DNA of 64,000 bases from positions 372,001-436,000 of the forward strand of contig NZ_RCZM01000005.1 in the NCBI RefSeq assembly GCF_006438965.1, given 5' to 3'. The notes under the pieces are model-generated. The model was not told the DNA's origin. It saw nothing but the letters and a program-made list of their open reading frames with translations, and did no database searches. Positions within the stretch are counted from its first letter, which is position 1. Every line of letters starts with the position of its first letter. This stretch comes from Pedococcus bigeumensis (GTDB lineage: Bacteria; Actinomycetota; Actinomycetes; Actinomycetales; Dermatophilaceae). The translations under genes were made by a program, and so were the position numbers. Below are positions 1-64,000 of the stretch, in pieces.

Positions 1-1
1 G

Positions 2-1090
2 TCAGACGACGGCGAGGTCGCGCGCCACGAGCTCGGCGACCTGCACCATGTTGAGGGCAGCCCCCTTGCGGAGGTTGTCGCCGCAGATGAAGAAGTCGAG
101 CGTGTTGGGGAAGTCGAGTGCCTGGCGCAGCCGGCCGGCAAAGCGCGGATCCGAGCCGACGATGTCGGAGGGGGTCGGGAACTCGAGGCTCTCGGGGTCG
201 TCCAGCACCACCACGGCCGGCGCCTCGACCAGGGCCTGCCTGGCTTCGCCGACGTCGATCTTGCGGGCGAAGGTGGCGTGCACGGCGACCGAGTGCGTCG
301 TGACGACGGGCACCCGGACGCAGGTCGCCGAGACGCGCAGGTCGGGCAGGCCCAGCACCTTGCGGGTCTCGTTGCGGATCTTCAGCTCCTCGGACGTCCA
401 GCCGTCCTCGGCCGCCACCCCGATCCACGGGATCACGTTGAGGGCGAGCGGGGCCGGGAAGGGCGACTCGGCGCCGAGCTCGTGCTCGATCAGGCGCCGC
501 ACGTCACCGGGCTGGTGGCCGAGCTCGCGGTGGCCGGAGACCACCTCGAGCTCGTCGTAGAGCCGGGCCATCCCGACCCGGCCCGCGCCGGACGCGGCCT
601 GGTAGGAGGCCACCACCAGCTCGGTGAGCTCCCAGCCGGCGTGCAGGACACCGAGCGCGTCGATCATGGTCAGCGTCGTGGCACCGGGGTTGGCGATGAT
701 GCCCTTGGGGCGGTTGCGGATCTGCAGGGGGTTGACCTCCGGGACGACCAGCGGGACCTCCGGGTCGCCGCGGAGGGCCGAGCTGTTGTCGATGACGACC
801 GCCCCGCGAGCCGCGGCGATGGGCGCCCACAGGGCGGCCACCGGCGCCGGCACGTCGACCAGCGCGATGTCGACGCCGTCGAAGAACTCCGGCGACAGCT
901 CCTGGACGACGACCTCCCGGCCGCACACGACCAGCACGGTGCCGGCGTCGTCGGCAGAGGCGGCCGCCCGGATCTCACCCCAGATGTCGGCCCGCATCGC
1001 CAGCACCTGCTGGGTCACCGCCCCCACGGCACCCGTGGCACCGACCAGCGCGAGGGTCGGGCGCGGGGCCTTCGAGGCCAGTGAGGTCAC
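2..1090 (-). CDS. asd: Aspartate-semialdehyde dehydrogenase homologue lacking the catalytic Cys
   Basis: This 362-residue protein belongs to the aspartate-semialdehyde dehydrogenase family, which makes aspartate semialdehyde for lysine, threonine and methionine synthesis. An N-terminal NADP-binding loop (VGATGAVG, about residues 16-23), an IDNSSA motif, [16 protein letters not shown] and the C-terminal [11 protein letters not shown] signature are all present. The usual NPNCTT motif holding the nucleophilic cysteine reads NPGATT, with Ala at residue 137, and no cysteine lies nearby. The GTG start overlaps the stop of lysC as GTGA, so the two are translationally coupled. The location beside lysC and upstream of recR/dnaX is the usual actinobacterial asd locus. 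The fold assignment is firm; activity is doubtful. Confidence 0.9.
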
Positions 1091-2358
1091 CGGCCGGAGC
1101 CTCCGTAGACCACGGCTTCGCCCTCCGTGGAGTCCAGCCCGAAGGCGGTGTGCACGGCGCGCACGGCGTCGTCCAGGACGTCGGCCCGCGTGACGACCGA
1201 GATGCGGATCTCGGAGGTCGAGATCATCTCGATGTTGACGCCGGTGTTGGCGAGGGCCCTGAAGAAGGTCGCGGAGACGCCCGGGTGCGAACGCATCCCG
1301 GCGCCGACCAGGGAGAGCTTGCCGATCTGGTCGTCGTACTGGATCGAGGCGAACCCGACGGACGCCTGCACCTTCCTCAGCGCCTGCACGCCGGTCTGGC
1401 CGTCCGTCTTGGGGCAGGTGAACGAGATGTCCGTCAGGCCGGTCTCGGTCGCCGACACGTTCTGCACGATCATGTCGATGTTGATCTCGGCGTCGGCGCA
1501 GGTCTGGAAGATCTCGGCCGCCTTGCCCGGGTGGTCCGGGACGCCGACGACGGTGATCTTGGCTTCGCTGCGGTCGTGGGCGACACCGGCGATGATGGGG
1601 GCTTCCACGGTGTCTCCTTCAGCTGGTTTGTCCGTGACGATGGTGCCCTCCTTCGCTGAGAAGGAGCTGCGGACGTGGATCGGGATGTTGAACCGGCGGG
1701 CGTACTCGACGCTGCGCAGGTGCAGGACCTTGGAGCCGGAGGCCGCCAGCTCGAGCATCTCCTCGTTGGAGATGCGGTGGATCTTCTTGGCAGCCGGGAC
1801 GATTCGCGGGTCGGCGGTGAAGACGCCGTCGACGTCGGTGTAGATCTCGCAGACCTCGGCATTGAGGGCGGCGGCCAGGGCGACCGCAGTGGTGTCGGTG
1901 CCACCGCGCCCCAGCGTGGTGATCTCCTTGGTGTCCTGGCTGACGCCCTGGAACCCGGCGACGATGACGATGTGGCCCTTCTCGAGGGCGTCGGTGACGC
2001 GACCGGGGGTCACGTCGATGATCCGCGCCCGGCCGTGCGAGGAGTCGGTGATGACGCCGGCCTGACTGCCCGTGAACGAGCGCACGGTGTAGCCCAGGTC
2101 GGCGATCGCCATGGCCACCAGCGCCATCGAGATGCGCTCACCCGCGGTCAGGAGCATGTCGAGCTCGCGAGGCGGCGGCTGCGGGGTGACCTGGTTGGCC
2201 AGGTCGAGCAGCTCGTCGGTGCTGTCACCCATCGCGGACACGGCCACGCACACGTCGTTGCCGGCCTTCTTGGCCTCGGTGATCCGGCGGGCGACACGCT
2301 TGATGCTGGCTGCATCGGCCAGCGATGAGCCGCCATATTTCTGGACGACGATCGGCAC
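1087..2358 (-). CDS. lysC: Aspartokinase (alpha subunit)
   Basis: Aspartokinase phosphorylates aspartate in the first step of the lysine/threonine/methionine branch. The 423 residues match actinobacterial LysC: KYGGSS at residues 7-12, a kinase domain to about 245, then two ACT domains that normally sense lysine and threonine. The GTG start has an AGGAG ribosome site 7 bases upstream. The same frame contains an internal start at 1608 that would produce a separate beta subunit made of the ACT domains. A possible -10 box TATGCT lies at 2410-2415. Asd follows with a 4-base overlap. Confidence 0.95.
1606..1620 (-). promoter_or_regulatory. Internal ribosome site and GTG start for aspartokinase beta subunit
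   Basis: Codon 251 of lysC is GTG (1606-1608) and is preceded in frame by GAAGGAG at 1614-1620, a 5-base spacing. It begins the segment [17 protein letters not shown]. In Corynebacterium glutamicum the beta subunit starts at nearly the same residue, so an alpha2-beta2 enzyme is expected here. The product would be 173 residues (1087-1608). Confidence 0.75.
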
Positions 2359-2534
2359 GGTGGAACTCCTGTGGACCCGAGACGGCGGTGCAGCGGTGCG
2401 GAGTCGTCAGCATAACTGGCGTCCTCATCGTGGGATGCGGGTGCCGTATGCCGGACGGCCGGGCAAGGAGCGGCAGGCCAGCGGGGTGCGTCCAAGGTCC
2501 GACGACGTCTACTTCGAGGGGGATAGCCTCAGCC

Positions 2535-3449
2535 ATGAGCATCGAGGTACAGGGGGTGCGGCGAGCGTTCGGGGACGTGCTCGCCGTCGACAGCATCAGC
2601 CTCACGGCGGAGCCCGGCGAGGTCACCGCACTGATCGGTCCCAACGGTTCGGGCAAGACGACGCTGCTGCTGATGCTGGCGACGTTGCTGGTGCCGGACC
2701 AGGGCCAGATCCGCATCGACGGGCTCGATCCCGTCAGCCAGCCGACCGAGGTCCGGGCCAGGATCGGGTGGATGCCCGACGGCTTCGGCACCTGGGACGC
2801 GCTCACGGTGCGCGAGGTCCTGCACACCATCGCCGCGGCATACCGGATCCCACCGGACCGGGCGCGGGCCCGCACCGACGAGCTGCTGGCGACGGTCCAC
2901 CTCGAGGACCTCGGCGACCGCCGCGCACGCGTCCTGTCTCGCGGGCAGAAGCAGCGCCTGGGCCTGGCCCGCGCGCTCATCAACGACCCGAGCGTGCTCC
3001 TGCTCGACGAACCGGCATCGGGCCTGGACCCGCGCAGCCGCATCGAGCTGCGTGACGTGCTGAGATCCCTTGCGGCACAGGGCAAGACGGTGCTGGTCTC
3101 CAGCCACATCCTCACCGAGCTGCAGGAGGTCGCCGACCGGGCGATCATCGTGGCGCGTGGGCGGAGCCTGGAGACCCAGAGCCTGGACTCCGACTTCGTC
3201 GCGACGGGGGTGGCGTCGTGGCGGATCGACTCGCTCGACCCACAACCGCTGGCCAGCTGGCTCGAGGAGCACCACGTGCCCGCAAACCGGGTCGGAGGCG
3301 GGCTCACCGAGGTCGAGGTGGCCGGCGAGGAGAACGCCGCTCGACTGCTGGCGGACCTGGTCCGCGTCGGCATCCGGGTCATCGCCTTCACCCCCAGCCA
3401 GGGTGCCCTCGAATCCGCCTACCTCGCAGCGACGGAGGACCGGCGATGA
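2535..3449 (+). CDS. ABC transporter ATP-binding protein
   Basis: This 304-residue cytoplasmic ATPase has Walker A GPNGSGKT at residues 35-42, signature LSRGQKQRLGLARAL, Walker B VLLLDEPASGLDP and a switch histidine in SSHIL. The ATG at 2535 is chosen because the homologous N-terminus (MSIEVQGVRRAFG) starts there; in-frame codons upstream look non-coding. Its stop overlaps the start of the permease gene at 3446 (ATGA), so the two form an exporter of the ABC-2 type. The substrate is not identifiable. Divergent from lysC. Confidence 0.88.
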   Translation: MSIEVQGVRRAFGDVLAVDSISLTAEPGEVTALIGPNGSGKTTLLLMLATLLVPDQGQIRIDGLDPVSQPTEVRARIGWMPDGFGTWDALTVREVLHTIAAAYRIPPDRARARTDELLATVHLEDLGDRRARVLSRGQKQRLGLARALINDPSVLLLDEPASGLDPRSRIELRDVLRSLAAQGKTVLVSSHILTELQEVADRAIIVARGRSLETQSLDSDFVATGVASWRIDSLDPQPLASWLEEHHVPANRVGGGLTEVEVAGEENAARLLADLVRVGIRVIAFTPSQGALESAYLAATEDRR

Positions 3450-4597
3450 GCTGGCACGGCGTCAGGACCATCGCGGCGCTCGAGCTGCGCCAACGGATCC
3501 GCACCTCGCGCTGGCCGATCGTGCTGGTGGTGTGGGTGGTGCTCATCGGCCTGGTCACCTTCCTGGCCTACTGGGCGACCAACGACCCCGACCTTCGGTC
3601 CGGCGAGGCGATGTACGACATCGTCATCTTCTTCGTGCTCGGCCTGTCGATGCTCATCGTCCCCTCCCTCACGGCGACCTCGGTCAACGGCGACCGTGAG
3701 CATGGCGTCCTGGCCACCCTGCAGACCACCCTCCTGTCGCCCTGGGACATCGCCCTCGGCAAGCTGCTCGCCGCGTGGACGATCTCGGTGGCCTTCCTCG
3801 CGAGCTCCCTGCCGTTCCTGGCCTGGGCGTGGGTCGAAGGAGGGATCTCTGCGGGACACATCGTCCTGTCGTTGCTGGTGCTCGTCCTGGTGCTGGCGGT
3901 GGTGTGCGCGATCGGGCTGATGTTCTCCACACTCACCGCGCGACCGGTCGCCTCCGCAGTGCTGACCTACCTCACGATGGGTGCGCTCGTCTTCGGCACC
4001 ACCATCGGGTTCGGGCTGAGCGCCTTCCTCGTCACCCAGGAGGAGACCCAACAGGTCTACGGCATCCCGGAGTCCTGGTACGAGCAGCACCAACCGCCCG
4101 ATGTCGACCCGGCCGACCCAAACCTCACCCCTGAGCAGCTCGAGGAAATCAAGAAGGCGCAAACCGGTCCGACCAGGGCCGACTGCACCACCTTCACGCG
4201 CCGCGCCTCGGTCGCCCACACCGAACGGATCTGGTGGATGCTGCCACTCAACCCGTTCGTCGTGGTGGCCGACGCCGCGCCGTCCCAGCCGCGCAAGGTC
4301 AACGGCTACTACGCGAGTGGCTTCACGCCCATGCGGTGGATCAGCGGTGGCTCACGGATGGCCCGCAACGGTCCGGACGACGGCGTCAAGCAGGAGTGCG
4401 ACAACTATGTGGGCGATGGGGGCTCGGGCAACGAGTCGGACTACGTCGACCCGTTCGACGCGGCCCAGCGGACCGCACCCGTGTGGCCGGTCGGCCTCGG
4501 CTTCCTGCTGCTCGCCGGTGTCGGCGCGGCAGTGGTGGCGGGCCAGCGGTTGCGCACGCCGATCCGTCGCCTGCCCAACGGCACCCGCATCGCCTGA
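3446..4597 (+). CDS. ABC-2 type transporter permease
   Basis: This 383-residue integral membrane protein partners the ATPase immediately upstream, with a 4-base overlap. Hydrophobic segments lie near residues 26-46, 58-75, 110-130, 140-160, 175-200 and 352-372. A large external loop of about 130 residues precedes the last helix. The pattern matches ABC-2 permeases (NosY/ABC2_membrane). Substrate unknown. The gene ends 160 bp before a convergent gene. Confidence 0.82.
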   Translation: MSWHGVRTIAALELRQRIRTSRWPIVLVVWVVLIGLVTFLAYWATNDPDLRSGEAMYDIVIFFVLGLSMLIVPSLTATSVNGDREHGVLATLQTTLLSPWDIALGKLLAAWTISVAFLASSLPFLAWAWVEGGISAGHIVLSLLVLVLVLAVVCAIGLMFSTLTARPVASAVLTYLTMGALVFGTTIGFGLSAFLVTQEETQQVYGIPESWYEQHQPPDVDPADPNLTPEQLEEIKKAQTGPTRADCTTFTRRASVAHTERIWWMLPLNPFVVVADAAPSQPRKVNGYYASGFTPMRWISGGSRMARNGPDDGVKQECDNYVGDGGSGNESDYVDPFDAAQRTAPVWPVGLGFLLLAGVGAAVVAGQRLRTPIRRLPNGTRIA

Positions 4598-4659
4598 GGG
4601 CGCACGCCAGTTCGGAGGCCGCCTGGACGGCGTGTCCGGCTGGCCTGCCGGGTCCCCCG

Positions 4660-4726
4660 ACCGCAGCAATACGTGGCGTCACTGGCACGAATGGTCGCTG
4701 CGAGCCGAGAACCGCGGCAATACGTG
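4660..4726. repeat. Pair of 16-bp direct repeats between convergent genes
   Basis: ACCGCAGCAATACGTG at 4660-4675 is repeated as ACCGCGGCAATACGTG at 4711-4726, with one mismatch and 35 bp between copies. Both lie in the 159-bp space between the convergent permease and DUF5063 genes. No further copy was noticed in the window. The role is unknown. Confidence 0.55.
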
Positions 4727-4756
4727 ACCCAAGCGCCAGAAATGAACCTCGCCGGG

Positions 4757-5308
4757 TCAGGGGTGGAGCGCGTCGAACTCGGCCTCGGAGACGCGCTCCT
4801 CGTCGGCGTCGAGCCGGATGTGGCCGAGTAGTGACTGGAGGACCCGCAGCGCGGACGCCGCCCGCTCGCCCCAGTCGGACAGGTAGCTGAACTGCCACCA
4901 CCACAACGCCTCGGACACCCGACCGGCGTCGTAGTGCCGCAGCCCGTGCGACAGCGCGCCGGCGACCACCGTCACGTCGTTGGACAGGGACCCGGTCGCG
5001 AGCTCGGTCGAGGTGACCGGGTCGACCAGGTCGGCGTACTCGTCGAGCCCCTCGAAGAGGTTGGCGACGCCCGTGCGCAGGGGGTCGAGCTCGGCCTCGA
5101 CGGTGTCGGCCTCGAACCGCTCCACCGGCACGATGTCCTCGATGGCGCCGAGCCGGGCGCCCATGACGAGTACCTGCGACAACGCCAGGAGCGTCATCGG
5201 GATGGCCGCGTCCGGGGCCGTCCCCGAAGCCACCTCGGTGACCGTCGAGAGATAAGCCCGGGCATCGGCGGCCGACTCGTCGGCCAGCACCTGCAGGTCG
5301 TCAGACAT
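4757..5308 (-). CDS. DUF5063 domain-containing protein
   Basis: This 183-residue soluble protein starts [19 protein letters not shown]. The ATG at 5308 has an AGGAGG site about 7 bases upstream and overlaps the recR stop by 8 bp. It resembles the DUF5063 family, which commonly lies directly downstream of recR in actinobacteria. It is mostly helical and acidic, with a tryptophan-rich segment ([17 protein letters not shown]) near residue 135. No catalytic motif is visible. The conserved link suggests a role tied to RecR or simple co-transcription; function unknown. Confidence 0.75.
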
Positions 5309-5900
5309 CGAGAAGCCTCCTGCCTTCGAACGCGCGGCCGAGGGTGACCTCGTCGGCGTACTCCAGGTCGCCACCCACCGGCAGGCCCGACGCGAGCCGG
5401 GTCACCCGCAGGCCCATGGGCCGCAGGAAGCGGGCCAGGTAGCTGGCCGTCGCCTCGCCCTCGAGGTTGGGGTCGGTGGCGATGATGATCTCGGTGACCT
5501 CGGCCGATGCCAGCCGGGTCATCAACTCCTTGATGCGCAGGTCGTCGGGCCCGACCCCGTCGATCGGGCTGATCGCGCCACCCAGCACGTGGTAGCGGCC
5601 ACGGAACTCACGGGTGCGCTCGATGGCGACCACGTCCTTCGGCTCCTCGACGACGCAGATGGCGGTGTTGTCACGCCGCGGGTCGGCGCAGATCCGGCAC
5701 TGCTCGGACTCGGCGACGTTGCCGCAGGTCTCGCAGAACCGCACCTTGGCCTTGACCTCGGTCAGCACCTCGACGAGTCGCTTGACGTCGATCGAGTCGG
5801 CCTGCAGCAGGTGGAAGGCGATCCGCTGGGCACTCTTGGGACCGACCCCGGGCAGTCGCCCGAGCTCGTCGATCAGGTCCTGGACCACACCTTCGTACAC
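5301..5900 (-). CDS. recR: Recombination protein RecR
   Basis: RecR acts with RecF/RecO in loading RecA during gap repair. The 199 residues from GTG at 5900 begin [26 protein letters not shown], a helix-hairpin-helix. They continue with a four-cysteine zinc finger (C56, C59, C68, C71) and a Toprim domain (CVVEEP to about residue 170). A longer reading from GTG 5930 exists, but 5900 matches the family start. TAGGCT at 5908-5913 lies 7 bases upstream and fits a -10 box of a leaderless transcript. This box sits inside the end of the preceding gene. Confidence 0.93.
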
Positions 5901-5910
5901 GGTCGTGAGC

Positions 5911-6474
5911 CTATGCCCTCGCGGTGTCACCGGCTGCGCGGACTCGCTCGCGCAGTCCGGCGGCCAGACCCATCACCGTCAGCTGGTCGAACAAACCACC
6001 CAGTCGCTCAGCGACCAGCTGGTGCTGCACCGGCGCCAACCGCAGTCGCAGGTGCATCCGGGTGGCTGTCACTCCCGCTGGACTCAGCTGAAGGATCCAG
6101 GTGAGGCGGGTCCGACCGCGGGTCGAGGCGTAGAGCAGATGCCTGCCCGGCTCCAGCCCGATGACCGTGAAGGTGGCGTCCCGTCCACCCCAGTCAGGGA
6201 CGACGTCACCGGTGGCCAGGCCTTGATGCCTCGCGTCGATCTCGCGCAGGCCGCGTCGGCTGAGTGGGACCAGCCGCTCGACGAGCGCAGGGAAGTACCA
6301 CCCCGCCCGGCCCTTCCCGAGCTGGACGATCCAGGGCCAGACCACCTCAGGCGCGACCGCAAGCGTGAACGCCCGGTCCATCACGACGTCCGCAGGCGAC
6401 ACGACCTCGTCACCCGGCAGCTGCGCCGCGCGTTCGGTGGGCGTTGGCTGGGTCAGGATCTCGCCGAGCACCAT
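5911..6474 (-). CDS. SRPBCC (START-like) family protein
   Basis: This 187-residue protein has the START/polyketide-cyclase pattern: an N-terminal strand ending in [22 protein letters not shown], a central DWGG segment and a C-terminal long helix ([30 protein letters not shown]). Such proteins bind hydrophobic ligands; no specific ligand can be named. It sits 7 bp downstream of dnaX and 10 bp upstream of recR on the same strand, so it is probably in the dnaX-recR transcript. The insertion between dnaX and recR, where ybaB often lies, is worth noting. Confidence 0.72.
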
Positions 6475-6481
6475 GGCCAGG

Positions 6482-8851
6482 TCAGGACCCTTCGTCGATG
6501 ACCTTGCCGCCCAGCAGGCGCTCGATCACCGGGCGTCCGACCTCACCGAGCTCGGCGATGTCCTCGTCGTCGGCGCTCGCCACGCTGTCGTCGGCGATGT
6601 AGGTGTCCGGGGTCCGGGCCGGCTCCTCGGCCGCGACCGCGGCTCGCGCCGCCGCGAGGCGCGACATCTGGGCAGCCTGCGCAGCGGCGGGTGCGGCGCC
6701 CGCGCCTTGCTCGGTCGCGCCGGCCGACGCGCTCGGTGGGGTGCCTTCCGACGCGCCCGTGGGCACGGTCGTGGCGTCGTCACTGGCCCAGCTGGGACCG
6801 CCGCTGGGGCCGGACGATGCAGTGGCCCAGCCGCCGCCGGTCTCCGGGGGTGGGCTGGACGCCGCGATGCCGCCGTATGCCGCGCTGCCGCCGCCGGCGT
6901 TTGCGCCCTTTGCTGAGCCCGAGCTCCCGTCGCCCGCGGCTCGGCGCTGGCCGGGCGGCGGGGAGTCGCCCTTGACCGCCGGGTCGTCGGACGGGAACCG
7001 GTTGCCGGGCGCGACCGTGGGGTGGGCTTCGCCGCTCGGGGCGGCCAGGGCGGCGCCGGGCGTGGGGATCCCCTCGACCCTGGCATCGACTCCGAGCACG
7101 TCGATGAGGGCCTGACGGACCAGGTCGGCGTGCGGGCCGTGCCGGAAGGTGTTGGCGATGCCGACCGTCGAGATGCCGAGCACGACCTTGGAGCCGTCAT
7201 AGTCGTGCACCGTCGCGTGCTCGGACAACAGCGTCCACGTGGTGCGCTTGTGCTTGAAGATCCACCCGAGGATGTCCGGCCAGGCCCTGCGGATGGCGGC
7301 GACGTCGATACCACCAGTCGCCACCTGCGGGGCCGGGGCCTGCGGCACCTCAACGGGTTCTGCGACCGGCTCGGCAATCGGCTCGGCAGTGGGCCCGACC
7401 GCGGGCTCCGCAGCCGGCTCGGTCACCGTGTCCGCAGCTGGGGTCGACGCCGTGTCCGGCACCGTTGGCTCGGCCTGCGGCGCGGTTGCCGAAACCGGCT
7501 CCGACGCGCGAACCTCTGCCCGCGCCCGCGAGGGCTCGGTCGACGGGGGCTCCGCAGTCGCGGCGGACGCGGCCGGTGCAGGTGCCAGAGCGGGTGCCGG
7601 AGCGGGTGCGTGTGCCTGTGGCGGCGCGGCGACCGCCGCAGGTGGTGACGACGCGGTCGCCCCGGCAGGTCGCGCCGCCGAAGGCACTCCTTCGACGTCG
7701 AGGCGACGTTCGAGGCGGTCCAGGCGGGCGGCATACCCGGACTCGCCGGAGGCCGCTGGGAGCAGCACGCGCGCGCAGATCAGCTCGAGCTGGAGCCGCG
7801 GCGCGGTGGCGCCGGTCATCTCGGTGAGCCCGGCGTTGACGATGTCGGCTGCGCGGGACAGCGCGCCACCGCCGAAGGCGGCCGACTGCTGGCGCATGCG
7901 TTCGAGCTGGTCCTCGGGGACACCGCGCAGCACGGAGGACGCGCCGTCCGGCACCGCGGCGACGACGATGAGGTCGCGCAGCCGCTCGAGCAGGTCCTCG
8001 ACGAACCGGCGCGGGTCAAGCCCGGTCTCGATGACGCGGTCGACCTGGTGGAACACGCCAGCAGCATCTGCCGCGGCGAACGCGTCGATGATGGCGTCGA
8101 GCAGCTCGGCGTCGGTGAACCCGAGCAGGGCGGCCGCCCCTTCGTAGGTCAGGCCCTCGTCGCTGGAGCCGGCGATCAGCTGGTCGAGCACCGACAGGGA
8201 GTCACGCACCGACCCGCCACCGGCACGCGTGACGAAGGACAGCACGCCGGGCGCGACGCCGACCTTTTCCTTCTCGCACAACATGGCCATGTAGTCGGAC
8301 AGCTGGCCGGGCGGCACCAGCCGGAAGGGGTAGTGGTGGGTCCGGCTGCGGATCGTGCCGATGACCTTCTCGGGCTCGGTCGTCGCGAAGATGAACTTCA
8401 CGTGCTCCGGCGGCTCCTCGACGATCTTGAGCAGGGCGTTGAAGCCCTGCGGCGTGACCATGTGGGCCTCGTCGATGATGTAGATCTTGTAGCGGCTCTG
8501 CGCCGGCCCGTAGGACGCGCGTTCGCGCAGGTCACGGGCGTCGTCGACACCACCGTGGCTGGCCGCGTCGATCTCGATGACGTCGACCGAGCCGGCACCG
8601 CCGCGGGCCAGCGCCACGCACGAGTCGCAGGTGCCGCAGGGCGTCGGCGTCGGGCCCTGCTCGCAGTTGAGGCAGCGGGCCAGGATGCGGGCGCTGGTCG
8701 TCTTGCCGCAGCCGCGCGGACCCGAGAACAGGTAGGCGTGGTTGACCCGGCCGGTGCGCAGCGCCTGCATCAGCGGCTCGGTGACGTGCTCCTGGCCGAT
8801 GACGTCGGCAAAGGTCTCCGGCCGGTAGCGGCGGTACAGGGCGGTGCTCAC
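6482..8851 (-). CDS. dnaX: DNA polymerase III subunit gamma/tau
   Basis: The clamp-loader ATPase subunit of the replicase, 789 residues from GTG 8851 (MSTALYRRYRPETF). Walker A GPRGCGKTT is at residues 44-52, the zinc cysteines are C63, C72, C75 and C78, and IIDEAH forms Walker B. After about residue 380 comes a long Ala/Pro/Glu-rich linker with degenerate AEP(V/I) repeats, then a folded segment (IDVAAIRRAWPDILGWIFKH) typical of actinobacterial DnaX. TAGGGT at 8859-8864, 7 bases before the GTG, suggests a leaderless mRNA. An alternative in-frame ATG at 8881 would add 10 residues but lacks a ribosome site. Confidence 0.95.
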   Translation of the reverse strand: MSTALYRRYRPETFADVIGQEHVTEPLMQALRTGRVNHAYLFSGPRGCGKTTSARILARCLNCEQGPTPTPCGTCDSCVALARGGAGSVDVIEIDAASHGGVDDARDLRERASYGPAQSRYKIYIIDEAHMVTPQGFNALLKIVEEPPEHVKFIFATTEPEKVIGTIRSRTHHYPFRLVPPGQLSDYMAMLCEKEKVGVAPGVLSFVTRAGGGSVRDSLSVLDQLIAGSSDEGLTYEGAAALLGFTDAELLDAIIDAFAAADAAGVFHQVDRVIETGLDPRRFVEDLLERLRDLIVVAAVPDGASSVLRGVPEDQLERMRQQSAAFGGGALSRAADIVNAGLTEMTGATAPRLQLELICARVLLPAASGESGYAARLDRLERRLDVEGVPSAARPAGATASSPPAAVAAPPQAHAPAPAPALAPAPAASAATAEPPSTEPSRARAEVRASEPVSATAPQAEPTVPDTASTPAADTVTEPAAEPAVGPTAEPIAEPVAEPVEVPQAPAPQVATGGIDVAAIRRAWPDILGWIFKHKRTTWTLLSEHATVHDYDGSKVVLGISTVGIANTFRHGPHADLVRQALIDVLGVDARVEGIPTPGAALAAPSGEAHPTVAPGNRFPSDDPAVKGDSPPPGQRRAAGDGSSGSAKGANAGGGSAAYGGIAASSPPPETGGGWATASSGPSGGPSWASDDATTVPTGASEGTPPSASAGATEQGAGAAPAAAQAAQMSRLAAARAAVAAEEPARTPDTYIADDSVASADDEDIAELGEVGRPVIERLLGGKVIDEGS

Positions 8852-9003
8852 CTCGGGAACCCTAGTCGCCCCCGACGACATCAGGTATGCCGAGTGCCCA
8901 CCCCTGGGGACGGGTGCGGCGCCACCCGGATCCCCGGGAAATCGTCACCGACGGGCGGTACGTCCAGACGCTGGTGGCACACTGACGGCGACGAAGGAGG
9001 CAG

Positions 9004-9699
9004 ATGTTCGCACGGCGCAGACAGGCCACCACGGAACCGGGTCCGGGTGCTGGACAGGCCACCCCCCTGGTCACGCTCACCGCCACCGGGGTCGGCAAGG
9101 AGATCGACGGCAACGTCCTGCTGCGACCGGTCGACGTCGCCGTCACCTCGGGCCAGTGCGTCGTGCTACGCGGTGAGAACGGCAGCGGCAAGACCACCCT
9201 GCTGCGGATCCTCGCCGGCACCCTCGAGCCGTCGTCGGGCAGCGCCAGCCTCGACGGGCAGGCGCTGGACGAACGCAACCAGACCACGCGCTCCCGGGTG
9301 GCTGCCCTGATCGGCTCGCCCACGGCATACCGCGACCTCACCCTCATCGACCACCTCGTCCTCATCGACTCCACCTGGGGCGGGGACATCGGCACCGCGG
9401 ACGATCGGGCCGACGCGATGCTGGCCGAGCTCGAGGTCGACCACCTCTCCGAACGCTTCCCCCACGAGCTGTCGTCGGGGCAGCAGCACCTCTTCCACCT
9501 GGCGATGGTGCTGTTCCGCCCGGCGCGGGTGCTGCTCCTCGACGAGCCCGAACAGCGCCTCGACACCCACAAGCGCGGCCTGCTCACCGACATCCTGCTG
9601 GCCCGCAAGGCTGCCGGCGCAGCCCTCGTCGTCGCCTGCCACGACCCCACCATGACGGCCGCCATCGGCGACCTGGTGGTCGACGTCGCCGCCGTATGA
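9004..9699 (+). CDS. ABC transporter ATP-binding protein
   Basis: A 231-residue ABC ATPase with Walker A GENGSGKTT, signature-like LSSGQQHLFHLAMVLFRPARVLLLDEPEQRLD (Walker B LLLDEPE) and a switch histidine in ACHDP. The ATG is preceded by AAGGAGG at 8994-9000. The stop overlaps the downstream membrane gene start by 4 bp, so they form one unit. The pair appears in actinobacteria as an ATPase plus a large membrane protein of unclear substrate. Divergent from dnaX. Confidence 0.85.
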   Translation: MFARRRQATTEPGPGAGQATPLVTLTATGVGKEIDGNVLLRPVDVAVTSGQCVVLRGENGSGKTTLLRILAGTLEPSSGSASLDGQALDERNQTTRSRVAALIGSPTAYRDLTLIDHLVLIDSTWGGDIGTADDRADAMLAELEVDHLSERFPHELSSGQQHLFHLAMVLFRPARVLLLDEPEQRLDTHKRGLLTDILLARKAAGAALVVACHDPTMTAAIGDLVVDVAAV

Positions 9700-11108
9700 G
9701 CGACGCACCCGACGCATCCGGCGCGGCCGTAGTCCCGACGACCGACCGCGAGCGCCTCGTCGAGGCACGCCGCATCATCCGGGGCGGCCTGCCCGAGGAG
9801 GGCAACGGCAACGCCGTGTATGCCGCCTACGTCGCCGTCATCGCCTCGCTCGTCTACGGCGTCCCGGCGTCCCGCGCCTTCTTCGAGTTCGTCGACCCGG
9901 CCTGGCTGTCACGCCACCTGACCGGGGTCCAGGGAGTCCTCGTCGTCGGAGCGATCATCATGGGCCTCCTCCTGCTCGGGCACCGGCTGGGCTCGGTCCG
10001 GGGACCTGTGGTGCCCGAGCTGCCCTACCTCGACCACGTCGCGGTCAGCGCGCTCGACCGCGCCGTCGTGCTCCGACGCCCGTGGCGGCTCAGCCTCATC
10101 GGCTGTCTCGTGGGCGGACTGCTCACCGGTGCGGTGGTCGGCACCGGCATGGTCGTCGCCGACGTGGCTTCGCCGTTGGCCCTGTTGCCGACCAGCATGG
10201 GCGGTCTGCTGGTCGGCCTCCTCTTTGCCGGTGCCTGGCTGTGGGGCCAGGTGCGGTCCTGGCCCACCGGCGAGAGGGGTCCGGGAACGGTGCTGCGTGA
10301 GGCGCGTTCGCTCCGCGCCCTGCACCACGTCGGGATGCGCACCCAGGCGGCGCGGGCGGTGACCATCGGCGGTGCGGTGCTCGCGGGCGACCTCCGGGCC
10401 GCCCGGCTCGACGTGGCATCCCCCACGACCCGGCTCCGTCGGCGCCGGTTGCGAGCCCGTGGTCCGCTGGTCGTGATCGCCGAACGCGACCTGCTGGGAC
10501 TGCGGCGCTCCCCCGGGGCGCTGATCGTCGGCGCCGTTCTGTCGGGGGCGGGGTGCTGGGCGCTGGCACACGCGACCACTCCCGGGGTCCCGAGCATCGT
10601 CGCCTTCGTCGGGGTCATCGCCTGCTACCTCGGCTTCGGCGCGTGGGCAGAGGGGATGCGGCTCCAGGGCGACAACGCCGGGACACCGCCGCTGATCGGA
10701 CTGGCCTACGGGCAGGAGGCGGTGGCCCACCTGGTCGCGCCGTCCCTCGTCTACACCGTCGTGGCGCTGGTGGCCGGCGGGGTGGTCACGCTGACCTCGG
10801 ACGCCGGGGTCGCGGCGCTGGTCTGGCCGCTGGCCATGGTGGCGCTGGTCGGTGGCGCGCACCTCATGGCCGCCTTCCGCGGCCTGCCTCCGGTCTCGCT
10901 GTTCTCGCCCGGGTCAGCAGTGATGTCGGTAGCGTTCTGGTACTCGCGACCGCTGCTGCTCACGATCATCGGGGGCGTCGCGGCCACCGCCCTGCTCACT
11001 CGGTCCGGCGCGTCGAACGCCGTCCTGGTGCTCACCCTCGCGTCCTACGCGGCCGTCATGTTCGGCCGGCGGCGTGTCCGGCTGCTCGACGAGGGGCACC
11101 GGACCTGA
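9696..11108 (+). CDS. Multi-pass membrane protein, partner of the ABC ATPase (DUF6297-like)
   Basis: A 470-residue membrane protein that overlaps the ATPase gene by 4 bp. Hydrophobic segments occur near residues 45-65, 78-98, 130-150, 155-185, 270-290, 295-315, 345-380 and 420-455. Between the two halves is a cytoplasmic segment rich in Arg (residues about 190-260). The arrangement suggests the permease of a two-gene exporter; it resembles the actinobacterial DUF6297 family by recollection. No substrate can be stated. It ends 45 bp before the 4.5S RNA gene, which is on the opposite strand. Confidence 0.68.
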   Translation: MSDAPDASGAAVVPTTDRERLVEARRIIRGGLPEEGNGNAVYAAYVAVIASLVYGVPASRAFFEFVDPAWLSRHLTGVQGVLVVGAIIMGLLLLGHRLGSVRGPVVPELPYLDHVAVSALDRAVVLRRPWRLSLIGCLVGGLLTGAVVGTGMVVADVASPLALLPTSMGGLLVGLLFAGAWLWGQVRSWPTGERGPGTVLREARSLRALHHVGMRTQAARAVTIGGAVLAGDLRAARLDVASPTTRLRRRRLRARGPLVVIAERDLLGLRRSPGALIVGAVLSGAGCWALAHATTPGVPSIVAFVGVIACYLGFGAWAEGMRLQGDNAGTPPLIGLAYGQEAVAHLVAPSLVYTVVALVAGGVVTLTSDAGVAALVWPLAMVALVGGAHLMAAFRGLPPVSLFSPGSAVMSVAFWYSRPLLLTIIGGVAATALLTRSGASNAVLVLTLASYAAVMFGRRRVRLLDEGHRT

Positions 11109-11152
11109 CCGCGAGGCGGGTTGTCCGCCGCCGGGCGCAAAGGGGCCAAAGA

Positions 11153-11249
11153 GGGACACCCCGCGTACCTGGAAGAGCTCTCCTACCCTTGCTGCATTCC
11201 TGCCCTGGGGGAGTTCGGAGAGGTACCACCACACGGGGTGCCTGGTCCC
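11153..11249 (-). ncRNA. ffs: Signal recognition particle 4.5S RNA
   Basis: Read on the minus strand, the segment folds into one long hairpin. The arms (GGGACCAGGCACC with GGTGTCCC at the ends) bracket the conserved domain IV motif around CAGGGCAGGAATGCAGCAAG, which carries the SRP54-binding internal loops and a tetraloop-type apex. About 97 nt is the usual actinobacterial size. A -10 like TACACT lies at 11251-11256 just upstream. The RNA scaffolds Ffh in co-translational targeting. The gene lies upstream of dnaX on the same strand, as in many actinobacteria. Ends are estimated from the stem. Confidence 0.9.
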
Positions 11250-11383
11250 AGTGTAGACAGGCCACGAGCACGTCTGCGAATCCGGTCCAACCCCTCCGGC
11301 GGACCCACGCAGCGGGTTGGACAGCGCCCCGTGGGTGGCGACCCCGTCGCGGGCGGCGCGACCCGGCCTTGGACAATGGGCCC

Positions 11384-11845
11384 ATGTCGCCGCTCACCCT
11401 GTTCCGCCGCCTCGCCTTCGCAGAAGCCGTCACCTGGGCCCTGTTGCTCATCGGCATGTTCCTCAAGTACGTCACCCAGACGACCGAGCTCGGCGTCCGC
11501 ATCTTCGGTATGACGCATGGCGTGGTCTTCATCGCCTACTGCCTCACAGCGGTGTTCGTCAGTGTCAACCAGCAGTGGTCTTTCCGGACCGTTGCCGTCG
11601 CCCTGGTGTCGGCAGTGCCGCCCTTCATGACGGTGTGGTTCGACCGCAGGGCAGAGCGCCGAGGGCAGCTGGCCGGCCACTGGCGCCTGGCCCCGGGACG
11701 CGAGTCGGCGAGCAGCCCGGCCGAGCGGATCCAGGCCTGGATGCTGGCGCGACCGCTGGCAGCACTCGGTGCCGCTGCGGTCGCAGTCGCGGCGCTGACG
11801 ATGATCGCTCTCCTCGTCGGCCCCCCGGTCGGCGCCCAGAGCTGA
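11384..11845 (+). CDS. DUF3817 domain membrane protein
   Basis: A 153-residue protein with an N-terminal DUF3817 pattern: LFRRLAFAEAVTWALLLIGMFLKY, then a TTELGVRIFGMTHGVVFIAYCLT segment and a third helix. A C-terminal extension adds a charged segment and a final helix (LAALGAAAVAVAALTMIALLVG). Four transmembrane helices are expected. DUF3817 proteins are small integral membrane proteins of unknown function. GACAAT at 11372-11377 is 6 bases before the ATG, which suggests a leaderless message. Confidence 0.75.
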   Translation: MSPLTLFRRLAFAEAVTWALLLIGMFLKYVTQTTELGVRIFGMTHGVVFIAYCLTAVFVSVNQQWSFRTVAVALVSAVPPFMTVWFDRRAERRGQLAGHWRLAPGRESASSPAERIQAWMLARPLAALGAAAVAVAALTMIALLVGPPVGAQS

Positions 11846-11954
11846 CTGCACTGGCGCCCCCGGTGGCAGCTTGGAGAGCCGCGGTGGGGGGTTTCAGGAG
11901 CCTGAAGGGGAAGCGATTTCAGAGGTGGGCTGCCGCTCAGGTAGCCTCCTCGGC

Positions 11955-12042
11955 GGAGGATTCGCATAGTGGCCTAGTGCGCACGCTTGGAAAGCGTGTT
12001 GAGTGAAAGCTCTCAGGGGTTCGAATCCCCTATCCTCCGCCA
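11955..12042 (+). tRNA. tRNA-Ser (GGA anticodon)
   Basis: The acceptor stem pairs GGAGGAT (11955-11961) with ATCCTCC (12032-12038), followed by G and an encoded CCA. The anticodon loop TTGGAAA gives anticodon GGA. A long variable arm (about TGTTGAGTGAAAGCTCTCA) is typical of serine tRNAs, and the T loop reads GGTTCGAATCCC. The 88-nt length fits. Confidence 0.95.
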
Positions 12043-12060
12043 GGTACGACACACGAAATG

Positions 12061-12092
12061 GCCCCCGAGCTTGCGCGGGGGCTCTTCTCGTT
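12061..12092 (+). terminator. Rho-independent terminator of tRNA-Ser
   Basis: GCCCCCG (12061-12067) pairs with CGGGGGC (12076-12082) around an 8-base loop. The pyrimidine-rich TCTTCTCGTT follows. It lies 18 bp after the tRNA CCA end. Confidence 0.75.
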
Positions 12093-12150
12093 CCACCTTC
12101 CGGACTTCTGGCCAGCCATGGCCGGTCTGACCGCTGGTTCCGGCGCCACA

Positions 12151-12176
12151 TCCGACATCGTTGGCCCGAAGTCGGA
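12151..12176. repeat. Short inverted repeat downstream of tRNA-Ser
   Basis: TCCGACATCG (12151-12160) and CGAAGTCGGA (12167-12176) form a 10-bp stem with one mismatch and a 6-base loop. It lies between the tRNA terminator and the next gene, about 90 bp upstream of its ATG. It might be an operator or a remnant terminator; nothing decides between these. Confidence 0.4.
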
Positions 12177-12268
12177 CATGGCGTGCTCGACTCCCTGCCG
12201 TGAGGCTGGCCTTGTCCACACTTACGGGACAGGATGTCTGCACGTCGCTCGGAGGGAGCACCACCCAG

Positions 12269-12826
12269 ATGGCTCGACAGATCTCGTGGCGCGGAGTGCT
12301 GAGCCCCGACGGACCCGGCGACGGGCAGCCCGAGGCACAGCGGCTGTGGCGGCCGAGCAGCCCCGTGGTCGCACCGCGGTCGATCGTCGACAGCGTCCGG
12401 CTCATGCAGTTCGGCGCCGTCCTCGAGGTCGCCGAGCTGCTCCGCGGCTTCCTCACGATGGGCCAGCTCCGGGCCGCCATTCGGCACGAAGCCACTTCCG
12501 GTTCCCTCGTCGCCACGGACGCCGACGTCGAGCGGGTGCTGCGGTTCGCCCTCACCGTGACCACGGTGACGGCCGCGATCAGCTGCGTCGTGTGGCTGGC
12601 CCTGGCCCGTGCCACCGCTCGTGGGTCGAAGTGGGCGCGCATCATCGCCAGCGTGCTGTTCGCGGTGTCGGTGGGGACCTTCTTCGGTGGACTCCTTCCC
12701 ACCGCCGGCCTGTTCGCGCGCACCTTTGCCCTCGCCCTGCTCCTGGTGGGGGCCTGGACCCTGGTCCGCCTGTGGCACCGGGACTCGAGCGCCTACATCA
12801 AGTACCAGAACACCCCTCAGGAGTAG
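12269..12826 (+). CDS. Conserved membrane protein of unknown function
   Basis: A 185-residue protein starting MARQISWRGVLSPDG. The ATG at 12269 has a GGAGGGAG site about 10 bases upstream. A soluble N-terminal region (to about residue 95, with SVRLMQFGAVLEVAELLRGF) is followed by three hydrophobic helices: LRFALTVTTVTAAISCVVWLALA, ARIIASVLFAVSVGTFFGGLL and TFALALLLVGAWTLVRLW. It ends YIKYQNTPQE. Actinobacteria have many such proteins without a known role. It is bordered by the tRNA-Ser terminator and a convergent murQ. Confidence 0.65.
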   Translation: MARQISWRGVLSPDGPGDGQPEAQRLWRPSSPVVAPRSIVDSVRLMQFGAVLEVAELLRGFLTMGQLRAAIRHEATSGSLVATDADVERVLRFALTVTTVTAAISCVVWLALARATARGSKWARIIASVLFAVSVGTFFGGLLPTAGLFARTFALALLLVGAWTLVRLWHRDSSAYIKYQNTPQE

Positions 12827-12869
12827 CGACCCGGGCGTGAGAGCGCCGGCTGCGGGGCCGGGCCACCTC

Positions 12870-13835
12870 TCAGGCGTGGTTCGGGGACGTGCCGTTCTGG
12901 ACTGCGTGCCTCTGGGACGGGTCGGCCGGTGCTGCCGTGAGCGCGGCGAGCGCCTGCGTGACCGAGCCGTGGTGCTCGGCGATCGCGCTGCGGGCAGAGG
13001 CCGCATCGACGCTAGCGAGCAGGGCAAGCAACGCCGGCTTGAGCTCGCCACCGGCCTGCTCGAGGGCCGCGCGCACCTCGGCGTCGCCGGCACCGCTCGC
13101 CTCCTGGAGGATGCGCACGACGCGGCCGCGGAGCTTGGCGTTCGTGGCAACGACGTCGACCATGAGGTTGGACCAGGTCCGGCCGAGCCGGATCATCACG
13201 GCGGTGGAGAAGGAGTTGAGGATCAGCTTCTGGGCCGTTCCGGCCTTGAGCCGGGTGGAACCCGTGAGCACCTCGGGGCCGGTCCGCGGAGCCAGCACGT
13301 GGTCCGCGTATGCCGCGAGCTCGGCCTGCGGGTTCGAGGTCACCAGGGCGGTGACCGCGCCTGCTTCACGGGCCCGCTGGAGCGCCCCGCCGACGTAGGG
13401 AGTGCGACCGGAGGCGGTGAGCCCGATGGCGATGTCTCCGGGTCGGAGCGAGGCTGCTTCGGCGCGGCCACCGTCCTCGTCGTCCTCGACGTTCTCGACT
13501 GCCTTGAGGAGGGCGCCGAGGCCACCGGCGTGGTGGGCGACGAACAGCCCATCGGGTGCGTTGAAGGTGGGCAGCAGCTCGGCGGCGTCGAGGACGGCCA
13601 GCCGGCCGGAAGTGCCGGCACCGAAGTAGTGCACGGTGCCGCCGGCCCGGATGGCGTCCACCGCGCGGTCGACGAGGCGGGCCAGCTCGGGCAGCACCTC
13701 AGCCACGGCCGGCGCCACCAGCGCGTCGTCGTCGTTGAGCAGTCGGAGGATGCCGAGGGTCGCCTCGGTGTCGATCGAGGTCGTCCCCGGGTGGCGCTCC
13801 TCGGTCGGGGCGCTCACGCTCACGTCGCTACTCAC
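12870..13835 (-). CDS. murQ: N-acetylmuramic acid 6-phosphate etherase
   Basis: MurQ cleaves the lactyl ether of MurNAc-6-phosphate to give GlcNAc-6-phosphate and lactate, a cytoplasmic step in wall recycling. The 321 residues carry the SIS-domain signature GAGTSGRLAVLDAAELLPTF with its catalytic glutamate near residue 84, and TASGRTPYVGGAL and SNPQAELAAYADH. The GTG start is only 7 bases from a -10 box, so the mRNA is probably leaderless. The gene lies 64 bp downstream of an RpiR-type regulator on the same strand. It is one functional piece of the recycling set continued at 17.8-22.8 kb. Confidence 0.93.
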   Translation of the reverse strand: MSSDVSVSAPTEERHPGTTSIDTEATLGILRLLNDDDALVAPAVAEVLPELARLVDRAVDAIRAGGTVHYFGAGTSGRLAVLDAAELLPTFNAPDGLFVAHHAGGLGALLKAVENVEDDEDGGRAEAASLRPGDIAIGLTASGRTPYVGGALQRAREAGAVTALVTSNPQAELAAYADHVLAPRTGPEVLTGSTRLKAGTAQKLILNSFSTAVMIRLGRTWSNLMVDVVATNAKLRGRVVRILQEASGAGDAEVRAALEQAGGELKPALLALLASVDAASARSAIAEHHGSVTQALAALTAAPADPSQRHAVQNGTSPNHA

Positions 13836-13842
13836 ACTGGCG

Positions 13843-13871
13843 AGGTTAGTTTCTTACAGTTTTGCCGTCAA
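13843..13871 (-). promoter_or_regulatory. Putative murQ promoter with operator-like spacer
   Basis: On the minus strand, -35 TTGACG (13866-13871) and -10 TAACCT (13843-13848) are 17 bp apart. The predicted start falls at the murQ GTG. The AT-rich spacer contains TGTAAGAAAC, with TTAGTTTCTTA on the other strand, a plausible site for the neighbouring RpiR regulator. Confidence 0.6.
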
Positions 13872-13899
13872 TGATGTGAATGAGTAACCAAAGGTCGGA

Positions 13900-14790
13900 T
13901 CAGTGCCGCAGGTGGTGGCTGGCAACGGCTGCCCGGGTCTCCTGGACGGCCTTGCGGGCCCGGCTCAGGTGTCGCTGCGCGACCGCGATGTAGAGGCAGT
14001 CGACGACCGTGAGGGCGGCGATGCGGCTGGCCGTCGCGCCTGACCGCAGGCTGGTCTCGCGCGCCGCAGTCGTCAGCAGGTAGTCGGCCCGCGCAGCCAG
14101 CAGCGAGAGCGGGAAGTTGGTGATGGCGACCGTCGTGGCACCCCGGCCACGGGCCACCTCCAGCGACTCGATCGTCTCGGAGGTGGTGCCCGAGTGGGAG
14201 ATGCCGATCGCGACGTCGCCCTTGCCCAGCAGGGTGGCGCTGGTGAGCGCGAGGTGCGGGTCGTTCCACGCGAAGGCGACGACGCCGATGCGGTGCAGTT
14301 TCTGCTGGAGGTCCGTCCCGACGACCGCGCTCGCCGCGATCCCGTAGATGTCCACGCGGCTGGCGGCCGCGATGGCCGCGGAGGTCGCCGCCAGGGCGTC
14401 CCGGTCCAGTTGCTGGGCGGTGTCCTCGACCGCGCTGGCGTCCGCGAACGCCACCTTGGTGATGATGTCGTCGATGGTGTCCTTGGCGCTGATGTCGGTG
14501 TCCTGCGCGCCGGTCGAGCGCGGCTGGGCACTCTCCTCGGCCAGCGCCAGACGCAGCTGGGGGTAGCCGGGCAGGCCCAGCCGGCGACAGAACCGCAGCA
14601 CAGTCGTCTCCGAAGTCGTTGCGGCCGTGGCGAGTTCGCTGATCGTCAGTGCCGCCGCGGCACGCGGGTTGGCGAGGACCTTCTCGGCGACCCGGTCCTC
14701 GGCGGGCGACAGGGACGGGCGGATCCCCCGCAGCCGCACCAGCAGCGGGACGGTCTGCGTCGGTGTGCCGGACTCTTCGCGCGATGGCAT
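13900..14790 (-). CDS. MurR/RpiR family transcriptional regulator
   Basis: A 296-residue regulator with an N-terminal HTH_6 domain (LSPAEDRVAEKVLANPRAAAALTISELATAATTSETTVLRFCRRLG, residues about 25-75) and a C-terminal SIS phosphosugar-sensing domain (VDIYGIAASAVVGTDLQQKL and GISHSGTTSETIESLEVARGRG). The ATG at 14790 is used because TACGGT lies 6 bases upstream and the family N-terminus fits. It probably senses MurNAc-6-phosphate or a related sugar phosphate and controls murQ immediately downstream. Confidence 0.87.
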   Translation of the reverse strand: MPSREESGTPTQTVPLLVRLRGIRPSLSPAEDRVAEKVLANPRAAAALTISELATAATTSETTVLRFCRRLGLPGYPQLRLALAEESAQPRSTGAQDTDISAKDTIDDIITKVAFADASAVEDTAQQLDRDALAATSAAIAAASRVDIYGIAASAVVGTDLQQKLHRIGVVAFAWNDPHLALTSATLLGKGDVAIGISHSGTTSETIESLEVARGRGATTVAITNFPLSLLAARADYLLTTAARETSLRSGATASRIAALTVVDCLYIAVAQRHLSRARKAVQETRAAVASHHLRH

Positions 14791-14812
14791 GGGGCTACCG
14801 TACGGCCTCGGG

Positions 14813-15508
14813 TCAGAGAGCCACCGGCACACCGAGCGGGTCGGCGGTCACGACGAGGTTGTGGTCGTAGTGCCGGGTCCGCCGGTCGAACGTCCCCGTG
14901 CAGGTGATGAGCACCAGCCGACCGGCCACCTGGCGGTCGAAGACGCCGGTCCGCGCCGATAGCACGTCCTTGTCGACCTCCCGGTTGGAGCGAACCACGT
15001 AGACCTGGCGCAGACCGTCCCCGGACAGCTCGATGTGGTCCCCGGGCCGCGCGTCGAGGAGGGCGACGAAGAACCCCAGGCCGTGACGACGGGAGTCGAT
15101 GTGTCCGGCCAGCACGACACTGCCGAACACCTCGCCGGCGAGCGCCCCACTCATCCACCAGCCCACGGTGCTGGGGTTCGCGGGGATCGGCAGAGTGCCG
15201 TCAGGGCCGGTGTCGACAGCCTCGACGGGAGCAGCAGCGTCTTTCGCAGCCAGCAGTCGAATTCGCTTGGGCGCGAATGTCTTTCGCTGGCTGGCCGCTG
15301 CCGTTCCATCAGGGGCCGGCGGGGTTGCTTCGGTGACACCTGCGCTGCCCGAGGTGGCTGCTGAGGACTGCCCGGTGGCGACTGCCGCGGAGGCCTTCCC
15401 CCCAGGACCCGGCAGGCCGTCCCCGTCAGCGGCGGAGGCGCAGCCCCCCAGCCCGAGCAGCAAGCCCAGGCCGGCCGCCGTGAGGCCGAGACCCACGCGT
15501 CGCGGCAT
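14813..15508 (-). CDS. Class F sortase
   Basis: A 231-residue sortase-family transpeptidase. Catalytic residues are H136 (LAGHIDS), C203 (LVLITCTG) and an arginine at about 209-212 (DRRTRHYDHNLVV). The N-terminus is a signal sequence ending LLGLGGCAS, with Cys at residue 23 in lipobox context, so the enzyme may be a lipoprotein rather than a signal-anchored protein. A Ser/Ala-rich linker (residues 25-75) follows. The gene begins 2 bp after the DUF4397 gene stop and is co-transcribed with it. Class F sortases and DUF4397 proteins are often paired in actinobacteria; the DUF4397 protein may be its substrate. Confidence 0.85.
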   Translation of the reverse strand: MPRRVGLGLTAAGLGLLLGLGGCASAADGDGLPGPGGKASAAVATGQSSAATSGSAGVTEATPPAPDGTAAASQRKTFAPKRIRLLAAKDAAAPVEAVDTGPDGTLPIPANPSTVGWWMSGALAGEVFGSVVLAGHIDSRRHGLGFFVALLDARPGDHIELSGDGLRQVYVVRSNREVDKDVLSARTGVFDRQVAGRLVLITCTGTFDRRTRHYDHNLVVTADPLGVPVAL

Positions 15509-15510
15509 CC

Positions 15511-16389
15511 TCAGGACCGACGGGCGCGGCTGCGGACCGCTCCTCCCAGCCCCACTGCCGCGACCAGCGATGCCAGCAGCGGGACCATCGGCCAACCGCC
15601 ACCCGGAGCACCGGCTCGGTGCGCGTCGATCAGGGCCTGCGCCTGACCCCCGTCGCCGGCATCGACCCGGGACGGCACCTCACCGCTGCCGCGTGTCGCC
15701 ACGGGAAGCACCTGGACGACGGCGTCCATCGAACCCGTCGCCGCGACCCCGATGGCGAAGACCCTCGTCAGCGACGCCTTCCCCACTACCAGGTCGACGG
15801 GTCCGAACACCACCGGCCCGGTCGTCGCTGTCGGCACGATGTCGACGGGATAGGTGCCCGCCGGGACCGTGAGGGTCAGCTGCTCGCCGTTGGCCACGTT
15901 GGCGAACAGCACCTTGCCCTTGACCCTGATGTCTGCCGGTCCGACGGCTGCGGTGTGGGCAACGGTCAGGCGGCTGCTTCCAGCCGTGACCGCCGAGAGG
16001 TCGTTCGTGTATGCCGTGAACTCTGGCGGCTTGGTGACGTCTGCCTGGCGGTGCAGGATGGCATCGACGCTGGCGCCCGCGGCCACCCGGAGAGTTGCCG
16101 TGACGGAGGCTCCGCCGGACGCTGGCTTGGCCGCGAGCGTGTGCTGCCCGGGGGACAGCTTCAGGGGCCCGACGACCTGCTTCGCCGCAGCGCTTGCCGC
16201 GACCGTGCGACCGTCGACGGTCAATGCCATCGTCGTGGCATCGACCCCCTGGATGAGGTAGACCGTCGCCGACCCTGTTGCTGCGGGGGCGCGTTGCGGC
16301 ACCCCAGCCTGCGCGGGTGTCGTGGCGAGAACCAACGTCGCACCGCCGAGGAGCGCGAACGTGGCGACCTGGACAAACCGTCGGCGCAT
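15511..16389 (-). CDS. Secreted DUF4397 domain protein
   Basis: A 292-residue exported protein. The signal peptide (RRRFVQVATFALLGGATLVLA, cleavage after TPAQA) is followed by two DUF4397 beta-sandwich segments (ATVYLIQGVDATTMALTVDG and LTVAHTAAVGPADIRVKG). A low-complexity region and a C-terminal hydrophobic helix then lead to a basic tail (RSRARRS), resembling a sorting tail. I see no LPXTG. The ATG at 16389 has GGGGAGG upstream. It probably stays at the cell surface, possibly linked by the co-encoded sortase. Confidence 0.82.
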   Translation of the reverse strand: MRRRFVQVATFALLGGATLVLATTPAQAGVPQRAPAATGSATVYLIQGVDATTMALTVDGRTVAASAAAKQVVGPLKLSPGQHTLAAKPASGGASVTATLRVAAGASVDAILHRQADVTKPPEFTAYTNDLSAVTAGSSRLTVAHTAAVGPADIRVKGKVLFANVANGEQLTLTVPAGTYPVDIVPTATTGPVVFGPVDLVVGKASLTRVFAIGVAATGSMDAVVQVLPVATRGSGEVPSRVDAGDGGQAQALIDAHRAGAPGGGWPMVPLLASLVAAVGLGGAVRSRARRS

Positions 16390-16460
16390 GTGTGCCTCCC
16401 CAACACGCGTAGTGGTCCCCTGGATCGCTCGATGATGACGCCGCACCGGCGCAGGGGCGT

Positions 16461-16524
16461 CGTACAAAAGGCGTATTTCCGCCCCTTGGGGTGGTCCTGC
16501 CCTCAATTGTCCGCACATACTCGA
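16461..16524 (+). promoter_or_regulatory. Promoter region shared with the paralogue at 23 kb (copy A)
   Basis: A 64-bp segment upstream of the gene at 16545 aligns without gaps to 22976-23039 at 42 of 64 positions by hand. The strongest blocks are GGCGTA-N2-TCCGC at 16470-16482 (a T matches before the second block) and CATACTCGA at 16516-16524, 46 bp apart in both copies. CATACT fits a -10 box. The segment also lies in the divergent promoter of the DUF4397 gene. Confidence 0.6.
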
Positions 16525-16544
16525 GACAGCACGAGGGGACAGGT

Positions 16545-17747
16545 ATGAGCGCTGGACGCAAGCGGAAGAAGGCAGCAGGTCAGCAGTCGGTCGCCCAGTG
16601 GCGCGCCACTGCGACCGTGGCGCCGTCGCGCGCCGATTCACCACGGATCTCCCGCCCGAACGGTTCTGCCACCGCGACCGCGACCACCCCACTGTCCAGG
16701 CCGGACGAAGTCGACGAGCGCGTCGCGCCAGCCCCCGAGGCCACTGCGCCAGCCCCCGAGACCACTGCGCCGCCAGCCGAGGTCGAAGCGCCACCACCCG
16801 CTGAGCAAGAGCTCAACCAGCCCGCCGCAACTCCTGACCCACCGGACGACCCCGCCGAACCACAGCCGAACGCCGTGGCGGACCAGTACGACTGGGAACA
16901 CCACTTCTGGGACGACCACGAGGCAGGCGACGAGGCCCAGGACCTCGGGGAGGACGATGCGGCGAGCCGACGGGTCAGACGACGCAGGGCCATCGCGGTG
17001 GCCGTGGGCGCCCCGCTGCTGTTCGTCGGGGCGTTCGCCGCCAGTGGGTGGATCCTCGACGTCACGCAGGACAAGCCGTCAGCGGCCGGCCAGACCGTGG
17101 CACCCCTGCCAACCATCACGTCCGCGACCACTCCCGTCACACCGCCACGATCCGGCAGCAGCGCCTACGCCCCCGGGATGCCGGTGGGTCCTGGCCAGAC
17201 CGAACCAGGGGTCCTGGTCCGGGCAACCCCGGCGGCCGACGGGTCGCTCGAGGTGCTCGAGCGCGTCCGCTTCGCCGATCCGGTCACGGAGCTCTCGCTC
17301 GCGCCCCCGCTGACCAAGGGGGTGGCCGCCAAGAGCCGCCCCAGCCATGTCGAGATCACCGACCTCCAGGTCCAGGCGGACGACGCCATCGTGGACATCG
17401 GTGTGCGCAGCCTCACCAAGGCCCGGACGGTCGATCTTCCCGCCCAGACCGACACGGTGGTGATGCGCTACCGGCTGACCGGGGCCACGGTCCGGAGCGT
17501 CCCGTCCACCCCTGGCCGGGCGCTGGCAGTGCTGCCGCCGATCACGACCGCCGCGACGCTGGGGTCGATCCCCTTCGTCATCGAGGTCTCGGGCGCCCAG
17601 GTGACCAACGTGCTGTGCCCCGGGCTCCCCACCGCCGCCCAGCTGTGCGGACGCACCTGGGCTCGAGGGTGGTACCTGACCCCCCAGCTGCCGGGGCGCA
17701 CAGCAGTGCTGGCTCAGCTCACCCTTCCCGATCCTGGCAGCAGCTGA
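16545..17747 (+). CDS. Single-pass membrane protein of unknown function (paralogue A)
   Basis: A 400-residue protein starting MSAGRKRKKAAGQQ. A long cytoplasmic Pro/Ala/Glu-rich region (to about residue 145) precedes one transmembrane helix (AIAVAVGAPLLFVGAFAASGWIL). The extracytoplasmic domain, about 180 residues, contains LEVLERVRFADPVTEL, MRYRLTGATV, PSTPGRALAVLPP and two cysteines in VLCPGL and QLCGR. The outer domain is closely related to that of the gene at 23065. No known family was recognised. It reads divergently from the sortase/DUF4397 pair and convergently with the amiE-like gene. Confidence 0.7.
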   Translation: MSAGRKRKKAAGQQSVAQWRATATVAPSRADSPRISRPNGSATATATTPLSRPDEVDERVAPAPEATAPAPETTAPPAEVEAPPPAEQELNQPAATPDPPDDPAEPQPNAVADQYDWEHHFWDDHEAGDEAQDLGEDDAASRRVRRRRAIAVAVGAPLLFVGAFAASGWILDVTQDKPSAAGQTVAPLPTITSATTPVTPPRSGSSAYAPGMPVGPGQTEPGVLVRATPAADGSLEVLERVRFADPVTELSLAPPLTKGVAAKSRPSHVEITDLQVQADDAIVDIGVRSLTKARTVDLPAQTDTVVMRYRLTGATVRSVPSTPGRALAVLPPITTAATLGSIPFVIEVSGAQVTNVLCPGLPTAAQLCGRTWARGWYLTPQLPGRTAVLAQLTLPDPGSS

Positions 17748-17753
17748 CCCGGA

Positions 17754-17807
17754 CCATGGCCGGCACCAGAACCGCCGCGGTCGGGCGTCCCGGCCGCGTG
17801 GCCATGG
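17754..17807. terminator. Possible bidirectional terminator between convergent genes
   Basis: CCATGGCC (17754-17761) and GGCCATGG (17800-17807) bracket a GC-rich centre in the 63-bp space between two convergent stops. There is no T-run. It could act for either strand. Confidence 0.4.
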
Positions 17808-17810
17808 CCC

Positions 17811-19544
17811 TCACCGCGTCGTGAGCGTCCACCCGTCCGCGACCAGCGCCTCGGGCGCCTTCTCCCCGTCAAGCAGCGCACCTCCCCGTGCCGCCACGAG
17901 GATGTCGTCGACGTACACGCCGCGGCCCAGGTAGCTGCCGTCGGTGGTGTAGCGCCACCTCAGCTGCTGGCTGCCCGGTGCCAGGTCGGCTCGGGCCTGC
18001 ACCCAACGGCGGTCACCGCTGCCGGAGACGACGCCGTCGCTCGTGCCGGTCTCGCCGCGGTCGCGGGTCTCGAACGGTTGCGGCGCCCAGGTGGCCCCAC
18101 CGTCGCTCGAGCGCTCGAGCGTCAGCAGGTCGGTCTCCTCCGTGTCGAGGAACAGGTCGAAGCCGAGGTTGGCTCCTGTGGCCGGCACCGCGAGCGTGGG
18201 TGTGCCCAGGGTGTGGGTCGTGGCGTCCTGCGCGCCCGAGAACCACACGGTGTCACCGTGCTTGGGACGAACGGCCATCGCCTGCCCCAACCCGCCGGCC
18301 CACTCGCGTCGGGCCAGGTTGTTGCTGCCCCAGCTGCGCGATGGGTGGACCCGGTTGGTCAGCAGGATCGCGAACGAGCGCGAGCTGAAGTCGACGACGA
18401 TCGAGGTCCCGGTGTAGCCGGTGTGACCGGCGGTCCGTGGACCGGAGAGCGAGTCCATGTACCAGCGCTGGTTGAGCTCGAAACCCAGCCCGTGGTCGTC
18501 CCCGGGGAAGTCCCCGTTGAAGTTGGTGATGAGCGAGTTGACGCTGTCACGACTCAGGATCCGGTGTCCGCGGTAGGTGCCGCCGTTGAGCAACGCCTGG
18601 CTGAGGACCGCCATGTCGTCCACCGTCGAGAAGACCCCCGCGTGGCCGGCCACCCCGCCGAGCGACCACGAGTTCTCGTCGTGGACCTCGCCCCAGACCA
18701 TCCCGCGCGCCGGCGCGGTCTGGTACTCGGTGGCAGCGGTCCGGGTGCGGTCGGTGGGGTTGTAGCCAGTGTCGGCCATGCCCAGCGGCCCGGTGATCCG
18801 GTTCGCCACCACCCGGTCGAGCGACTCGCCGCGCAGCCGCTCGACCATCACGCCGAGGGTGATCAGGTTGAGGTCGCTGTAGAGGTAGGTGCTGCCGGCC
18901 GGGTTGGTGAGGGGTTGGTCCATGACGGCCTTGATCCGCGACGCCTTGTCCGGGTACTTGCTCCACAGCGGGAGCCAGGCCACGAACCCGGACGTGTGGG
19001 TCAACAGCTGCCGCACCGTCACCGACTCCTTGCCGTTCGCCGCGAACTCCGGGAGGTATGTCGCGACCGGGCTCTCGAGGTCGACCTTCCCTTCCTCCAT
19101 CAGCTGGACGACGGCCAGCGAGGTGAACAGCTTGGAGACCGAGGCCAGGTCGAAGAGCGTGTCGTCGCGCATCGGGACCCACTGGTCCCGCGGCAGCTCA
19201 GTCGTCGCGTTCGCGTAGCGCAGCGCCCACCCGCTGGCGTCCCGCTCGACGATCTTCCCGTCGTGGCCCATGATGCCGACGGCACCGGCATACATCGGGT
19301 GTCCGCCCACCGGAGCGGACTCGTGCGCCCGGATCTGGTCGACCGCTGTGGCGATCGGCCCGGGGTCCAGCCCCACGCTGGCAGGCGAGGCGTCGCTCAG
19401 GACCGTGTTCGGCGGGGCGAAGCCCCGGAACGGCTTGCTGAAGTCCTCGGCTCCCGCCTGTGGGGCCGTCACCAGCACTCCGCTGACGAGCGCGGCGCAC
19501 ACCGCGACGATGGCAGCTCCTTTGGTACGCATGGCAATACGCAT
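17811..19544 (-). CDS. amiE: Secreted serine hydrolase, AmiE-like N-acetylmuramoyl-L-alanine amidase candidate
   Basis: A 577-residue exported beta-lactamase-fold enzyme. It has a signal peptide cleaved near PQAGAED, the catalytic SVSK motif (DLASVSKLFTSL), a Tyr motif in YSDLN, and HTGYTG as the third motif. A C-terminal beta-rich segment with WTLTTR and a jelly-roll-like pattern follows. In Bacillus subtilis the beta-lactamase-family protein AmiE (YbbE) cleaves MurNAc-peptide bonds and is encoded with nagZ and namZ. The same three genes are consecutive here, 19 bp apart at this junction. The ATG at 19544 follows GAGGA. The amidase role is inferred from that context. Confidence 0.8.
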   Translation of the reverse strand: MRIAMRTKGAAIVAVCAALVSGVLVTAPQAGAEDFSKPFRGFAPPNTVLSDASPASVGLDPGPIATAVDQIRAHESAPVGGHPMYAGAVGIMGHDGKIVERDASGWALRYANATTELPRDQWVPMRDDTLFDLASVSKLFTSLAVVQLMEEGKVDLESPVATYLPEFAANGKESVTVRQLLTHTSGFVAWLPLWSKYPDKASRIKAVMDQPLTNPAGSTYLYSDLNLITLGVMVERLRGESLDRVVANRITGPLGMADTGYNPTDRTRTAATEYQTAPARGMVWGEVHDENSWSLGGVAGHAGVFSTVDDMAVLSQALLNGGTYRGHRILSRDSVNSLITNFNGDFPGDDHGLGFELNQRWYMDSLSGPRTAGHTGYTGTSIVVDFSSRSFAILLTNRVHPSRSWGSNNLARREWAGGLGQAMAVRPKHGDTVWFSGAQDATTHTLGTPTLAVPATGANLGFDLFLDTEETDLLTLERSSDGGATWAPQPFETRDRGETGTSDGVVSGSGDRRWVQARADLAPGSQQLRWRYTTDGSYLGRGVYVDDILVAARGGALLDGEKAPEALVADGWTLTTR

Positions 19545-19563
19545 GACGGTCCTCGCACCCAGG

Positions 19564-20919
19564 TCAGGCGGCGGGGCCGCGGTAGATGAGGTACTGCTGA
19601 CGACGACGGTCGAACTCGGCGAGCTCGGCCGACCAGGCGCCGACGACGTCGTCGGCGGACGCACCCGCCGTGATCTGGTCGCGCAGGCGCGTCGAGCCGC
19701 TCAGCTTGTCGATCCAGTAGGGCCGCGGGTCGTTGTCCACCCGCCAGGCGAAGTCGGCGTAGGTGGACTTCGCCGCCACGAGCATCTCGACGCCGACCCG
19801 CATGGGGTCGAAGGTCGTCGGGTCGGTGATGTGCACCTGGACCCCACCGCACACCTTGTTGAGGTGCTTGCTGAAGGTCGGGGTGAAGTACGCCTCGCGG
19901 AACCCGACGCCCGGAATCTCCCGCGCAGCAAGCTTTTCCGCCCACCTGTAGTCGACATAGGGAGCGCCGACCAGCTCGAACGGGCGCGTGGTGCCGCGTC
20001 CCTCAGACAGGTTGGTCCCCTCGAACATGCCCGTTCCCGGGTAGACGAGGGCGGTGTCGGGGGTCGGCATGTTGGGACTGGGGGTCACCCAGGGAAGGCC
20101 GGTCGCGTCATACGGCATGTCGCGCCGCCAGCCCTCGACCTCCACGACGGACAGCTCGCTCACCCGACCGCCGGCATCAGCCGGCAGGAACTCGGCGTCG
20201 AAGAAGCGGGCCAGCTCGCCCACCGTCATCCCGTGCGCCTGGACGATCTCCTTGGCGCCGACGCCGGAGGTGTAGGCCGTGGTCATCATCGGTCCCCGAG
20301 CGGTTCCACCGGTCGGGTTCGGTCGGTCGAGCACGACGAACCGCGAGCCGGTCGCGACCGCCGCACGCATCGCCATGTACATCGTCCAGATGTAGGTGTA
20401 GAACCGGGCCCCGGCGTCCTGGATGTCGAAGACGACGGTCTCGACCCCGGCGGTCCGGAACAGCTGCTCCATCTTGGCCGCGTTGGCGCCGTAGGCGTCG
20501 TAGACCGTCAGCCCGGTGCGCGGGTCGGTGTGGGTGCCTTCCGAGCCACCCGCCTGGGCGGTGCCACGGAAGCCGTGCTCCGGTCCGAAGACCCCAACGA
20601 TGTCAACGGTGCCCGCCTCGTGCATCTCGTCGACGATGGTGCGCAGGTTGGTCAGGATGCCGGTCGGGTTGGTGATGATCCCGACCTTCTGACCGGTCAG
20701 GGACTTCCAGCCGTTGGCCGCCTCGCTCTCGGCACCCGTCGTGACGGGACGCGACGGATAGCTCGCGTATGCCGCCGGCGCACCTCCCGGCGCAGCCGCC
20801 GGACCCGCCGCCGGACCCGCCGCGGGAGCCGCTGCTCGGGCGGCGGTCACGCCGAGGGGTAGGGCGAGCGCACCTGCACCGGCTGCGGTGATGAGCTGAC
20901 GGCGGTTGAGGTGGGTCAT
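19564..20919 (-). CDS. namZ: Exo-beta-N-acetylmuramidase NamZ (DUF1343)
   Basis: A 451-residue secreted enzyme that releases MurNAc from the non-reducing end of glycan strands. It has a Tat-type signal (LNRRQLITAAGAGALALPLG) and the DUF1343/NamZ signature: GIITNPTGI, FGPEHGFRG, VFDIQDAGARFYTY, RPNPTGG, PSPNMPTPDTALVYPGTGMFEGTNLSEGRGT (read in parts). Length and motifs match Bacillus YbbC. It lies between nagZ (38 bp) and the amiE-like gene (19 bp) on the same strand. Confidence 0.92.
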   Translation of the reverse strand: MTHLNRRQLITAAGAGALALPLGVTAARAAAPAAGPAAGPAAAPGGAPAAYASYPSRPVTTGAESEAANGWKSLTGQKVGIITNPTGILTNLRTIVDEMHEAGTVDIVGVFGPEHGFRGTAQAGGSEGTHTDPRTGLTVYDAYGANAAKMEQLFRTAGVETVVFDIQDAGARFYTYIWTMYMAMRAAVATGSRFVVLDRPNPTGGTARGPMMTTAYTSGVGAKEIVQAHGMTVGELARFFDAEFLPADAGGRVSELSVVEVEGWRRDMPYDATGLPWVTPSPNMPTPDTALVYPGTGMFEGTNLSEGRGTTRPFELVGAPYVDYRWAEKLAAREIPGVGFREAYFTPTFSKHLNKVCGGVQVHITDPTTFDPMRVGVEMLVAAKSTYADFAWRVDNDPRPYWIDKLSGSTRLRDQITAGASADDVVGAWSAELAEFDRRRQQYLIYRGPAA

Positions 20920-20957
20920 GGGGCGTGCTCCGATCCCTGGTCGAGGAGAGGTGTGGC

Positions 20958-22787
20958 TCAGAACGTCAGGCCGTGGCCGAACGGGTAGAGCACCGTGGCC
21001 GGGTCACCCGCGACGGGGATGTCGACGGGCAGCTTGCCGGTGGGGCTCACGGCTCCACTGATCACGCGGGCCACCGACTCGATCGCGACCGGGCTGTACG
21101 AGTACGTCGCCAGGTAGGTCGGTGCGTCGGTGAAGTAGGCGATGTCATAGGGGTCACGCGTGGCCACCACGATCACCGGCTTCCCGGTGGCGAGCAGCTG
21201 CTTCACGAGCTTCTGCTGGCCGGCCCGGGGGTCGGTCACTGCGGTGTCCCACGCCTTCATCGTCGTCACGACCACGGCGTCCTGCGTCGTAGCCGCCGAG
21301 ACGGCGGCAGCTATCTGGGCATCGGTCGGGGAGGTTCCGGTCTGCTTCACCGACGTGACGGCGCCCTTGGCGGCCAGCCCGTCAGCGAGGGTCTGGGTGG
21401 TGGCCACGCCGTAGCCGGTGACGAGGACCTTCTTGCCCTGGGTGGTCAGGGGAAGAGTGCCCGCGTCGTTCTTGACGAGGGTGGTGGTTCGGTCGGTGAC
21501 CGCCGCCGCCTCGGCAAGGTTCTCTGGGGTTCCGACCGTGCTGTCGAGCGCTGCAGCGTCGACGTAGGGCTGGGCCACGACGCCACGCTTGTACTTCAGC
21601 TCCAGGACCCGGCGCACCTTCGCGTCGAGCGTCGCCTGGCTGATCCGGCCGCTGCGCACGGCACCCAGCACCGCGGCATACGCGTCGTCCATGGAGGGGG
21701 TCATGAGCAGCTGGTCGACGCCCGCGTCGAGGGCGCGAACGGCAACCTCGGCGTCGCCGTACAAATCGCGAACCCCCTGCATGGCAAGGGAGTCCGTGAC
21801 GATGATCCCTTTGTAGCCGAGCTCGTTGCGCAGCAGACCGGTCATGATCGGCTTGCTCAACGTGGCCGGGTCACCGGAGTCGTCCAGTGCCGGGAAGTTG
21901 AGGTGCGCGGTCATGATCATGTCGATGCCCTGCGCGATGGCGGCCTTGAACGGCGGCGCGTCGATCTGCTCCCACTGCTGACGGGTGTGGGTGATGATCG
22001 GGAACGCGACGTGGCTGTCGGTCGCCGTGTCACCGTGCCCCGGGAAGTGCTTCGCCGTGCTCGTGACTCCCGCGTCCGCCTGGTAGCCGGCGACCTGCGC
22101 CGCGACCATGTCGGCAGCGAGCTGGGGCTTGGACGAGAACGAGCGCGTGCCGATGACCGGGTTGAGCGGGTTGACGTTGACGTCGGCGTCCGGCGCGAAG
22201 TCGGTATTGACCCCCATCGCCTTGAGCTCGGCGCCGGTGATCCTGGCCGCGGTGCGGGCGTCGTCGGTCGAGCGCCCGGCACCCAGGGCCATCGACCCCG
22301 GGAACTGGGTTGCGGGCGGACCGATGCGGGTCACCACGCCCTGTTCCTGGTCGGTGGCGATCTGGAGGGGGATCCGGACCTTGGAGGGCTGCGACAGGGC
22401 GGCCTTCTGCAGGCCGTTCGAGAGGCCGGCGATCTGCGGCGGGTTCTGCACGCTGTCGGTCCAGGCGAAGTAGATGACCCCGCCGAGGTGGTACTTCTGC
22501 ACGACCTCGGCCGGGCTGGCCACCCCGTAGAGCGGGATGTTGCGCGCGTCAGGAGTCGTCGCGTCCTTGCCGTAGACGTTCTGGATGAACAGCTGGCCGA
22601 CCTTCTCCTCCAACGTCATCCTGGCCAACGTCGAGGTGACCCAGCCGGTCTGCCCGGCGGGGGTGGCGCCCGGTGCGAGGGACGGTGGGGCGGCCGACGC
22701 GAGGCCGGTGCCGGTGCCCGCGAGGAGCATTCCGGCGGCGACACCACCGGCGAGGAAGGTGCGATGGGACAGAGCAGACCTGGACAT
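20958..22787 (-). CDS. nagZ: Secreted beta-N-acetylglucosaminidase NagZ (GH3)
   Basis: A 609-residue GH3 enzyme that removes GlcNAc from GlcNAc-MurNAc chains. The NagZ motif KHFPGHGDTATDSH is at residues 246-259 with its catalytic Asp-His dyad, and the nucleophile is D332 in VTDSLAMQGV. A C-terminal GH3 domain extends to FGHGLTF. The N-terminal signal (FLAGGVAAGMLLAGTGTGLASA) indicates export, as for Bacillus NagZ. GGAGG lies 7 bases before the ATG. It is first in the nagZ-namZ-amiE operon; a short palindrome lies about 22 bp upstream. Confidence 0.93.
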   Translation of the reverse strand: MSRSALSHRTFLAGGVAAGMLLAGTGTGLASAAPPSLAPGATPAGQTGWVTSTLARMTLEEKVGQLFIQNVYGKDATTPDARNIPLYGVASPAEVVQKYHLGGVIYFAWTDSVQNPPQIAGLSNGLQKAALSQPSKVRIPLQIATDQEQGVVTRIGPPATQFPGSMALGAGRSTDDARTAARITGAELKAMGVNTDFAPDADVNVNPLNPVIGTRSFSSKPQLAADMVAAQVAGYQADAGVTSTAKHFPGHGDTATDSHVAFPIITHTRQQWEQIDAPPFKAAIAQGIDMIMTAHLNFPALDDSGDPATLSKPIMTGLLRNELGYKGIIVTDSLAMQGVRDLYGDAEVAVRALDAGVDQLLMTPSMDDAYAAVLGAVRSGRISQATLDAKVRRVLELKYKRGVVAQPYVDAAALDSTVGTPENLAEAAAVTDRTTTLVKNDAGTLPLTTQGKKVLVTGYGVATTQTLADGLAAKGAVTSVKQTGTSPTDAQIAAAVSAATTQDAVVVTTMKAWDTAVTDPRAGQQKLVKQLLATGKPVIVVATRDPYDIAYFTDAPTYLATYSYSPVAIESVARVISGAVSPTGKLPVDIPVAGDPATVLYPFGHGLTF

Positions 22788-22808
22788 TCGTTGCCTCCAA
22801 GAGCGTAT

Positions 22809-22821
22809 GTGAACGATTCAC
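22809..22821. promoter_or_regulatory. Palindromic operator candidate upstream of nagZ
   Basis: GTGAA-CGA-TTCAC is a 13-bp palindrome 22 bp upstream of the nagZ start. It sits next to a minus-strand TACGCT that could be a -10 box. A repressor of the recycling operon could bind here. Confidence 0.4.
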
Positions 22822-22975
22822 CATCGAAGCGCCCACAACGGAACTTACCTACGTCTCACGGCCGGCCACAAGGGGTGGCGCTGTCCTGGTTGGTCATGAT
22901 TTGGCAAGGGAGCGCCGACGCGCCGTGCATCCCCACACCGATCCCTCGGCATCGAAGCGGCTCGCCCGGGACGCT

Positions 22976-23039
22976 CATGCAAATGGCGTAAATCCGCGCG
23001 GTAGGGGTGTCAGGGCACGAACGGCCTGCTCATACTCGA
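22976..23039 (+). promoter_or_regulatory. Promoter region shared with the paralogue at 16.5 kb (copy B)
   Basis: The segment carries GGCGTA-N2-TCCGC (22985-22997) and CATACTCGA (23031-23039) with the same 46-bp spacing as copy A. Conservation outside coding sequence implies that the two paralogues share promoter and regulator sites. Confidence 0.6.
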
Positions 23040-23064
23040 AGCCCGACGGCGGGAGACGAAGAGC

Positions 23065-23892
23065 ATGAGTCAGGCACAGGGGCCGGGCCCGGGGGGTGAC
23101 CGACCGTTGCCCAGGGACGTCCTGCTGCGCTGGGCATCGAGGGTGCCGGTGCCGGCACGACGCCCGTCCACCGGGCAGCGTGCCCCGGGGCCGGGTGCCG
23201 GCATCGCCCTGATCCTGGTGGTGGCACTCGCGTTGGCCTACGTCGTGACCGTGCGCCAGGCGGACGACAACGCACCTGGTCCGCGTGTCGCCCTCCCCCC
23301 GCGCACCCCGACCTCAGTCACCACCACGACAGCTGACCCGGATCCAGGGCGCACCGGACCGGGAGTCCACGTACAGGTGTCTCCTCGCGACAACGGCTCG
23401 CTGGACGTTCTCGAGCAGGTCCGCTTCCCGGGAGCATCCACCGGACTCCAGATCGCCCTGCCCGAGGTGAAGGGTGCGGTGGCGGGCGCCTTGCCGGGAA
23501 TCCCTCGCATCACCGATCTGGAGGTGTTTGCTGACGGCAACCGGCTCCCCGAGCAGGCAGGCTCGCTCAGCACCGGCGGGAGGGTGCTGCTTCCCGGCGC
23601 ACCCCTGGTCGTGGAGCTGCGCTACCGGCTGACGGGGGCCGCCACCGTGAGCGCCCCGTCCACGCCCGGGCGGGCCCTGGTCCTGCTGCCGCCCATCGCG
23701 GCCGACGACAGCCTCAGCACGTTGCCGGTGGTCGTCGAGGTCGATGGCCCGGGCGTCCGCAACCTTGTGTGTCCGGGTCTCGCGCCCTACGACCAGCTCT
23801 GTGGGCGGCAGGGCCCCTCCGGGTGGCGGACGGTCAGCCTGCTGCCGCGAGTCACCGCGGTGCTCGCCCAGGTGGACCTGGCCAGCTACTGA
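23065..23892 (+). CDS. Single-pass membrane protein of unknown function (paralogue B)
   Basis: A 275-residue paralogue of the gene at 16545 with a much shorter cytoplasmic region. One transmembrane helix (AGIALILVVALALAYVVTV, about residues 50-68) is followed by a Thr-rich linker and an outer domain. Shared features are LDVLEQVRF, LRYRLTGAATV, PSTPGRALVLLPP, and cysteines in LVCPGL and QLCGR. The domain has no recognised family. It is divergent from nagZ and 61 bp upstream of the acyl-CoA synthetase gene. Confidence 0.7.
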   Translation: MSQAQGPGPGGDRPLPRDVLLRWASRVPVPARRPSTGQRAPGPGAGIALILVVALALAYVVTVRQADDNAPGPRVALPPRTPTSVTTTTADPDPGRTGPGVHVQVSPRDNGSLDVLEQVRFPGASTGLQIALPEVKGAVAGALPGIPRITDLEVFADGNRLPEQAGSLSTGGRVLLPGAPLVVELRYRLTGAATVSAPSTPGRALVLLPPIAADDSLSTLPVVVEVDGPGVRNLVCPGLAPYDQLCGRQGPSGWRTVSLLPRVTAVLAQVDLASY

Positions 23893-23953
23893 TCCGACCG
23901 TCGGCGGCCTGCGGGGTCTGGCGGGTCGCGCCGTGGTGGCCCACGATGGCGAC

Positions 23954-25861
23954 ATGGGCAACGGTGCGTACGACGCCGCATACGGGCAGAGCCTCACGGA
24001 CCCGGAAGGCTTCTGGGGCGAGGCCGCGAAGGCGATCGACTGGGTCACTCCCCCACAGCGGGTGCTCGACGCGGATCGGCCGCCGTTCTACCGCTGGTTC
24101 ACGGGCGGGACGCTCAACACCTGCTACAACGCGCTCGACCGCCACGTCGCGGCGGGGCGCGGCGACCAGGCCGCGCTGCACTACGACAGCCCCGTGACCG
24201 ACACCAAGCAGACCATCACGTATGCCGCGTTGCTCGACCGCGTCGCGACGTTCGCCGGCGCGTTGGCCTCGCTCGGCGTCACCAAGGGCGACCGCGTCGT
24301 CATCTACATGCCGATGGTGCCCGAGGCGGTCATCGCGATGTTGGCGTGCGCGCGGCTGGGTGCGGTGCACTCGGTGGTCTTCGGTGGGTTCGCCCCGGCC
24401 GAGCTCGCAGCCCGCATCGAGGACGCCAAGCCGACGGTCATCGTCGCGGCGAGCTGTGGGGTGGAGCCGACCCGGGTGGTCGAGTACAAGCCCCTGCTGG
24501 ATGCCGCCCTCGACCGCAGCAGCCACAAGCCCGAGTCCGTCATCGTCCTGCAGCGCCCCCAGGCCCGGGCGGCGGTCGGTGAGCGCGACACGGACTGGGA
24601 GGAGATGGACTGGGACGAGCTCGTGTCGGACGCCGAGCCCGCCGACTGCGTGGCGGTCGCCGCGACCGACCCGCTCTACGTCCTGTACACGTCCGGCACG
24701 ACGGGACGGCCCAAGGGCATCGTCCGCGACAACGGTGGCCACGCCGTGGCGCTGCGGTGGTCGATGGGCAACATCTACGGGATCGAACCCGGCGACACCT
24801 GGTTCACGGCCAGCGACGTCGGCTGGGTCGTCGGCCACTCCTACATCGTCTACGCCCCCCTGTTGGCTGGCGCGACTTCCGTTCTGTACGAAGGGAAACC
24901 GGTCGGAACCCCTGACGCGAGCGCCTTCTGGCGGGTGATCGCGGCCTACGGCGTGAAGGCCATGTTCACCGCCCCCACGGCATACCGGGCGATCAAGCGG
25001 GACGACCCCGACGGCGCGCTGATGAGGGCCCACGACCTGTCCTCGCTCGAGACGGTGTTCCTCGCAGGCGAGCGGCTCGACCCGGACACCTACGCGTGGG
25101 CGACCGAGCGGCTCGGGGTGCCCGTGGTCGACAACTGGTGGCAGACCGAGACCGGGTGGCCGATCGCCGCCAACCTGCGCGGCCTGCAGCCGATGCCGAT
25201 CAAGCCGGGCTCGCCCACCGTGCCGACGCCTGGGTTCGACGTGCGGATCCTCGGGGAACGCGGGGAGGAGCTGCCCGCCGGCGAGGAGGGTGCGATCTGC
25301 ATCAAGCTGCCGCTGCCGCCCGGCACCCTGCCCACCCTGTGGGGCGACGACGACCGCTACGTCTCGGGCTACCTGTCGGCGTTCGACGGCTACTACCTCA
25401 CCGGTGACGGCGGGCTGGTCGACGAGGACGGCTACCTCTACGTCATGGGACGGACCGACGACGTCCTCAATGTCGCCGGGCACCGCCTGTCGACCGGGTC
25501 GATCGAGGCCGCGCTGGCCGGCCACCCTGCGGTCGCGGAGTGCGCGGTGATCGGGGTCAATGACGAGCTCAAGGGGCAGGTCCCTCGCGCGCTGGTCGTC
25601 GTCAAGGCCGGGATCGACGGTGCGGCCGACGGCGAGCGGATCCGTGCCGAGCTCAAGCAGCGCGTCCGCGACGAGGTGGGCGCCATCGCGTCCCTCCAGC
25701 GGGTCGACATCGTCACGGCGCTGCCCAAGACGCGGTCGGGCAAGATCCTGCGCAAGACGATGCGCGAGATCGCCGACGGCAAGACACCCAACGTGCCGGG
25801 CACGATCGAGGACGCCTCGGTCCTTGAGACTCTTGCGCCGGTCCTGAAGGCGCCCGCCTAA
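23954..25861 (+). CDS. prpE: Propionyl-CoA synthetase
   Basis: A 635-residue acyl-CoA synthetase of the AMP-forming family. The adenylation motif YTSGTTGRPKGI, the substrate-pocket motif NWWQTETGWPI (the Trp after TETG is the PrpE rather than Acs form), the hinge YLYVMGRTDDVLNVAGHRLSTG and the acetylation-site lysine in PKTRSGKILRKTMREI are all present. It activates propionate, and possibly acetate. The ATG at 23954 follows CACGAT by 6 bases, compatible with a leaderless message. Assigned from motifs; substrate not proven. Confidence 0.87.
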   Translation: MGNGAYDAAYGQSLTDPEGFWGEAAKAIDWVTPPQRVLDADRPPFYRWFTGGTLNTCYNALDRHVAAGRGDQAALHYDSPVTDTKQTITYAALLDRVATFAGALASLGVTKGDRVVIYMPMVPEAVIAMLACARLGAVHSVVFGGFAPAELAARIEDAKPTVIVAASCGVEPTRVVEYKPLLDAALDRSSHKPESVIVLQRPQARAAVGERDTDWEEMDWDELVSDAEPADCVAVAATDPLYVLYTSGTTGRPKGIVRDNGGHAVALRWSMGNIYGIEPGDTWFTASDVGWVVGHSYIVYAPLLAGATSVLYEGKPVGTPDASAFWRVIAAYGVKAMFTAPTAYRAIKRDDPDGALMRAHDLSSLETVFLAGERLDPDTYAWATERLGVPVVDNWWQTETGWPIAANLRGLQPMPIKPGSPTVPTPGFDVRILGERGEELPAGEEGAICIKLPLPPGTLPTLWGDDDRYVSGYLSAFDGYYLTGDGGLVDEDGYLYVMGRTDDVLNVAGHRLSTGSIEAALAGHPAVAECAVIGVNDELKGQVPRALVVVKAGIDGAADGERIRAELKQRVRDEVGAIASLQRVDIVTALPKTRSGKILRKTMREIADGKTPNVPGTIEDASVLETLAPVLKAPA

Positions 25862-25870
25862 CCTGTCCGC

Positions 25871-26794
25871 GTGCAGGGAGTCTTCACCGGGTTCGCCACG
25901 ATCGCCGTCGTCATCGGCGTCGGCGCCCTGCTCGCACACCTGCGCATCGTGGATCTCGATGCGCAGCAGATCCTTTCGCGCATCGCCTTCTTCGTCGCCA
26001 GCCCGGCACTCATGGTCATCACCCTCTCCCGGGCCGACGTGCACCAGGTGCTCTCCGCCAACCTCGTGGCGTCCATCGCAGGAGTCGTCGTGGCCGCCGG
26101 GATCTACGTGGCGCTGGCCCGCTGGCTCTGGCACCGCAGCCTCGGTGAGACGACCATCGGAGCCCTCTCCGCGGCATACGTCAACGCTGGCAACCTCGGC
26201 ATCCCGGTGGCCAGCTACGTCCTCGGCGACGCCGCGTTCGTCGCCCCGACGCTCCTGCTGCAGATGCTCGTTCTGCAGCCGTTGGGACTGGCCTTCCTCG
26301 ACGCCGACGCCCACGGGCGCACGTCGTCGCTGTGGCAGGTCGTGTCAGGACCGTTCAAGAACCCCCTGACGGTCGGCTCGCTCATCGGGTTGCTGCTGTC
26401 GATCACCGGCTGGACGCTGCCCAGCTACGCCGCCGACCCGCTCCGCCTGCTCGGCAACATGGCGGTGCCCTGCATGCTCATCGCCTACGGGATCGCGCTG
26501 CGGCTTGGCCCGGGGCTGGGCAAGGCCGGGTCGCGGGCCGAACTCGCCTCGACCTCGGTCCTGAAGATGCTCGTCCAGCCCCTGGTGGCCTACCTCGTGG
26601 CCAGCCTCGTGCTCGGCGTCGAGGGGCACGCGCTGCTGGCGATCGTGGTGACGTCCGCCCTGCCCACGGCGCAGAACATCTTCGTGCACGCGACCCGCTA
26701 CCACCGAGCCACCGTGCTGGCCCGCGACACCATCCTCATCACGACCGTGGGCGCCGTGCCGGTCATCCTGCTGGTCGCCGCACTCCTCGGCTGA
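25871..26794 (+). CDS. AEC (auxin efflux carrier) family transporter
   Basis: A 307-residue membrane protein with about ten hydrophobic helices in a 5+5 arrangement. Family hallmarks are the N-terminal AHLRIVDLDAQQILSRIAFFVASPALMV, NAGNLGIPVASYVLGD and NPLTVGSLIGLLLSITGW. AEC carriers export organic acids or auxin-like acids. The GTG start is 6 bases after TAACCT, which overlaps the stop codon of prpE, so the gene may have its own leaderless transcript. Its position suggests an acid linked to propionyl metabolism; this is inference. Confidence 0.82.
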   Translation: MQGVFTGFATIAVVIGVGALLAHLRIVDLDAQQILSRIAFFVASPALMVITLSRADVHQVLSANLVASIAGVVVAAGIYVALARWLWHRSLGETTIGALSAAYVNAGNLGIPVASYVLGDAAFVAPTLLLQMLVLQPLGLAFLDADAHGRTSSLWQVVSGPFKNPLTVGSLIGLLLSITGWTLPSYAADPLRLLGNMAVPCMLIAYGIALRLGPGLGKAGSRAELASTSVLKMLVQPLVAYLVASLVLGVEGHALLAIVVTSALPTAQNIFVHATRYHRATVLARDTILITTVGAVPVILLVAALLG

Positions 26795-26817
26795 CCACAG
26801 CCTGCTGGTGGGGCGGT

Positions 26818-26852
26818 GAGGTATGCCGCGTGGTCACCAGGCGGCATAGCTC
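26818..26852. repeat. Intergenic inverted repeat carrying GTATGCCGC
   Basis: GAGGTATGCCGC and GCGGCATAGCTC form a 12-bp stem with one mismatch and an 11-base loop between two convergent genes. The arm contains the heptamer overrepresented in the window. It may terminate either gene. Confidence 0.6.
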
Positions 26853-26855
26853 GGC

Positions 26856-28454
<1,599 letters not shown>

Positions 28455-28599
28455 CTTCGGCACTCTAGTGCGGACCCCACGCCGTCGGGCAGGTGAATCT
28501 ACGCACCAGCTGCCCCGGATGATCACGCCTTGGCAACACCACGCCATACCTGCCATCGCAACCCACTCGGGCGCATCCGACAGCACCTATGGTGGCTGG

Positions 28600-28896
28600 G
28601 TGATCTTCAAGAAGGTGGGCGAGGGCCGGCCATATCCCGAGCACGGCAAGCAGACGCCCCGCGACTGGGCCGACGTGCCACCGCGCCTGGTACGGCTCGA
28701 ACAGCTCGTCACGACGAAGCGCACTCTCGACCTCGGGCACCTGCTGGCCGAGGACTCCACCTTCTACGGCGACCTGTTCGCGCACGTGGTCGAGTGGGAG
28801 GGGACGCTCTACCTCGAGGACGGTCTGCACCGCGCACTTCGTGCCGCTCTTCAACAGCGTCCTACCCTGCACGCCCGCGTCCTCGTGCTTGACTGA
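28600..28896 (+). CDS. Small conserved protein (labelled VapB-like antitoxin in relatives)
   Basis: A 98-residue protein starting MIFKKVGEGRPYPEHG and containing LVTTKRTLDLGHLLAEDSTFYGDLFAHVVEW and YLEDGLHRALRAALQQR. The GTG start is 6 bases after TATGGT, so probably leaderless. This family is widespread in actinobacteria and is sometimes named a type II VapB antitoxin. No PIN-domain toxin lies next to it, so that role is doubtful. The sequence looks like a nuclease- or ParB-related small fold by impression only. Confidence 0.72.
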   Translation: MIFKKVGEGRPYPEHGKQTPRDWADVPPRLVRLEQLVTTKRTLDLGHLLAEDSTFYGDLFAHVVEWEGTLYLEDGLHRALRAALQQRPTLHARVLVLD

Positions 28897-28941
28897 CCCC
28901 AAGCAGTCTGGGGAGGCGACGGTGCGGGCGGAGGTGGGTGC

Positions 28942-29472
28942 ATGAGCTACGTCGTGGAGGCCGGTGCGTCGCGGTCACGCCGCGCCCGTCGACGTCGTGC
29001 CCTGATCACCCTCGGTGTCGTCGCGCTGATGCTGTTCTTCGCGTTCTGGTACGCCTACTCGTACTACCAGGACAGCAACTCGCCCCGAGCGACCGCGAGC
29101 CCGACCTGTACCTCGACGGCCACGAGCACCGCGAAGACCCCCTCGCAGATCACCGTGAACGTCTACAACGCGACCGACCGTTCGGGGCTGGCCGCCAAGA
29201 CCGCGTCCGACGTGCGCAAGCGCGGGTTCAAGGTCTCGGCGGTGAGCAACGACCCCCTCCAGAAGGACGTCACCGTCGCCGCCGAAGTCCGCTACGGCAC
29301 GACGGGAACCTCCTCGGCCAAGCTGGTGATGGCCCTGGTCAAGGGGTCCAAGGCGATCAAGGACAGTCGCGCCGACTCGTCGGTCGACCTCGTGCTGGGC
29401 GCCAAGTTCAAGGCGCTGACGGCGGCACCCAAGGCGACGACCGCCACCACACCGACCAACCGGGCCTGCTGA
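28942..29472 (+). CDS. LytR C-terminal domain protein
   Basis: A 176-residue membrane-anchored protein. A basic N-terminus (SRSRRARRRR) precedes a transmembrane helix (ALITLGVVALMLFFAFWYAYSYY), a Ser/Thr-rich linker and a LytR_C domain (ITVNVYNATDRSGLAAKTASDVRKRGFKV to VDLVLGAKF). The ATG at 28942 has GGAGG upstream. LytR_C domains occur alone or with LytR-CpsA-Psr phosphotransferases that attach polymers to the wall. This protein has no catalytic domain and may be an accessory. Confidence 0.85.
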   Translation: MSYVVEAGASRSRRARRRRALITLGVVALMLFFAFWYAYSYYQDSNSPRATASPTCTSTATSTAKTPSQITVNVYNATDRSGLAAKTASDVRKRGFKVSAVSNDPLQKDVTVAAEVRYGTTGTSSAKLVMALVKGSKAIKDSRADSSVDLVLGAKFKALTAAPKATTATTPTNRAC

Positions 29473-29596
29473 CCGCTCAGCACGGTCGGGCGGCCCGGCC
29501 CGGCTCGTCGACCGCCCGGCTGGTCCGAGCGCCCACTTGCCTCACCGGCGTGGACGCCCCGGTGACAACGAGCTCCGGGTCGCCGACACTGACGCG

Positions 29597-30805
29597 ATGG
29601 AACCGATGTCGGCGGTGCGCTCCCAGGTGGCGGACTCCTGGGTCCGCTCGGCCGCGGCCGGCGTCGAGGCCGACCGGGTGGATGCGCCCATCACGCTGCC
29701 CGCCGACGCCCTGCGCGACCACCGGGAGGCGCACCCGCTCGCGCAGGTCTTCCCGCTGCTCGACGACGTGCTCGGACGGGCCGCCCGTGACTGCGACGCG
29801 ATCATGGCGGTCTCCGACGCCGCAGGACAGCTGTTGTGGGTGTGCGGGACGCCGAGCGTGCTGCGCCGGGCCGAGAGCATCGGCTTCGTCGAGGGCAGCA
29901 ACTGGGACGAGCGGCTCGCCGGGACCAACGCTCCCGGGATGGCGCTGGCCCTCGACCAGGCGGTGAACATCATCGGCGCGGAGCACTTCCGCCGGTCGGT
30001 GCAGCGCTGGAGCTGCGCGGCCACCCCCATCCACGACCCCACCAACGGCACCCTGCTCGGGGTCCTCGACATCACCGGTGGCGAGCAGATCGTCGTCCCG
30101 CAGACCATGGCCATGGTGCGGGCGGCCGCCCGGATGGCCGAGTCCGAGCTGGCCCGCGCACTGCTCACGCGCGGCCGCGAGGCCCCGCGCTCGAGCCACA
30201 CCGGGATCGGGTTGTCGCTGCAGGGTCTGGGTCGCAACGACGCCCTGCTCTCGGTCGATGACGGCCGCGGCGCCAGCAGGACGCTGCGGCTGAGCCCGCG
30301 GCACAGCGAGATCGTGCTGCTCCTGGCGTCCGCACCGCGAGGGCTGTCCGGCGACGAGCTCGCCGTGCTGCTCTACGAGGAGGACGTGACCACGTCCACG
30401 CTGCGAGCCGAGCTGAACCGGCTCCGTGCCCTGCTGGGCGAGGACCTGTTGGCCTCGCGCCCCTACCGGCTCGCGGCCGAGGTGACTGCCGACTGGCTCG
30501 CCGTGGAGGCGCACCTCGCCGCCGGCTCGGTCGATGTCGCGCTGCGGGCCTACCGAGGTCCCCTTCTCCCCCACTCGACCGCGCCGGGCATCGCGCGGCT
30601 GCGCAGCCATGTCGAGAGTCAGCTGCGGCGCGCGGTCCTGGCCAGCCGCGAGCCCGACCTGATGTCCACCTGGACCCGGTCGGCATGGGGCGCGGACGAC
30701 TACGAGATGTGGACGGCCCAGATGGCCTGCCTCACCACTGCCTCTCCGCTGCGGCCCCTCGTCGCCGGCCAGATCGCCCGGCTCGACCGCGAACACGGCC
30801 TCTGA
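29597..30805 (+). CDS. GAF-domain transcriptional regulator of the aldehyde dehydrogenase
   Basis: A 402-residue regulator. The N-terminal GAF region (residues about 50-185, with SNWDERLAGTNAPGMALALDQAVNI and WSCAATPIHDPTNGTLLGVLDITGG) resembles the sensor of AcoR-type activators. It lacks an AAA+ module. The C-terminal half (LRLSPRHSEIVLLLASAPRGLSGDELAVLLYEEDVTTSTLRAELNRLRALLG) is an OmpR-like winged helix. Such proteins sit beside exaC-type aldehyde dehydrogenases in actinobacteria and probably activate them. A GACACT lies 6 bases before the ATG. Confidence 0.78.
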   Translation: MEPMSAVRSQVADSWVRSAAAGVEADRVDAPITLPADALRDHREAHPLAQVFPLLDDVLGRAARDCDAIMAVSDAAGQLLWVCGTPSVLRRAESIGFVEGSNWDERLAGTNAPGMALALDQAVNIIGAEHFRRSVQRWSCAATPIHDPTNGTLLGVLDITGGEQIVVPQTMAMVRAAARMAESELARALLTRGREAPRSSHTGIGLSLQGLGRNDALLSVDDGRGASRTLRLSPRHSEIVLLLASAPRGLSGDELAVLLYEEDVTTSTLRAELNRLRALLGEDLLASRPYRLAAEVTADWLAVEAHLAAGSVDVALRAYRGPLLPHSTAPGIARLRSHVESQLRRAVLASREPDLMSTWTRSAWGADDYEMWTAQMACLTTASPLRPLVAGQIARLDREHGL

Positions 30806-30853
30806 CCCACGAAGTCCCGGCTCACCCCGTGCCGGAGGCGGCGCAACGACGTG

Positions 30854-30943
30854 CAGTATGCCGCGTTGGCACCGCCTTCCACGCTCGCCGCACCCCCGGC
30901 GGTGCGCCACTGCACGTCGCAACTCCGCCGTGCGGCATACCTG
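30854..30943. repeat. Long-spaced inverted repeat carrying GTATGCCGC
   Basis: CAGTATGCCGC (30854-30864) and GCGGCATACCTG (30932-30943) are inverted copies 67 bp apart. Nested within are GGCACCGCC and GGCGGTGC, which can extend a fold. It lies between the GAF regulator stop and the exaC promoter. Confidence 0.55.
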
Positions 30944-30963
30944 GCAGTGTGCGCTCGCGGCGT

Positions 30964-30984
30964 GCAACGTGCTCGCAACGTTGC
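30964..30984 (+). promoter_or_regulatory. Operator candidate for the exaC promoter
   Basis: GCAACGT at 30964-30970 is repeated 11 bp later inside the palindrome GCAACGTTGC (30975-30984). One helical turn between copies suggests a dimeric regulator, most likely the GAF protein encoded just upstream. The sites end about 60 bp before the exaC ATG. Confidence 0.45.
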
Positions 30985-31045
30985 GCTGCCTAACGTCACC
31001 CCAACCCCGCAGCGGGGCACCACCAAAGACGTTGGGAGAACAGCG

Positions 31046-32569
<1,524 letters not shown>

Positions 32570-32573
32570 ACCG

Positions 32574-33005
32574 ATGACCTCACCGGAGGCTGCCACCGAC
32601 CCGACGTCCGCGTCGGTGTCGGACCCGCAGCACAACCGGGTCGACCTCTCGCGTGAGGCGGCGGACCTGCTCCGCCGCCTCACTGCGAAGCACGGCCCGC
32701 TGATGTTCCACCAGTCCGGAGGGTGCTGCGACGGCAGCTCCCCGATGTGTTATCCCGCAGGCGAGTTCATCACCGGTGACGCCGACGTGCTGCTCGCCGA
32801 GCTTGCCGTGGGCGGGGTCCTGGATCCCATCGAGTTCTGGATGTCCGTCTCGCAGTATGCCTACTGGAAGCACACCCACCTCACGGTCGACGTGGTCAAG
32901 GGGCGGGGCAGCGGCTTCTCCGTCGAGGCGCCCGAAGGTGTGCGCTTCCTCATCCGTTCGCGCCTGATGTCCGAGGACGAGCTCCGCGCGTTCGACCTCC
33001 TCTGA
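32574..33005 (+). CDS. DUF779 domain protein
   Basis: A 143-residue protein co-transcribed with the aldehyde dehydrogenase (4-bp gap). It shows the DUF779 pattern: LTAKHGPLMFHQSGGCCDGSSPMCYPAGEF, with a CC pair and a third cysteine that could bind metal, and WKHTHLTVDVVKGRGSGFSVEAPEGVRF. The function is unknown. Its constant pairing with ExaC-type dehydrogenases suggests an accessory role. Confidence 0.88.
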   Translation: MTSPEAATDPTSASVSDPQHNRVDLSREAADLLRRLTAKHGPLMFHQSGGCCDGSSPMCYPAGEFITGDADVLLAELAVGGVLDPIEFWMSVSQYAYWKHTHLTVDVVKGRGSGFSVEAPEGVRFLIRSRLMSEDELRAFDLL

Positions 33006-33036
33006 GGCCGTGCGCGGACAACGCCACCCAAGGACG

Positions 33037-33077
33037 GAGGTATGCCGCGTGCGAGCTCGGGCTGCGCGGCATACCTC
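33037..33077. repeat. Perfect 13-bp inverted repeat carrying GTATGCCGC
   Basis: GAGGTATGCCGCG (33037-33049) and CGCGGCATACCTC (33065-33077) are perfect inverted copies with a 15-base loop. It follows the DUF779 gene by 31 bp and may end that operon. No T-run follows. Confidence 0.7.
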
Positions 33078-33135
33078 TTCGTCGTCTCTCGTCGTCGGCC
33101 GCGACCGGTCGCCCGCGGCGACGTAGGCTCGAGTC

Positions 33136-33528
33136 ATGATCACGGTGGAGCTGTCACGCAGCCTCAGCCAGGGCGGGGTGCTCTGGGAGCCCACCCCGGG
33201 CGACCGGTTCACGATCGACCAGCCCAACGTCGTCGGCGAGGTGTTCTGGATCAGCCACCTCACGATCGACGTGCACACCTTCAAGGGCCAGCCCTTGCTG
33301 GCGTTCAACGGGACCACCGAGTGGGCACTCGACTCGGTCACCCTGGACAGCGCGCTGTGGATGCCGCGCGAGGACCAGCTGAGGGTGCTGCTGGGCGAGC
33401 GGTTCGTCGGTCTGCACCGGGACGGCGACGACTGGCTCGTCCAGGTCGAGGACGAAGGGGGCCGGGGCACCTTCCGTGACCCCGACCCCGAGTGCGCCTA
33501 TGCGCTGGCGCTGTTGAGCGTCGTCTGA
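33136..33528 (+). CDS. Small conserved actinobacterial protein
   Basis: A 130-residue soluble protein (MITVELSRSLSQGGVLWEPTPGDRFTI, FNGTTEWALDSVTLDSALWMPREDQLRVLLGERF, AYALALLSVV). Homologues in actinobacteria are sometimes called CpaE-like pilus assembly proteins. It has no P-loop, so that name is unreliable. TAGGCT lies 6 bases before the ATG, pointing to a leaderless transcript. Function unknown. Confidence 0.72.
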   Translation: MITVELSRSLSQGGVLWEPTPGDRFTIDQPNVVGEVFWISHLTIDVHTFKGQPLLAFNGTTEWALDSVTLDSALWMPREDQLRVLLGERFVGLHRDGDDWLVQVEDEGGRGTFRDPDPECAYALALLSVV

Positions 33529-33557
33529 CGACCCCCCTGGTGCGAGGCCTTGAACCC

Positions 33558-33917
33558 CTAGTGCGAGGTCGCCATCGTGCCCCTGTGGTGCGACCGGGTG
33601 ACCTGCAGGTCCGCGGCACCGACCACGAGGACGACCGCGCCGGCGATCCACGAGGTCCAGGCCACCGGTCGGGTGCCGCTGAAGCCCATCACCCAGGGAG
33701 CGGCGATCATGAGTGCGCCCATGAGGGCGGTGAGTCCTTCGACGGACATCATGTCCGGCCTCACCAGCTCGATCAGGGCGAGGGCTGCGGTGATGACGCC
33801 GAGCACGACCATGGTTGTGGTCGCCCGACCCGTCGTGGTGGTCCACAACGGCGAGAGGGCCGCGTAGGCGCCAGCGATCAGAGCAACGAGATCCTGTGGA
33901 TGGGTCCATCGCTTCAT
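33558..33917 (-). CDS. SPW-repeat membrane protein
   Basis: A 119-residue protein with four hydrophobic helices and two SPW-type repeats: LIAGAYAALSPLW and APWVMGFSGTRPVAWTSWIAGAVV. SPW proteins are small membrane proteins of unknown function. ATG 33917 (MKRWTHPQDLVAL) matches the family start; GTG 33932 directly follows AAGGAAAG and would add five residues. A good promoter lies at 33983-34011. Confidence 0.8.
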   Translation of the reverse strand: MKRWTHPQDLVALIAGAYAALSPLWTTTTGRATTTMVVLGVITAALALIELVRPDMMSVEGLTALMGALMIAAPWVMGFSGTRPVAWTSWIAGAVVLVVGAADLQVTRSHHRGTMATSH

Positions 33918-33982
33918 GGTGGTAGCAACCACCTTTCCTTGAAGGCGGTCCGTCGATCCAAGGCGGGCCGAACACTTTGATT

Positions 33983-34011
33983 GTCATACCTCCCAAGGGG
34001 TTTGGCAACAA
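33983..34011 (-). promoter_or_regulatory. Putative promoter of the SPW-repeat gene
   Basis: On the minus strand, TTGTTG (34006-34011) and TATGAC (33983-33988) are separated by 17 bp. The gene follows about 50 bp downstream. Confidence 0.5.
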
Positions 34012-34029
34012 TCCGTGGGAGCGGCGAGG

Positions 34030-35190
34030 TCAGCTGCGCACGCCGTAGAGGTGCTCCAGCGCGAGCTGGTCCAGGTGCTCGAACGCCATGCCGCGAACGC
34101 CTGCCTCCTCCGGGTCGAAGGCCTCGGCGCGCAGGTCCGCCAGCGACTCGCCGACCGAGAGGGTGGGGACCGCCAGCTGGTCGAGCCGCGCGGCGACTAG
34201 GGCCTCCTGCACCTCCGGGTCGGCCCTGAAGGCACGCGACTTCTCCTTGAGGATCAGGTAGTTGCGCATGCAGCCGGACGCCGATGCCCAGACGCCGTCC
34301 ATGTCCTCGGTGCGTGGCGGCTTGAAGTCAAAGTGACGGGGGCCGTGGTAGCCACCGTGCTCGACGGTGTCGACCGTCCAGAACGCCCCACGGGCGTTGC
34401 CCGCACCGAACCGCAGGTCCTGGTCGAACCGCGGGCCGTGCTGACCGTTGAGGTCGAGGTGGAAGAGCTTGCCGTGCCACAGCGCCTGCGCGATGCCGTG
34501 CGCGTAGTTGAGCCCGGCCATCTCCTCGTGGCCGACCTCGGGGTTGAGCCCGACCAGCTCCGGGTGCTCGAGCTCGTTGATGAAGGCCAGCGCGTGCCCG
34601 ATGGTCGGGAGGAGGATGTCGCCGCGCGGCTCGTTCGGCTTGGGCTCGAGGGCGAACTGCAGGTCGTAGCCCTGGGCGAGGACGTAGTCGCCGAGGAGGT
34701 CGAAGGCCTCCTTGTAGCGGTCCAGCGCCGCCCGGACGTCCTTGGCCGCACCGGACTCGGCTCCCTCGCGGCCACCCCACGCCACGAAGGTCGTGGCGCC
34801 GAGCTCGACCGCGAGGTCGATGTTGTCGGCCACCTTGCGGATCGCGAACCGACGCACGTCGCGGTCGTTGTTGGTGAACCCGCCGTCACGGAAGACCGGG
34901 TGGGAGAACAGGTTCGTCGTGACCATCGGCACGACCAGTCCGGTGTCGGCGAGGGCCTTGCGGAACGGCGCCATCCGCTCGAGCCGCTGCGCCGCGGTGC
35001 TGCCGAACGGGATGACGTCGTCGTCGTGGAAGGTGATGCCCCAGGCACCGAGGTCGGACAGCCGGTGCACCGCCTCGGCCGGGTCCAGCGGCGGGCGCAC
35101 GGCGCCACCGAAGACGTCGACGCCCTGCCAGCCGACGGTCCACAGCCCGAACGAGAACTTGTCGTCGCGGGTCGGCGTGAAGTCGCTCAT
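34030..35190 (-). CDS. xylA: Xylose isomerase
   Basis: A 386-residue enzyme interconverting xylose and xylulose (also glucose and fructose). It matches the short actinobacterial class: [17 protein letters not shown], catalytic His in GITFHDDD, metal ligands in [13 protein letters not shown] and [14 protein letters not shown], and [19 protein letters not shown]. The ATG overlaps the stop of the upstream epimerase gene by 4 bp. No xylulokinase gene is present in the window. Confidence 0.95.
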
Positions 35191-36227
35191 GAGTCGCTCC
35201 CTAGTTCGGTGGCATCCGTGTCCTTGCTCGAGCTGAAGGCGGCGTCGAACGCAGCCTCAGGGGGTTCGAAGGCCAGCCGCCGCACAAACCCCACCGCCTC
35301 CGCTGCACCGACCAGCCGGTCCATCCCGGCGTCCTCCCACTCCACCGAGATCGGACCGGAGTAGCCGATCGCACCGAGGGTGCGGAAGCAGTCCTCCCAC
35401 GGTACGTCGCCGTGGCCGGTGGAAACGAAGTCCCACCCGCGGCGCGGGTCGGCCCACGGCAGGTGCGAGGACAGCCGACCGTTGCGGCCGTTGCCGACTC
35501 GCATCCGGACGTCCTTGCAGTCCACGTGGTAGATCCGGTCCTGGAAGTCCCAGATGAAGGCCGCCGGGTCGAGGTCCTGCCAGACCATGTGCGACGGGTC
35601 CCAGTTCAGCCCGAACGCCGGCCGGTGGTCGATGGCCTCCAGCGTGCGGACGGTGGTCCAGTAGTCGTAGGCGATCTCGCTCGGGTGCACCTCGTGGGCG
35701 AAGCGGACGCCCACCTCGTCGTAGACGTCGAGGATCGGGTTCCAGCGGTCGGCGAAGTCCTGGTACCCCGCCTCGACCGTGGCTGCCGAGACCGGCGGGA
35801 ACATCGCGACGTACTTCCAGACCGCCGAGCCGGTGAAGCCGATGACGACGTCCACCCCGAGCTTGGCTGCGGCCCGGGCCGTGTCGGCCATCCGCTGGGC
35901 AGCACGCTGTCGGATGCCCTCGGGGTCACCGTCGCCCCAGATGGCCGCCGGCAGGATGTCCTGGTGCCGCTGGTCGATCGGGTCGTCGCAGACCGCCTGC
36001 CCGACGAGGTGGTTGGAGATCGCCCACACCCCGAGCCCGTGCCGCTCGAGGATCTCGCGGCGGCCCGCCACGTAGTCGTCCTCCGCCAGGGCGCGGTCCA
36101 CCTCGAAGTGGTCGCCCCAGCACGCGATCTCGAGCCCGTCGTACCCCCAGGAGGCGGCCAGCCGGCATACCTCCTCGAACGGGAGGTCGGCCCACTGTCC
36201 GGTGAAGAGGGTGATCGGTCGAGCCAC
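35187..36227 (-). CDS. Sugar phosphate isomerase/epimerase (AP endonuclease 2 fold)
   Basis: A 346-residue TIM-barrel protein ([42 protein letters not shown]). Metal-site segments are [35 protein letters not shown] and [15 protein letters not shown] at 36227 is chosen because GGAGGA lies 5 bases upstream. It heads a unit with xylA, separated from the preceding operon by two strong hairpins. IolE/IolI and keto-sugar enzymes share this fold; the substrate cannot be named. Confidence 0.83.
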
Positions 36228-36311
36228 GGTGTCCTCCAAAGGGTGCTCCTGGTCCGGTCCACGTCCGTAGAATCCGGGTCACGTCCTGCTTGCAGAGAGT
36301 CGGGGCGGAAG

Positions 36312-36365
36312 CCGGTCCCCGGCGTGCGGTGCCGCTGCAACGGTCTACCGCATGCCGGGGACCGG
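36312..36365 (-). terminator. Long hairpin terminating the sugar operon (distal)
   Basis: The 19-base arms at 36312-36330 and 36347-36365 (CCGGTCCCCGGCGTGCGGT and its inverse) pair with one G-T wobble and a 16-base loop. It lies downstream of the Tat-exported epimerase gene. No T-run follows. Confidence 0.7.
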
Positions 36366-36366
36366 T

Positions 36367-36403
36367 CCCGCGTGTCGCCCACGAGAGTCGGGCGGCACGC
36401 GGG
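36367..36403 (-). terminator. Hairpin immediately after the Tat-exported epimerase gene
   Basis: CCCGCGTGTCGCCC (36367-36380) pairs with GGGCGGCACGCGGG (36390-36403), with one wobble and a 9-base loop. It begins 4 bp past the stop and is in tandem with the hairpin at 36312. Confidence 0.7.
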
Positions 36404-36407
36404 TCGG

Positions 36408-37529
36408 TCAGCCGCGCAGCGCGGCCATGTTCTGGTAGCTGATGCGCGAGTACTCGAGCGACTGACCTGGGTTGGCAGCCCCGCCCGGTGCAGTGTCCTG
36501 CTCGTACATCGGGTTGTGGTAGCCCTTGGCCCCGGTCTGGGTCAGGAACGTCTTGTAGTCGATGTCGCCGGTCCCGAACGGCACCATCTCGTAGCCGTTC
36601 GCGAGGTCGGGTCGCGAGTCGCCGTCCTTGGCGTGGAACAAGGGGAAGCGGATCGGCTGCTTCTGGACGACCGAGAGCGGGTTGAAGATCGAGGTGACCG
36701 TGCTCCCGTCCGCAGCCGTGTATGCCGTGTGCTTGTACTTCGCGACGTGCGCCCAGTAGATGTCCATCTCGAGGTAGACGTACGCCGGGTCGGTGTTGGC
36801 GAGGAAGTGCTCCAGGCGGCGGGTTCCGGAGGAGCGGGTCGGGCGACCCTGGGCGTCCAGCGGGCCGCTGTCAAGCAGGAAGCTGTAGGCGACGTCGTGG
36901 TTGTGCGTGTAGAGCTTCAGCCCGTGCGAGGCGGCTCGCTGCCCGAAGACGTCCCAGCGCTCGGCGGCCGCGACCCAGTCGGCGAGGTAGGCGCTGCCGG
37001 TCGGGTCGTTGCCCGTGCCGATGTGTCCCATGCCGAGGATGTTGGCCACCTCGCAGGCCGCGTCGAACTGGGCCAGCGTGGCGTCGGTGACGGTCGACGG
37101 GATGCTGCCGTGGTTGCCCTCGGCCTCGATCCCGTTGTCGTCCAGCCAGGTTCGCAGCAGCTGGGCGCCGGCGACGGTGTTGACGTTGCCGCCCGGCGCG
37201 TTGGCGTGCTGGCCGAACCCGGCGAACTCCACCTGCTTGTAGCCGATCCGGCCGAGCTCCTCGAGGACCGCCTTGAAGCCGGACGCGTAGGGCGTGGTAG
37301 CCGGGTCGCGCGAGATCGCGTCACGAACCGTGTAGAGGATGATTCCCCGCTTGCCGGGCGGGACGACGACGCCGTTGGCGCCGGGGGCCGCGCTCGCAGA
37401 GGTGGCAAGGGGAATCCCGGCCACGGTCGCTGCCGCGGCCATGCCGGTGGTGGCGGCCAGGAACTGGCGGCGGTTGAGGCCGAGCCCCTTGACCAGCTCG
37501 AGGGGGTTGGGTTGGTGCTGGGTGTTCAT
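36408..37529 (-). CDS. Tat-exported sugar isomerase/epimerase-fold protein
   Basis: A 373-residue TIM-barrel protein of the AP endonuclease 2 family with a twin-arginine signal (LNRRQFLAATTGMAAAATVAGIPLA). Core segments are GIILYTVRDAI, LGRIGYKQVEFAGFG, GLKLYTHNHDVAY, VYLEMDIYWAHVA and FHAKDGD, which hold putative metal ligands (E, D, H, D). Export is unusual for an isomerase of sugar phosphates, so it probably acts on free sugars or keto-glycosides outside the membrane. It is last in a transcript ending in two tandem hairpins. Confidence 0.83.
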   Translation of the reverse strand: MNTQHQPNPLELVKGLGLNRRQFLAATTGMAAAATVAGIPLATSASAAPGANGVVVPPGKRGIILYTVRDAISRDPATTPYASGFKAVLEELGRIGYKQVEFAGFGQHANAPGGNVNTVAGAQLLRTWLDDNGIEAEGNHGSIPSTVTDATLAQFDAACEVANILGMGHIGTGNDPTGSAYLADWVAAAERWDVFGQRAASHGLKLYTHNHDVAYSFLLDSGPLDAQGRPTRSSGTRRLEHFLANTDPAYVYLEMDIYWAHVAKYKHTAYTAADGSTVTSIFNPLSVVQKQPIRFPLFHAKDGDSRPDLANGYEMVPFGTGDIDYKTFLTQTGAKGYHNPMYEQDTAPGGAANPGQSLEYSRISYQNMAALRG

Positions 37530-37624
37530 GCTGCTCCTTCGTCACTGCAATGACAGGGGGTGTAGCGGAACGGACCGTGGACCTCCTTCCGGGACGTGGG
37601 CGGGCGGATCGGTCGGTGCGATGG

Positions 37625-38821
37625 TCACGACGGCGCAGCGACCAGCTCGATGGGAGTCCAGGCCGCGCCACTCGCTGCACTGGTCTCGACAGCTGCCAGG
37701 GCGCGCTGGATGGCGAGACCGTCGGCGAACGACGGCTCCGGGTCGCGCCCCTCGGCGATGGCCTCGAGGAGGTCGACGGCCTGGTGGGTGAACGCGTGCT
37801 CGTAGCCCAGGCCGTGACCGGCCGGCCACCAGCCCCCGACATAGGGGTGCTCGGGTTCGGTGACGAGGATCCGGGTGAACCCGGCCTCGGTCGCCGGCGC
37901 GGAGGCGTCGAAGAAGCTGAGGACGTTCATGTCCTCGAAGTCGAAGGCGATGCTGCCACCAGACCCGTTGATCTCCAGGCGAATCGCGTTCTTGCGCCCC
38001 GTCGCGAACCGGGTCGCCTCGAAGGTGGCCAGCGCACCACCGGTGAACCGACCGACGAAGACAGCCGCGTCGTCCACGGTGACCTGCCCACGTCCTTCGC
38101 TCACCTCGGCCCGCAGGCCGTGGACCGCGCCGGAGAGCGGGCGTTCCTTGACGAACGTCTCGGTGATCGCGCTGACGCCGGCCAGCTGCTCGCCCGTGAT
38201 GAACTGGGTGAGGTCGATGACGTGGGCCCCGATGTCGCCGAGGGCGCCGGAACCGGCCCGGTCCTTCCGCAGCCGCCACGTGAGCGGGGACTCCGGGTCG
38301 GTGAGCCAGTCCTGCAGGTACTGTGCCCGCACGTGCCGGATCTCGCCGATCCGCCCGTCCCGCACCAGGTTCCGCGCGTGGGTGATGGCAGGGACCCTGC
38401 GGTAGGTGAACCCGACCATCGACCGGATGCCGTCGGCCCGTGCCCGGTTCGCAGCGTCGGCCATGGCGATGGCCTCCTCGACCGTGTTGGCCAGCGGCTT
38501 CTCGCACAGGACGTGCTTGCCGGCCGCGAGCGCAGCCAGGGCGATCTCGGCGTGGGTGTCGCCGGGCGTGCAGATGTCGACCAGGTCGACGTCGTCCCGG
38601 GCGATGAGCTCACGCCAGTCGGTCTCGACGTGCCGCCAGCCGAACCTCCTCGCGACGTCGCTCGCTGCGGCGCCGTCGCGGCCGCTGATCACCACGAGCT
38701 CGGGCATGAGCGCCGGGTCGAAGAAGCTGCGGGCGTTGCGCCACCCGTGGGAGTGGGCCTGGCCCATGAAGGAGTAACCGATCATGCCGATCCCGATGGT
38801 CGGCCGGTCGTGTGATGACAT
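37625..38821 (-). CDS. Gfo/Idh/MocA family oxidoreductase
   Basis: A 398-residue NAD(P)-dependent sugar dehydrogenase. Rossmann fold GIGMIGYSFMGQAHSHGW at the N-terminus, CTPGDTHAEIALAALAAGKHVLCEKPLA (the EKP lysine motif), and the second-domain GALGDIGAHVIDLTQF. It likely oxidises a sugar or inositol-like hydroxyl. It sits between the importer genes and the exported TIM-barrel gene on one strand. Confidence 0.88.
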   Translation of the reverse strand: MSSHDRPTIGIGMIGYSFMGQAHSHGWRNARSFFDPALMPELVVISGRDGAAASDVARRFGWRHVETDWRELIARDDVDLVDICTPGDTHAEIALAALAAGKHVLCEKPLANTVEEAIAMADAANRARADGIRSMVGFTYRRVPAITHARNLVRDGRIGEIRHVRAQYLQDWLTDPESPLTWRLRKDRAGSGALGDIGAHVIDLTQFITGEQLAGVSAITETFVKERPLSGAVHGLRAEVSEGRGQVTVDDAAVFVGRFTGGALATFEATRFATGRKNAIRLEINGSGGSIAFDFEDMNVLSFFDASAPATEAGFTRILVTEPEHPYVGGWWPAGHGLGYEHAFTHQAVDLLEAIAEGRDPEPSFADGLAIQRALAAVETSAASGAAWTPIELVAAPS

Positions 38822-38862
38822 CGAGGCACCCTTCCGCCGTGTGTCGTCGGTCCGTCGTGGAG

Positions 38863-38904
38863 CCGGTGCCCGCGGGTGCGGGGTCGCCTCCCCGCGGGCA
38901 CCGG
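38863..38904 (-). terminator. Perfect 14-bp hairpin after the sugar-binding protein gene
   Basis: CCGGTGCCCGCGGG (38863-38876) pairs perfectly with 38891-38904 around a 14-base loop. It lies 16 bp past the stop of the substrate-binding protein. It may partly terminate or protect its mRNA, as is common where binding proteins are made in excess. Confidence 0.7.
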
Positions 38905-38919
38905 AACTGATGACGACCG

Positions 38920-39975
38920 TCAGGACTTGAAGCCGAGCGGCAGGTACTTGTCGACGTTCGCCTTGGTCACCACGGGGGCGTTGAGGACGATGCGACGCGG
39001 GACCTCGACCTGGACCAGGTCGGAGAGGCCCTTCTGCTGGACGAGCAGGCGGGCCAGCCGCACACCGTCAGCGGCCTGTGTCGGCGGGTAGATGACCGTG
39101 GCCTCCATCTTGCCGTCCTTGATCCACTGCATGGCGTTCGACGAGCCGGCGCCACCGATGAAGGCGAACTCGTGGCGGTTGGCGTTGTCGAAGGCCTGCA
39201 TGACGCCGATGCCCTGGTCGTCGTCGTGGTTCCAGATGATGTCGATCTTCTTCGCGGCCTGGAGGAGGTTCGACGCCTCCTTCTCGCCGGACTCGACGGT
39301 GAAGGCGGCGGCAACGCGGTTGTCGACCGTCTGGCCACAGGCCTTCAGGGCGTCGGCAAAGCCCTTGCTGCGGTCCTGGGTCAGCGGGAGCGCGTCGATG
39401 CCGGCGATCTCGGCGATGACGGGGTTGCTGAGGTTCTTGTCCTTGACCAGCTTGCAGGCGTAGGTGCCGGCGCTGACGCCCATGCCGTAGTTGTCGCCGA
39501 GGATGGTGGTGCGGGCGGCGAATGGGCTGGAGAACTCGCGGTCGACGTTGACGACCTGGATCCCGGCGTTCATGGCCTTGGTCGCGACCTCGGTGAGCGC
39601 GGCACCGTCGGTCGGCAGCAGCACGATGGCGTCGACCTTGTCGTTGATGAAGGTCTCGATCTGGCTGATCTGCAGGCTGGCGTCGTTGGTGCCCTCAGCG
39701 GTCCGGAACTCGACGTCCGAGTACTTCCCCGCCTCGGCCTTGGCGGCACTGTTGATGGCGCCGAGCCAGCCGTGGTCGGCCGCGGGACCCGAGAACCCGA
39801 TGACGACCTTCTTGCCGGGGGCGTCGTTGTCACTGGCCGCGCGAGGAGCGCTGCTCTGCGAGCCGGTGCCGTCGTCGGCGCTGTTGCCGGTGCACCCGGC
39901 AGCGACGACCACCAGGACGCCGAGGCCTGCAGCGACACGGATTCCGCGGGATCGGGTGGAGCGAAGGACTGTCAT
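38920..39975 (-). CDS. Sugar ABC transporter substrate-binding lipoprotein
   Basis: A 351-residue periplasmic-binding-type lipoprotein. The signal ends VVVAAGCTG (lipobox Cys). The mature chain has the type I sugar-binding fold (VVIGFSGPAADHGWLGAINSAAKAEAGKY, VDAIVLLPTDGAAL, VVNVDREF, FAFIGGAGSSNAM). AAAGGAG precedes the ATG. It belongs with the permease and ATPase upstream; ribose/xylose-type sugars are likely ligands. Confidence 0.9.
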   Translation of the reverse strand: MTVLRSTRSRGIRVAAGLGVLVVVAAGCTGNSADDGTGSQSSAPRAASDNDAPGKKVVIGFSGPAADHGWLGAINSAAKAEAGKYSDVEFRTAEGTNDASLQISQIETFINDKVDAIVLLPTDGAALTEVATKAMNAGIQVVNVDREFSSPFAARTTILGDNYGMGVSAGTYACKLVKDKNLSNPVIAEIAGIDALPLTQDRSKGFADALKACGQTVDNRVAAAFTVESGEKEASNLLQAAKKIDIIWNHDDDQGIGVMQAFDNANRHEFAFIGGAGSSNAMQWIKDGKMEATVIYPPTQAADGVRLARLLVQQKGLSDLVQVEVPRRIVLNAPVVTKANVDKYLPLGFKS

Positions 39976-40098
39976 GATCTCTCCTTTGAGGTGCTCAGCG
40001 AGATGGCTGGGCTGGGTGACGAGCGGGTATGCCGTGCGGCTGAGCTGGATGGTGCTGCGAGAGCTGGCGAGGCGGGACCTCGAGAGCGGGTCGGTGCC

Positions 40099-41175
40099 TC
40101 AGGTCTTGTGGGAGCGCCCGGCCACCCGCTGCTGGAGCAGCACGGCGGCGATGATGATGGCGCCCTTGGCAACGGCCTGGGTCGAGGTGTCGAGGTCGTT
40201 GAGTGTGAAGACGTTGGTCAGGGTCGTGAAGATGAGGACGCCGAACACGGTGCCGACGATCGTTCCGCGGCCCCCGCTCAGCAGGGTTCCGCCGATGACG
40301 ACAGCGGCGATGGAGTCGAGCTCGTAGAGCTGCCCGTGCGTCGACGAGCCGGTCGTGGTGCGCGCCATGATCATGACGGCCGCGATGCCGCAGGCGACGC
40401 CGAGCAGGATGTAGAGGTAGGCGGTCTGGCGCTGGACCTTGATGCCGGCGAGGCGGGCCGCCTCCGGGTTCCCACCGACGGCGAGCGTGCGACGGCCGAA
40501 CGTCGTGCGGTTGAGCAGGAGCCAGCCGACCACGGCCGCGAGTGCGAACATGATCACGAGCACGGGAACGCCCATGACGTTGCCGTTGAAGAAGTCGATG
40601 AAGTCGCGGTCGGTGATGATCTGGGTGCGTCGCTTGGCGATGATCTCGGCGAGCCCGCGGGCGGCCGCCAGCATCGCCAGCGTGACGATGAAGGGCGCGA
40701 TCCGCCCATAGGCGATGAGCACCCCGTTGACCAGGCCGCACGCGGCGCCGACGAGGACCGCGGTGAAGACCATGACGATCCAGTGGACGTCCGCGGCCAT
40801 CGCCTGGGTGGCGACGGTCGTCGCCCAGACCGACCCGAGGGCGACGATGGCGCCGACGGACAGGTCGATGCCACCGCCGCTGATGACGAAGGTCATGCCG
40901 ACGCTGATCACCCCGATCACCGAGGCGAGGCGCAGGATCGTCATCGCGTTGTCGAACGTGCCGAAGCGGTCGCCGGCCGTGGCGAGGCCCACCACGCAGA
41001 GGAGGACCAGGGCGATCACCAGACCCAGGTTGCGGCCGAACGAGCTGGCGAGCAGCGCGGTGAAGCGGCTCTGGTGCGTGGCCTCCGGTGCCACCGTCTG
41101 CTGGCGGTCCGGATCGGGCACCGGAGACCCGCTGCGTCCCGGGGCACCGTTCTGCGCGGTCGCGTCGACGCTCAT
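40099..41175 (-). CDS. Sugar ABC transporter permease (RbsC type)
   Basis: A 358-residue membrane protein of the BPD_transp_2 family, with about 8-10 helices and the characteristic GGGIDLSVGAIVALGSVWA and GGNPEAARLAGIKVQR motifs. It overlaps the ATPase gene by 4 bp. The 123-bp gap to the binding-protein gene contains one GTATGCC copy but no evident gene. Confidence 0.9.
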   Translation of the reverse strand: MSVDATAQNGAPGRSGSPVPDPDRQQTVAPEATHQSRFTALLASSFGRNLGLVIALVLLCVVGLATAGDRFGTFDNAMTILRLASVIGVISVGMTFVISGGGIDLSVGAIVALGSVWATTVATQAMAADVHWIVMVFTAVLVGAACGLVNGVLIAYGRIAPFIVTLAMLAAARGLAEIIAKRRTQIITDRDFIDFFNGNVMGVPVLVIMFALAAVVGWLLLNRTTFGRRTLAVGGNPEAARLAGIKVQRQTAYLYILLGVACGIAAVMIMARTTTGSSTHGQLYELDSIAAVVIGGTLLSGGRGTIVGTVFGVLIFTTLTNVFTLNDLDTSTQAVAKGAIIIAAVLLQQRVAGRSHKT

Positions 41176-42689
41176 GCGGCGTCTCCTCTCATGATGATGT
41201 CGAGCACACCGTGCTCGTCGATCTCGGGGCTCGGGCCCTCGTGCAGCAGACTTCCTTCACCGATGACCAGGACGCGGTCGGAGAGGCCGAGGACCTCCTC
41301 GATCTCGCTCGACACGACGACGACGGCGACACCGCTGTCGGCGAGCCGGCGCACGAGCGCGTAGATCTCGGAGCGTGCGCCGACGTCGACGCCACGGGTG
41401 GGCTCGTCGAGCAGCAGGACCTTGCAGTCCCGGAGCAGCCAGCGGGCCAGCACGACCTTCTGCTGGTTGCCGCCGGAGAGCGTCCGCATCTCGGCGTCGA
41501 CCTTGCCGGGCCGCACGTCGAGGGCCTTGACCTGTTCTTCGGCGGCGCGCCGCTCGCCGTCCGAGCCCAGGAACCCAGCCCTCCCGAAGCGGGCCAGGCT
41601 GGCGAGGGAGATGTTCCTCGCCACCGAGTCACCGAGCAGCAGGGCTTGGCTCTTGCGCTCCTCCGGGCAGAGCCCGACGCCGGCGCGGACGGCCGCGTCG
41701 ACCGATCCCGGGCGCAGGGTGCGCCCGGCGACCGAGACGGTGCCGCGGTCGGCCTTGCGGGCGCCGAAGACGGTCTCGACGATCTCGGAGCGACCGGCGC
41801 CCACGAGCCCGGCCAGACCGAGGACCTCGCCAGGTCGGACGTCGAAGCTGATGTCGGAGAACTCACCCGCGCGAGCAAGGCCCACCACGGACAGCAGCGG
41901 ATCGCCGTCCGGGACGCCGGGACGCGGGGGGAAGACGTATTCGATCGCCCGGCCGGTCATCAGCCGGATGATCTCCGCGGTCGGGGTCTCGCGGGCCTCG
42001 AGCCCGGTGGCGACCGTGGCGCCGTCCTTGAGGACCGTCACGCGGTCGCCGATGGTGCGGATCTCCTCGAGCCGGTGCGAGATGTAGATGACGGCGACGC
42101 CGTCTGCGGTGAGGTCGCGGATGACCTTGAACAGCCGCTGCACCTCGCCGCTGTCGAGCACCGCTGAGGGCTCGTCCATTACGATCAGACGGGCGTCGCG
42201 GGACAGCGCCCGGGCCATGCTGACGATCTGCTGACCAGCTGCCGAGAGACTGCCGACCTCGGCGGACGGGGAGATCTCGGGGTGCCCGAGCCGGGCGAGC
42301 AGCGCTGCGGTGGCGCGGGAGGCCTCGGCCCGGCGAGAGAAGCCGAACCGCGTCTTCTCGTGCCCGAGGTAGATGTTCTCGGCGACCGTGAGGCCCTCGA
42401 CGAGGTCGAGCTCCTGGTAGATGGTCGCGATGCCGAGGTCCATCGCCGCCTGCGGGTGCGACAGCTGGATGTCGTTGCCGTTCCACGAGATCCGGCCCTC
42501 GTCGGGCGAGTGCACACCGGCCAGGACCTTGATGAGCGTGGACTTCCCTGCGCCGTTCTGACCGAGCAGGCAGTGGACCTCGCCCGGGCGCACCTCGAGG
42601 TCGACGCCACGTAGGGCGACCACGCCGGGGAAGCGTTTCACGATGTCGGCCATCACCAGCAAGGGCGAGGCGCCGGTGCCTCGGGTCAT
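41172..42689 (-). CDS. Sugar ABC transporter ATP-binding protein (RbsA/MglA type)
   Basis: A 505-residue fused pair of ABC domains. The first has LLGQNGAGKSTLIKVLAG and VMDEPSAVLD. The second has the degenerate Walker A typical of this class (AGLVGAGRSEIVE), then LSGGNQQKVVLARWL and LLLDEPTRGVD. ATG 42689 is chosen because a promoter with TACCTT ends 7 bases upstream, which suggests a leaderless message. An operator overlaps the -35 box. Confidence 0.9.
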   Translation of the reverse strand: MTRGTGASPLLVMADIVKRFPGVVALRGVDLEVRPGEVHCLLGQNGAGKSTLIKVLAGVHSPDEGRISWNGNDIQLSHPQAAMDLGIATIYQELDLVEGLTVAENIYLGHEKTRFGFSRRAEASRATAALLARLGHPEISPSAEVGSLSAAGQQIVSMARALSRDARLIVMDEPSAVLDSGEVQRLFKVIRDLTADGVAVIYISHRLEEIRTIGDRVTVLKDGATVATGLEARETPTAEIIRLMTGRAIEYVFPPRPGVPDGDPLLSVVGLARAGEFSDISFDVRPGEVLGLAGLVGAGRSEIVETVFGARKADRGTVSVAGRTLRPGSVDAAVRAGVGLCPEERKSQALLLGDSVARNISLASLARFGRAGFLGSDGERRAAEEQVKALDVRPGKVDAEMRTLSGGNQQKVVLARWLLRDCKVLLLDEPTRGVDVGARSEIYALVRRLADSGVAVVVVSSEIEEVLGLSDRVLVIGEGSLLHEGPSPEIDEHGVLDIIMRGDAA

Positions 42690-42696
42690 GCTCCGG

Positions 42697-42734
42697 AAGG
42701 TAGCCCTACTTTTGCGCACCCGTCAAGCAAAAGT
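42697..42734 (-). promoter_or_regulatory. Promoter and ROK operator of the sugar importer operon
   Basis: Minus-strand -35 TTGACG (42721-42726) and -10 TACCTT (42697-42702) are 18 bp apart. The perfect inverted repeat ACTTTTGC (42708-42715) / GCAAAAGT (42727-42734), with an 11-bp centre, covers the -35 box and spacer. A repressor bound here would block RNA polymerase; the divergent ROK protein is the obvious candidate. Confidence 0.75.
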
Positions 42735-42798
42735 TTGATGTCGCCCACGATCATCTGTCTGATGTGCCGAGAGAAGTCCGCTGTGCTTCACTACCACC

Positions 42799-43998
42799 GT
42801 GAACAGCGCAGGCCTCCTTGCCACCGTCGCCGGGACCTCCGGCGCCGGCGACCTGCTGCAGCTCATGCGGGACGGGACCCCACGCACGAGGGCCGAGCTC
42901 ATCCAGCTCACCGGGCTGGCGCGCTCGACGGTCGGCACCCGGGTCGACGCTCTCCTCGCTGCTGGGCTGCTGGCGCCCTCAGGTGAAGCCGCGTCGACCG
43001 GCGGCCGCCCCCCGGCCAGGTTCGCCTTCAACCCCCGGGCCCGCGTCGTGCTCGGCGCCGACATCGGGGCGACCCACTCCCTCGTCGCCCTCACCGACCT
43101 CAACGGCACCGTCATCGCGGAGCGCGCCGAGCAGCTCGACATCACCCTGGGGCCCCGTCTCGTCCTGGACTCGCTGGTCCGCACCGGCAAGGCGCTGCTG
43201 AAGTCCGCCGGACGCACGCGACAGGACCTGGCCGGCGTCGGCATCGGCCTCCCCGGCCCAGTCGAGCACTCGACCGGCAAGCCTGCCGCACCGCCGATCA
43301 TGCCCGGCTGGGACGGCTACGACGTCCCGGCCCACGTGTCAGCCGGGCTGGGTGCGCCTGTCCTCGTGGACAACGACGTCAACATCATGGCGCTCGGTGA
43401 GCACGCCGCCGTCTACCCGCACGTGGAGCACCTCGTCTTCGTCAAGGTGGCCACGGGTATCGGCGCCGGCATCATCAGCAGCGGACGCCTCCATCGCGGT
43501 GCCAAGGGCGCGGCCGGCGACCTCGGCCACGTGGCGGCGCCACACGGCGGCGACGCCCTGTGCACCTGCGGCAACCTCGGGTGTCTCGAGGCCATCGCCA
43601 GTGGGCCGGCGATCGTGAAAGCCTTGCGAACACAGGGAATCGAGGCGTCGGACAGTCGCGGACTGGTCGACCTCGTCCGCGCCGGCGACGTCACAGCTGC
43701 GCACGCGGTGCGCCAGGCCGGCCGCGACATCGGCGAGGTCCTGGCGACCTGTGTCAGCATGCTCAACCCCGAGGTCATCGTTGTGGGCGGCATCCTCGCG
43801 CAGTCGGCCGAGAGCCTGCTCGCGGGAGTGCGCGAGGTCGTCTACGGACGCTCCCTGCCCCTGGCCACCGGCGAGCTGCAGATCGTCGCCGCACGCACCG
43901 GCGACCACGCCGGCGTGCTCGGCGCGGCCACCATGGTGATCCAGCACGTGCTGTCGGCTGAGCAGATCGAGGTCCAGCTCGCCAGCATGGCCGGCTGA
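42799..43998 (+). CDS. ROK family transcriptional repressor (XylR-like)
   Basis: A 399-residue regulator. The winged helix at residues about 28-62 (RTRAELIQLTGLARSTVGTRVDALLAAGLL) is followed by a ROK sugar-kinase fold (LGADIGATHSLVAL, GVGIGLPGPV, DNDVNIMALGE). Its zinc motif CTCGNLGCLEA has C255, C257 and C262. Divergent from the sugar importer operon, whose promoter carries a perfect inverted repeat. Xylose is a plausible inducer from the nearby xylA. Confidence 0.88.
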   Translation: MNSAGLLATVAGTSGAGDLLQLMRDGTPRTRAELIQLTGLARSTVGTRVDALLAAGLLAPSGEAASTGGRPPARFAFNPRARVVLGADIGATHSLVALTDLNGTVIAERAEQLDITLGPRLVLDSLVRTGKALLKSAGRTRQDLAGVGIGLPGPVEHSTGKPAAPPIMPGWDGYDVPAHVSAGLGAPVLVDNDVNIMALGEHAAVYPHVEHLVFVKVATGIGAGIISSGRLHRGAKGAAGDLGHVAAPHGGDALCTCGNLGCLEAIASGPAIVKALRTQGIEASDSRGLVDLVRAGDVTAAHAVRQAGRDIGEVLATCVSMLNPEVIVVGGILAQSAESLLAGVREVVYGRSLPLATGELQIVAARTGDHAGVLGAATMVIQHVLSAEQIEVQLASMAG

Positions 43999-44016
43999 CG
44001 CCCAGCTCGCGTCTCC

Positions 44017-44874
44017 CTACGCGCTCACGTCCCGGCGACGACCGACGACAACGACGGTGAGGGCCGCCACGACGGCATACGCGGCAACGGTCGCCAGGCC
44101 ACGCTCGCCGCTCACGGTCGACTGCACACCGGGAGGCAGCGGTCCGATCTGCACGGGCAGCACCGAGCTGATCAGCGAGCCCGAGCTCACGCCGGGCAGC
44201 AGGTCCCGCAGTGGCTGCAGCGCCGTGAGGGAGGTGCGGGCCACGGCCGAGATGAGGTTCTCGATGCCCAGGATCCACACGACTCCCAGGCCGATCGGCA
44301 GAGCGACCGAACGCAGCACGACGCCGAAGACCGCGCCGAGCGAGGCCCACATCGCCATCACCAGCCACCCCGACCCGAGCCCGGCAGCCAGGTCCCCGAT
44401 CGAGGGCCACCCGACGGCCTGGTCCTCGACTAGTGCGATGCCCAGAGCGCTTGCAGCACAGGTCAGGAAGAGCGCCAGCACGCCGACACCGACCGCTGTG
44501 ACGAGGGCCAGCAGCTGGCCGCCGAACACCGAGGCGCGCCGCGGTCCCTGGGTGAGCAGGGTCTTGAGGGTGCCGCCGGTGAACTCGTTGCCGGCGACCA
44601 GGGCGCCGAGCACCAGGGCCAGTGCGCCCGCGAAGACCGGGAACGCTGCCGTCGTGTTCGTGATCACCTGGGCGGGCAGCGTCCCGGCGAGCAGCTGGGC
44701 CGGGGACTCGCCGTCGGTCATGGCTCCCCCGGAGCCGTTCTTGTAGGACAGGTAGGGGATGACGAAACCGAAGACCTGGTCGAGCGTGATGGCCGCGGCG
44801 AGCAGCACCCAGGCTGCCGGCCGACGGACCAGCTTGGCCAGCTCGGCCCGGGTGACGTTGACGAGGTCAGACAT
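44017..44874 (-). CDS. ABC transporter permease (ABC-2 type)
   Basis: A 285-residue membrane protein with six hydrophobic segments (WVLLAAAITLDQVFGFVIPYL, PVFAGALALVLGALVAGNEF, LLALVTAVGVGVLALFL, GWLVMAMWASLGAVFGVVL, LGVVWILGI, and a C-terminal helix). NEFTGGTLKTLLTQGPRR is the usual cytoplasmic motif of this class. ATG 44874 overlaps the ATPase gene by 8 bp. With the ATPase it forms an exporter of unknown substrate. Confidence 0.83.
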   Translation of the reverse strand: MSDLVNVTRAELAKLVRRPAAWVLLAAAITLDQVFGFVIPYLSYKNGSGGAMTDGESPAQLLAGTLPAQVITNTTAAFPVFAGALALVLGALVAGNEFTGGTLKTLLTQGPRRASVFGGQLLALVTAVGVGVLALFLTCAASALGIALVEDQAVGWPSIGDLAAGLGSGWLVMAMWASLGAVFGVVLRSVALPIGLGVVWILGIENLISAVARTSLTALQPLRDLLPGVSSGSLISSVLPVQIGPLPPGVQSTVSGERGLATVAAYAVVAALTVVVVGRRRDVSA

Positions 44875-45787
44875 GGCTGAGCTCCTTGTCCTCATGAGTG
44901 GTCAGGTCGAAGAAGACGTCCTCGAGCTCGCGCTCGGTGCGGCGCACGCCGGTCACGGCAACGCCGGCGTGGACGAGGGCGCGGGTGATCTCCGCGGTAT
45001 GCCGGGTGCCCACCTTGACGAGCAGGCACCCGGCCTCGGTGCGCACGTCGTCGACGAAGGAGAGCGCGCGGAGGGTAGCGACGGCCACGTCCGACGGAGT
45101 GGCGACGAGCTCGAGCTCGGTGTCCCCGCGCAGCTGTTCGACGGTGCCCTCCCGCACGATGCGGCCGCGGTCGATGACGGCAACCCGCTCGCAGATCTGC
45201 TGCACCTCGCCCATCAGGTGGCTCGACAGGATGACGGTCCGTCCCTGGCGGCCGAGATCGACGATGAGCTCGCGCATGTCCCGCATGCCTTGCGGGTCAA
45301 GGCCGTTCGTGGGCTCGTCAAGGATGACCAGCTCCGGGTCCTTGAGGAGGGCCGCGGCCACGCCGAGGCGCTGCTTCATGCCCAGCGAGTAGGTCCCGAA
45401 CTTGTCACCCGCACGGTCTGCGAGACCGACGGCCTCGAGAGCCGGGCCGACGTTGGACGCCGGGACACCGGCATACCTCGCCATGGTCCGGAGGTTGGTG
45501 CGGCCGGTGAGGTAGGGGTAGAAGCCGGGGCCCTCGATGAGGGAACCGATGCGCCGCAACGCGTCCGGGTCGCCCGGGCGCACACCCAGGACTGCAGCGT
45601 CGCCGCTCGTGGGGCGGATGAGGCCGAGCAGCATCCGCAGGGTCGTGGTCTTCCCGGCGCCGTTCGGGCCGAGGAACCCGAAGACCTCCCCGCGGTGGAC
45701 GGTCAGGTTGACCCCGTCCACCGCGGCGAGCTGGCCGTACTTCTTGGTCAGGTCACGGAGCTCGACGACAGGGTCGGAGCCGGTCAT
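44867..45787 (-). CDS. ABC transporter ATP-binding protein
   Basis: A 306-residue ATPase of the drug/peptide export type: LGPNGAGKTTTLRMLLGLIRPTSG, YSLGMKQRLGVAAALL, LVILDEPTNGLDPQGM and SSHLMGE, with a C-terminal accessory domain. The ATG overlaps the SHOCT gene stop by 4 bp and the gene overlaps the permease by 8 bp. Confidence 0.88.
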   Translation of the reverse strand: MTGSDPVVELRDLTKKYGQLAAVDGVNLTVHRGEVFGFLGPNGAGKTTTLRMLLGLIRPTSGDAAVLGVRPGDPDALRRIGSLIEGPGFYPYLTGRTNLRTMARYAGVPASNVGPALEAVGLADRAGDKFGTYSLGMKQRLGVAAALLKDPELVILDEPTNGLDPQGMRDMRELIVDLGRQGRTVILSSHLMGEVQQICERVAVIDRGRIVREGTVEQLRGDTELELVATPSDVAVATLRALSFVDDVRTEAGCLLVKVGTRHTAEITRALVHAGVAVTGVRRTERELEDVFFDLTTHEDKELSHV

Positions 45788-46077
45788 GACGAGCCCATCC
45801 GCTTGAGGGTGGCGAGCCGGCGCTCGTACTCCTGCTCGTCGATCTCGCCGGCGGCGTAGCGCTCGGCGAGCTTGGCCGCACCGGCGCGGGTGCCGGCGTA
45901 GCCCTGCACCTGACGCCAGCGACGCATCCCGAAGAAGCGGAAGCTGGCAAAGAGGCCGACGATGAACAGCAGCCACAGGAAGGGGAAGATCGGCCACCAC
46001 GGCCCGGGGCCGTTCCAGTGGTCGTGGTGGGTAGCCAAGCCGGCTGCGGTTGCCGCGGTGGCGATGACGGTGGTCAT
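45784..46077 (-). CDS. SHOCT domain membrane protein
   Basis: A 97-residue protein. One transmembrane helix (WWPIFPFLWLLFIVGLFASFRFF) precedes a basic segment and a C-terminal SHOCT domain (AAKLAERYAAGEIDEQEYERRLATLK). AAGGAGT lies 5 bases before the ATG. It is first in the operon with the ABC pair and lies 117 bp from the two-component system. A histidine-rich N-terminal segment (LATHHDHWNGPG) could face outside. Confidence 0.82.
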   Translation of the reverse strand: MTTVIATAATAAGLATHHDHWNGPGPWWPIFPFLWLLFIVGLFASFRFFGMRRWRQVQGYAGTRAGAAKLAERYAAGEIDEQEYERRLATLKRMGSS

Positions 46078-46092
46078 GGTGACTCCTTGGTC

Positions 46093-46115
46093 GGATTGAG
46101 CTGACACCTCAATCC
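46093..46115 (-). promoter_or_regulatory. Perfect inverted repeat upstream of the SHOCT-ABC operon
   Basis: GGATTGAG (46093-46100) and CTCAATCC (46108-46115) with a 7-bp centre lie 16 bp upstream of the start codon. The size and location fit an operator; the adjacent LuxR-type response regulator is a candidate. It could also be a leader hairpin. Confidence 0.5.
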
Positions 46116-46194
46116 TTCGGTGGGAGAGCACATTTCGAATCCCACCGGGGGCGACACCTGACCTGCTCCCCCGGGCGTAGGCGGAGGGGTGGTG

Positions 46195-46866
46195 CTACTC
46201 CGACCAGCCCGGCCGCACCAGGCCCGACTCGTAGGCGAGCACGACGAGCTGGGCGCGGTCGCGGACGTGGAGCTTGACCATCGACCTGCTGACGTGGGTC
46301 TTGGCGGTCGCGGGACTGAGGAACAGCCGCCCCGCGATCTCGTCATTGTTGAGGCCCTCGCCGACGAGGGCGACGACCTCACGCTCGCGCTCGGTCAGCT
46401 CGCCGAGCCGGTTGGCGGCCGGCGACGCGTTGGGCCGGCTGCGGGTGGCGAACTCGCCGATCAACCGCCGCGTGACACCCGGGCTGAGCAGGGCGTCACC
46501 CGCAGCGACCGCGCGGACTCCGCGCAGCAGCTCGGCGGGTTCGGTGTCCTTGACGAGGAAGCCGCTGGCGCCGATCCGAACCGCCTCGAACACGTACTCG
46601 TCGAGGTCGAACGTCGTCAGCATGACCACCCGCGTACCTGACAGCCGCTCGTCGGCCGCGATCTGCCTGGTGGCTTCGAGCCCGTCGGTCCCGGGCATCC
46701 GGATGTCCATCAGCACGACGTCGGGCGCGGTCTCGCGCACCAGCGCGACCGCCTCGGCGCCGTTGGACGCCTCACCCACCACGTCGATGTCGTCCTCCGC
46801 GTCCAGCAGGGCGCGGATCCCGGCCCGGAGCAGGGCCTGGTCGTCGGCGAGGACGACGCGGATCAT
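46195..46866 (-). CDS. LuxR/NarL family response regulator
   Basis: A 223-residue two-component regulator. The receiver has acidic residues DD at 8-9, the phosphorylated D54 (VVLMDIRMPG) and a conserved lysine in FLVKDTEP. The LuxR helix-turn-helix spans about residues 152-212 (LTEREREVVALVGEGLNNDEIAGRLFLSPATAKTHVSRSMVKLH). It overlaps the histidine kinase stop by 4 bp. The adjacent SHOCT-ABC operon is a probable target. Confidence 0.92.
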   Translation of the reverse strand: MIRVVLADDQALLRAGIRALLDAEDDIDVVGEASNGAEAVALVRETAPDVVLMDIRMPGTDGLEATRQIAADERLSGTRVVMLTTFDLDEYVFEAVRIGASGFLVKDTEPAELLRGVRAVAAGDALLSPGVTRRLIGEFATRSRPNASPAANRLGELTEREREVVALVGEGLNNDEIAGRLFLSPATAKTHVSRSMVKLHVRDRAQLVVLAYESGLVRPGWSE

Positions 46867-48056
46867 CGCGGGCTCCCCGTGGGGAGGTCGGCCTCGACCC
46901 GGATCCCGCCGCCGGGTGCGGCCAGCACCCTCAGCTCCCCGCCGAGGGCGCGGGCGCGCTCCTGCATGCCACTGATTCCATTGCCCTGCACCAGCTTTGC
47001 CAACCCCGCGCCTCCGTTGCCGCTGTCCTCGATGGTGACCGACAGCCTGTCGTCACCGTAGTCGAGGGTCACCGCAGCCCGTGTTGCGTGCGCGTGACGG
47101 ACGATGTTGGTGATCGCCTCCTGCACGATCCGGTAGGCCGCGAGCTCGGCTGCCGCGGGAAGCGGCCGCGGCTGCCCAGTCACCGTCTTGGTGACCTGGA
47201 GGCCCGCATGGCCGCTGCGCTCGACGATGTCGTCGAGGCCGGCCAGGTTGGCCACGGGCGAGCGGGGCGCCGGCGCTCCGTCGAGGCGGAGCACCTCGAT
47301 GAGCGACCGCAGCTCGGTGAGCGCTTCCTTGCTGGCATCGCGGATGGCGAGCAGCGCCGGTTCGACCTGCTCTGGCTTGCGGTCGGCCAGGTGCAGGGCG
47401 ACCCCGGCCTGCACGTTGATCAGCGACATGTGGTGCGCCACGACGTCGTGCAGCTCCTGCGCGATACGCAGCCGCTCCTCGCCTGCCTGCCGCAACCGGG
47501 TCTCGCGCGCCGCCTGGCGGAACGTGGCCGCTCGTTCACGCCAGCTCCGGAGGACCTCGGCGGCCGCGAGCACCACGAGGGTCCAGGCCAGCAAGCCACC
47601 CTGCGCCTGCCACGACCACCGCGCCGTGTCGAACGCGAGCCGGCCGAGCGCGTCACCTGCAAGCACTGCGGCAGCACCCAGCCAGGCGACCAGGCGGTGA
47701 CCGCGGACCACGGTGGCCACCAGCCCGATGGCGAGCCCGAGGAAGACCGGTCCGTAGGGGTAGCCACGAGCGAGGTAGGCCGTCGTGGCCGCTGCGATGG
47801 CGGCCATGGTCTGCACAGGGAAGCGGCGCAGCACCGTGATCGCCAGCGGGGCGACGAGCAGCAGGACCACGGCGAGGCCGTCGAGCGAGCGTCGGTCCGG
47901 TTGTCCGTGCGCGGCGCCGACGCTGCCGCCGAGCTGGATGAGCGCGACCACGAAGGCCAGGACGTAGCGCGCGATCGGAGGCGCATCCTGGTGGGCCCAC
48001 TGGTCCCGACCACGCATCCACGGGGGACCCCAGGTCAGGTCGTCGGGCTCACGCAT
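46863..48056 (-). CDS. Sensor histidine kinase (HisKA_3)
   Basis: A 397-residue membrane kinase. About five N-terminal helices (residues 27-175, including YVLAFVVALIQLGGSVGA and VVLLLVAPLAITVL) precede the HisKA_3 motif LRIAQELHDVVAHHMSLINVQAG with the phosphorylated His, then an HATPase domain (SVTIEDSGNGG, GNGISGMQERARALGG). There is no long extracytoplasmic sensor, so the signal may be membrane-borne. TACGCT lies 7 bases upstream of the ATG, compatible with a leaderless transcript. Confidence 0.9.
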   Translation of the reverse strand: MREPDDLTWGPPWMRGRDQWAHQDAPPIARYVLAFVVALIQLGGSVGAAHGQPDRRSLDGLAVVLLLVAPLAITVLRRFPVQTMAAIAAATTAYLARGYPYGPVFLGLAIGLVATVVRGHRLVAWLGAAAVLAGDALGRLAFDTARWSWQAQGGLLAWTLVVLAAAEVLRSWRERAATFRQAARETRLRQAGEERLRIAQELHDVVAHHMSLINVQAGVALHLADRKPEQVEPALLAIRDASKEALTELRSLIEVLRLDGAPAPRSPVANLAGLDDIVERSGHAGLQVTKTVTGQPRPLPAAAELAAYRIVQEAITNIVRHAHATRAAVTLDYGDDRLSVTIEDSGNGGAGLAKLVQGNGISGMQERARALGGELRVLAAPGGGIRVEADLPTGSPR

Positions 48057-48110
48057 GCCTGCCAGCGTAGGGAACGGGACGCACTGGCGGCGTCCCCCCG
48101 CAGGAGGCGA

Positions 48111-48140
48111 CGCGGCATACTCCCGCGGGCGTATGCCGCG
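48111..48140. repeat. Perfect inverted repeat carrying GTATGCCGCG
   Basis: CGCGGCATAC (48111-48120) and GTATGCCGCG (48131-48140) with a 10-bp centre lie between the histidine kinase start and the alpha-mannosidase end. It may terminate the mannosidase transcript or serve the motif described in the findings. Confidence 0.65.
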
Positions 48141-48169
48141 AGGTGAACTCGAGTGGCGTGCGACTGCGC

Positions 48170-51100
48170 CTAGGTCGGCGACGACGCGGCGAGTGCGAAC
48201 CGCAGGGTCCGCACCTCGAACGGTCCGAGCGTCATTGCGACTGCAGCGGGGTCGGGTGACCTTGGCCCGTCGTCGAGTGGTTCCTCGAGGAGGGTGACCT
48301 CGCCGACCGACGCCACAGGGAGGTCGACATGGACGGTGGCCGATGCCCTCCCGCCGAGCGCCTCGTGGACGCGGACCACCAGGTCGCCGGAGCGGTCGGC
48401 GGCCAGCTTGACGCAGGACAGGTGCACGCCGGTACCGTCCACCCGAACCAGCGCGTCGAACCCGTGATCTCCGATGACCACCCGAGCTGGGGTGTTGAGC
48501 ACCACGCCCTCCTGGGCGGCACCGTCGACGTCCGTCCCGACGACCAGCCCGTAGCGGTGGGTGTGCACGCCGTGGTCGGTGTCGGGATCGGGGAACCGCG
48601 GCGCCCGGAGCAGGGACAGGCGGATCGTCGTGGTCACCCCGTCCTCGGTCCAGTTGCGCGCCACGTCGTAGCCGTAGGTCGAGTCGTTGACGATCCCCAC
48701 CCCGAAACCGGGCTCCTCGACGTGCACGAACCGGTGCATCGACGTCTCGAAACGGGCCGCCTCCCAGCTCGTGTTCACGTGGGTGACGCGCCGCTGGTGA
48801 CCGAACTGCGTCTCGGCACTCGTGTGCTCGGCCCGGACGTCGAGCGGGAAGGCCACCTTGAGGAACCTCTCGACCTCGTGCCAGTCAGTGGCCTGTGCGA
48901 TGTGCAGCGTCCGGGATCCTGGTGACAGCGAAAAGACCTGTCGCACAGTGGAATCCACCGAGACTGGCCGCTCCACCACGACCTGCGCCACACCGTTCTC
49001 GTCGACGAACGCGTCAAGGCTGGTCACCTCACGCAGGTCGCGGACCGTGTTGCGGTAGAACCGGTCGACGTCCCAGGCATCCCACTCGTTCGGCAGGTCA
49101 GGATGCAGCTGCAGCAGCCCGGCTACAGCCCCGGCCGGGATGGCGTCACGGCCCGTGGCGAGGTCGACCGCAGACGTGACGAGTCCTTCGGCCGACAGCA
49201 CGACACGCAGCACCCCGTTGTCGACCACCACGTCGTCGCCCTCCCGCGCGACCGTCACCGGCGTGACCCCATCGGCGGTGTCATCAACGGCCGCGGGGGT
49301 CCGCACCCCCGCACCGGCCGGCACCCCACCGCTCGCGCAGCCCGCCCCGTTGACCGCGAGGCGCGCGCTACCGTCGCCTGACAGTGCGGCCAACGACCGC
49401 GCCACGAGGGCTTCTGCTTCGCGTTCCACGCGGGTGTACTGCTCCACCGCCTCGCGGTGGACCCAGGCGATTGAGGTGCCCGGCAGGATGTCGTGGAACT
49501 GCTGGAGCAGCACCTGCTTCCAGAGCGCGTCTAATTCCTCATGCGGGTATGCCGCGCCCGTGCGCACCGCGGCCGTGGCAGCCCACAGCTCCGCCTCGAC
49601 GAGGAGGTGCTCGCAGCGACGGTTGCCTGCCTTGGTGCGGTGCTGCGACGTGAGCGTGGCCCGGTGCAGCTCGAGGTAGAGCTCGCCGACCCAGACCGGT
49701 GTGCCGGGACGCGGTTGCCCGTCGGGTCCCATCAGCTCGTCCCGGGTCCGGGCGTAGAACGCGTCCGGGTGCTCCCAGCGCACCCTGGGGCTGCCCTCGA
49801 GGTCAGCGAGCCGTTGGGCTCGCCCCGTCATCTCGCGGGTCGTGCCGCCGCCGCCATCACCCCAGCCGACGGGAGCGATCGAGCCGGAGGCGATGCGGTG
49901 GTCACGGAACTGGCGTTCGGCGAGGGCGAGCTCGGCGCCGGACAGCTCGGAGTTGTAGGTGTCCATCGGTGGGAAGTGGGTCAGCACCCGCGACCCGTCG
50001 ATGCCCTCCCAGAGGAAGGTGTGGTGCGGGAAGGTGTTGACCTGGTTCCACGAGATCTTCTGGGTGAAGAACCAGTCGAACCCCGCGCGACTCACCAGCT
50101 GCGGCAGCGCCGGTGAGTACCCGAAGCTGTCGGGGAGCCACACCCCGTGACAGCTCACGCCGAGCTCTTCGGCGAAGAACCGCTGTCCGTAGAGGAACTG
50201 GCGCACCATCGACTCGCCCGACGGCATCACGGTGTCGCTCTCGACCCACATGCCGCCAAGCGGCAGGAAACGCCCGGCCCGCACTGCCTCGACGACCCTC
50301 GTCCAGACCTCCGGCCGGTGTTCCTTGACCCAGGCGTACTGCTGGGCACTCGACATGCCGAAGACGAAGTCCTGGCTCTCGTCGATGAGCTCGGTCATCG
50401 ACGCCGCGGTCCGCGCGACCTTGCGAACGGTCTCGCGCACCGGCCACAACCAGGCCGAGTCGATGTGGGCGTGCCCCACGGCCGAGATCACGTGGGACGC
50501 CGTGGCCGGCCGTTCCAGGACGTCCGCCAGGGCCGCGCGGGCGGCGGTGGCCGTGCCCGACACGTCGGCCAGGTCGAGCCGGTCGAGTGCGTCGTCGATT
50601 GCCTGGAGGATCCGCATCCGCCGCTGCCCTGCCGGCAGCTCTGCCTGCAACCCGAGCAACACGTCGAGGTCGAGGGCGAGAGCGTGGACCTCCTCGTCGA
50701 AGACTGCAAGGTCGATCCGGCGGGTGGCATACAGCAGGTCGGGCGACGCGGTGAGCAGGTCGCCCTGGGTGGTCGGTTTGAAGCGAATCGGCCCGAACAC
50801 CACCGGGTTCGAGGCCGCCTCGACGTAGAGCTCGACCGGTTCGCCGCCAGTCGCGCGAGGTGTCACGAGCGCCCAGTGGTTGCGCGGGTTCGCGGCCTTC
50901 ACCGGCGTTCCGTCAGCCCGGTAGACGAAGCCTTCGCACTGGAACCCCGGCTCGGCCACGTCGAACCCGAGGTCGACGACAGCCTCCACCCGGCGACCGA
51001 CCCACTCGGCGGGCACCTCGCCCGTCAACCGGAACCACGTCGTACCCCAGGCGGCGCCCCAGGGTGCCCCCACGGCATACGGCTCGTAGTCGAGGGCAAG

Positions 51101-51244
51101 GCCCTCGGACGGTGGCACGGGCTCACCCGGGAGGGTGCGTGCCTCGACCGTGAGCGGCACCGACACCGCGTGGACGGCGGGCCAGATCCGTTCGGTCAGG
51201 ACTCGGGTGACGCGCCCGACCGTGAGGGTGATGTCGTCGTGCAT
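48170..51244 (-). CDS. Alpha-mannosidase (GH38)
   Basis: A 1024-residue cytoplasmic enzyme that removes alpha-linked mannose. The GH38 catalytic domain has HAHIDSAWLWPVRETVRK (metal ligands), the nucleophile D372 in VWLPDSFGYSPALPQL and FFTQKISWNQVNTFPHHTF. A middle helical domain and long C-terminal beta domains follow. No signal peptide is seen. The upstream region holds nested GGAAG/CTTCC palindromes. Confidence 0.92.
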   Translation of the reverse strand: MHDDITLTVGRVTRVLTERIWPAVHAVSVPLTVEARTLPGEPVPPSEGLALDYEPYAVGAPWGAAWGTTWFRLTGEVPAEWVGRRVEAVVDLGFDVAEPGFQCEGFVYRADGTPVKAANPRNHWALVTPRATGGEPVELYVEAASNPVVFGPIRFKPTTQGDLLTASPDLLYATRRIDLAVFDEEVHALALDLDVLLGLQAELPAGQRRMRILQAIDDALDRLDLADVSGTATAARAALADVLERPATASHVISAVGHAHIDSAWLWPVRETVRKVARTAASMTELIDESQDFVFGMSSAQQYAWVKEHRPEVWTRVVEAVRAGRFLPLGGMWVESDTVMPSGESMVRQFLYGQRFFAEELGVSCHGVWLPDSFGYSPALPQLVSRAGFDWFFTQKISWNQVNTFPHHTFLWEGIDGSRVLTHFPPMDTYNSELSGAELALAERQFRDHRIASGSIAPVGWGDGGGGTTREMTGRAQRLADLEGSPRVRWEHPDAFYARTRDELMGPDGQPRPGTPVWVGELYLELHRATLTSQHRTKAGNRRCEHLLVEAELWAATAAVRTGAAYPHEELDALWKQVLLQQFHDILPGTSIAWVHREAVEQYTRVEREAEALVARSLAALSGDGSARLAVNGAGCASGGVPAGAGVRTPAAVDDTADGVTPVTVAREGDDVVVDNGVLRVVLSAEGLVTSAVDLATGRDAIPAGAVAGLLQLHPDLPNEWDAWDVDRFYRNTVRDLREVTSLDAFVDENGVAQVVVERPVSVDSTVRQVFSLSPGSRTLHIAQATDWHEVERFLKVAFPLDVRAEHTSAETQFGHQRRVTHVNTSWEAARFETSMHRFVHVEEPGFGVGIVNDSTYGYDVARNWTEDGVTTTIRLSLLRAPRFPDPDTDHGVHTHRYGLVVGTDVDGAAQEGVVLNTPARVVIGDHGFDALVRVDGTGVHLSCVKLAADRSGDLVVRVHEALGGRASATVHVDLPVASVGEVTLLEEPLDDGPRSPDPAAVAMTLGPFEVRTLRFALAASSPT

Positions 51245-51313
51245 GGGTCCACCATTGCGTGCCGGTGGACTCCGTGCGACCCAGGGTCACGCTGCAACCG
51301 CTTCAGTCCTGAT

Positions 51314-51347
51314 GGAAGCGAAACTTCCGGAAACCCGGAAGCTTCCG
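51314..51347. repeat. Nested GGAAG/CTTCC palindromes upstream of the alpha-mannosidase gene
   Basis: GGAAG and CTTCC alternate four times: GGAAGCGAAACTTCC (51314-51328), CTTCCGG-AAAC-CCGGAAG (51324-51341) and the perfect CGGAAGCTTCCG (51336-51347). The block lies 70 bp upstream of the mannosidase start and downstream of the helicase stop. It may be a cluster of operators, or the helicase terminator, since TTTCG follows the middle hairpin on the minus strand. Confidence 0.55.
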
Positions 51348-51409
51348 CTCCGACCCGGAGCCGAACCGTATGCCGTAGACCTCAGTTCTGGTGGACCACC
51401 AGGCCAGGG

Positions 51410-52930
51410 TCAGCGCCCGCGGCGACCCGACGAGAAGGCGGCGATGCCGCCGCCCGAGCGGGACGAGCCCTGCGATGAGGAGCCCTGCCGACCGGACGAC
51501 CCGCGCTGCGAGGAGCCGGAGCCGCTGGACGGACGGCCGCCCTGCGACCCGGAACCCGACCGCGGGGTCTCGCTGCGGTAGGACTCGGTGCTGGAGGACT
51601 GCGAGCCGCCGCGACGCCCGCGGCTGCCGCCCCCGGCCGGACGACCCGAGCCGCCCTGCTGACGGGGTGCGCCTGAGCCGCCCCGACCGCGCTGCGAGCG
51701 ACCACCGTTGCCGTTGTTGGCCTGCACGACCACGGGGGCAGGGGTGACCAGGGCGGCGGTGGGGCCGGTCAGGTCACCGATCGCGGGGTGGCCGGGGGTG
51801 ACGTCCACGGCGGTCGGCTTGATGCCGGCCTGACGCATCAGGGTGCGGGTGTCGCCGCGCTCCTCGGGGGTGGACACGGTCACGACGACACCCTCGGCGC
51901 CGGCGCGGGCGGTGCGGCCCGAGCGGTGGAGGTAGGCCTTGTGCTCGGCCGGCGGGTCCACATGCACGACGAGGGTGACGTCGTCGACGTGGATGCCACG
52001 GGCCGCGATGTCGGTGGCCACGAGCACGCGGCTCGAGCCCTCGCTGAATGCGGCGAGGTTGCGCTGCCGGGCAGCCTGCGACAGGTTGCCGTGCAGGTCG
52101 ACCGCGGGGATGCCCGACGCGGTGAGCTGCTTGGCCAGCTTCTTGGCAGCGTGCTTGGTACGGGTGAAGGCGAGCGTACGGCCTTGTCCTGCAACGAGTT
52201 CGCGCACGACGGCCGGCTTGTTGTCGCGCGACACGTTGAACAGGTGGTGCGTCATCGCCGGCACGGGCGAGGCCGCACTGTCGACGCTGTGGGTGACCGG
52301 GTTGTGCAGGTAGCGCTTGACCAGTTGGTCGATCGCGTTGTCGAGGGTGGCCGAGAAGAGCAGCCGCTGGCCGTCACGCGGGGTGGCGTCGAGCAGGCGC
52401 TTCACAGCCGGCAGGAAGCCCAGGTCGGCCATGTGGTCGGCCTCGTCGAGGACGGTCACCTCGATCTCGCCCATGCGGACGTGACCCTGACCGATGAGGT
52501 CCTCGAGCCGGCCGGGCGTCGCGATGACGATGTCGATACCGCGGCGCAGGGCAGCCACCTGCGGGTTCTGGCCCACGCCACCGAAGATGGTCATGGTGCG
52601 CAGCTCGAGGGCGGCGGCAAGGGGCGTGACGGTCTCGGCGACCTGGATGGCCAGCTCGCGGGTCGGGACCAGGACGAGGGCGCGCGGCGTGTGCGGTGCA
52701 CGACGTCGGCCGGACTTGGCGAGGGCCGAGACCATGGGCAGCGCGAACGCCACCGTCTTGCCGCTGCCGGTGCGGCCACGCCCGAGGACGTCACGGCCGG
52801 CAAGGGAGTCCGGCAGGGTCGCTGCCTGGATCGGGAAGGGGGCGTCGATACCGCGCTCACGCAGGGCTGCGACGACGCGGGGCGCGATGCCGAGGTCGGC
52901 AAAGGGCACAGGGGTGTGGTGCGTAGACAA
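51410..52930 (-). CDS. DEAD-box RNA helicase
   Basis: A 506-residue ATP-dependent RNA helicase. Motifs in order: Q motif, GRGRTGSGKTVAFALP, PTRELA, TPGR, LDEADHMADLGFLP, SATL, and the second-domain HRSGRTARAG. After about residue 385 comes a Gly/Ser/Arg-rich disordered tail (RGGSGAPRQQGGSGRPAGG), typical of RNA-binding extensions. The start is TTG at 52930 with GAGAG upstream; this choice is uncertain. The 226-bp upstream region contains a small hairpin (CCAAC-CAGTA-GTTGG) and may be a leader. Confidence 0.9.
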   Translation of the reverse strand: MSTHHTPVPFADLGIAPRVVAALRERGIDAPFPIQAATLPDSLAGRDVLGRGRTGSGKTVAFALPMVSALAKSGRRRAPHTPRALVLVPTRELAIQVAETVTPLAAALELRTMTIFGGVGQNPQVAALRRGIDIVIATPGRLEDLIGQGHVRMGEIEVTVLDEADHMADLGFLPAVKRLLDATPRDGQRLLFSATLDNAIDQLVKRYLHNPVTHSVDSAASPVPAMTHHLFNVSRDNKPAVVRELVAGQGRTLAFTRTKHAAKKLAKQLTASGIPAVDLHGNLSQAARQRNLAAFSEGSSRVLVATDIAARGIHVDDVTLVVHVDPPAEHKAYLHRSGRTARAGAEGVVVTVSTPEERGDTRTLMRQAGIKPTAVDVTPGHPAIGDLTGPTAALVTPAPVVVQANNGNGGRSQRGRGGSGAPRQQGGSGRPAGGGSRGRRGGSQSSSTESYRSETPRSGSGSQGGRPSSGSGSSQRGSSGRQGSSSQGSSRSGGGIAAFSSGRRGR

Positions 52931-53156
52931 AGGAAACTCTCATCAGAAGTAGGGAGTGGCCGAAGATGCTGAACCACTCACGAACCTGTGAGCTGACGGC
53001 GCCAACCAGTAGTTGGGGCGCGGAGCAGACGACCTTTGGTGCACGACGGTGCGCACGTAGTGGTTGCAACCCTATCGGGCCGGGCATTCATTCCCGAATC
53101 GCCCGAACGGGGGACAACCGCGTCGGCCGTCCCTCGTTGTGCTTCGTCAGGCCGAT

Positions 53157-55541
<2,385 letters not shown>

Positions 55542-55598
55542 GGCGATCCTTTCGACAGGCGGCGGGTGCCGCGAGTGTGTTGCTGGGTGATTGTGCCG

Positions 55599-56513
55599 CT
55601 AGGCCAGGTTGCCGAGGCGACTGGTCTGCATGATGACGGCCGCCATCTCCTCCACCGACATGGAGGCCGAGTTGATGGAGGGGATCCGGTTGGCCCGGTA
55701 GAGGGCCTCGGCCCTGCGCAGCTCGAAGCTGCACTGGGCGAGACTGGCATATTTCGACGCGGGCCGACGCTCCGTCCTGACCTGGCTGAGCCGGGCCGGC
55801 GTGGAGAGCAGGCCGTAGCACTTGGCGACCAGCCCACGGATGGGGCGGGGTATGCCGCCCGCGTCGAAGTCCTCATCGACGAGCGGGTAGTTCGCCACCT
55901 TGAGGCCGTGCTGGAGGGCGAGGTACATCGAGGTCGGCGTCTTGCCGCATCGTGACGGCGCCACGAGGATCAGGTCCGCCTGCTCGAGGTTGCGCAGGCT
56001 CGCACCGTCGTCGTGCTCCATGGCGAACTCGATCGCCTTCATCCGGGCGTCGTAGCGACCCTTGTCGCCGACGCCGTGCAGTGCGCCGACACCGTGGGTG
56101 GCGTTGACGTGCAGCACCCGCTCGACGGTGTCGAGGTGGGAGCCGAACAAGTCGATGAAGGCGCAGTCCGTCTTCTGCAGCTCCTCCCGGATGTCCTCGG
56201 CGGAGACCGTGGAGAACACCAGAGGCATCACCGAGTCGGTGACCGCGGCATCGAGCTCCTCAACCACCTGCTGTGCCTGCTCGACGGTGGTGATGAACGG
56301 GATCTTGCGCCGGGTGAAGGACACCGAGGGGAACTGCTGCAACATCATGTTGCCGAGCGTCTCTGCTGAGATGCCCGTCCCTCCCGCCAGGAAGAAGACG
56401 GGGGTGGGAGGAGCCGCGAGTTCATCCACCGCGCCAATGTCCCACACCCCGGGCGTCGCCCGCTTTCGGGTCGCGGCAGACCGTTGACATCTCTCGTCCG
56501 TGAGATCTACCAT
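55599..56513 (-). CDS. ppsR: PEP synthase regulatory protein (PSRP, DUF299)
   Basis: A 304-residue bifunctional kinase/pyrophosphorylase that controls PEP synthase by threonine phosphorylation. The C-terminal P-loop APSRCGKTPTSMYLALQHG and KVANYPLVDED are conserved. The N-terminal motif that reads SDGT in E. coli is AGGTG here (VFFLAGGTGISAETLGN). An extension of about 35 residues precedes the family start, so translation might begin downstream of ATG 56513. The start region overlaps the promoter of the divergent ROK gene. Confidence 0.88.
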   Translation of the reverse strand: MVDLTDERCQRSAATRKRATPGVWDIGAVDELAAPPTPVFFLAGGTGISAETLGNMMLQQFPSVSFTRRKIPFITTVEQAQQVVEELDAAVTDSVMPLVFSTVSAEDIREELQKTDCAFIDLFGSHLDTVERVLHVNATHGVGALHGVGDKGRYDARMKAIEFAMEHDDGASLRNLEQADLILVAPSRCGKTPTSMYLALQHGLKVANYPLVDEDFDAGGIPRPIRGLVAKCYGLLSTPARLSQVRTERRPASKYASLAQCSFELRRAEALYRANRIPSINSASMSVEEMAAVIMQTSRLGNLA

Positions 56514-56538
56514 CACGAAAAGAAGTAAACCTTCCTAA
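56484..56538 (+). promoter_or_regulatory. Promoter and ROK-type operator of the importer regulator gene
   Basis: The -35 box TTGACA (56484-56489) is perfect and TACCAT (56508-56513) lies 18 bp further. Just after the predicted start, GAAGTAAACCTTCCTAA (56522-56538) matches, as its reverse complement, 13 of 17 positions of the TTAGGAAAGTTTCCTAA operator I recall for the Streptomyces ROK protein CsnR. Autorepression is likely. The site also overlies the start of ppsR. Confidence 0.55.
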
Positions 56539-56554
56539 CTAATGTGAGGTCGAC

Positions 56555-57778
56555 GTGTCGCTCGAAGGTTCGGCCCTGGGTCGCGTGGGCTCGCGCAGCC
56601 CACGCCCGGCCACTCCGAGCCTCCTGCGGGCGCTCAACGACCGAGCCGCCCTCGACCTCCTGCTGGCGCACGGCAGCTTGTCCCGCAGCCAGATCGGGCG
56701 GCTCACCGGACTCTCGAAGCCGACCGCGTCGCAGCTGCTGGACCGTCTGGAACGGGCCGGGCTGGTCGAGTCGATCGGCCCCTCGGAGGGAGGACTGGGT
56801 CGCAAGTCCGTCCTCTACCAAGTGAACCCGACGGCCGGCTACGCAGCCGCCCTGGATGTGACGCCGTCCCGGATCGAGGCGGCGATCGCCGACCTCACCG
56901 GGGCCATCATCGGTCGGCACGTGCTGGCCACACCCCGCGGCACGCACCACCCACAGGCCAACGTGCTGGCCTGCCTGGAGGGAGCCCTCGGTCAGACCGG
57001 CCTCACCGTGCGTGATCTCGACGCAGTCGTGATCGGCGCACCAGGTTCCATCGACCCAGCCACCGAGCAGCTGCGCTATGCCAAGCACCTCACCGGATGG
57101 CACCAGCCGGGCATCCTGACCAGCCTGGCCGAGGCGATCGGCACGGACATCCGCGTCGAGAACGACGTCAACCTTGCCGCCACGGCCGAGCACCGGGCGG
57201 GCGCCGCAGCCGGCTGCGAGGACTTCTTCCTCTTCTGGGCCGACGAGGGACTCGGTGGGGCGCTCATGCTGGGCGGCCAGCTCTACCGCGGTGCGACCGG
57301 TGGCGCCGGCGAGATCGGCTTCATGCAGGGCAGCGGCGAGGACCTCGTCCGTCGCGTTCGCCGTGAGAACAGCGGCGGCTTCCAGCGGTACGCCGGACCC
57401 GCCCAGATCGTCCCGCTGGCCCGTCGCTTCGGGCTTGCGGGCAAGACGGCTGCCGCCGTGGTGGCAGCCGCCGTCAAGGCGGACGTCGAGGGCGGACCCA
57501 CCCGGGGCGGCGAGTTCCTCGACGAGCTGGCCACCCGCTTCGCAGGTGGGCTGGCCTCCATCATCGCCGTGATCGACCCCGCCATGGTCGTCCTCTCCGG
57601 CGGAACCGCGGCGGCCGGCGGCGAGGCGCTTCGTGGTCGCATCCAGGCGCAGCTCCGCGACCTGGCCATGGCGCATCCCGACGTCGTCCTCAGCACCGTC
57701 CCTGACAACCCCGTCCTCGCGGGTGGCCTCGGGTCCGCCCTCGAGCTGGCCCGAGAGGCCATCTTCACCACTGGTTGA
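56555..57778 (+). CDS. ROK family transcriptional regulator
   Basis: A 407-residue regulator: a winged helix (AALDLLLAHGSLSRSQIGRLTGLSKPTASQLLDRLERAGLV, residues about 30-72) followed by a ROK kinase fold (ENDVNLAATAEHRAGAA, GGALMLGGQLYRGATGGAGEIGF). The zinc motif CxCGxxGC found in the ROK protein at 42799 is absent. It stands 55 bp upstream of the CUT1 importer genes on the same strand and is expected to repress them in the absence of sugar. Confidence 0.86.
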   Translation: MSLEGSALGRVGSRSPRPATPSLLRALNDRAALDLLLAHGSLSRSQIGRLTGLSKPTASQLLDRLERAGLVESIGPSEGGLGRKSVLYQVNPTAGYAAALDVTPSRIEAAIADLTGAIIGRHVLATPRGTHHPQANVLACLEGALGQTGLTVRDLDAVVIGAPGSIDPATEQLRYAKHLTGWHQPGILTSLAEAIGTDIRVENDVNLAATAEHRAGAAAGCEDFFLFWADEGLGGALMLGGQLYRGATGGAGEIGFMQGSGEDLVRRVRRENSGGFQRYAGPAQIVPLARRFGLAGKTAAAVVAAAVKADVEGGPTRGGEFLDELATRFAGGLASIIAVIDPAMVVLSGGTAAAGGEALRGRIQAQLRDLAMAHPDVVLSTVPDNPVLAGGLGSALELAREAIFTTG

Positions 57779-57833
57779 ACCGCAGTTCCCGGGGACCGCG
57801 CGTTTCCGGCCGCACGTACAGGAGGCACCCACG

Positions 57834-59171
57834 GTGCACGCTTCACGGCATACCCTCATCGCCCTGGCCATCGCGTCCGTCGCCGTCGTCACCTCCGGGT
57901 GCACGGGCTCCAGCCCGTCCACGGACCCCGTCGCCACGACGGTCGCGCCCACCGAGAAGGTGACCATCACGTTCTGGCACGGCTGGAGCCAGCCGAGCGA
58001 GGTGAAGGCGATCGCGGACAACATCGCGGCCTTCCAGAAGCTGCACCCCAACATCACCGTCAAGACCGTCCCCAACGTCGCGGACGACAAGATCCTGCAG
58101 GGGATCCGCGGCGGCAACGGGCCGGACGTGGTCTCGTCGTTCACCACCGACAACGTCGGCATGTTCTGCAACGGGGCGCTGATGGACCTCAACCCGTGGC
58201 TCGCGAAGTCGGGCGTCGACAAGAACTCGGTGTTCCTGAAGCCGATGGTCGAGTACACGCAGTACCAGGGGAAGCAGTGCACCCTGCCGCTCCTCGGCGA
58301 CGCCTACGGGATGTATTACAACAAGGCCATGTTCGCTGCCGCGGGGATCTCCGCTCCGCCCAGGACATGGTCGGAGTTCAAGGCCGACGCGGTCAAGCTG
58401 ACCAAGCAGAGCGGTGCGAGCTACTCGCAGCTCGGGTTCATGCCGACCTTCCACGGCTACGAGAACGCCATCGCGCACTGGGTCTCCCAGTCGGGGCCCA
58501 CCTATTTCAGCGCTGACGGCAAGGCCAACATCGACAAGGACCCCGCCTTCGCGGACTTCCTCACGATGCAGAAGGATCTCGTCGACTCGCTCGGGGGCTT
58601 TGCCCGGCTGGAGAAGTACCGCAACGGGTTCGGCGAGGAGTTCTCCCCGCAGAACGCCTTCGAGGCCGGCAAGGTGGCCATGCAGATCGACGGCGAGTGG
58701 CGCACCGTGTCCATCCGCGATGACGGCGTGAAGCTCGACTGGGCGACCGCCCCCCTGCCCGTACCCGACGACCAGGCCGCCAGCTACGGCCGGGGCTACG
58801 TCTCGGGCACCGTGGTGGGCATCCCGGCCAACAGCAAGCACGCTGCCGCCGCGTGGGAGTTCGTGAAGTACCTGACCACGGACACCACGGCGCTGGTCAC
58901 CTTCGCGAACGCGATCCACAACGTGCCGTCCACCCACGCCGCGATGTCCTCGCCGGACCTGGACAAGGACGCGCAGTTCGCGACGTTCCTGCAGATCGCG
59001 CAGAACGAGCAGAGCAACACCACCCCCGCCAGCCCCAACGGCGGCCAGTACCAGACGATCCTGCAGGACTTCACCTACAAGTGGGAGTCGGGCCAGGCCA
59101 AGGACCTGACGAGCGGCCTGGCGGACGTCGACCAGCAGATCGACAAGGCCAACGCCCAGGCCAAGGGCTGA
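57834..59171 (+). CDS. Sugar ABC transporter substrate-binding lipoprotein (CUT1)
   Basis: A 445-residue extracellular solute-binding lipoprotein (signal ending VAVVTSGCTG). Segments such as ITFWHGWSQPSEVKAIADNIAAFQ, YGMYYNKAMFAAAGI, GKVAMQIDGEW and AAAWEFVKYLT are typical of family 1 binding proteins that take di- or oligosaccharides. AGGAGG lies 8 bases before the GTG at 57834. First of five genes that are closely spaced or overlapping. Confidence 0.92.
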   Translation: MHASRHTLIALAIASVAVVTSGCTGSSPSTDPVATTVAPTEKVTITFWHGWSQPSEVKAIADNIAAFQKLHPNITVKTVPNVADDKILQGIRGGNGPDVVSSFTTDNVGMFCNGALMDLNPWLAKSGVDKNSVFLKPMVEYTQYQGKQCTLPLLGDAYGMYYNKAMFAAAGISAPPRTWSEFKADAVKLTKQSGASYSQLGFMPTFHGYENAIAHWVSQSGPTYFSADGKANIDKDPAFADFLTMQKDLVDSLGGFARLEKYRNGFGEEFSPQNAFEAGKVAMQIDGEWRTVSIRDDGVKLDWATAPLPVPDDQAASYGRGYVSGTVVGIPANSKHAAAAWEFVKYLTTDTTALVTFANAIHNVPSTHAAMSSPDLDKDAQFATFLQIAQNEQSNTTPASPNGGQYQTILQDFTYKWESGQAKDLTSGLADVDQQIDKANAQAKG

Positions 59172-59174
59172 CCG

Positions 59175-60167
59175 GTGAGCGCGACGACCTTCGGCCGGGG
59201 GGCGACCCCTGCGACCGCCCGGGCCGCCGCGTGGACCCCGCGCCAGCCCGGTCGTCGTCGCCGGCAGAACCTCGCCGCGCTCGGCCTGATCTGGCCGTGG
59301 CTCATCGGTTTCGGCATCTTCTTCGTCTACCCGCTCGTGTCCACCGTGTGGTTCTCGTTCACCCACTACGACCAGATCAACCCGCCCACCTGGGTCGGGC
59401 TGCGCAACTGGCGCTACGTCTTCGGGCTGCACGCCTTCTGGCAGTCGCTGGGCAACACGGCCTGGTTGGTCGTGGTGATGGTCAGCCTGCGGGTGGTCAG
59501 CGGCCTGGGGCTGGGGCTGCTGGTGGTCCGAGTGAAGCGAGGTGCCGGGCTGCTGCGGACGGTTTTCTACCTGCCCTACCTGGCCCCGCCGGTGGCGGCC
59601 ACGATCGCCTTCGCCTTCCTGCTCAACCCGGGGACCGGGCCGGTGAACACCCTGCTGTCCAAGGTCGGCATCCAGGGCCCCGACTGGTTCAACGACCCGG
59701 CCTGGGCCAAGCCGGCCCTCACCCTGCTCGCCGTCTGGGGGGTCGGCGACCTGATGGTGATCTTCGTGGCCTCCCTGCTCGACGTCCCCGCCGAGCAGTA
59801 CGAGGCTGCGGAGCTGGACGGCGCAGGACCCCTGCAGCGCTTCCGCTACATCACCATCCCGCACCTGCGCCCGGTGCTGACCTTCGCGGCCATCACCGGC
59901 GTGATCGCGACCCTGCAGTACTACACGCAGGCCGTCGTGGTGGCCCAGGTCGCCAGCGGGCGGGCCGACCAACCCGGGGCGCCGTTCGACGCCGGCTATC
60001 CGAACGGCTCCACCCTCACGTTGCCCCAGCTGGTCTACTCGATGGGCTTCCAGCACTTCGAGACCGGATCGGCGTGCGTCATCTCGGTGGTGCTGTTCGT
60101 CATCGCGATGGCCTTCACGTCGGTCCTGCTGCGCCGAGGCGCCGGGTTCATCGCGGCGGAGGACTGA
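59175..60167 (+). CDS. Sugar ABC transporter permease (CUT1, MalF-like)
   Basis: A 330-residue membrane protein with about six helices (LGLIWPWLIGFGIFFVYPLVSTVWFSF, TAWLVVVMVSLRVVSGLGLGLLVV, and others). The EAA loop QYEAAELDGAGPLQRFRYITIPHL is conserved for ATPase contact. The GTG start is 3 bp after the binding-protein stop. Confidence 0.92.
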   Translation: MSATTFGRGATPATARAAAWTPRQPGRRRRQNLAALGLIWPWLIGFGIFFVYPLVSTVWFSFTHYDQINPPTWVGLRNWRYVFGLHAFWQSLGNTAWLVVVMVSLRVVSGLGLGLLVVRVKRGAGLLRTVFYLPYLAPPVAATIAFAFLLNPGTGPVNTLLSKVGIQGPDWFNDPAWAKPALTLLAVWGVGDLMVIFVASLLDVPAEQYEAAELDGAGPLQRFRYITIPHLRPVLTFAAITGVIATLQYYTQAVVVAQVASGRADQPGAPFDAGYPNGSTLTLPQLVYSMGFQHFETGSACVISVVLFVIAMAFTSVLLRRGAGFIAAED

Positions 60168-60168
60168 G

Positions 60169-61074
60169 ATGGCCGACCTGACCGAGTCGCTGGCGCTGAC
60201 TGCGCGTCCCAGGACCACCGGAGCCGTCAAGTCGGACCAGTGGCGCCGTCGGATCGGTGTCCTGGAGTGGGTCGGTCTGCACGCGGTCGGGCTCGGGCTG
60301 GCCATCGTGTTCGTCCTGCCCTTCGTGTTCCTGCTGCTCACCTCGGTCATGAGCAGCGACCAAGCGCTGACGACCGACCTGTGGCCGCGGACCTGGCACT
60401 GGGAGAACTACGCGCAGGTCTTCCGCACCGAGGGCTTCGTCACCTGGTGGAAGAACTCCCTGATGTATGCCGGGTTGGGCACCGCCCTGACCATCGTGTC
60501 GAGCACCCCGGTCGCCTACGCCCTGGCCAAGATGCGATTCACCGGCCGCAACGCAGCCCTCATGCTCGTCATCTCGATGATGATGCTGCCGCCGCAGGTG
60601 GTCATCGTGCCGATGTACCTCCTGTGGGCCAAGCAGTTCCACCTCACGGGCACCCTGTGGCCGATCATCATCCCGCTGGCGTTCGGCGACGCCTACTCGA
60701 TCTTCCTGCTGCGCCAGTTCCTGCTCACCATCCCTCGCGAGTACATCGACGCCGCCAAGGTCGACGGGTGCGGTGAGTGGCGCACCCTGCTGTCCGTCGT
60801 CGTGCCGATGATCAAGCCGGCCCTCGTCGCGGTGGCGCTGTTCCAGTTCTTCTACTGCTGGAACGACTACTTCGGGCCGCAGATCTACGCCAGCGAGAAC
60901 CCCGCGGCCTGGACGCTGTCCTACGGCCTGCAGTCCTTCAAGGGAGCCCACCACGTCAACTGGAACCTCACGATGGCAGCCACCCTGCTCGTCATGGCGC
61001 CGGTCATCGTGATCTTCCTGCTCGCCCAGCGCGCGTTCATCCGCGGCGTGACCCTGACAGGAGTCAAGGGATGA
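60169..61074 (+). CDS. Sugar ABC transporter permease (CUT1, MalG-like)
   Basis: A 301-residue membrane protein, the second permease of the importer, with six helices and the EAA-like EYIDAAKVDGCGEWRTLLSVVVPM. It starts 1 bp after the MalF-like gene. No ATPase gene is present in this operon; CUT1 importers of actinobacteria often use a shared MsiK-type ATPase encoded elsewhere. Confidence 0.92.
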   Translation: MADLTESLALTARPRTTGAVKSDQWRRRIGVLEWVGLHAVGLGLAIVFVLPFVFLLLTSVMSSDQALTTDLWPRTWHWENYAQVFRTEGFVTWWKNSLMYAGLGTALTIVSSTPVAYALAKMRFTGRNAALMLVISMMMLPPQVVIVPMYLLWAKQFHLTGTLWPIIIPLAFGDAYSIFLLRQFLLTIPREYIDAAKVDGCGEWRTLLSVVVPMIKPALVAVALFQFFYCWNDYFGPQIYASENPAAWTLSYGLQSFKGAHHVNWNLTMAATLLVMAPVIVIFLLAQRAFIRGVTLTGVKG

Positions 61075-62339
61075 AGATTGCCGTCATCGGCGGCGGGTCG
61101 ACCTACACCCCCGAGCTGGCTGACGGGCTGGCCCGTCTGCGGGACGTGCTCCCGCTCGACGAGCTGGTCCTCATGGACCCGTCGCAGGAGCGACTGGACC
61201 TCGTCGGGGGCATGTCGGCCCGCATCCTGGCAGCGCAGGGACACCCCTGCAGGGTGGTCACCACCCGGCATACCCGGGAGGCGGTGGACGGAGCCGATGC
61301 GGTCCTCATCCAGCTGCGTGTCGGCGGCCAGGACGCGCGGCGGCAGGACGAGACGTGGCCGCTGGAGTGCGGCTGTGTCGGACAGGAGACCACGGGCGCG
61401 GGCGGCCTGGCCAAGGCGCTTCGGACTGTCCCGGTGGTGCTGGACATCGCCGCCAAGGTGCGCGAGGCAAACCCGGACGCGTGGATCGTGGACTTCACCA
61501 ACCCGGTCGGCATCGTGACGCGTGCCCTGCTCTCGGAGGGGCATCGCGCCGTCGGCCTGTGCAACGTCGCGATCGGCCTGCAGCGTCACCTCGCCGAGCT
61601 GCTGGGTGCCGACCCCGAGCGGGTGAGCCTCGACCACTTCGGACTCAACCACCTGACCTGGGTGCGGGGCGTCCACCTCGACGGCCAGTCGCAGGACGAG
61701 CTGCCGCGTCTGCTGAAGGCCAACGGCGAGGCGTTGGCAGGTCACCTCGACCTGCCAGTCGCCGCCCTGGAGCTCACGGGGATGCTGCCGTCCTACTACC
61801 TGCGCTACTACTACGAGCACGACGAGGTGGTCCGCGAGCTGCAGGGAGCGCCCACCCGGGCCGAGGTGGTCGCCGACGTCGAGCGAGAGCTCCTCCACAT
61901 CTATGCAGACCCGACCGTGACCACCAAGCCCGAACTGCTCTCGCAACGGGGCGGTGCGTACTACTCCGAGGCCGCAGTAGCCCTCGTGGCCTCCCTGCTC
62001 ACCGCGGCAACGAGCGAGCCCCAGGTCGTGAACGTCCGCAACCAGGGCACGTTGCCCTTCCTGCCGGACGATGCCGTCATCGAGGTGCCGGCGGACGTCG
62101 ACCGGGGCGGCGCGAGACCCCGTGCGCTCGAGCCCGTGCCACCCATCGCTGCCGGCCTGATCTCGCACGTGTTCGCCTACGAGCAGCTGGCTCTGGAGGC
62201 GGCGCTGCACGGCGGGCGCGACCGGGTCGAGCGGGCGCTGCTCGCCCACCCGTTGGTCGGTCAGCTGGACCAGGCCCGCCGACTGGCTGACCGGTTGCTG
62301 CTGGCAAACCGGGACCACCTGTCGTGGGTGCGAGGATGA
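61071..62339 (+). CDS. GH4 6-phospho-beta-glucosidase-like enzyme
   Basis: A 422-residue NAD- and metal-dependent glycosidase. The Rossmann motif VIGGGSTYTPEL is at residues 5-16, the metal-binding Cys is C164 (GLCNVAIG), and the His is H194 (FGLNHLTWV). DFTNPVGIVT and ALELTGMLPSYYLRYYY follow. Family members cleave 6-phospho-beta-glucosides. The ATG overlaps the permease stop by 4 bp, so the product probably acts on the imported sugar. Confidence 0.88.
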   Translation: MKIAVIGGGSTYTPELADGLARLRDVLPLDELVLMDPSQERLDLVGGMSARILAAQGHPCRVVTTRHTREAVDGADAVLIQLRVGGQDARRQDETWPLECGCVGQETTGAGGLAKALRTVPVVLDIAAKVREANPDAWIVDFTNPVGIVTRALLSEGHRAVGLCNVAIGLQRHLAELLGADPERVSLDHFGLNHLTWVRGVHLDGQSQDELPRLLKANGEALAGHLDLPVAALELTGMLPSYYLRYYYEHDEVVRELQGAPTRAEVVADVERELLHIYADPTVTTKPELLSQRGGAYYSEAAVALVASLLTAATSEPQVVNVRNQGTLPFLPDDAVIEVPADVDRGGARPRALEPVPPIAAGLISHVFAYEQLALEAALHGGRDRVERALLAHPLVGQLDQARRLADRLLLANRDHLSWVRG

Positions 62340-63445
62340 GCGAGACCACCGCCTGGTCGCGGGATCCGGGGCTCGCCACCGATGCCTCCGGCTCGGACTC
62401 CACGGCAGTCGAAACCCGCGAACTGCCAACGGTTCTCGCCTTCGACGGCGGGAACTCCAAGACGGACATCCTGTTGGTCCGGGCCGACGGGCAGATCCTC
62501 GGTTCGGCGAGGTCTGCGCCGTTCCGGCCGTACCTCGCCGGAGATGCCGGAGCCCTGGCCGCCCTGGAACCGCAGGTGCACGAGCTGCTCGAGCGTGCCG
62601 GTCTGTCCCGTGCCACCCACGCCGCGGCCAGCTTGGCCAATGCCGACCGCCCCGAGGAGGAACGGGCTTTCGAAGCCGCCATCGTCGAGCGAGGGTGGGC
62701 CGTTTCTGCGACCGTGGTCAACGACACCCTCGCGGTCCTGCGCGCCGGCACAGCCGACGGGATCGGTGTCGCCGTCGTGTGCGGAGCCGGGATCAACGCC
62801 ATCGGTGTGGACGACTCCGACGGGGTGGTCCGGTTCCCCGCGCTGGGGCCCTTGACCGGCGACTGGGGCGGCGGCCAGGGGTTGGCCCAACAGGTGATGT
62901 GGTGGTCCGTGCGGTCTGAGGACGGTCGCGGACCGGCCAGCGCTCTCGCCGCCGCAGCGGCTGCCAACCTGGGGTTCGGGACGGCAACCGAGTGTGCCCT
63001 TGCCTTCCACTCCGGCGCGCTCCGCGACGAGCAGATGCACGAGCTGGTGCCCATGCTGTTCGACGTCGCAGAGGCGGGGGACGAGGTGGCGATGGACATC
63101 ATCAGCCGACAGGCCGACGAGATCGTGACCATGGTCAGGGTGTGCGTCGAGCGACTCACCTTTGCTCGCGACACGATCCCGGTCGTCCTCGGCGGAGGAG
63201 TGCTCGCCGCTGACCAACCGCTGCTGATCGAGGCAGTCCGCGTAGGGCTCCTGGAGGTCTCTCCCCGATGCGCGCCCCACGTCCTGCACGCCCCACCCGT
63301 CCTGGGTGCCGCCGTGCAAGGCCTGGACCACCTTGCCCGCTCGCGTGGTCTCGCGGCGGCGGGCCACGCCGAGCCACCCGCCGGTGAGGCCATTCTCCGG
63401 AGCGCCTTCCCGGCAACGACCTCGCCCACCACCCACCCGGACTGA
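62336..63445 (+). CDS. BadF/BadG/BcrA/BcrD-family N-acetylhexosamine kinase
   Basis: A 369-residue sugar kinase of the NAGK type. Phosphate loop 1 is AFDGGNSKTDILLV (residues about 35-48), VVNDTLAVLRAG and VVCGAGINAIGVD form the next motifs, and PALGPLTGDWGGGQGLAQQ and PVVLGGGVLAA follow. The family includes GlcNAc kinases and the MurNAc/GlcNAc kinase MurK. The ATG overlaps the GH4 gene stop by 4 bp. The substrate is unknown. Confidence 0.83.
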   Translation: MSETTAWSRDPGLATDASGSDSTAVETRELPTVLAFDGGNSKTDILLVRADGQILGSARSAPFRPYLAGDAGALAALEPQVHELLERAGLSRATHAAASLANADRPEEERAFEAAIVERGWAVSATVVNDTLAVLRAGTADGIGVAVVCGAGINAIGVDDSDGVVRFPALGPLTGDWGGGQGLAQQVMWWSVRSEDGRGPASALAAAAAANLGFGTATECALAFHSGALRDEQMHELVPMLFDVAEAGDEVAMDIISRQADEIVTMVRVCVERLTFARDTIPVVLGGGVLAADQPLLIEAVRVGLLEVSPRCAPHVLHAPPVLGAAVQGLDHLARSRGLAAAGHAEPPAGEAILRSAFPATTSPTTHPD

Positions 63446-63465
63446 CCCGTGAGCCAGCTGCGGCG

Positions 63466-64000
63466 TCAGGCAGCCGCGCGGATGCCGCCGAGCACGATGG
63501 CGACGACTCGCTTCTGTTGCTCCGACTCGAGCTCGCCCATCATCGTGCACCCGCCGACGAGGCGCAACAGGTCGGACGGCTCGACCTCGGCCCTGGCCAC
63601 GCCCGCTTCCTGGGCGTTGCGCAGCACCAGCCCAGCCGCGCCGATGACGGTCTCGCGGGAGTGGGTCAACAGCTCGGAGTCGCGCCCGGCGGCATCGACG
63701 AGCTCCTGGAAGAGCGCCCGCTTCGTCGCGGCGTAGTCCAGCAGCACCCAGACCCAGGCCTCGAGGGCTTCCCAGGGCTGCTCCTGCTCGACGAGCCGAG
63801 TGGTGCTCACGGCGAGGGCGTCGACGTCCTCGCGGTAGACGGCTTCCAGCAACGACAGACGGGTCGGGAAGCGGCGGTACAAAGTGCCGATCCCCACGCC
63901 GGCGCGACGTGCGATCTCTTCCAGGGAGGACTCGGTGCCTGACTCACGCAGCACCTCGCGGGCTGCGAGCACGAGACGCTCGTAGTTGCGCTGTGCGTCG
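63466..64000 (-). CDS. TetR family transcriptional regulator (5' end cut by window)
   Basis: The window holds the last 177 residues of a TetR-type repressor; the reading frame runs off the right edge at 64000. The helix-turn-helix is complete within the window (NYERLVLAAREVLRESGTESSLEEIARRAGVGIGTLYRRFPTRLSLLEAVYREDVDALA), with a ligand-binding helical domain behind it. It converges with the kinase gene. The target is unknown. Confidence 0.85.
   Translation of the reverse strand, partial: DAQRNYERLVLAAREVLRESGTESSLEEIARRAGVGIGTLYRRFPTRLSLLEAVYREDVDALAVSTTRLVEQEQPWEALEAWVWVLLDYAATKRALFQELVDAAGRDSELLTHSRETVIGAAGLVLRNAQEAGVARAEVEPSDLLRLVGGCTMMGELESEQQKRVVAIVLGGIRAAA

Follow-up and report, generated by a model that had tools for sequence, protein, structure and literature searches.

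The window, by which we mean the whole 64,000-nt stretch of Pedococcus bigeumensis DNA analysed here, contains 40 copies of the 7-mer GTATGCC, 22 on the + strand and 18 on the - strand, exactly as the initial annotation had counted. Its expectation of about 6 copies was too high, as 100 dinucleotide shuffles of the window gave a mean of 2.42 (sd 1.49, maximum 7). The overrepresentation it described is therefore genuine, but the unit is not a 7-mer: G follows in 38 of the 40 copies (the exceptions are at 32855 and 50726), and the real unit is the 8-mer GTATGCCG. By the gene prediction made in our analysis, from which gene coordinates are taken, 29 of the copies are genic and the other 11 fall in non-coding DNA, where the initial annotation had estimated about a quarter; non-coding DNA makes up 9.3% rather than about 7% of the window. 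Four copies form the arms of two hairpins (Table 1). The segment 33033-33081 folds with a predicted energy of -32.8 kcal/mol, matched by 0 of 200 shuffles, and 48106-48146 folds with -24.2 kcal/mol, matched by 2 of 200. Neither hairpin is among the predictions of a terminator scan of 32500-49000, because that scan demands a T-tract.

Table 1 Copies of GTATGCC and inverted word pairs in the window. Word rows give 7-mer coordinates; coding status follows the gene prediction made in our analysis.
Feature	Position	Strand	Context
GTATGCC then G	2446..2452	+	non-coding
GTATGCC then G	2837..2843	-	coding
GTATGCC then G	6875..6881	+	coding
GTATGCC then G	7730..7736	-	coding
GTATGCC then G	8885..8891	+	non-coding
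GTATGCC then G	9324..9330	-	coding
GTATGCC then G	9818..9824	+	coding; Tyr-Ala as TAT-GCC
GTATGCC then G	13308..13314	+	coding
GTATGCC then G	16009..16015	+	coding
GTATGCC then G	19287..19293	-	coding
GTATGCC then G	20767..20773	+	coding
GTATGCC then G	21675..21681	-	coding
GTATGCC then G	24220..24226	+	coding
GTATGCC then G	24979..24985	-	coding
GTATGCC then G	26173..26179	-	coding
GTATGCC then G	26821..26827	+	non-coding
GTATGCC then G	28068..28074	+	coding
GTATGCC then G	30856..30862	+	non-coding
GTATGCC then G	30934..30940	-	non-coding
GTATGCC then T (7-mer only)	32855..32861	+	coding
Inverted word pair (hairpin)	33036..33078	none	3' of gene ending at 33005
GTATGCC, hairpin arm 1	33040..33046	+	non-coding
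GTATGCC, hairpin arm 2	33068..33074	-	non-coding
GTATGCC then G	36164..36170	-	coding
GTATGCC then G	36720..36726	+	coding
GTATGCC then G	40027..40033	+	non-coding
GTATGCC then G	44074..44080	-	coding
GTATGCC then G	44997..45003	+	coding
GTATGCC then G	45470..45476	-	coding
Inverted word pair (hairpin)	48111..48140	none	intergenic gap 48057-48169
GTATGCC, hairpin arm 1	48114..48120	-	non-coding
GTATGCC, hairpin arm 2	48131..48137	+	non-coding
GTATGCC then G	49547..49553	+	coding
GTATGCC then A (7-mer only)	50726..50732	-	coding
GTATGCC then G	51074..51080	-	coding
GTATGCC then G	51368..51374	+	non-coding
GTATGCC then G	53784..53790	-	coding
GTATGCC then G	55221..55227	+	coding
GTATGCC then G	55850..55856	+	coding
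GTATGCC then G	57847..57853	-	coding
GTATGCC then G	60465..60471	+	coding
GTATGCC then G	61267..61273	-	coding

Across the whole genome GTATGCC occurs 2,608 times, versus 228 for the reversed string, and GTATGCCG occurs 2,551 times (1,264 and 1,287 in the two orientations, or about one per 1.6 kb) versus 74 for its reversed control. In 464 kb of the genome, 296 copies were found where a second-order Markov model expects 7.4, a 40-fold excess. Among 24 one-mismatch words, by contrast, those seen at least 10 times reach at most 2.5-fold, and a single rare form stands at 10-fold with 4 copies versus 0.4 expected; all eight positions of GTATGCCG thus matter. The word is non-palindromic, in that it is not its own reverse complement, and its flanks carry only weak preferences, at -1, +9, +10 and +13. 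Spacing is more even than random (coefficient of variation 0.79; 1 gap over 6.4 kb versus 4.9 expected). Stretches of 200 kb and 264 kb hold 62/69 and 80/85 copies on the two strands, with no strong strand bias along the chromosome of the kind associated with Chi or KOPS. When the literature was searched for GTATGCC on its own, the matches listed were primers and viral genomes.

Codon choice is overridden by the word in the 464 kb, as the initial annotation had proposed for GTATGCC. TAT makes up 276 of 2,614 Tyr codons overall but 150 of the 292 that precede GCC. When synonymous codons were shuffled within each gene 100 times, a null that keeps amino acids and per-gene codon usage but not codon-pair preference, predicted genes contained a mean of 18.5 copies (sd 4.0, maximum 28) versus the 224 observed, so that the codon-shuffled comparison first suggested for this word comes out in its favour. 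The remaining 72 of the 296 copies lie partly or wholly outside genes, and non-coding DNA makes up 9.9% of the 464 kb.

Close pairs have a fixed geometry. In the same 464 kb, all 16 pairs less than 50 bp apart are inverted, and 14 of the 16 are intergenic, mostly directly after stop codons. The preference for inverted pairs is clear in this genome (G000) and in G025, G123 and G103, and is not clear in G066 (1/4) or G132 (2/6).

Among 186 genomes of Dermatophilaceae, GTATGCCG is widespread, with thousands of copies in most of the family, and no enrichment appeared in 272 genomes from 18 other families. Different genera use different words, forming dialects among relatives. All 19 genomes from the genera g62 and g66 have 797-1,939 copies of CGAAGGGGG, which never exceeds 80 copies in the other 167, and GGATGCCG occurs 2,099-4,480 times in the 7 genomes of g17, g53 and g74 and at most 1,336 times elsewhere; one of these three GGATGCCG genera includes mixed genomes that are rich in two words. 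A search for further words in 91-135 kb from each of G151, G065, G011, G185, G018, G127 and G207 found none as strong as these three. The words are also conserved. In alignments with Phycicoccus sp. Soil802, 9/11 copies of GTATGCCG are intact versus 32% of control 8-mers, and with two congeners 10/13 (controls 24%) and 10/12 (controls 26%), largely the same words in both. A smaller set, from the com-tad locus, gives 3/4 intact in one direction and 3/7 in the opposite direction.

The host genome carries comEA, comEC and tad genes (Pfam). Clustering of words near competence genes, a test that the initial annotation had proposed, was not seen: a 15-kb region centred on comEC contains 15 words, and a 20-kb region at the com-tad locus contains 11. 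ComEC is present in 180/186 family genomes and comEA in 19/19 comEC loci examined, of both word-bearing and word-less kinds, and neither can therefore separate genomes with words from those without. A split comEC alignment in G127 was not used as evidence, because word-rich G064 is similarly split. The pilins of the com-tad locus, a Flp/Tad locus, are statistically linked to the words. Both tadE2 and tadG are missing from 3/114 word genomes versus 10/41 without a known word, and pilins are kept in 111/114 versus 31/41 (Fisher p = 1e-4, with related genomes treated as independent and word classes set post hoc). The classes were fixed after the counts had been seen (word, 350 or more copies of GTATGCCG; weak, 150-349 copies); 8 weak genomes fall outside the 114 and 41, and genomes less than 90% complete (24/186) were left out. 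A genome counts as 'kept' here if tadE2, tadG or both are matched, whether or not the locus is intact.

Individual genomes depart from this association in both directions, and these departures weigh against a role of the word in uptake. One of the 31 genomes that keep com-tad pilins and have no known word is G151, which belongs to a word-rich genus; G065 (89% complete and outside the tally) is another such genome. Conversely, G118, G027 and G202 are word-rich and lack both pilins, and G017, the genome with the most copies and counted as kept, has an interrupted tadA; recent loss would explain all four. G202 had been a candidate for a genome lacking both word and pilins, but it carries GGATGCCG and therefore counts against the link. 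G127 and G207 were dropped as pilin losers when a family-wide search placed tadE2 and tadG further away with an element in the gap, and an apparent interruption of tadA in G014 was dismissed on finding a second, whole class C match on C22. Recombinase-bearing elements interrupt the com-tad locus in four genomes among the loci examined, which do not constitute a survey. In the only two stretches counted, words number 1 in the 11 kb element of G017 versus 20 in the other 19 kb, and 0 in 6 kb versus 12 in 14 kb.

We consider it very likely that GTATGCCG is a DNA uptake sequence of the DUS type in a naturally transformable Dermatophilaceae lineage, read by a Flp/Tad competence pilus. Such words serve some bacteria as tags for choosing free DNA of their own kind. 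An uptake-type word was one of three options in the initial annotation, whose interpretation is partly supported; the dialects, inverted pairs, spacing, conservation and link to a competence-type pilus locus favour this option, and no result obtained here pointed to the other two, a nucleoid protein site or a methylation motif. In Neisseria the word-binding receptor is ComP. A PilT model of type IVa pili (TIGR01420) scored over its cut-off in only 2 of the 186 family genomes and gave no such match in the other 184, which leaves type IVa pili without value as a discriminator and makes the usual reader, ComP on a type IVa pilus, impossible in most of the family. We propose that a surface receptor, which is most likely either a component of the Flp/Tad pilus or attached to it, would bind double-stranded DNA carrying GTATGCCG, after which ComEA and ComEC would bring one strand in for recombination. 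More frequent uptake of DNA carrying the word would let words accumulate, and biased uptake, selection or the two together would keep them at any site where codons or gaps permit. Cause would run from uptake to word: a new receptor specificity could give rise to a new word, producing dialects, and loss of competence could let the word decay.

Other functions could produce parts of this pattern. A process of DNA modification, repair or mutation that favours the word without any role in uptake would account for an excess both in genes and between them, for equal use of the two strands and for words that differ by lineage. An origin of this type has been considered for the cyanobacterial HIP1, a very abundant octamer whose function is debated. 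HIP1 is a palindrome, however, and GTATGCCG is not; moreover, one-mismatch neighbors are not broadly enriched, close pairs are inverted in the host genome and words statistically track a competence-type locus, and we regard this origin as unlikely. A Chi-like role, as a recombination and anti-degradation signal for a helicase-nuclease of the RecBCD, AddAB or AdnAB type, seems to us quite unlikely. Chi sites are likewise short, non-palindromic, dense genome-wide words that vary by lineage. Nevertheless, RecC, the Chi-reading subunit of RecBCD, was not found in the host or in 9/10 congeners, all word-rich, and its presence in 90/186 family genomes includes those with and without words, so the RecBCD version fails. 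The balanced strands, cited in the initial annotation against both Chi and KOPS, do argue against KOPS; they also speak against Chi, although the missing RecC is the stronger ground for excluding a RecBCD-type Chi. Inverted pairs 3' of genes would be left without a reason.

Thousands of evenly spaced copies would also suit an architectural protein, but for the word to be the binding site of a nucleoid or chromosome-organizing protein, an abundant protein would have to change specificity repeatedly, given that two genera have an unrelated word in its place and others have lost it; we think this very improbable. Transcription terminators scattered over the genome, or a family of miniature repeats, would fit the close inverted pairs, 14 of 16 of them intergenic and mostly just past stop codons, which fold into strong hairpins. 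Only 32 of the 296 copies in 464 kb are in such pairs, however, and 220 are unpaired copies in genes, made by codon choice, which already contradict terminators as a full explanation and leave it almost no probability.

If uptake is indeed the function, the implications extend beyond this genome. To our knowledge, uptake words have so far been described from Neisseriaceae and Pasteurellaceae, and the present word would add an independent third, from high-GC Gram-positive bacteria that use a different type of pilus, making it possible to ask which features of uptake words are general. This is probably a sequence-specific transformation system in Gram-positive bacteria in which a Flp/Tad competence pilus reads the word, at least three dialects (GTATGCCG, GGATGCCG and CGAAGGGGG) act as barriers between genera of this one family, and mobile elements that integrate into pilus genes may block the process. 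The genus with genomes rich in two words would offer a route to how a receptor changes specificity, and the system would bear on the extent to which transformation has influenced actinobacterial genomes. In practical terms, actinobacteria that are hard to transform may become tractable if the word is built into the donor DNA.

The uptake sequences of Neisseria and Haemophilus share with this word codon override, conservation, even spacing, strand balance and inverted intergenic pairs. The USS of Pasteurellaceae has long flanking AT-rich segments, which are not seen at GTATGCCG. It also differs in word, phylum and pilus type, but is likewise dense in genes and gaps and tied to competence, a point also touched on in PMC2397512. 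Further parallels come from the neisserial DUS, which, according to PMC3630211 and PMC2397512, is a short non-palindromic word that occurs thousands of times, with a density of about one per 1-2 kb. In the same two papers its close inverted pairs act as terminators, alignments show the word to be conserved, recently acquired DNA has few copies, and genera differ in their dialects. By contrast, the host here is a high-GC Gram-positive bacterium and its family's words are unrelated to GCCGTCTGAA. For the pilus, the nearest precedent is Micrococcus luteus, where sections of PMC4322843 report that a Flp/Tad locus is needed for transformation; the main text of that paper uses none of the terms 'uptake sequence', 'uptake signal' and 'DUS'. 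As described there, that locus has the same gene order as the com-tad locus here, which has a flp gene in addition.

GTATGCC occurs 40 times in the window, split 22 to 18 between the strands, the same tally from which the initial annotation argued for overrepresentation; 100 dinucleotide shuffles of the window hold a mean of 2.42 (s.d. 1.49, maximum 7). G directly follows in 38 of the 40 copies, and the resulting 8-mer, GTATGCCG, is our main candidate for a DNA uptake word of the Dermatophilaceae, a family taken broadly here to include the Intrasporangiaceae. Across the Pedococcus bigeumensis genome (4.22 Mb, 13 contigs), where the window spans C9:372001-436000, GTATGCC numbers 1,292 + 1,316 copies (reversed-word control, 115 + 113) and GTATGCCG 1,264 + 1,287 (reversed control, 35 + 39), or one GTATGCCG per 1.66 kb. 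Within a 464-kb sample, made up of the window and 400 kb more, 296 copies of GTATGCCG stand against 7.4 expected under a second-order Markov model.

Codon usage does not explain this enrichment. Predicted genes of the 464-kb sample contain 224 copies, whereas the codon-shuffled null suggested by the initial annotation, in which synonymous codons are shuffled within each gene (n = 100) so that amino acids and codon usage are preserved and codon-pair preferences are not, yields a mean of 18.5 and a maximum of 28. The claim that Tyr-Ala and Ala-Tyr are written against the usual preference was borne out in the same sample: TAT accounts for 276 of 2,614 Tyr codons overall versus 150 of 292 ahead of GCC, and GCA for 1,333 of 18,704 Ala codons overall versus 61 of 324 ahead of TAC. 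So too was the claimed excess in non-coding DNA, which makes up 9.9% of the 464 kb and accommodates, wholly or in part, 72 of the 296 copies.

Each of the eight bases of the word counts. Among its 24 one-mismatch forms, those with at least ten copies lie between 0.5-fold and 2.5-fold of expectation, and a single rare form reaches tenfold (4 copies versus 0.4 expected); flanking preferences for G are weak (57% at -1, 68% at +10 and 60% at +13). Both strands are used about equally along the chromosome (62/69 over 200 kb and 80/85 over 264 kb), and copies are spaced more evenly than by chance (CV 0.79; one gap above 6.4 kb versus 4.9 expected), except for a surplus of copies less than 50 bp apart (16 pairs versus 9.3). 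All 16 of these close pairs are inverted and 14 are intergenic, mostly about 100 bp or less 3' of a stop codon; folding of two from the window is given in the table. Pairs closer than 60 bp are inverted in 3/3, 4/4, 1/2 and 1/4 cases in four other genomes that carry this word (G025, G123, G147 and G066), and in 3/3 and 2/6 cases in two with another word (G103 and G132); given the low fractions in G066 and G132, the trait is not equally clear everywhere.

The word is also conserved between species. In alignments with Phycicoccus sp. Soil802, the nearest named record (LeuS 89% identical) and one in keeping with a place in the Dermatophilaceae, the word is intact at 9 of 11 sites, versus 1,175 of 3,649 control 8-mers of equal A+T content; for genomes G001 and G002 the values are 10/13 versus 817/3,351 and 10/12 versus 839/3,265, the three comparisons drawing on largely identical words. 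At the com-tad pilus locus described below, 3 of 4 words are intact, and 3 of 7 in the reverse direction.

Counts of GTATGCCG range from 7 to 4,724 across 186 family genomes. Some genera are rich throughout and others empty, with lone empty species inside rich genera: G151 has 50 copies (394-1,901 in the rest of genus g68), G127 has 19 (1,062 and 3,681 in two congeners) and G065 has 37 (1,251-1,660 in four congeners). Word-dense named records include Terrabacter, Intrasporangium chromatireducens, Ornithinimicrobium, a Tetrasphaera MAG and Phycicoccus. No enrichment was found in 272 genomes from 18 other families of the order (at most 177 copies), where high counts are matched by similar reversed-word counts; a nineteenth family, sampled by one genome, reaches 40, and 64 loci from other actinobacteria hold 32 copies in 1.38 Mb.

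In each of the five rich genomes examined, unbiased word counts in 100-kb samples are headed by GTATGCCG-type words, whose flanks vary among genomes and extend to CGTATGCCGCTG in G025. The standout word of G103, which is without GTATGCCG, is CGAAGGGGG, strand-balanced (27/26 in 135 kb) and present at 797-1,860 copies in 16/16 genomes of genus g62, at 1,317-1,939 in 3/3 of g66 and at no more than 80 in each of the remaining 167 family genomes. A third word, GGATGCCG, came to light in a named MAG of the Dermatophilaceae, where 17.4 kb holds 30 copies. It reaches 3,816 and 3,838 copies in genus g17, 3,949 in g74 and 4,480, 3,619, 2,195 and 2,099 in g53, over a background that is higher than for the other words (up to 1,336 elsewhere in the family). 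The last two g53 genomes also hold 1,217 and 1,189 copies of GTATGCCG, a mixed state. In another g53 genome (G083:C1), GTATGCCG occurs 361 times genome-wide and once in five 20-kb samples, and its copies may be unevenly placed. CAGGTAGGC, with 12 copies versus 0.7 under a third-order Markov model in 115 kb of G018 (L227-L230, L213, L015), is perhaps a weak or fading word of genus g9, and ATCGCGATG occurs 17 times versus 1.1 expected in 120 kb of G185 (L035-L039, L209). Finally, a 22.9-kb stretch of the Actinomycetaceae MAG S28M_Sa_25 (L149) holds 13 copies of CGAGGGCG, 6/7 per strand, all followed by G and most inside longer shared sequence. They include two inverted close pairs and may represent a further dispersed word or repeat, this time outside the Dermatophilaceae.

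The P. bigeumensis genome has comEA (HHH, SLBB) adjoining comEC and three clear T2SSE ATPases. One lies within a Flp-type cluster; a second heads com-tad, ordered tadA-tadB-tadC-flp-TadE-TadE-TadG-like by Pfam (C1:440-445 kb), whose flp candidate (69 aa) has no Pfam match. Transformation of Micrococcus luteus requires two tad clusters, one ordered tadA-tadB-tadC-TadE-TadF-TadG, according to PMC4322843, and the pilin starts of M. luteus given in PMC6370729 resemble, by eye, the com-tad pilins. From this likeness to the M. luteus cluster, we infer that com-tad would serve transformation.

Com-tad is nearly always retained where a word occurs. Using profiles of two of its pilins (tadE2 and tadG) on the 186 genomes and comparing those at least 90% complete, we found both absent or weakly matched in 3 of 114 word genomes (G118, G027 and G202) versus 10 of 41 in which no word is known, in classes whose thresholds were fixed after the counts were seen and with three genomes reassigned by hand after the third word emerged (Fisher p = 1e-4, treating related genomes as independent). 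Tallied by genus after the same reassignment, 5 of 15 word-less genera have lost the locus and 1 is mixed; of 30 genera with word-bearing genomes, 1 has lost it and 1 is mixed. The link does not make com-tad sufficient for a word, because 31 of the 41 word-less genomes keep it. G118 and G027 (genus g18), without clear pilin matches, are word-rich at ~2,540 copies each and have perhaps lost the pilins recently.

Elsewhere the locus is interrupted. The tadA gene is broken near its nucleotide-binding region in G017 and G185, and in G207 and G127 the pilin genes are split from tadABC where tadC ends or close to it; each carries a different large serine recombinase element (see table). G017 is word-rich; G185, G207 and G127 lack all three words. 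Mobile elements that insert in competence genes are known from other bacteria, as noted in PMC4774983. The G127 element also carries type I restriction-like genes. In G202, part of tadC and the pilins are replaced by another stretch, among whose listed genes there is no large serine recombinase; samples of this genome (L243-L249) include a gene (L243:13597-14724), next to the damaged tadC, whose protein contains a short, tandem-like repeat, WQRQLFQKPLVPD.

Inverted word pairs of the window and elements interrupting com-tad
Feature	Location	Description	Shuffles folding as well
Inverted word pair	window 33040/33068	folds at -32.8 kcal/mol	0/200
Inverted word pair	window 48114/48131	folds at -24.2 kcal/mol	2/200
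Element	G017:C43:9848-20885 (L235/L236)	large serine recombinase, in/beside tadA	
Element	G185:C1:2044.7-2048.6 kb (L237)	large serine recombinase, in/beside tadA	
Element	G207, L240:5118 on	large serine recombinase, in/beside tadC	
Element	G127:C1:271.2-308.5 kb (L238, L239, L206)	large serine recombinase, in/beside tadC	

RecC, the Chi-reading subunit of RecBCD, is found in 90 of the 186 family genomes but in neither word-bearing P. bigeumensis nor 9 of its 10 congeners, and RecBCD-Chi therefore cannot explain the word there. As a candidate uptake word, GTATGCCG is not a member of the narrow-sense ComP/T4aP system of Neisseria. Among the top-listed matches of our searches in open-access papers, none describes an actinobacterial uptake word; GTATGCCG therefore appears to be a third, independent example of the kind represented by the DUS of Neisseria and the USS of Pasteurellaceae, with another pilus.
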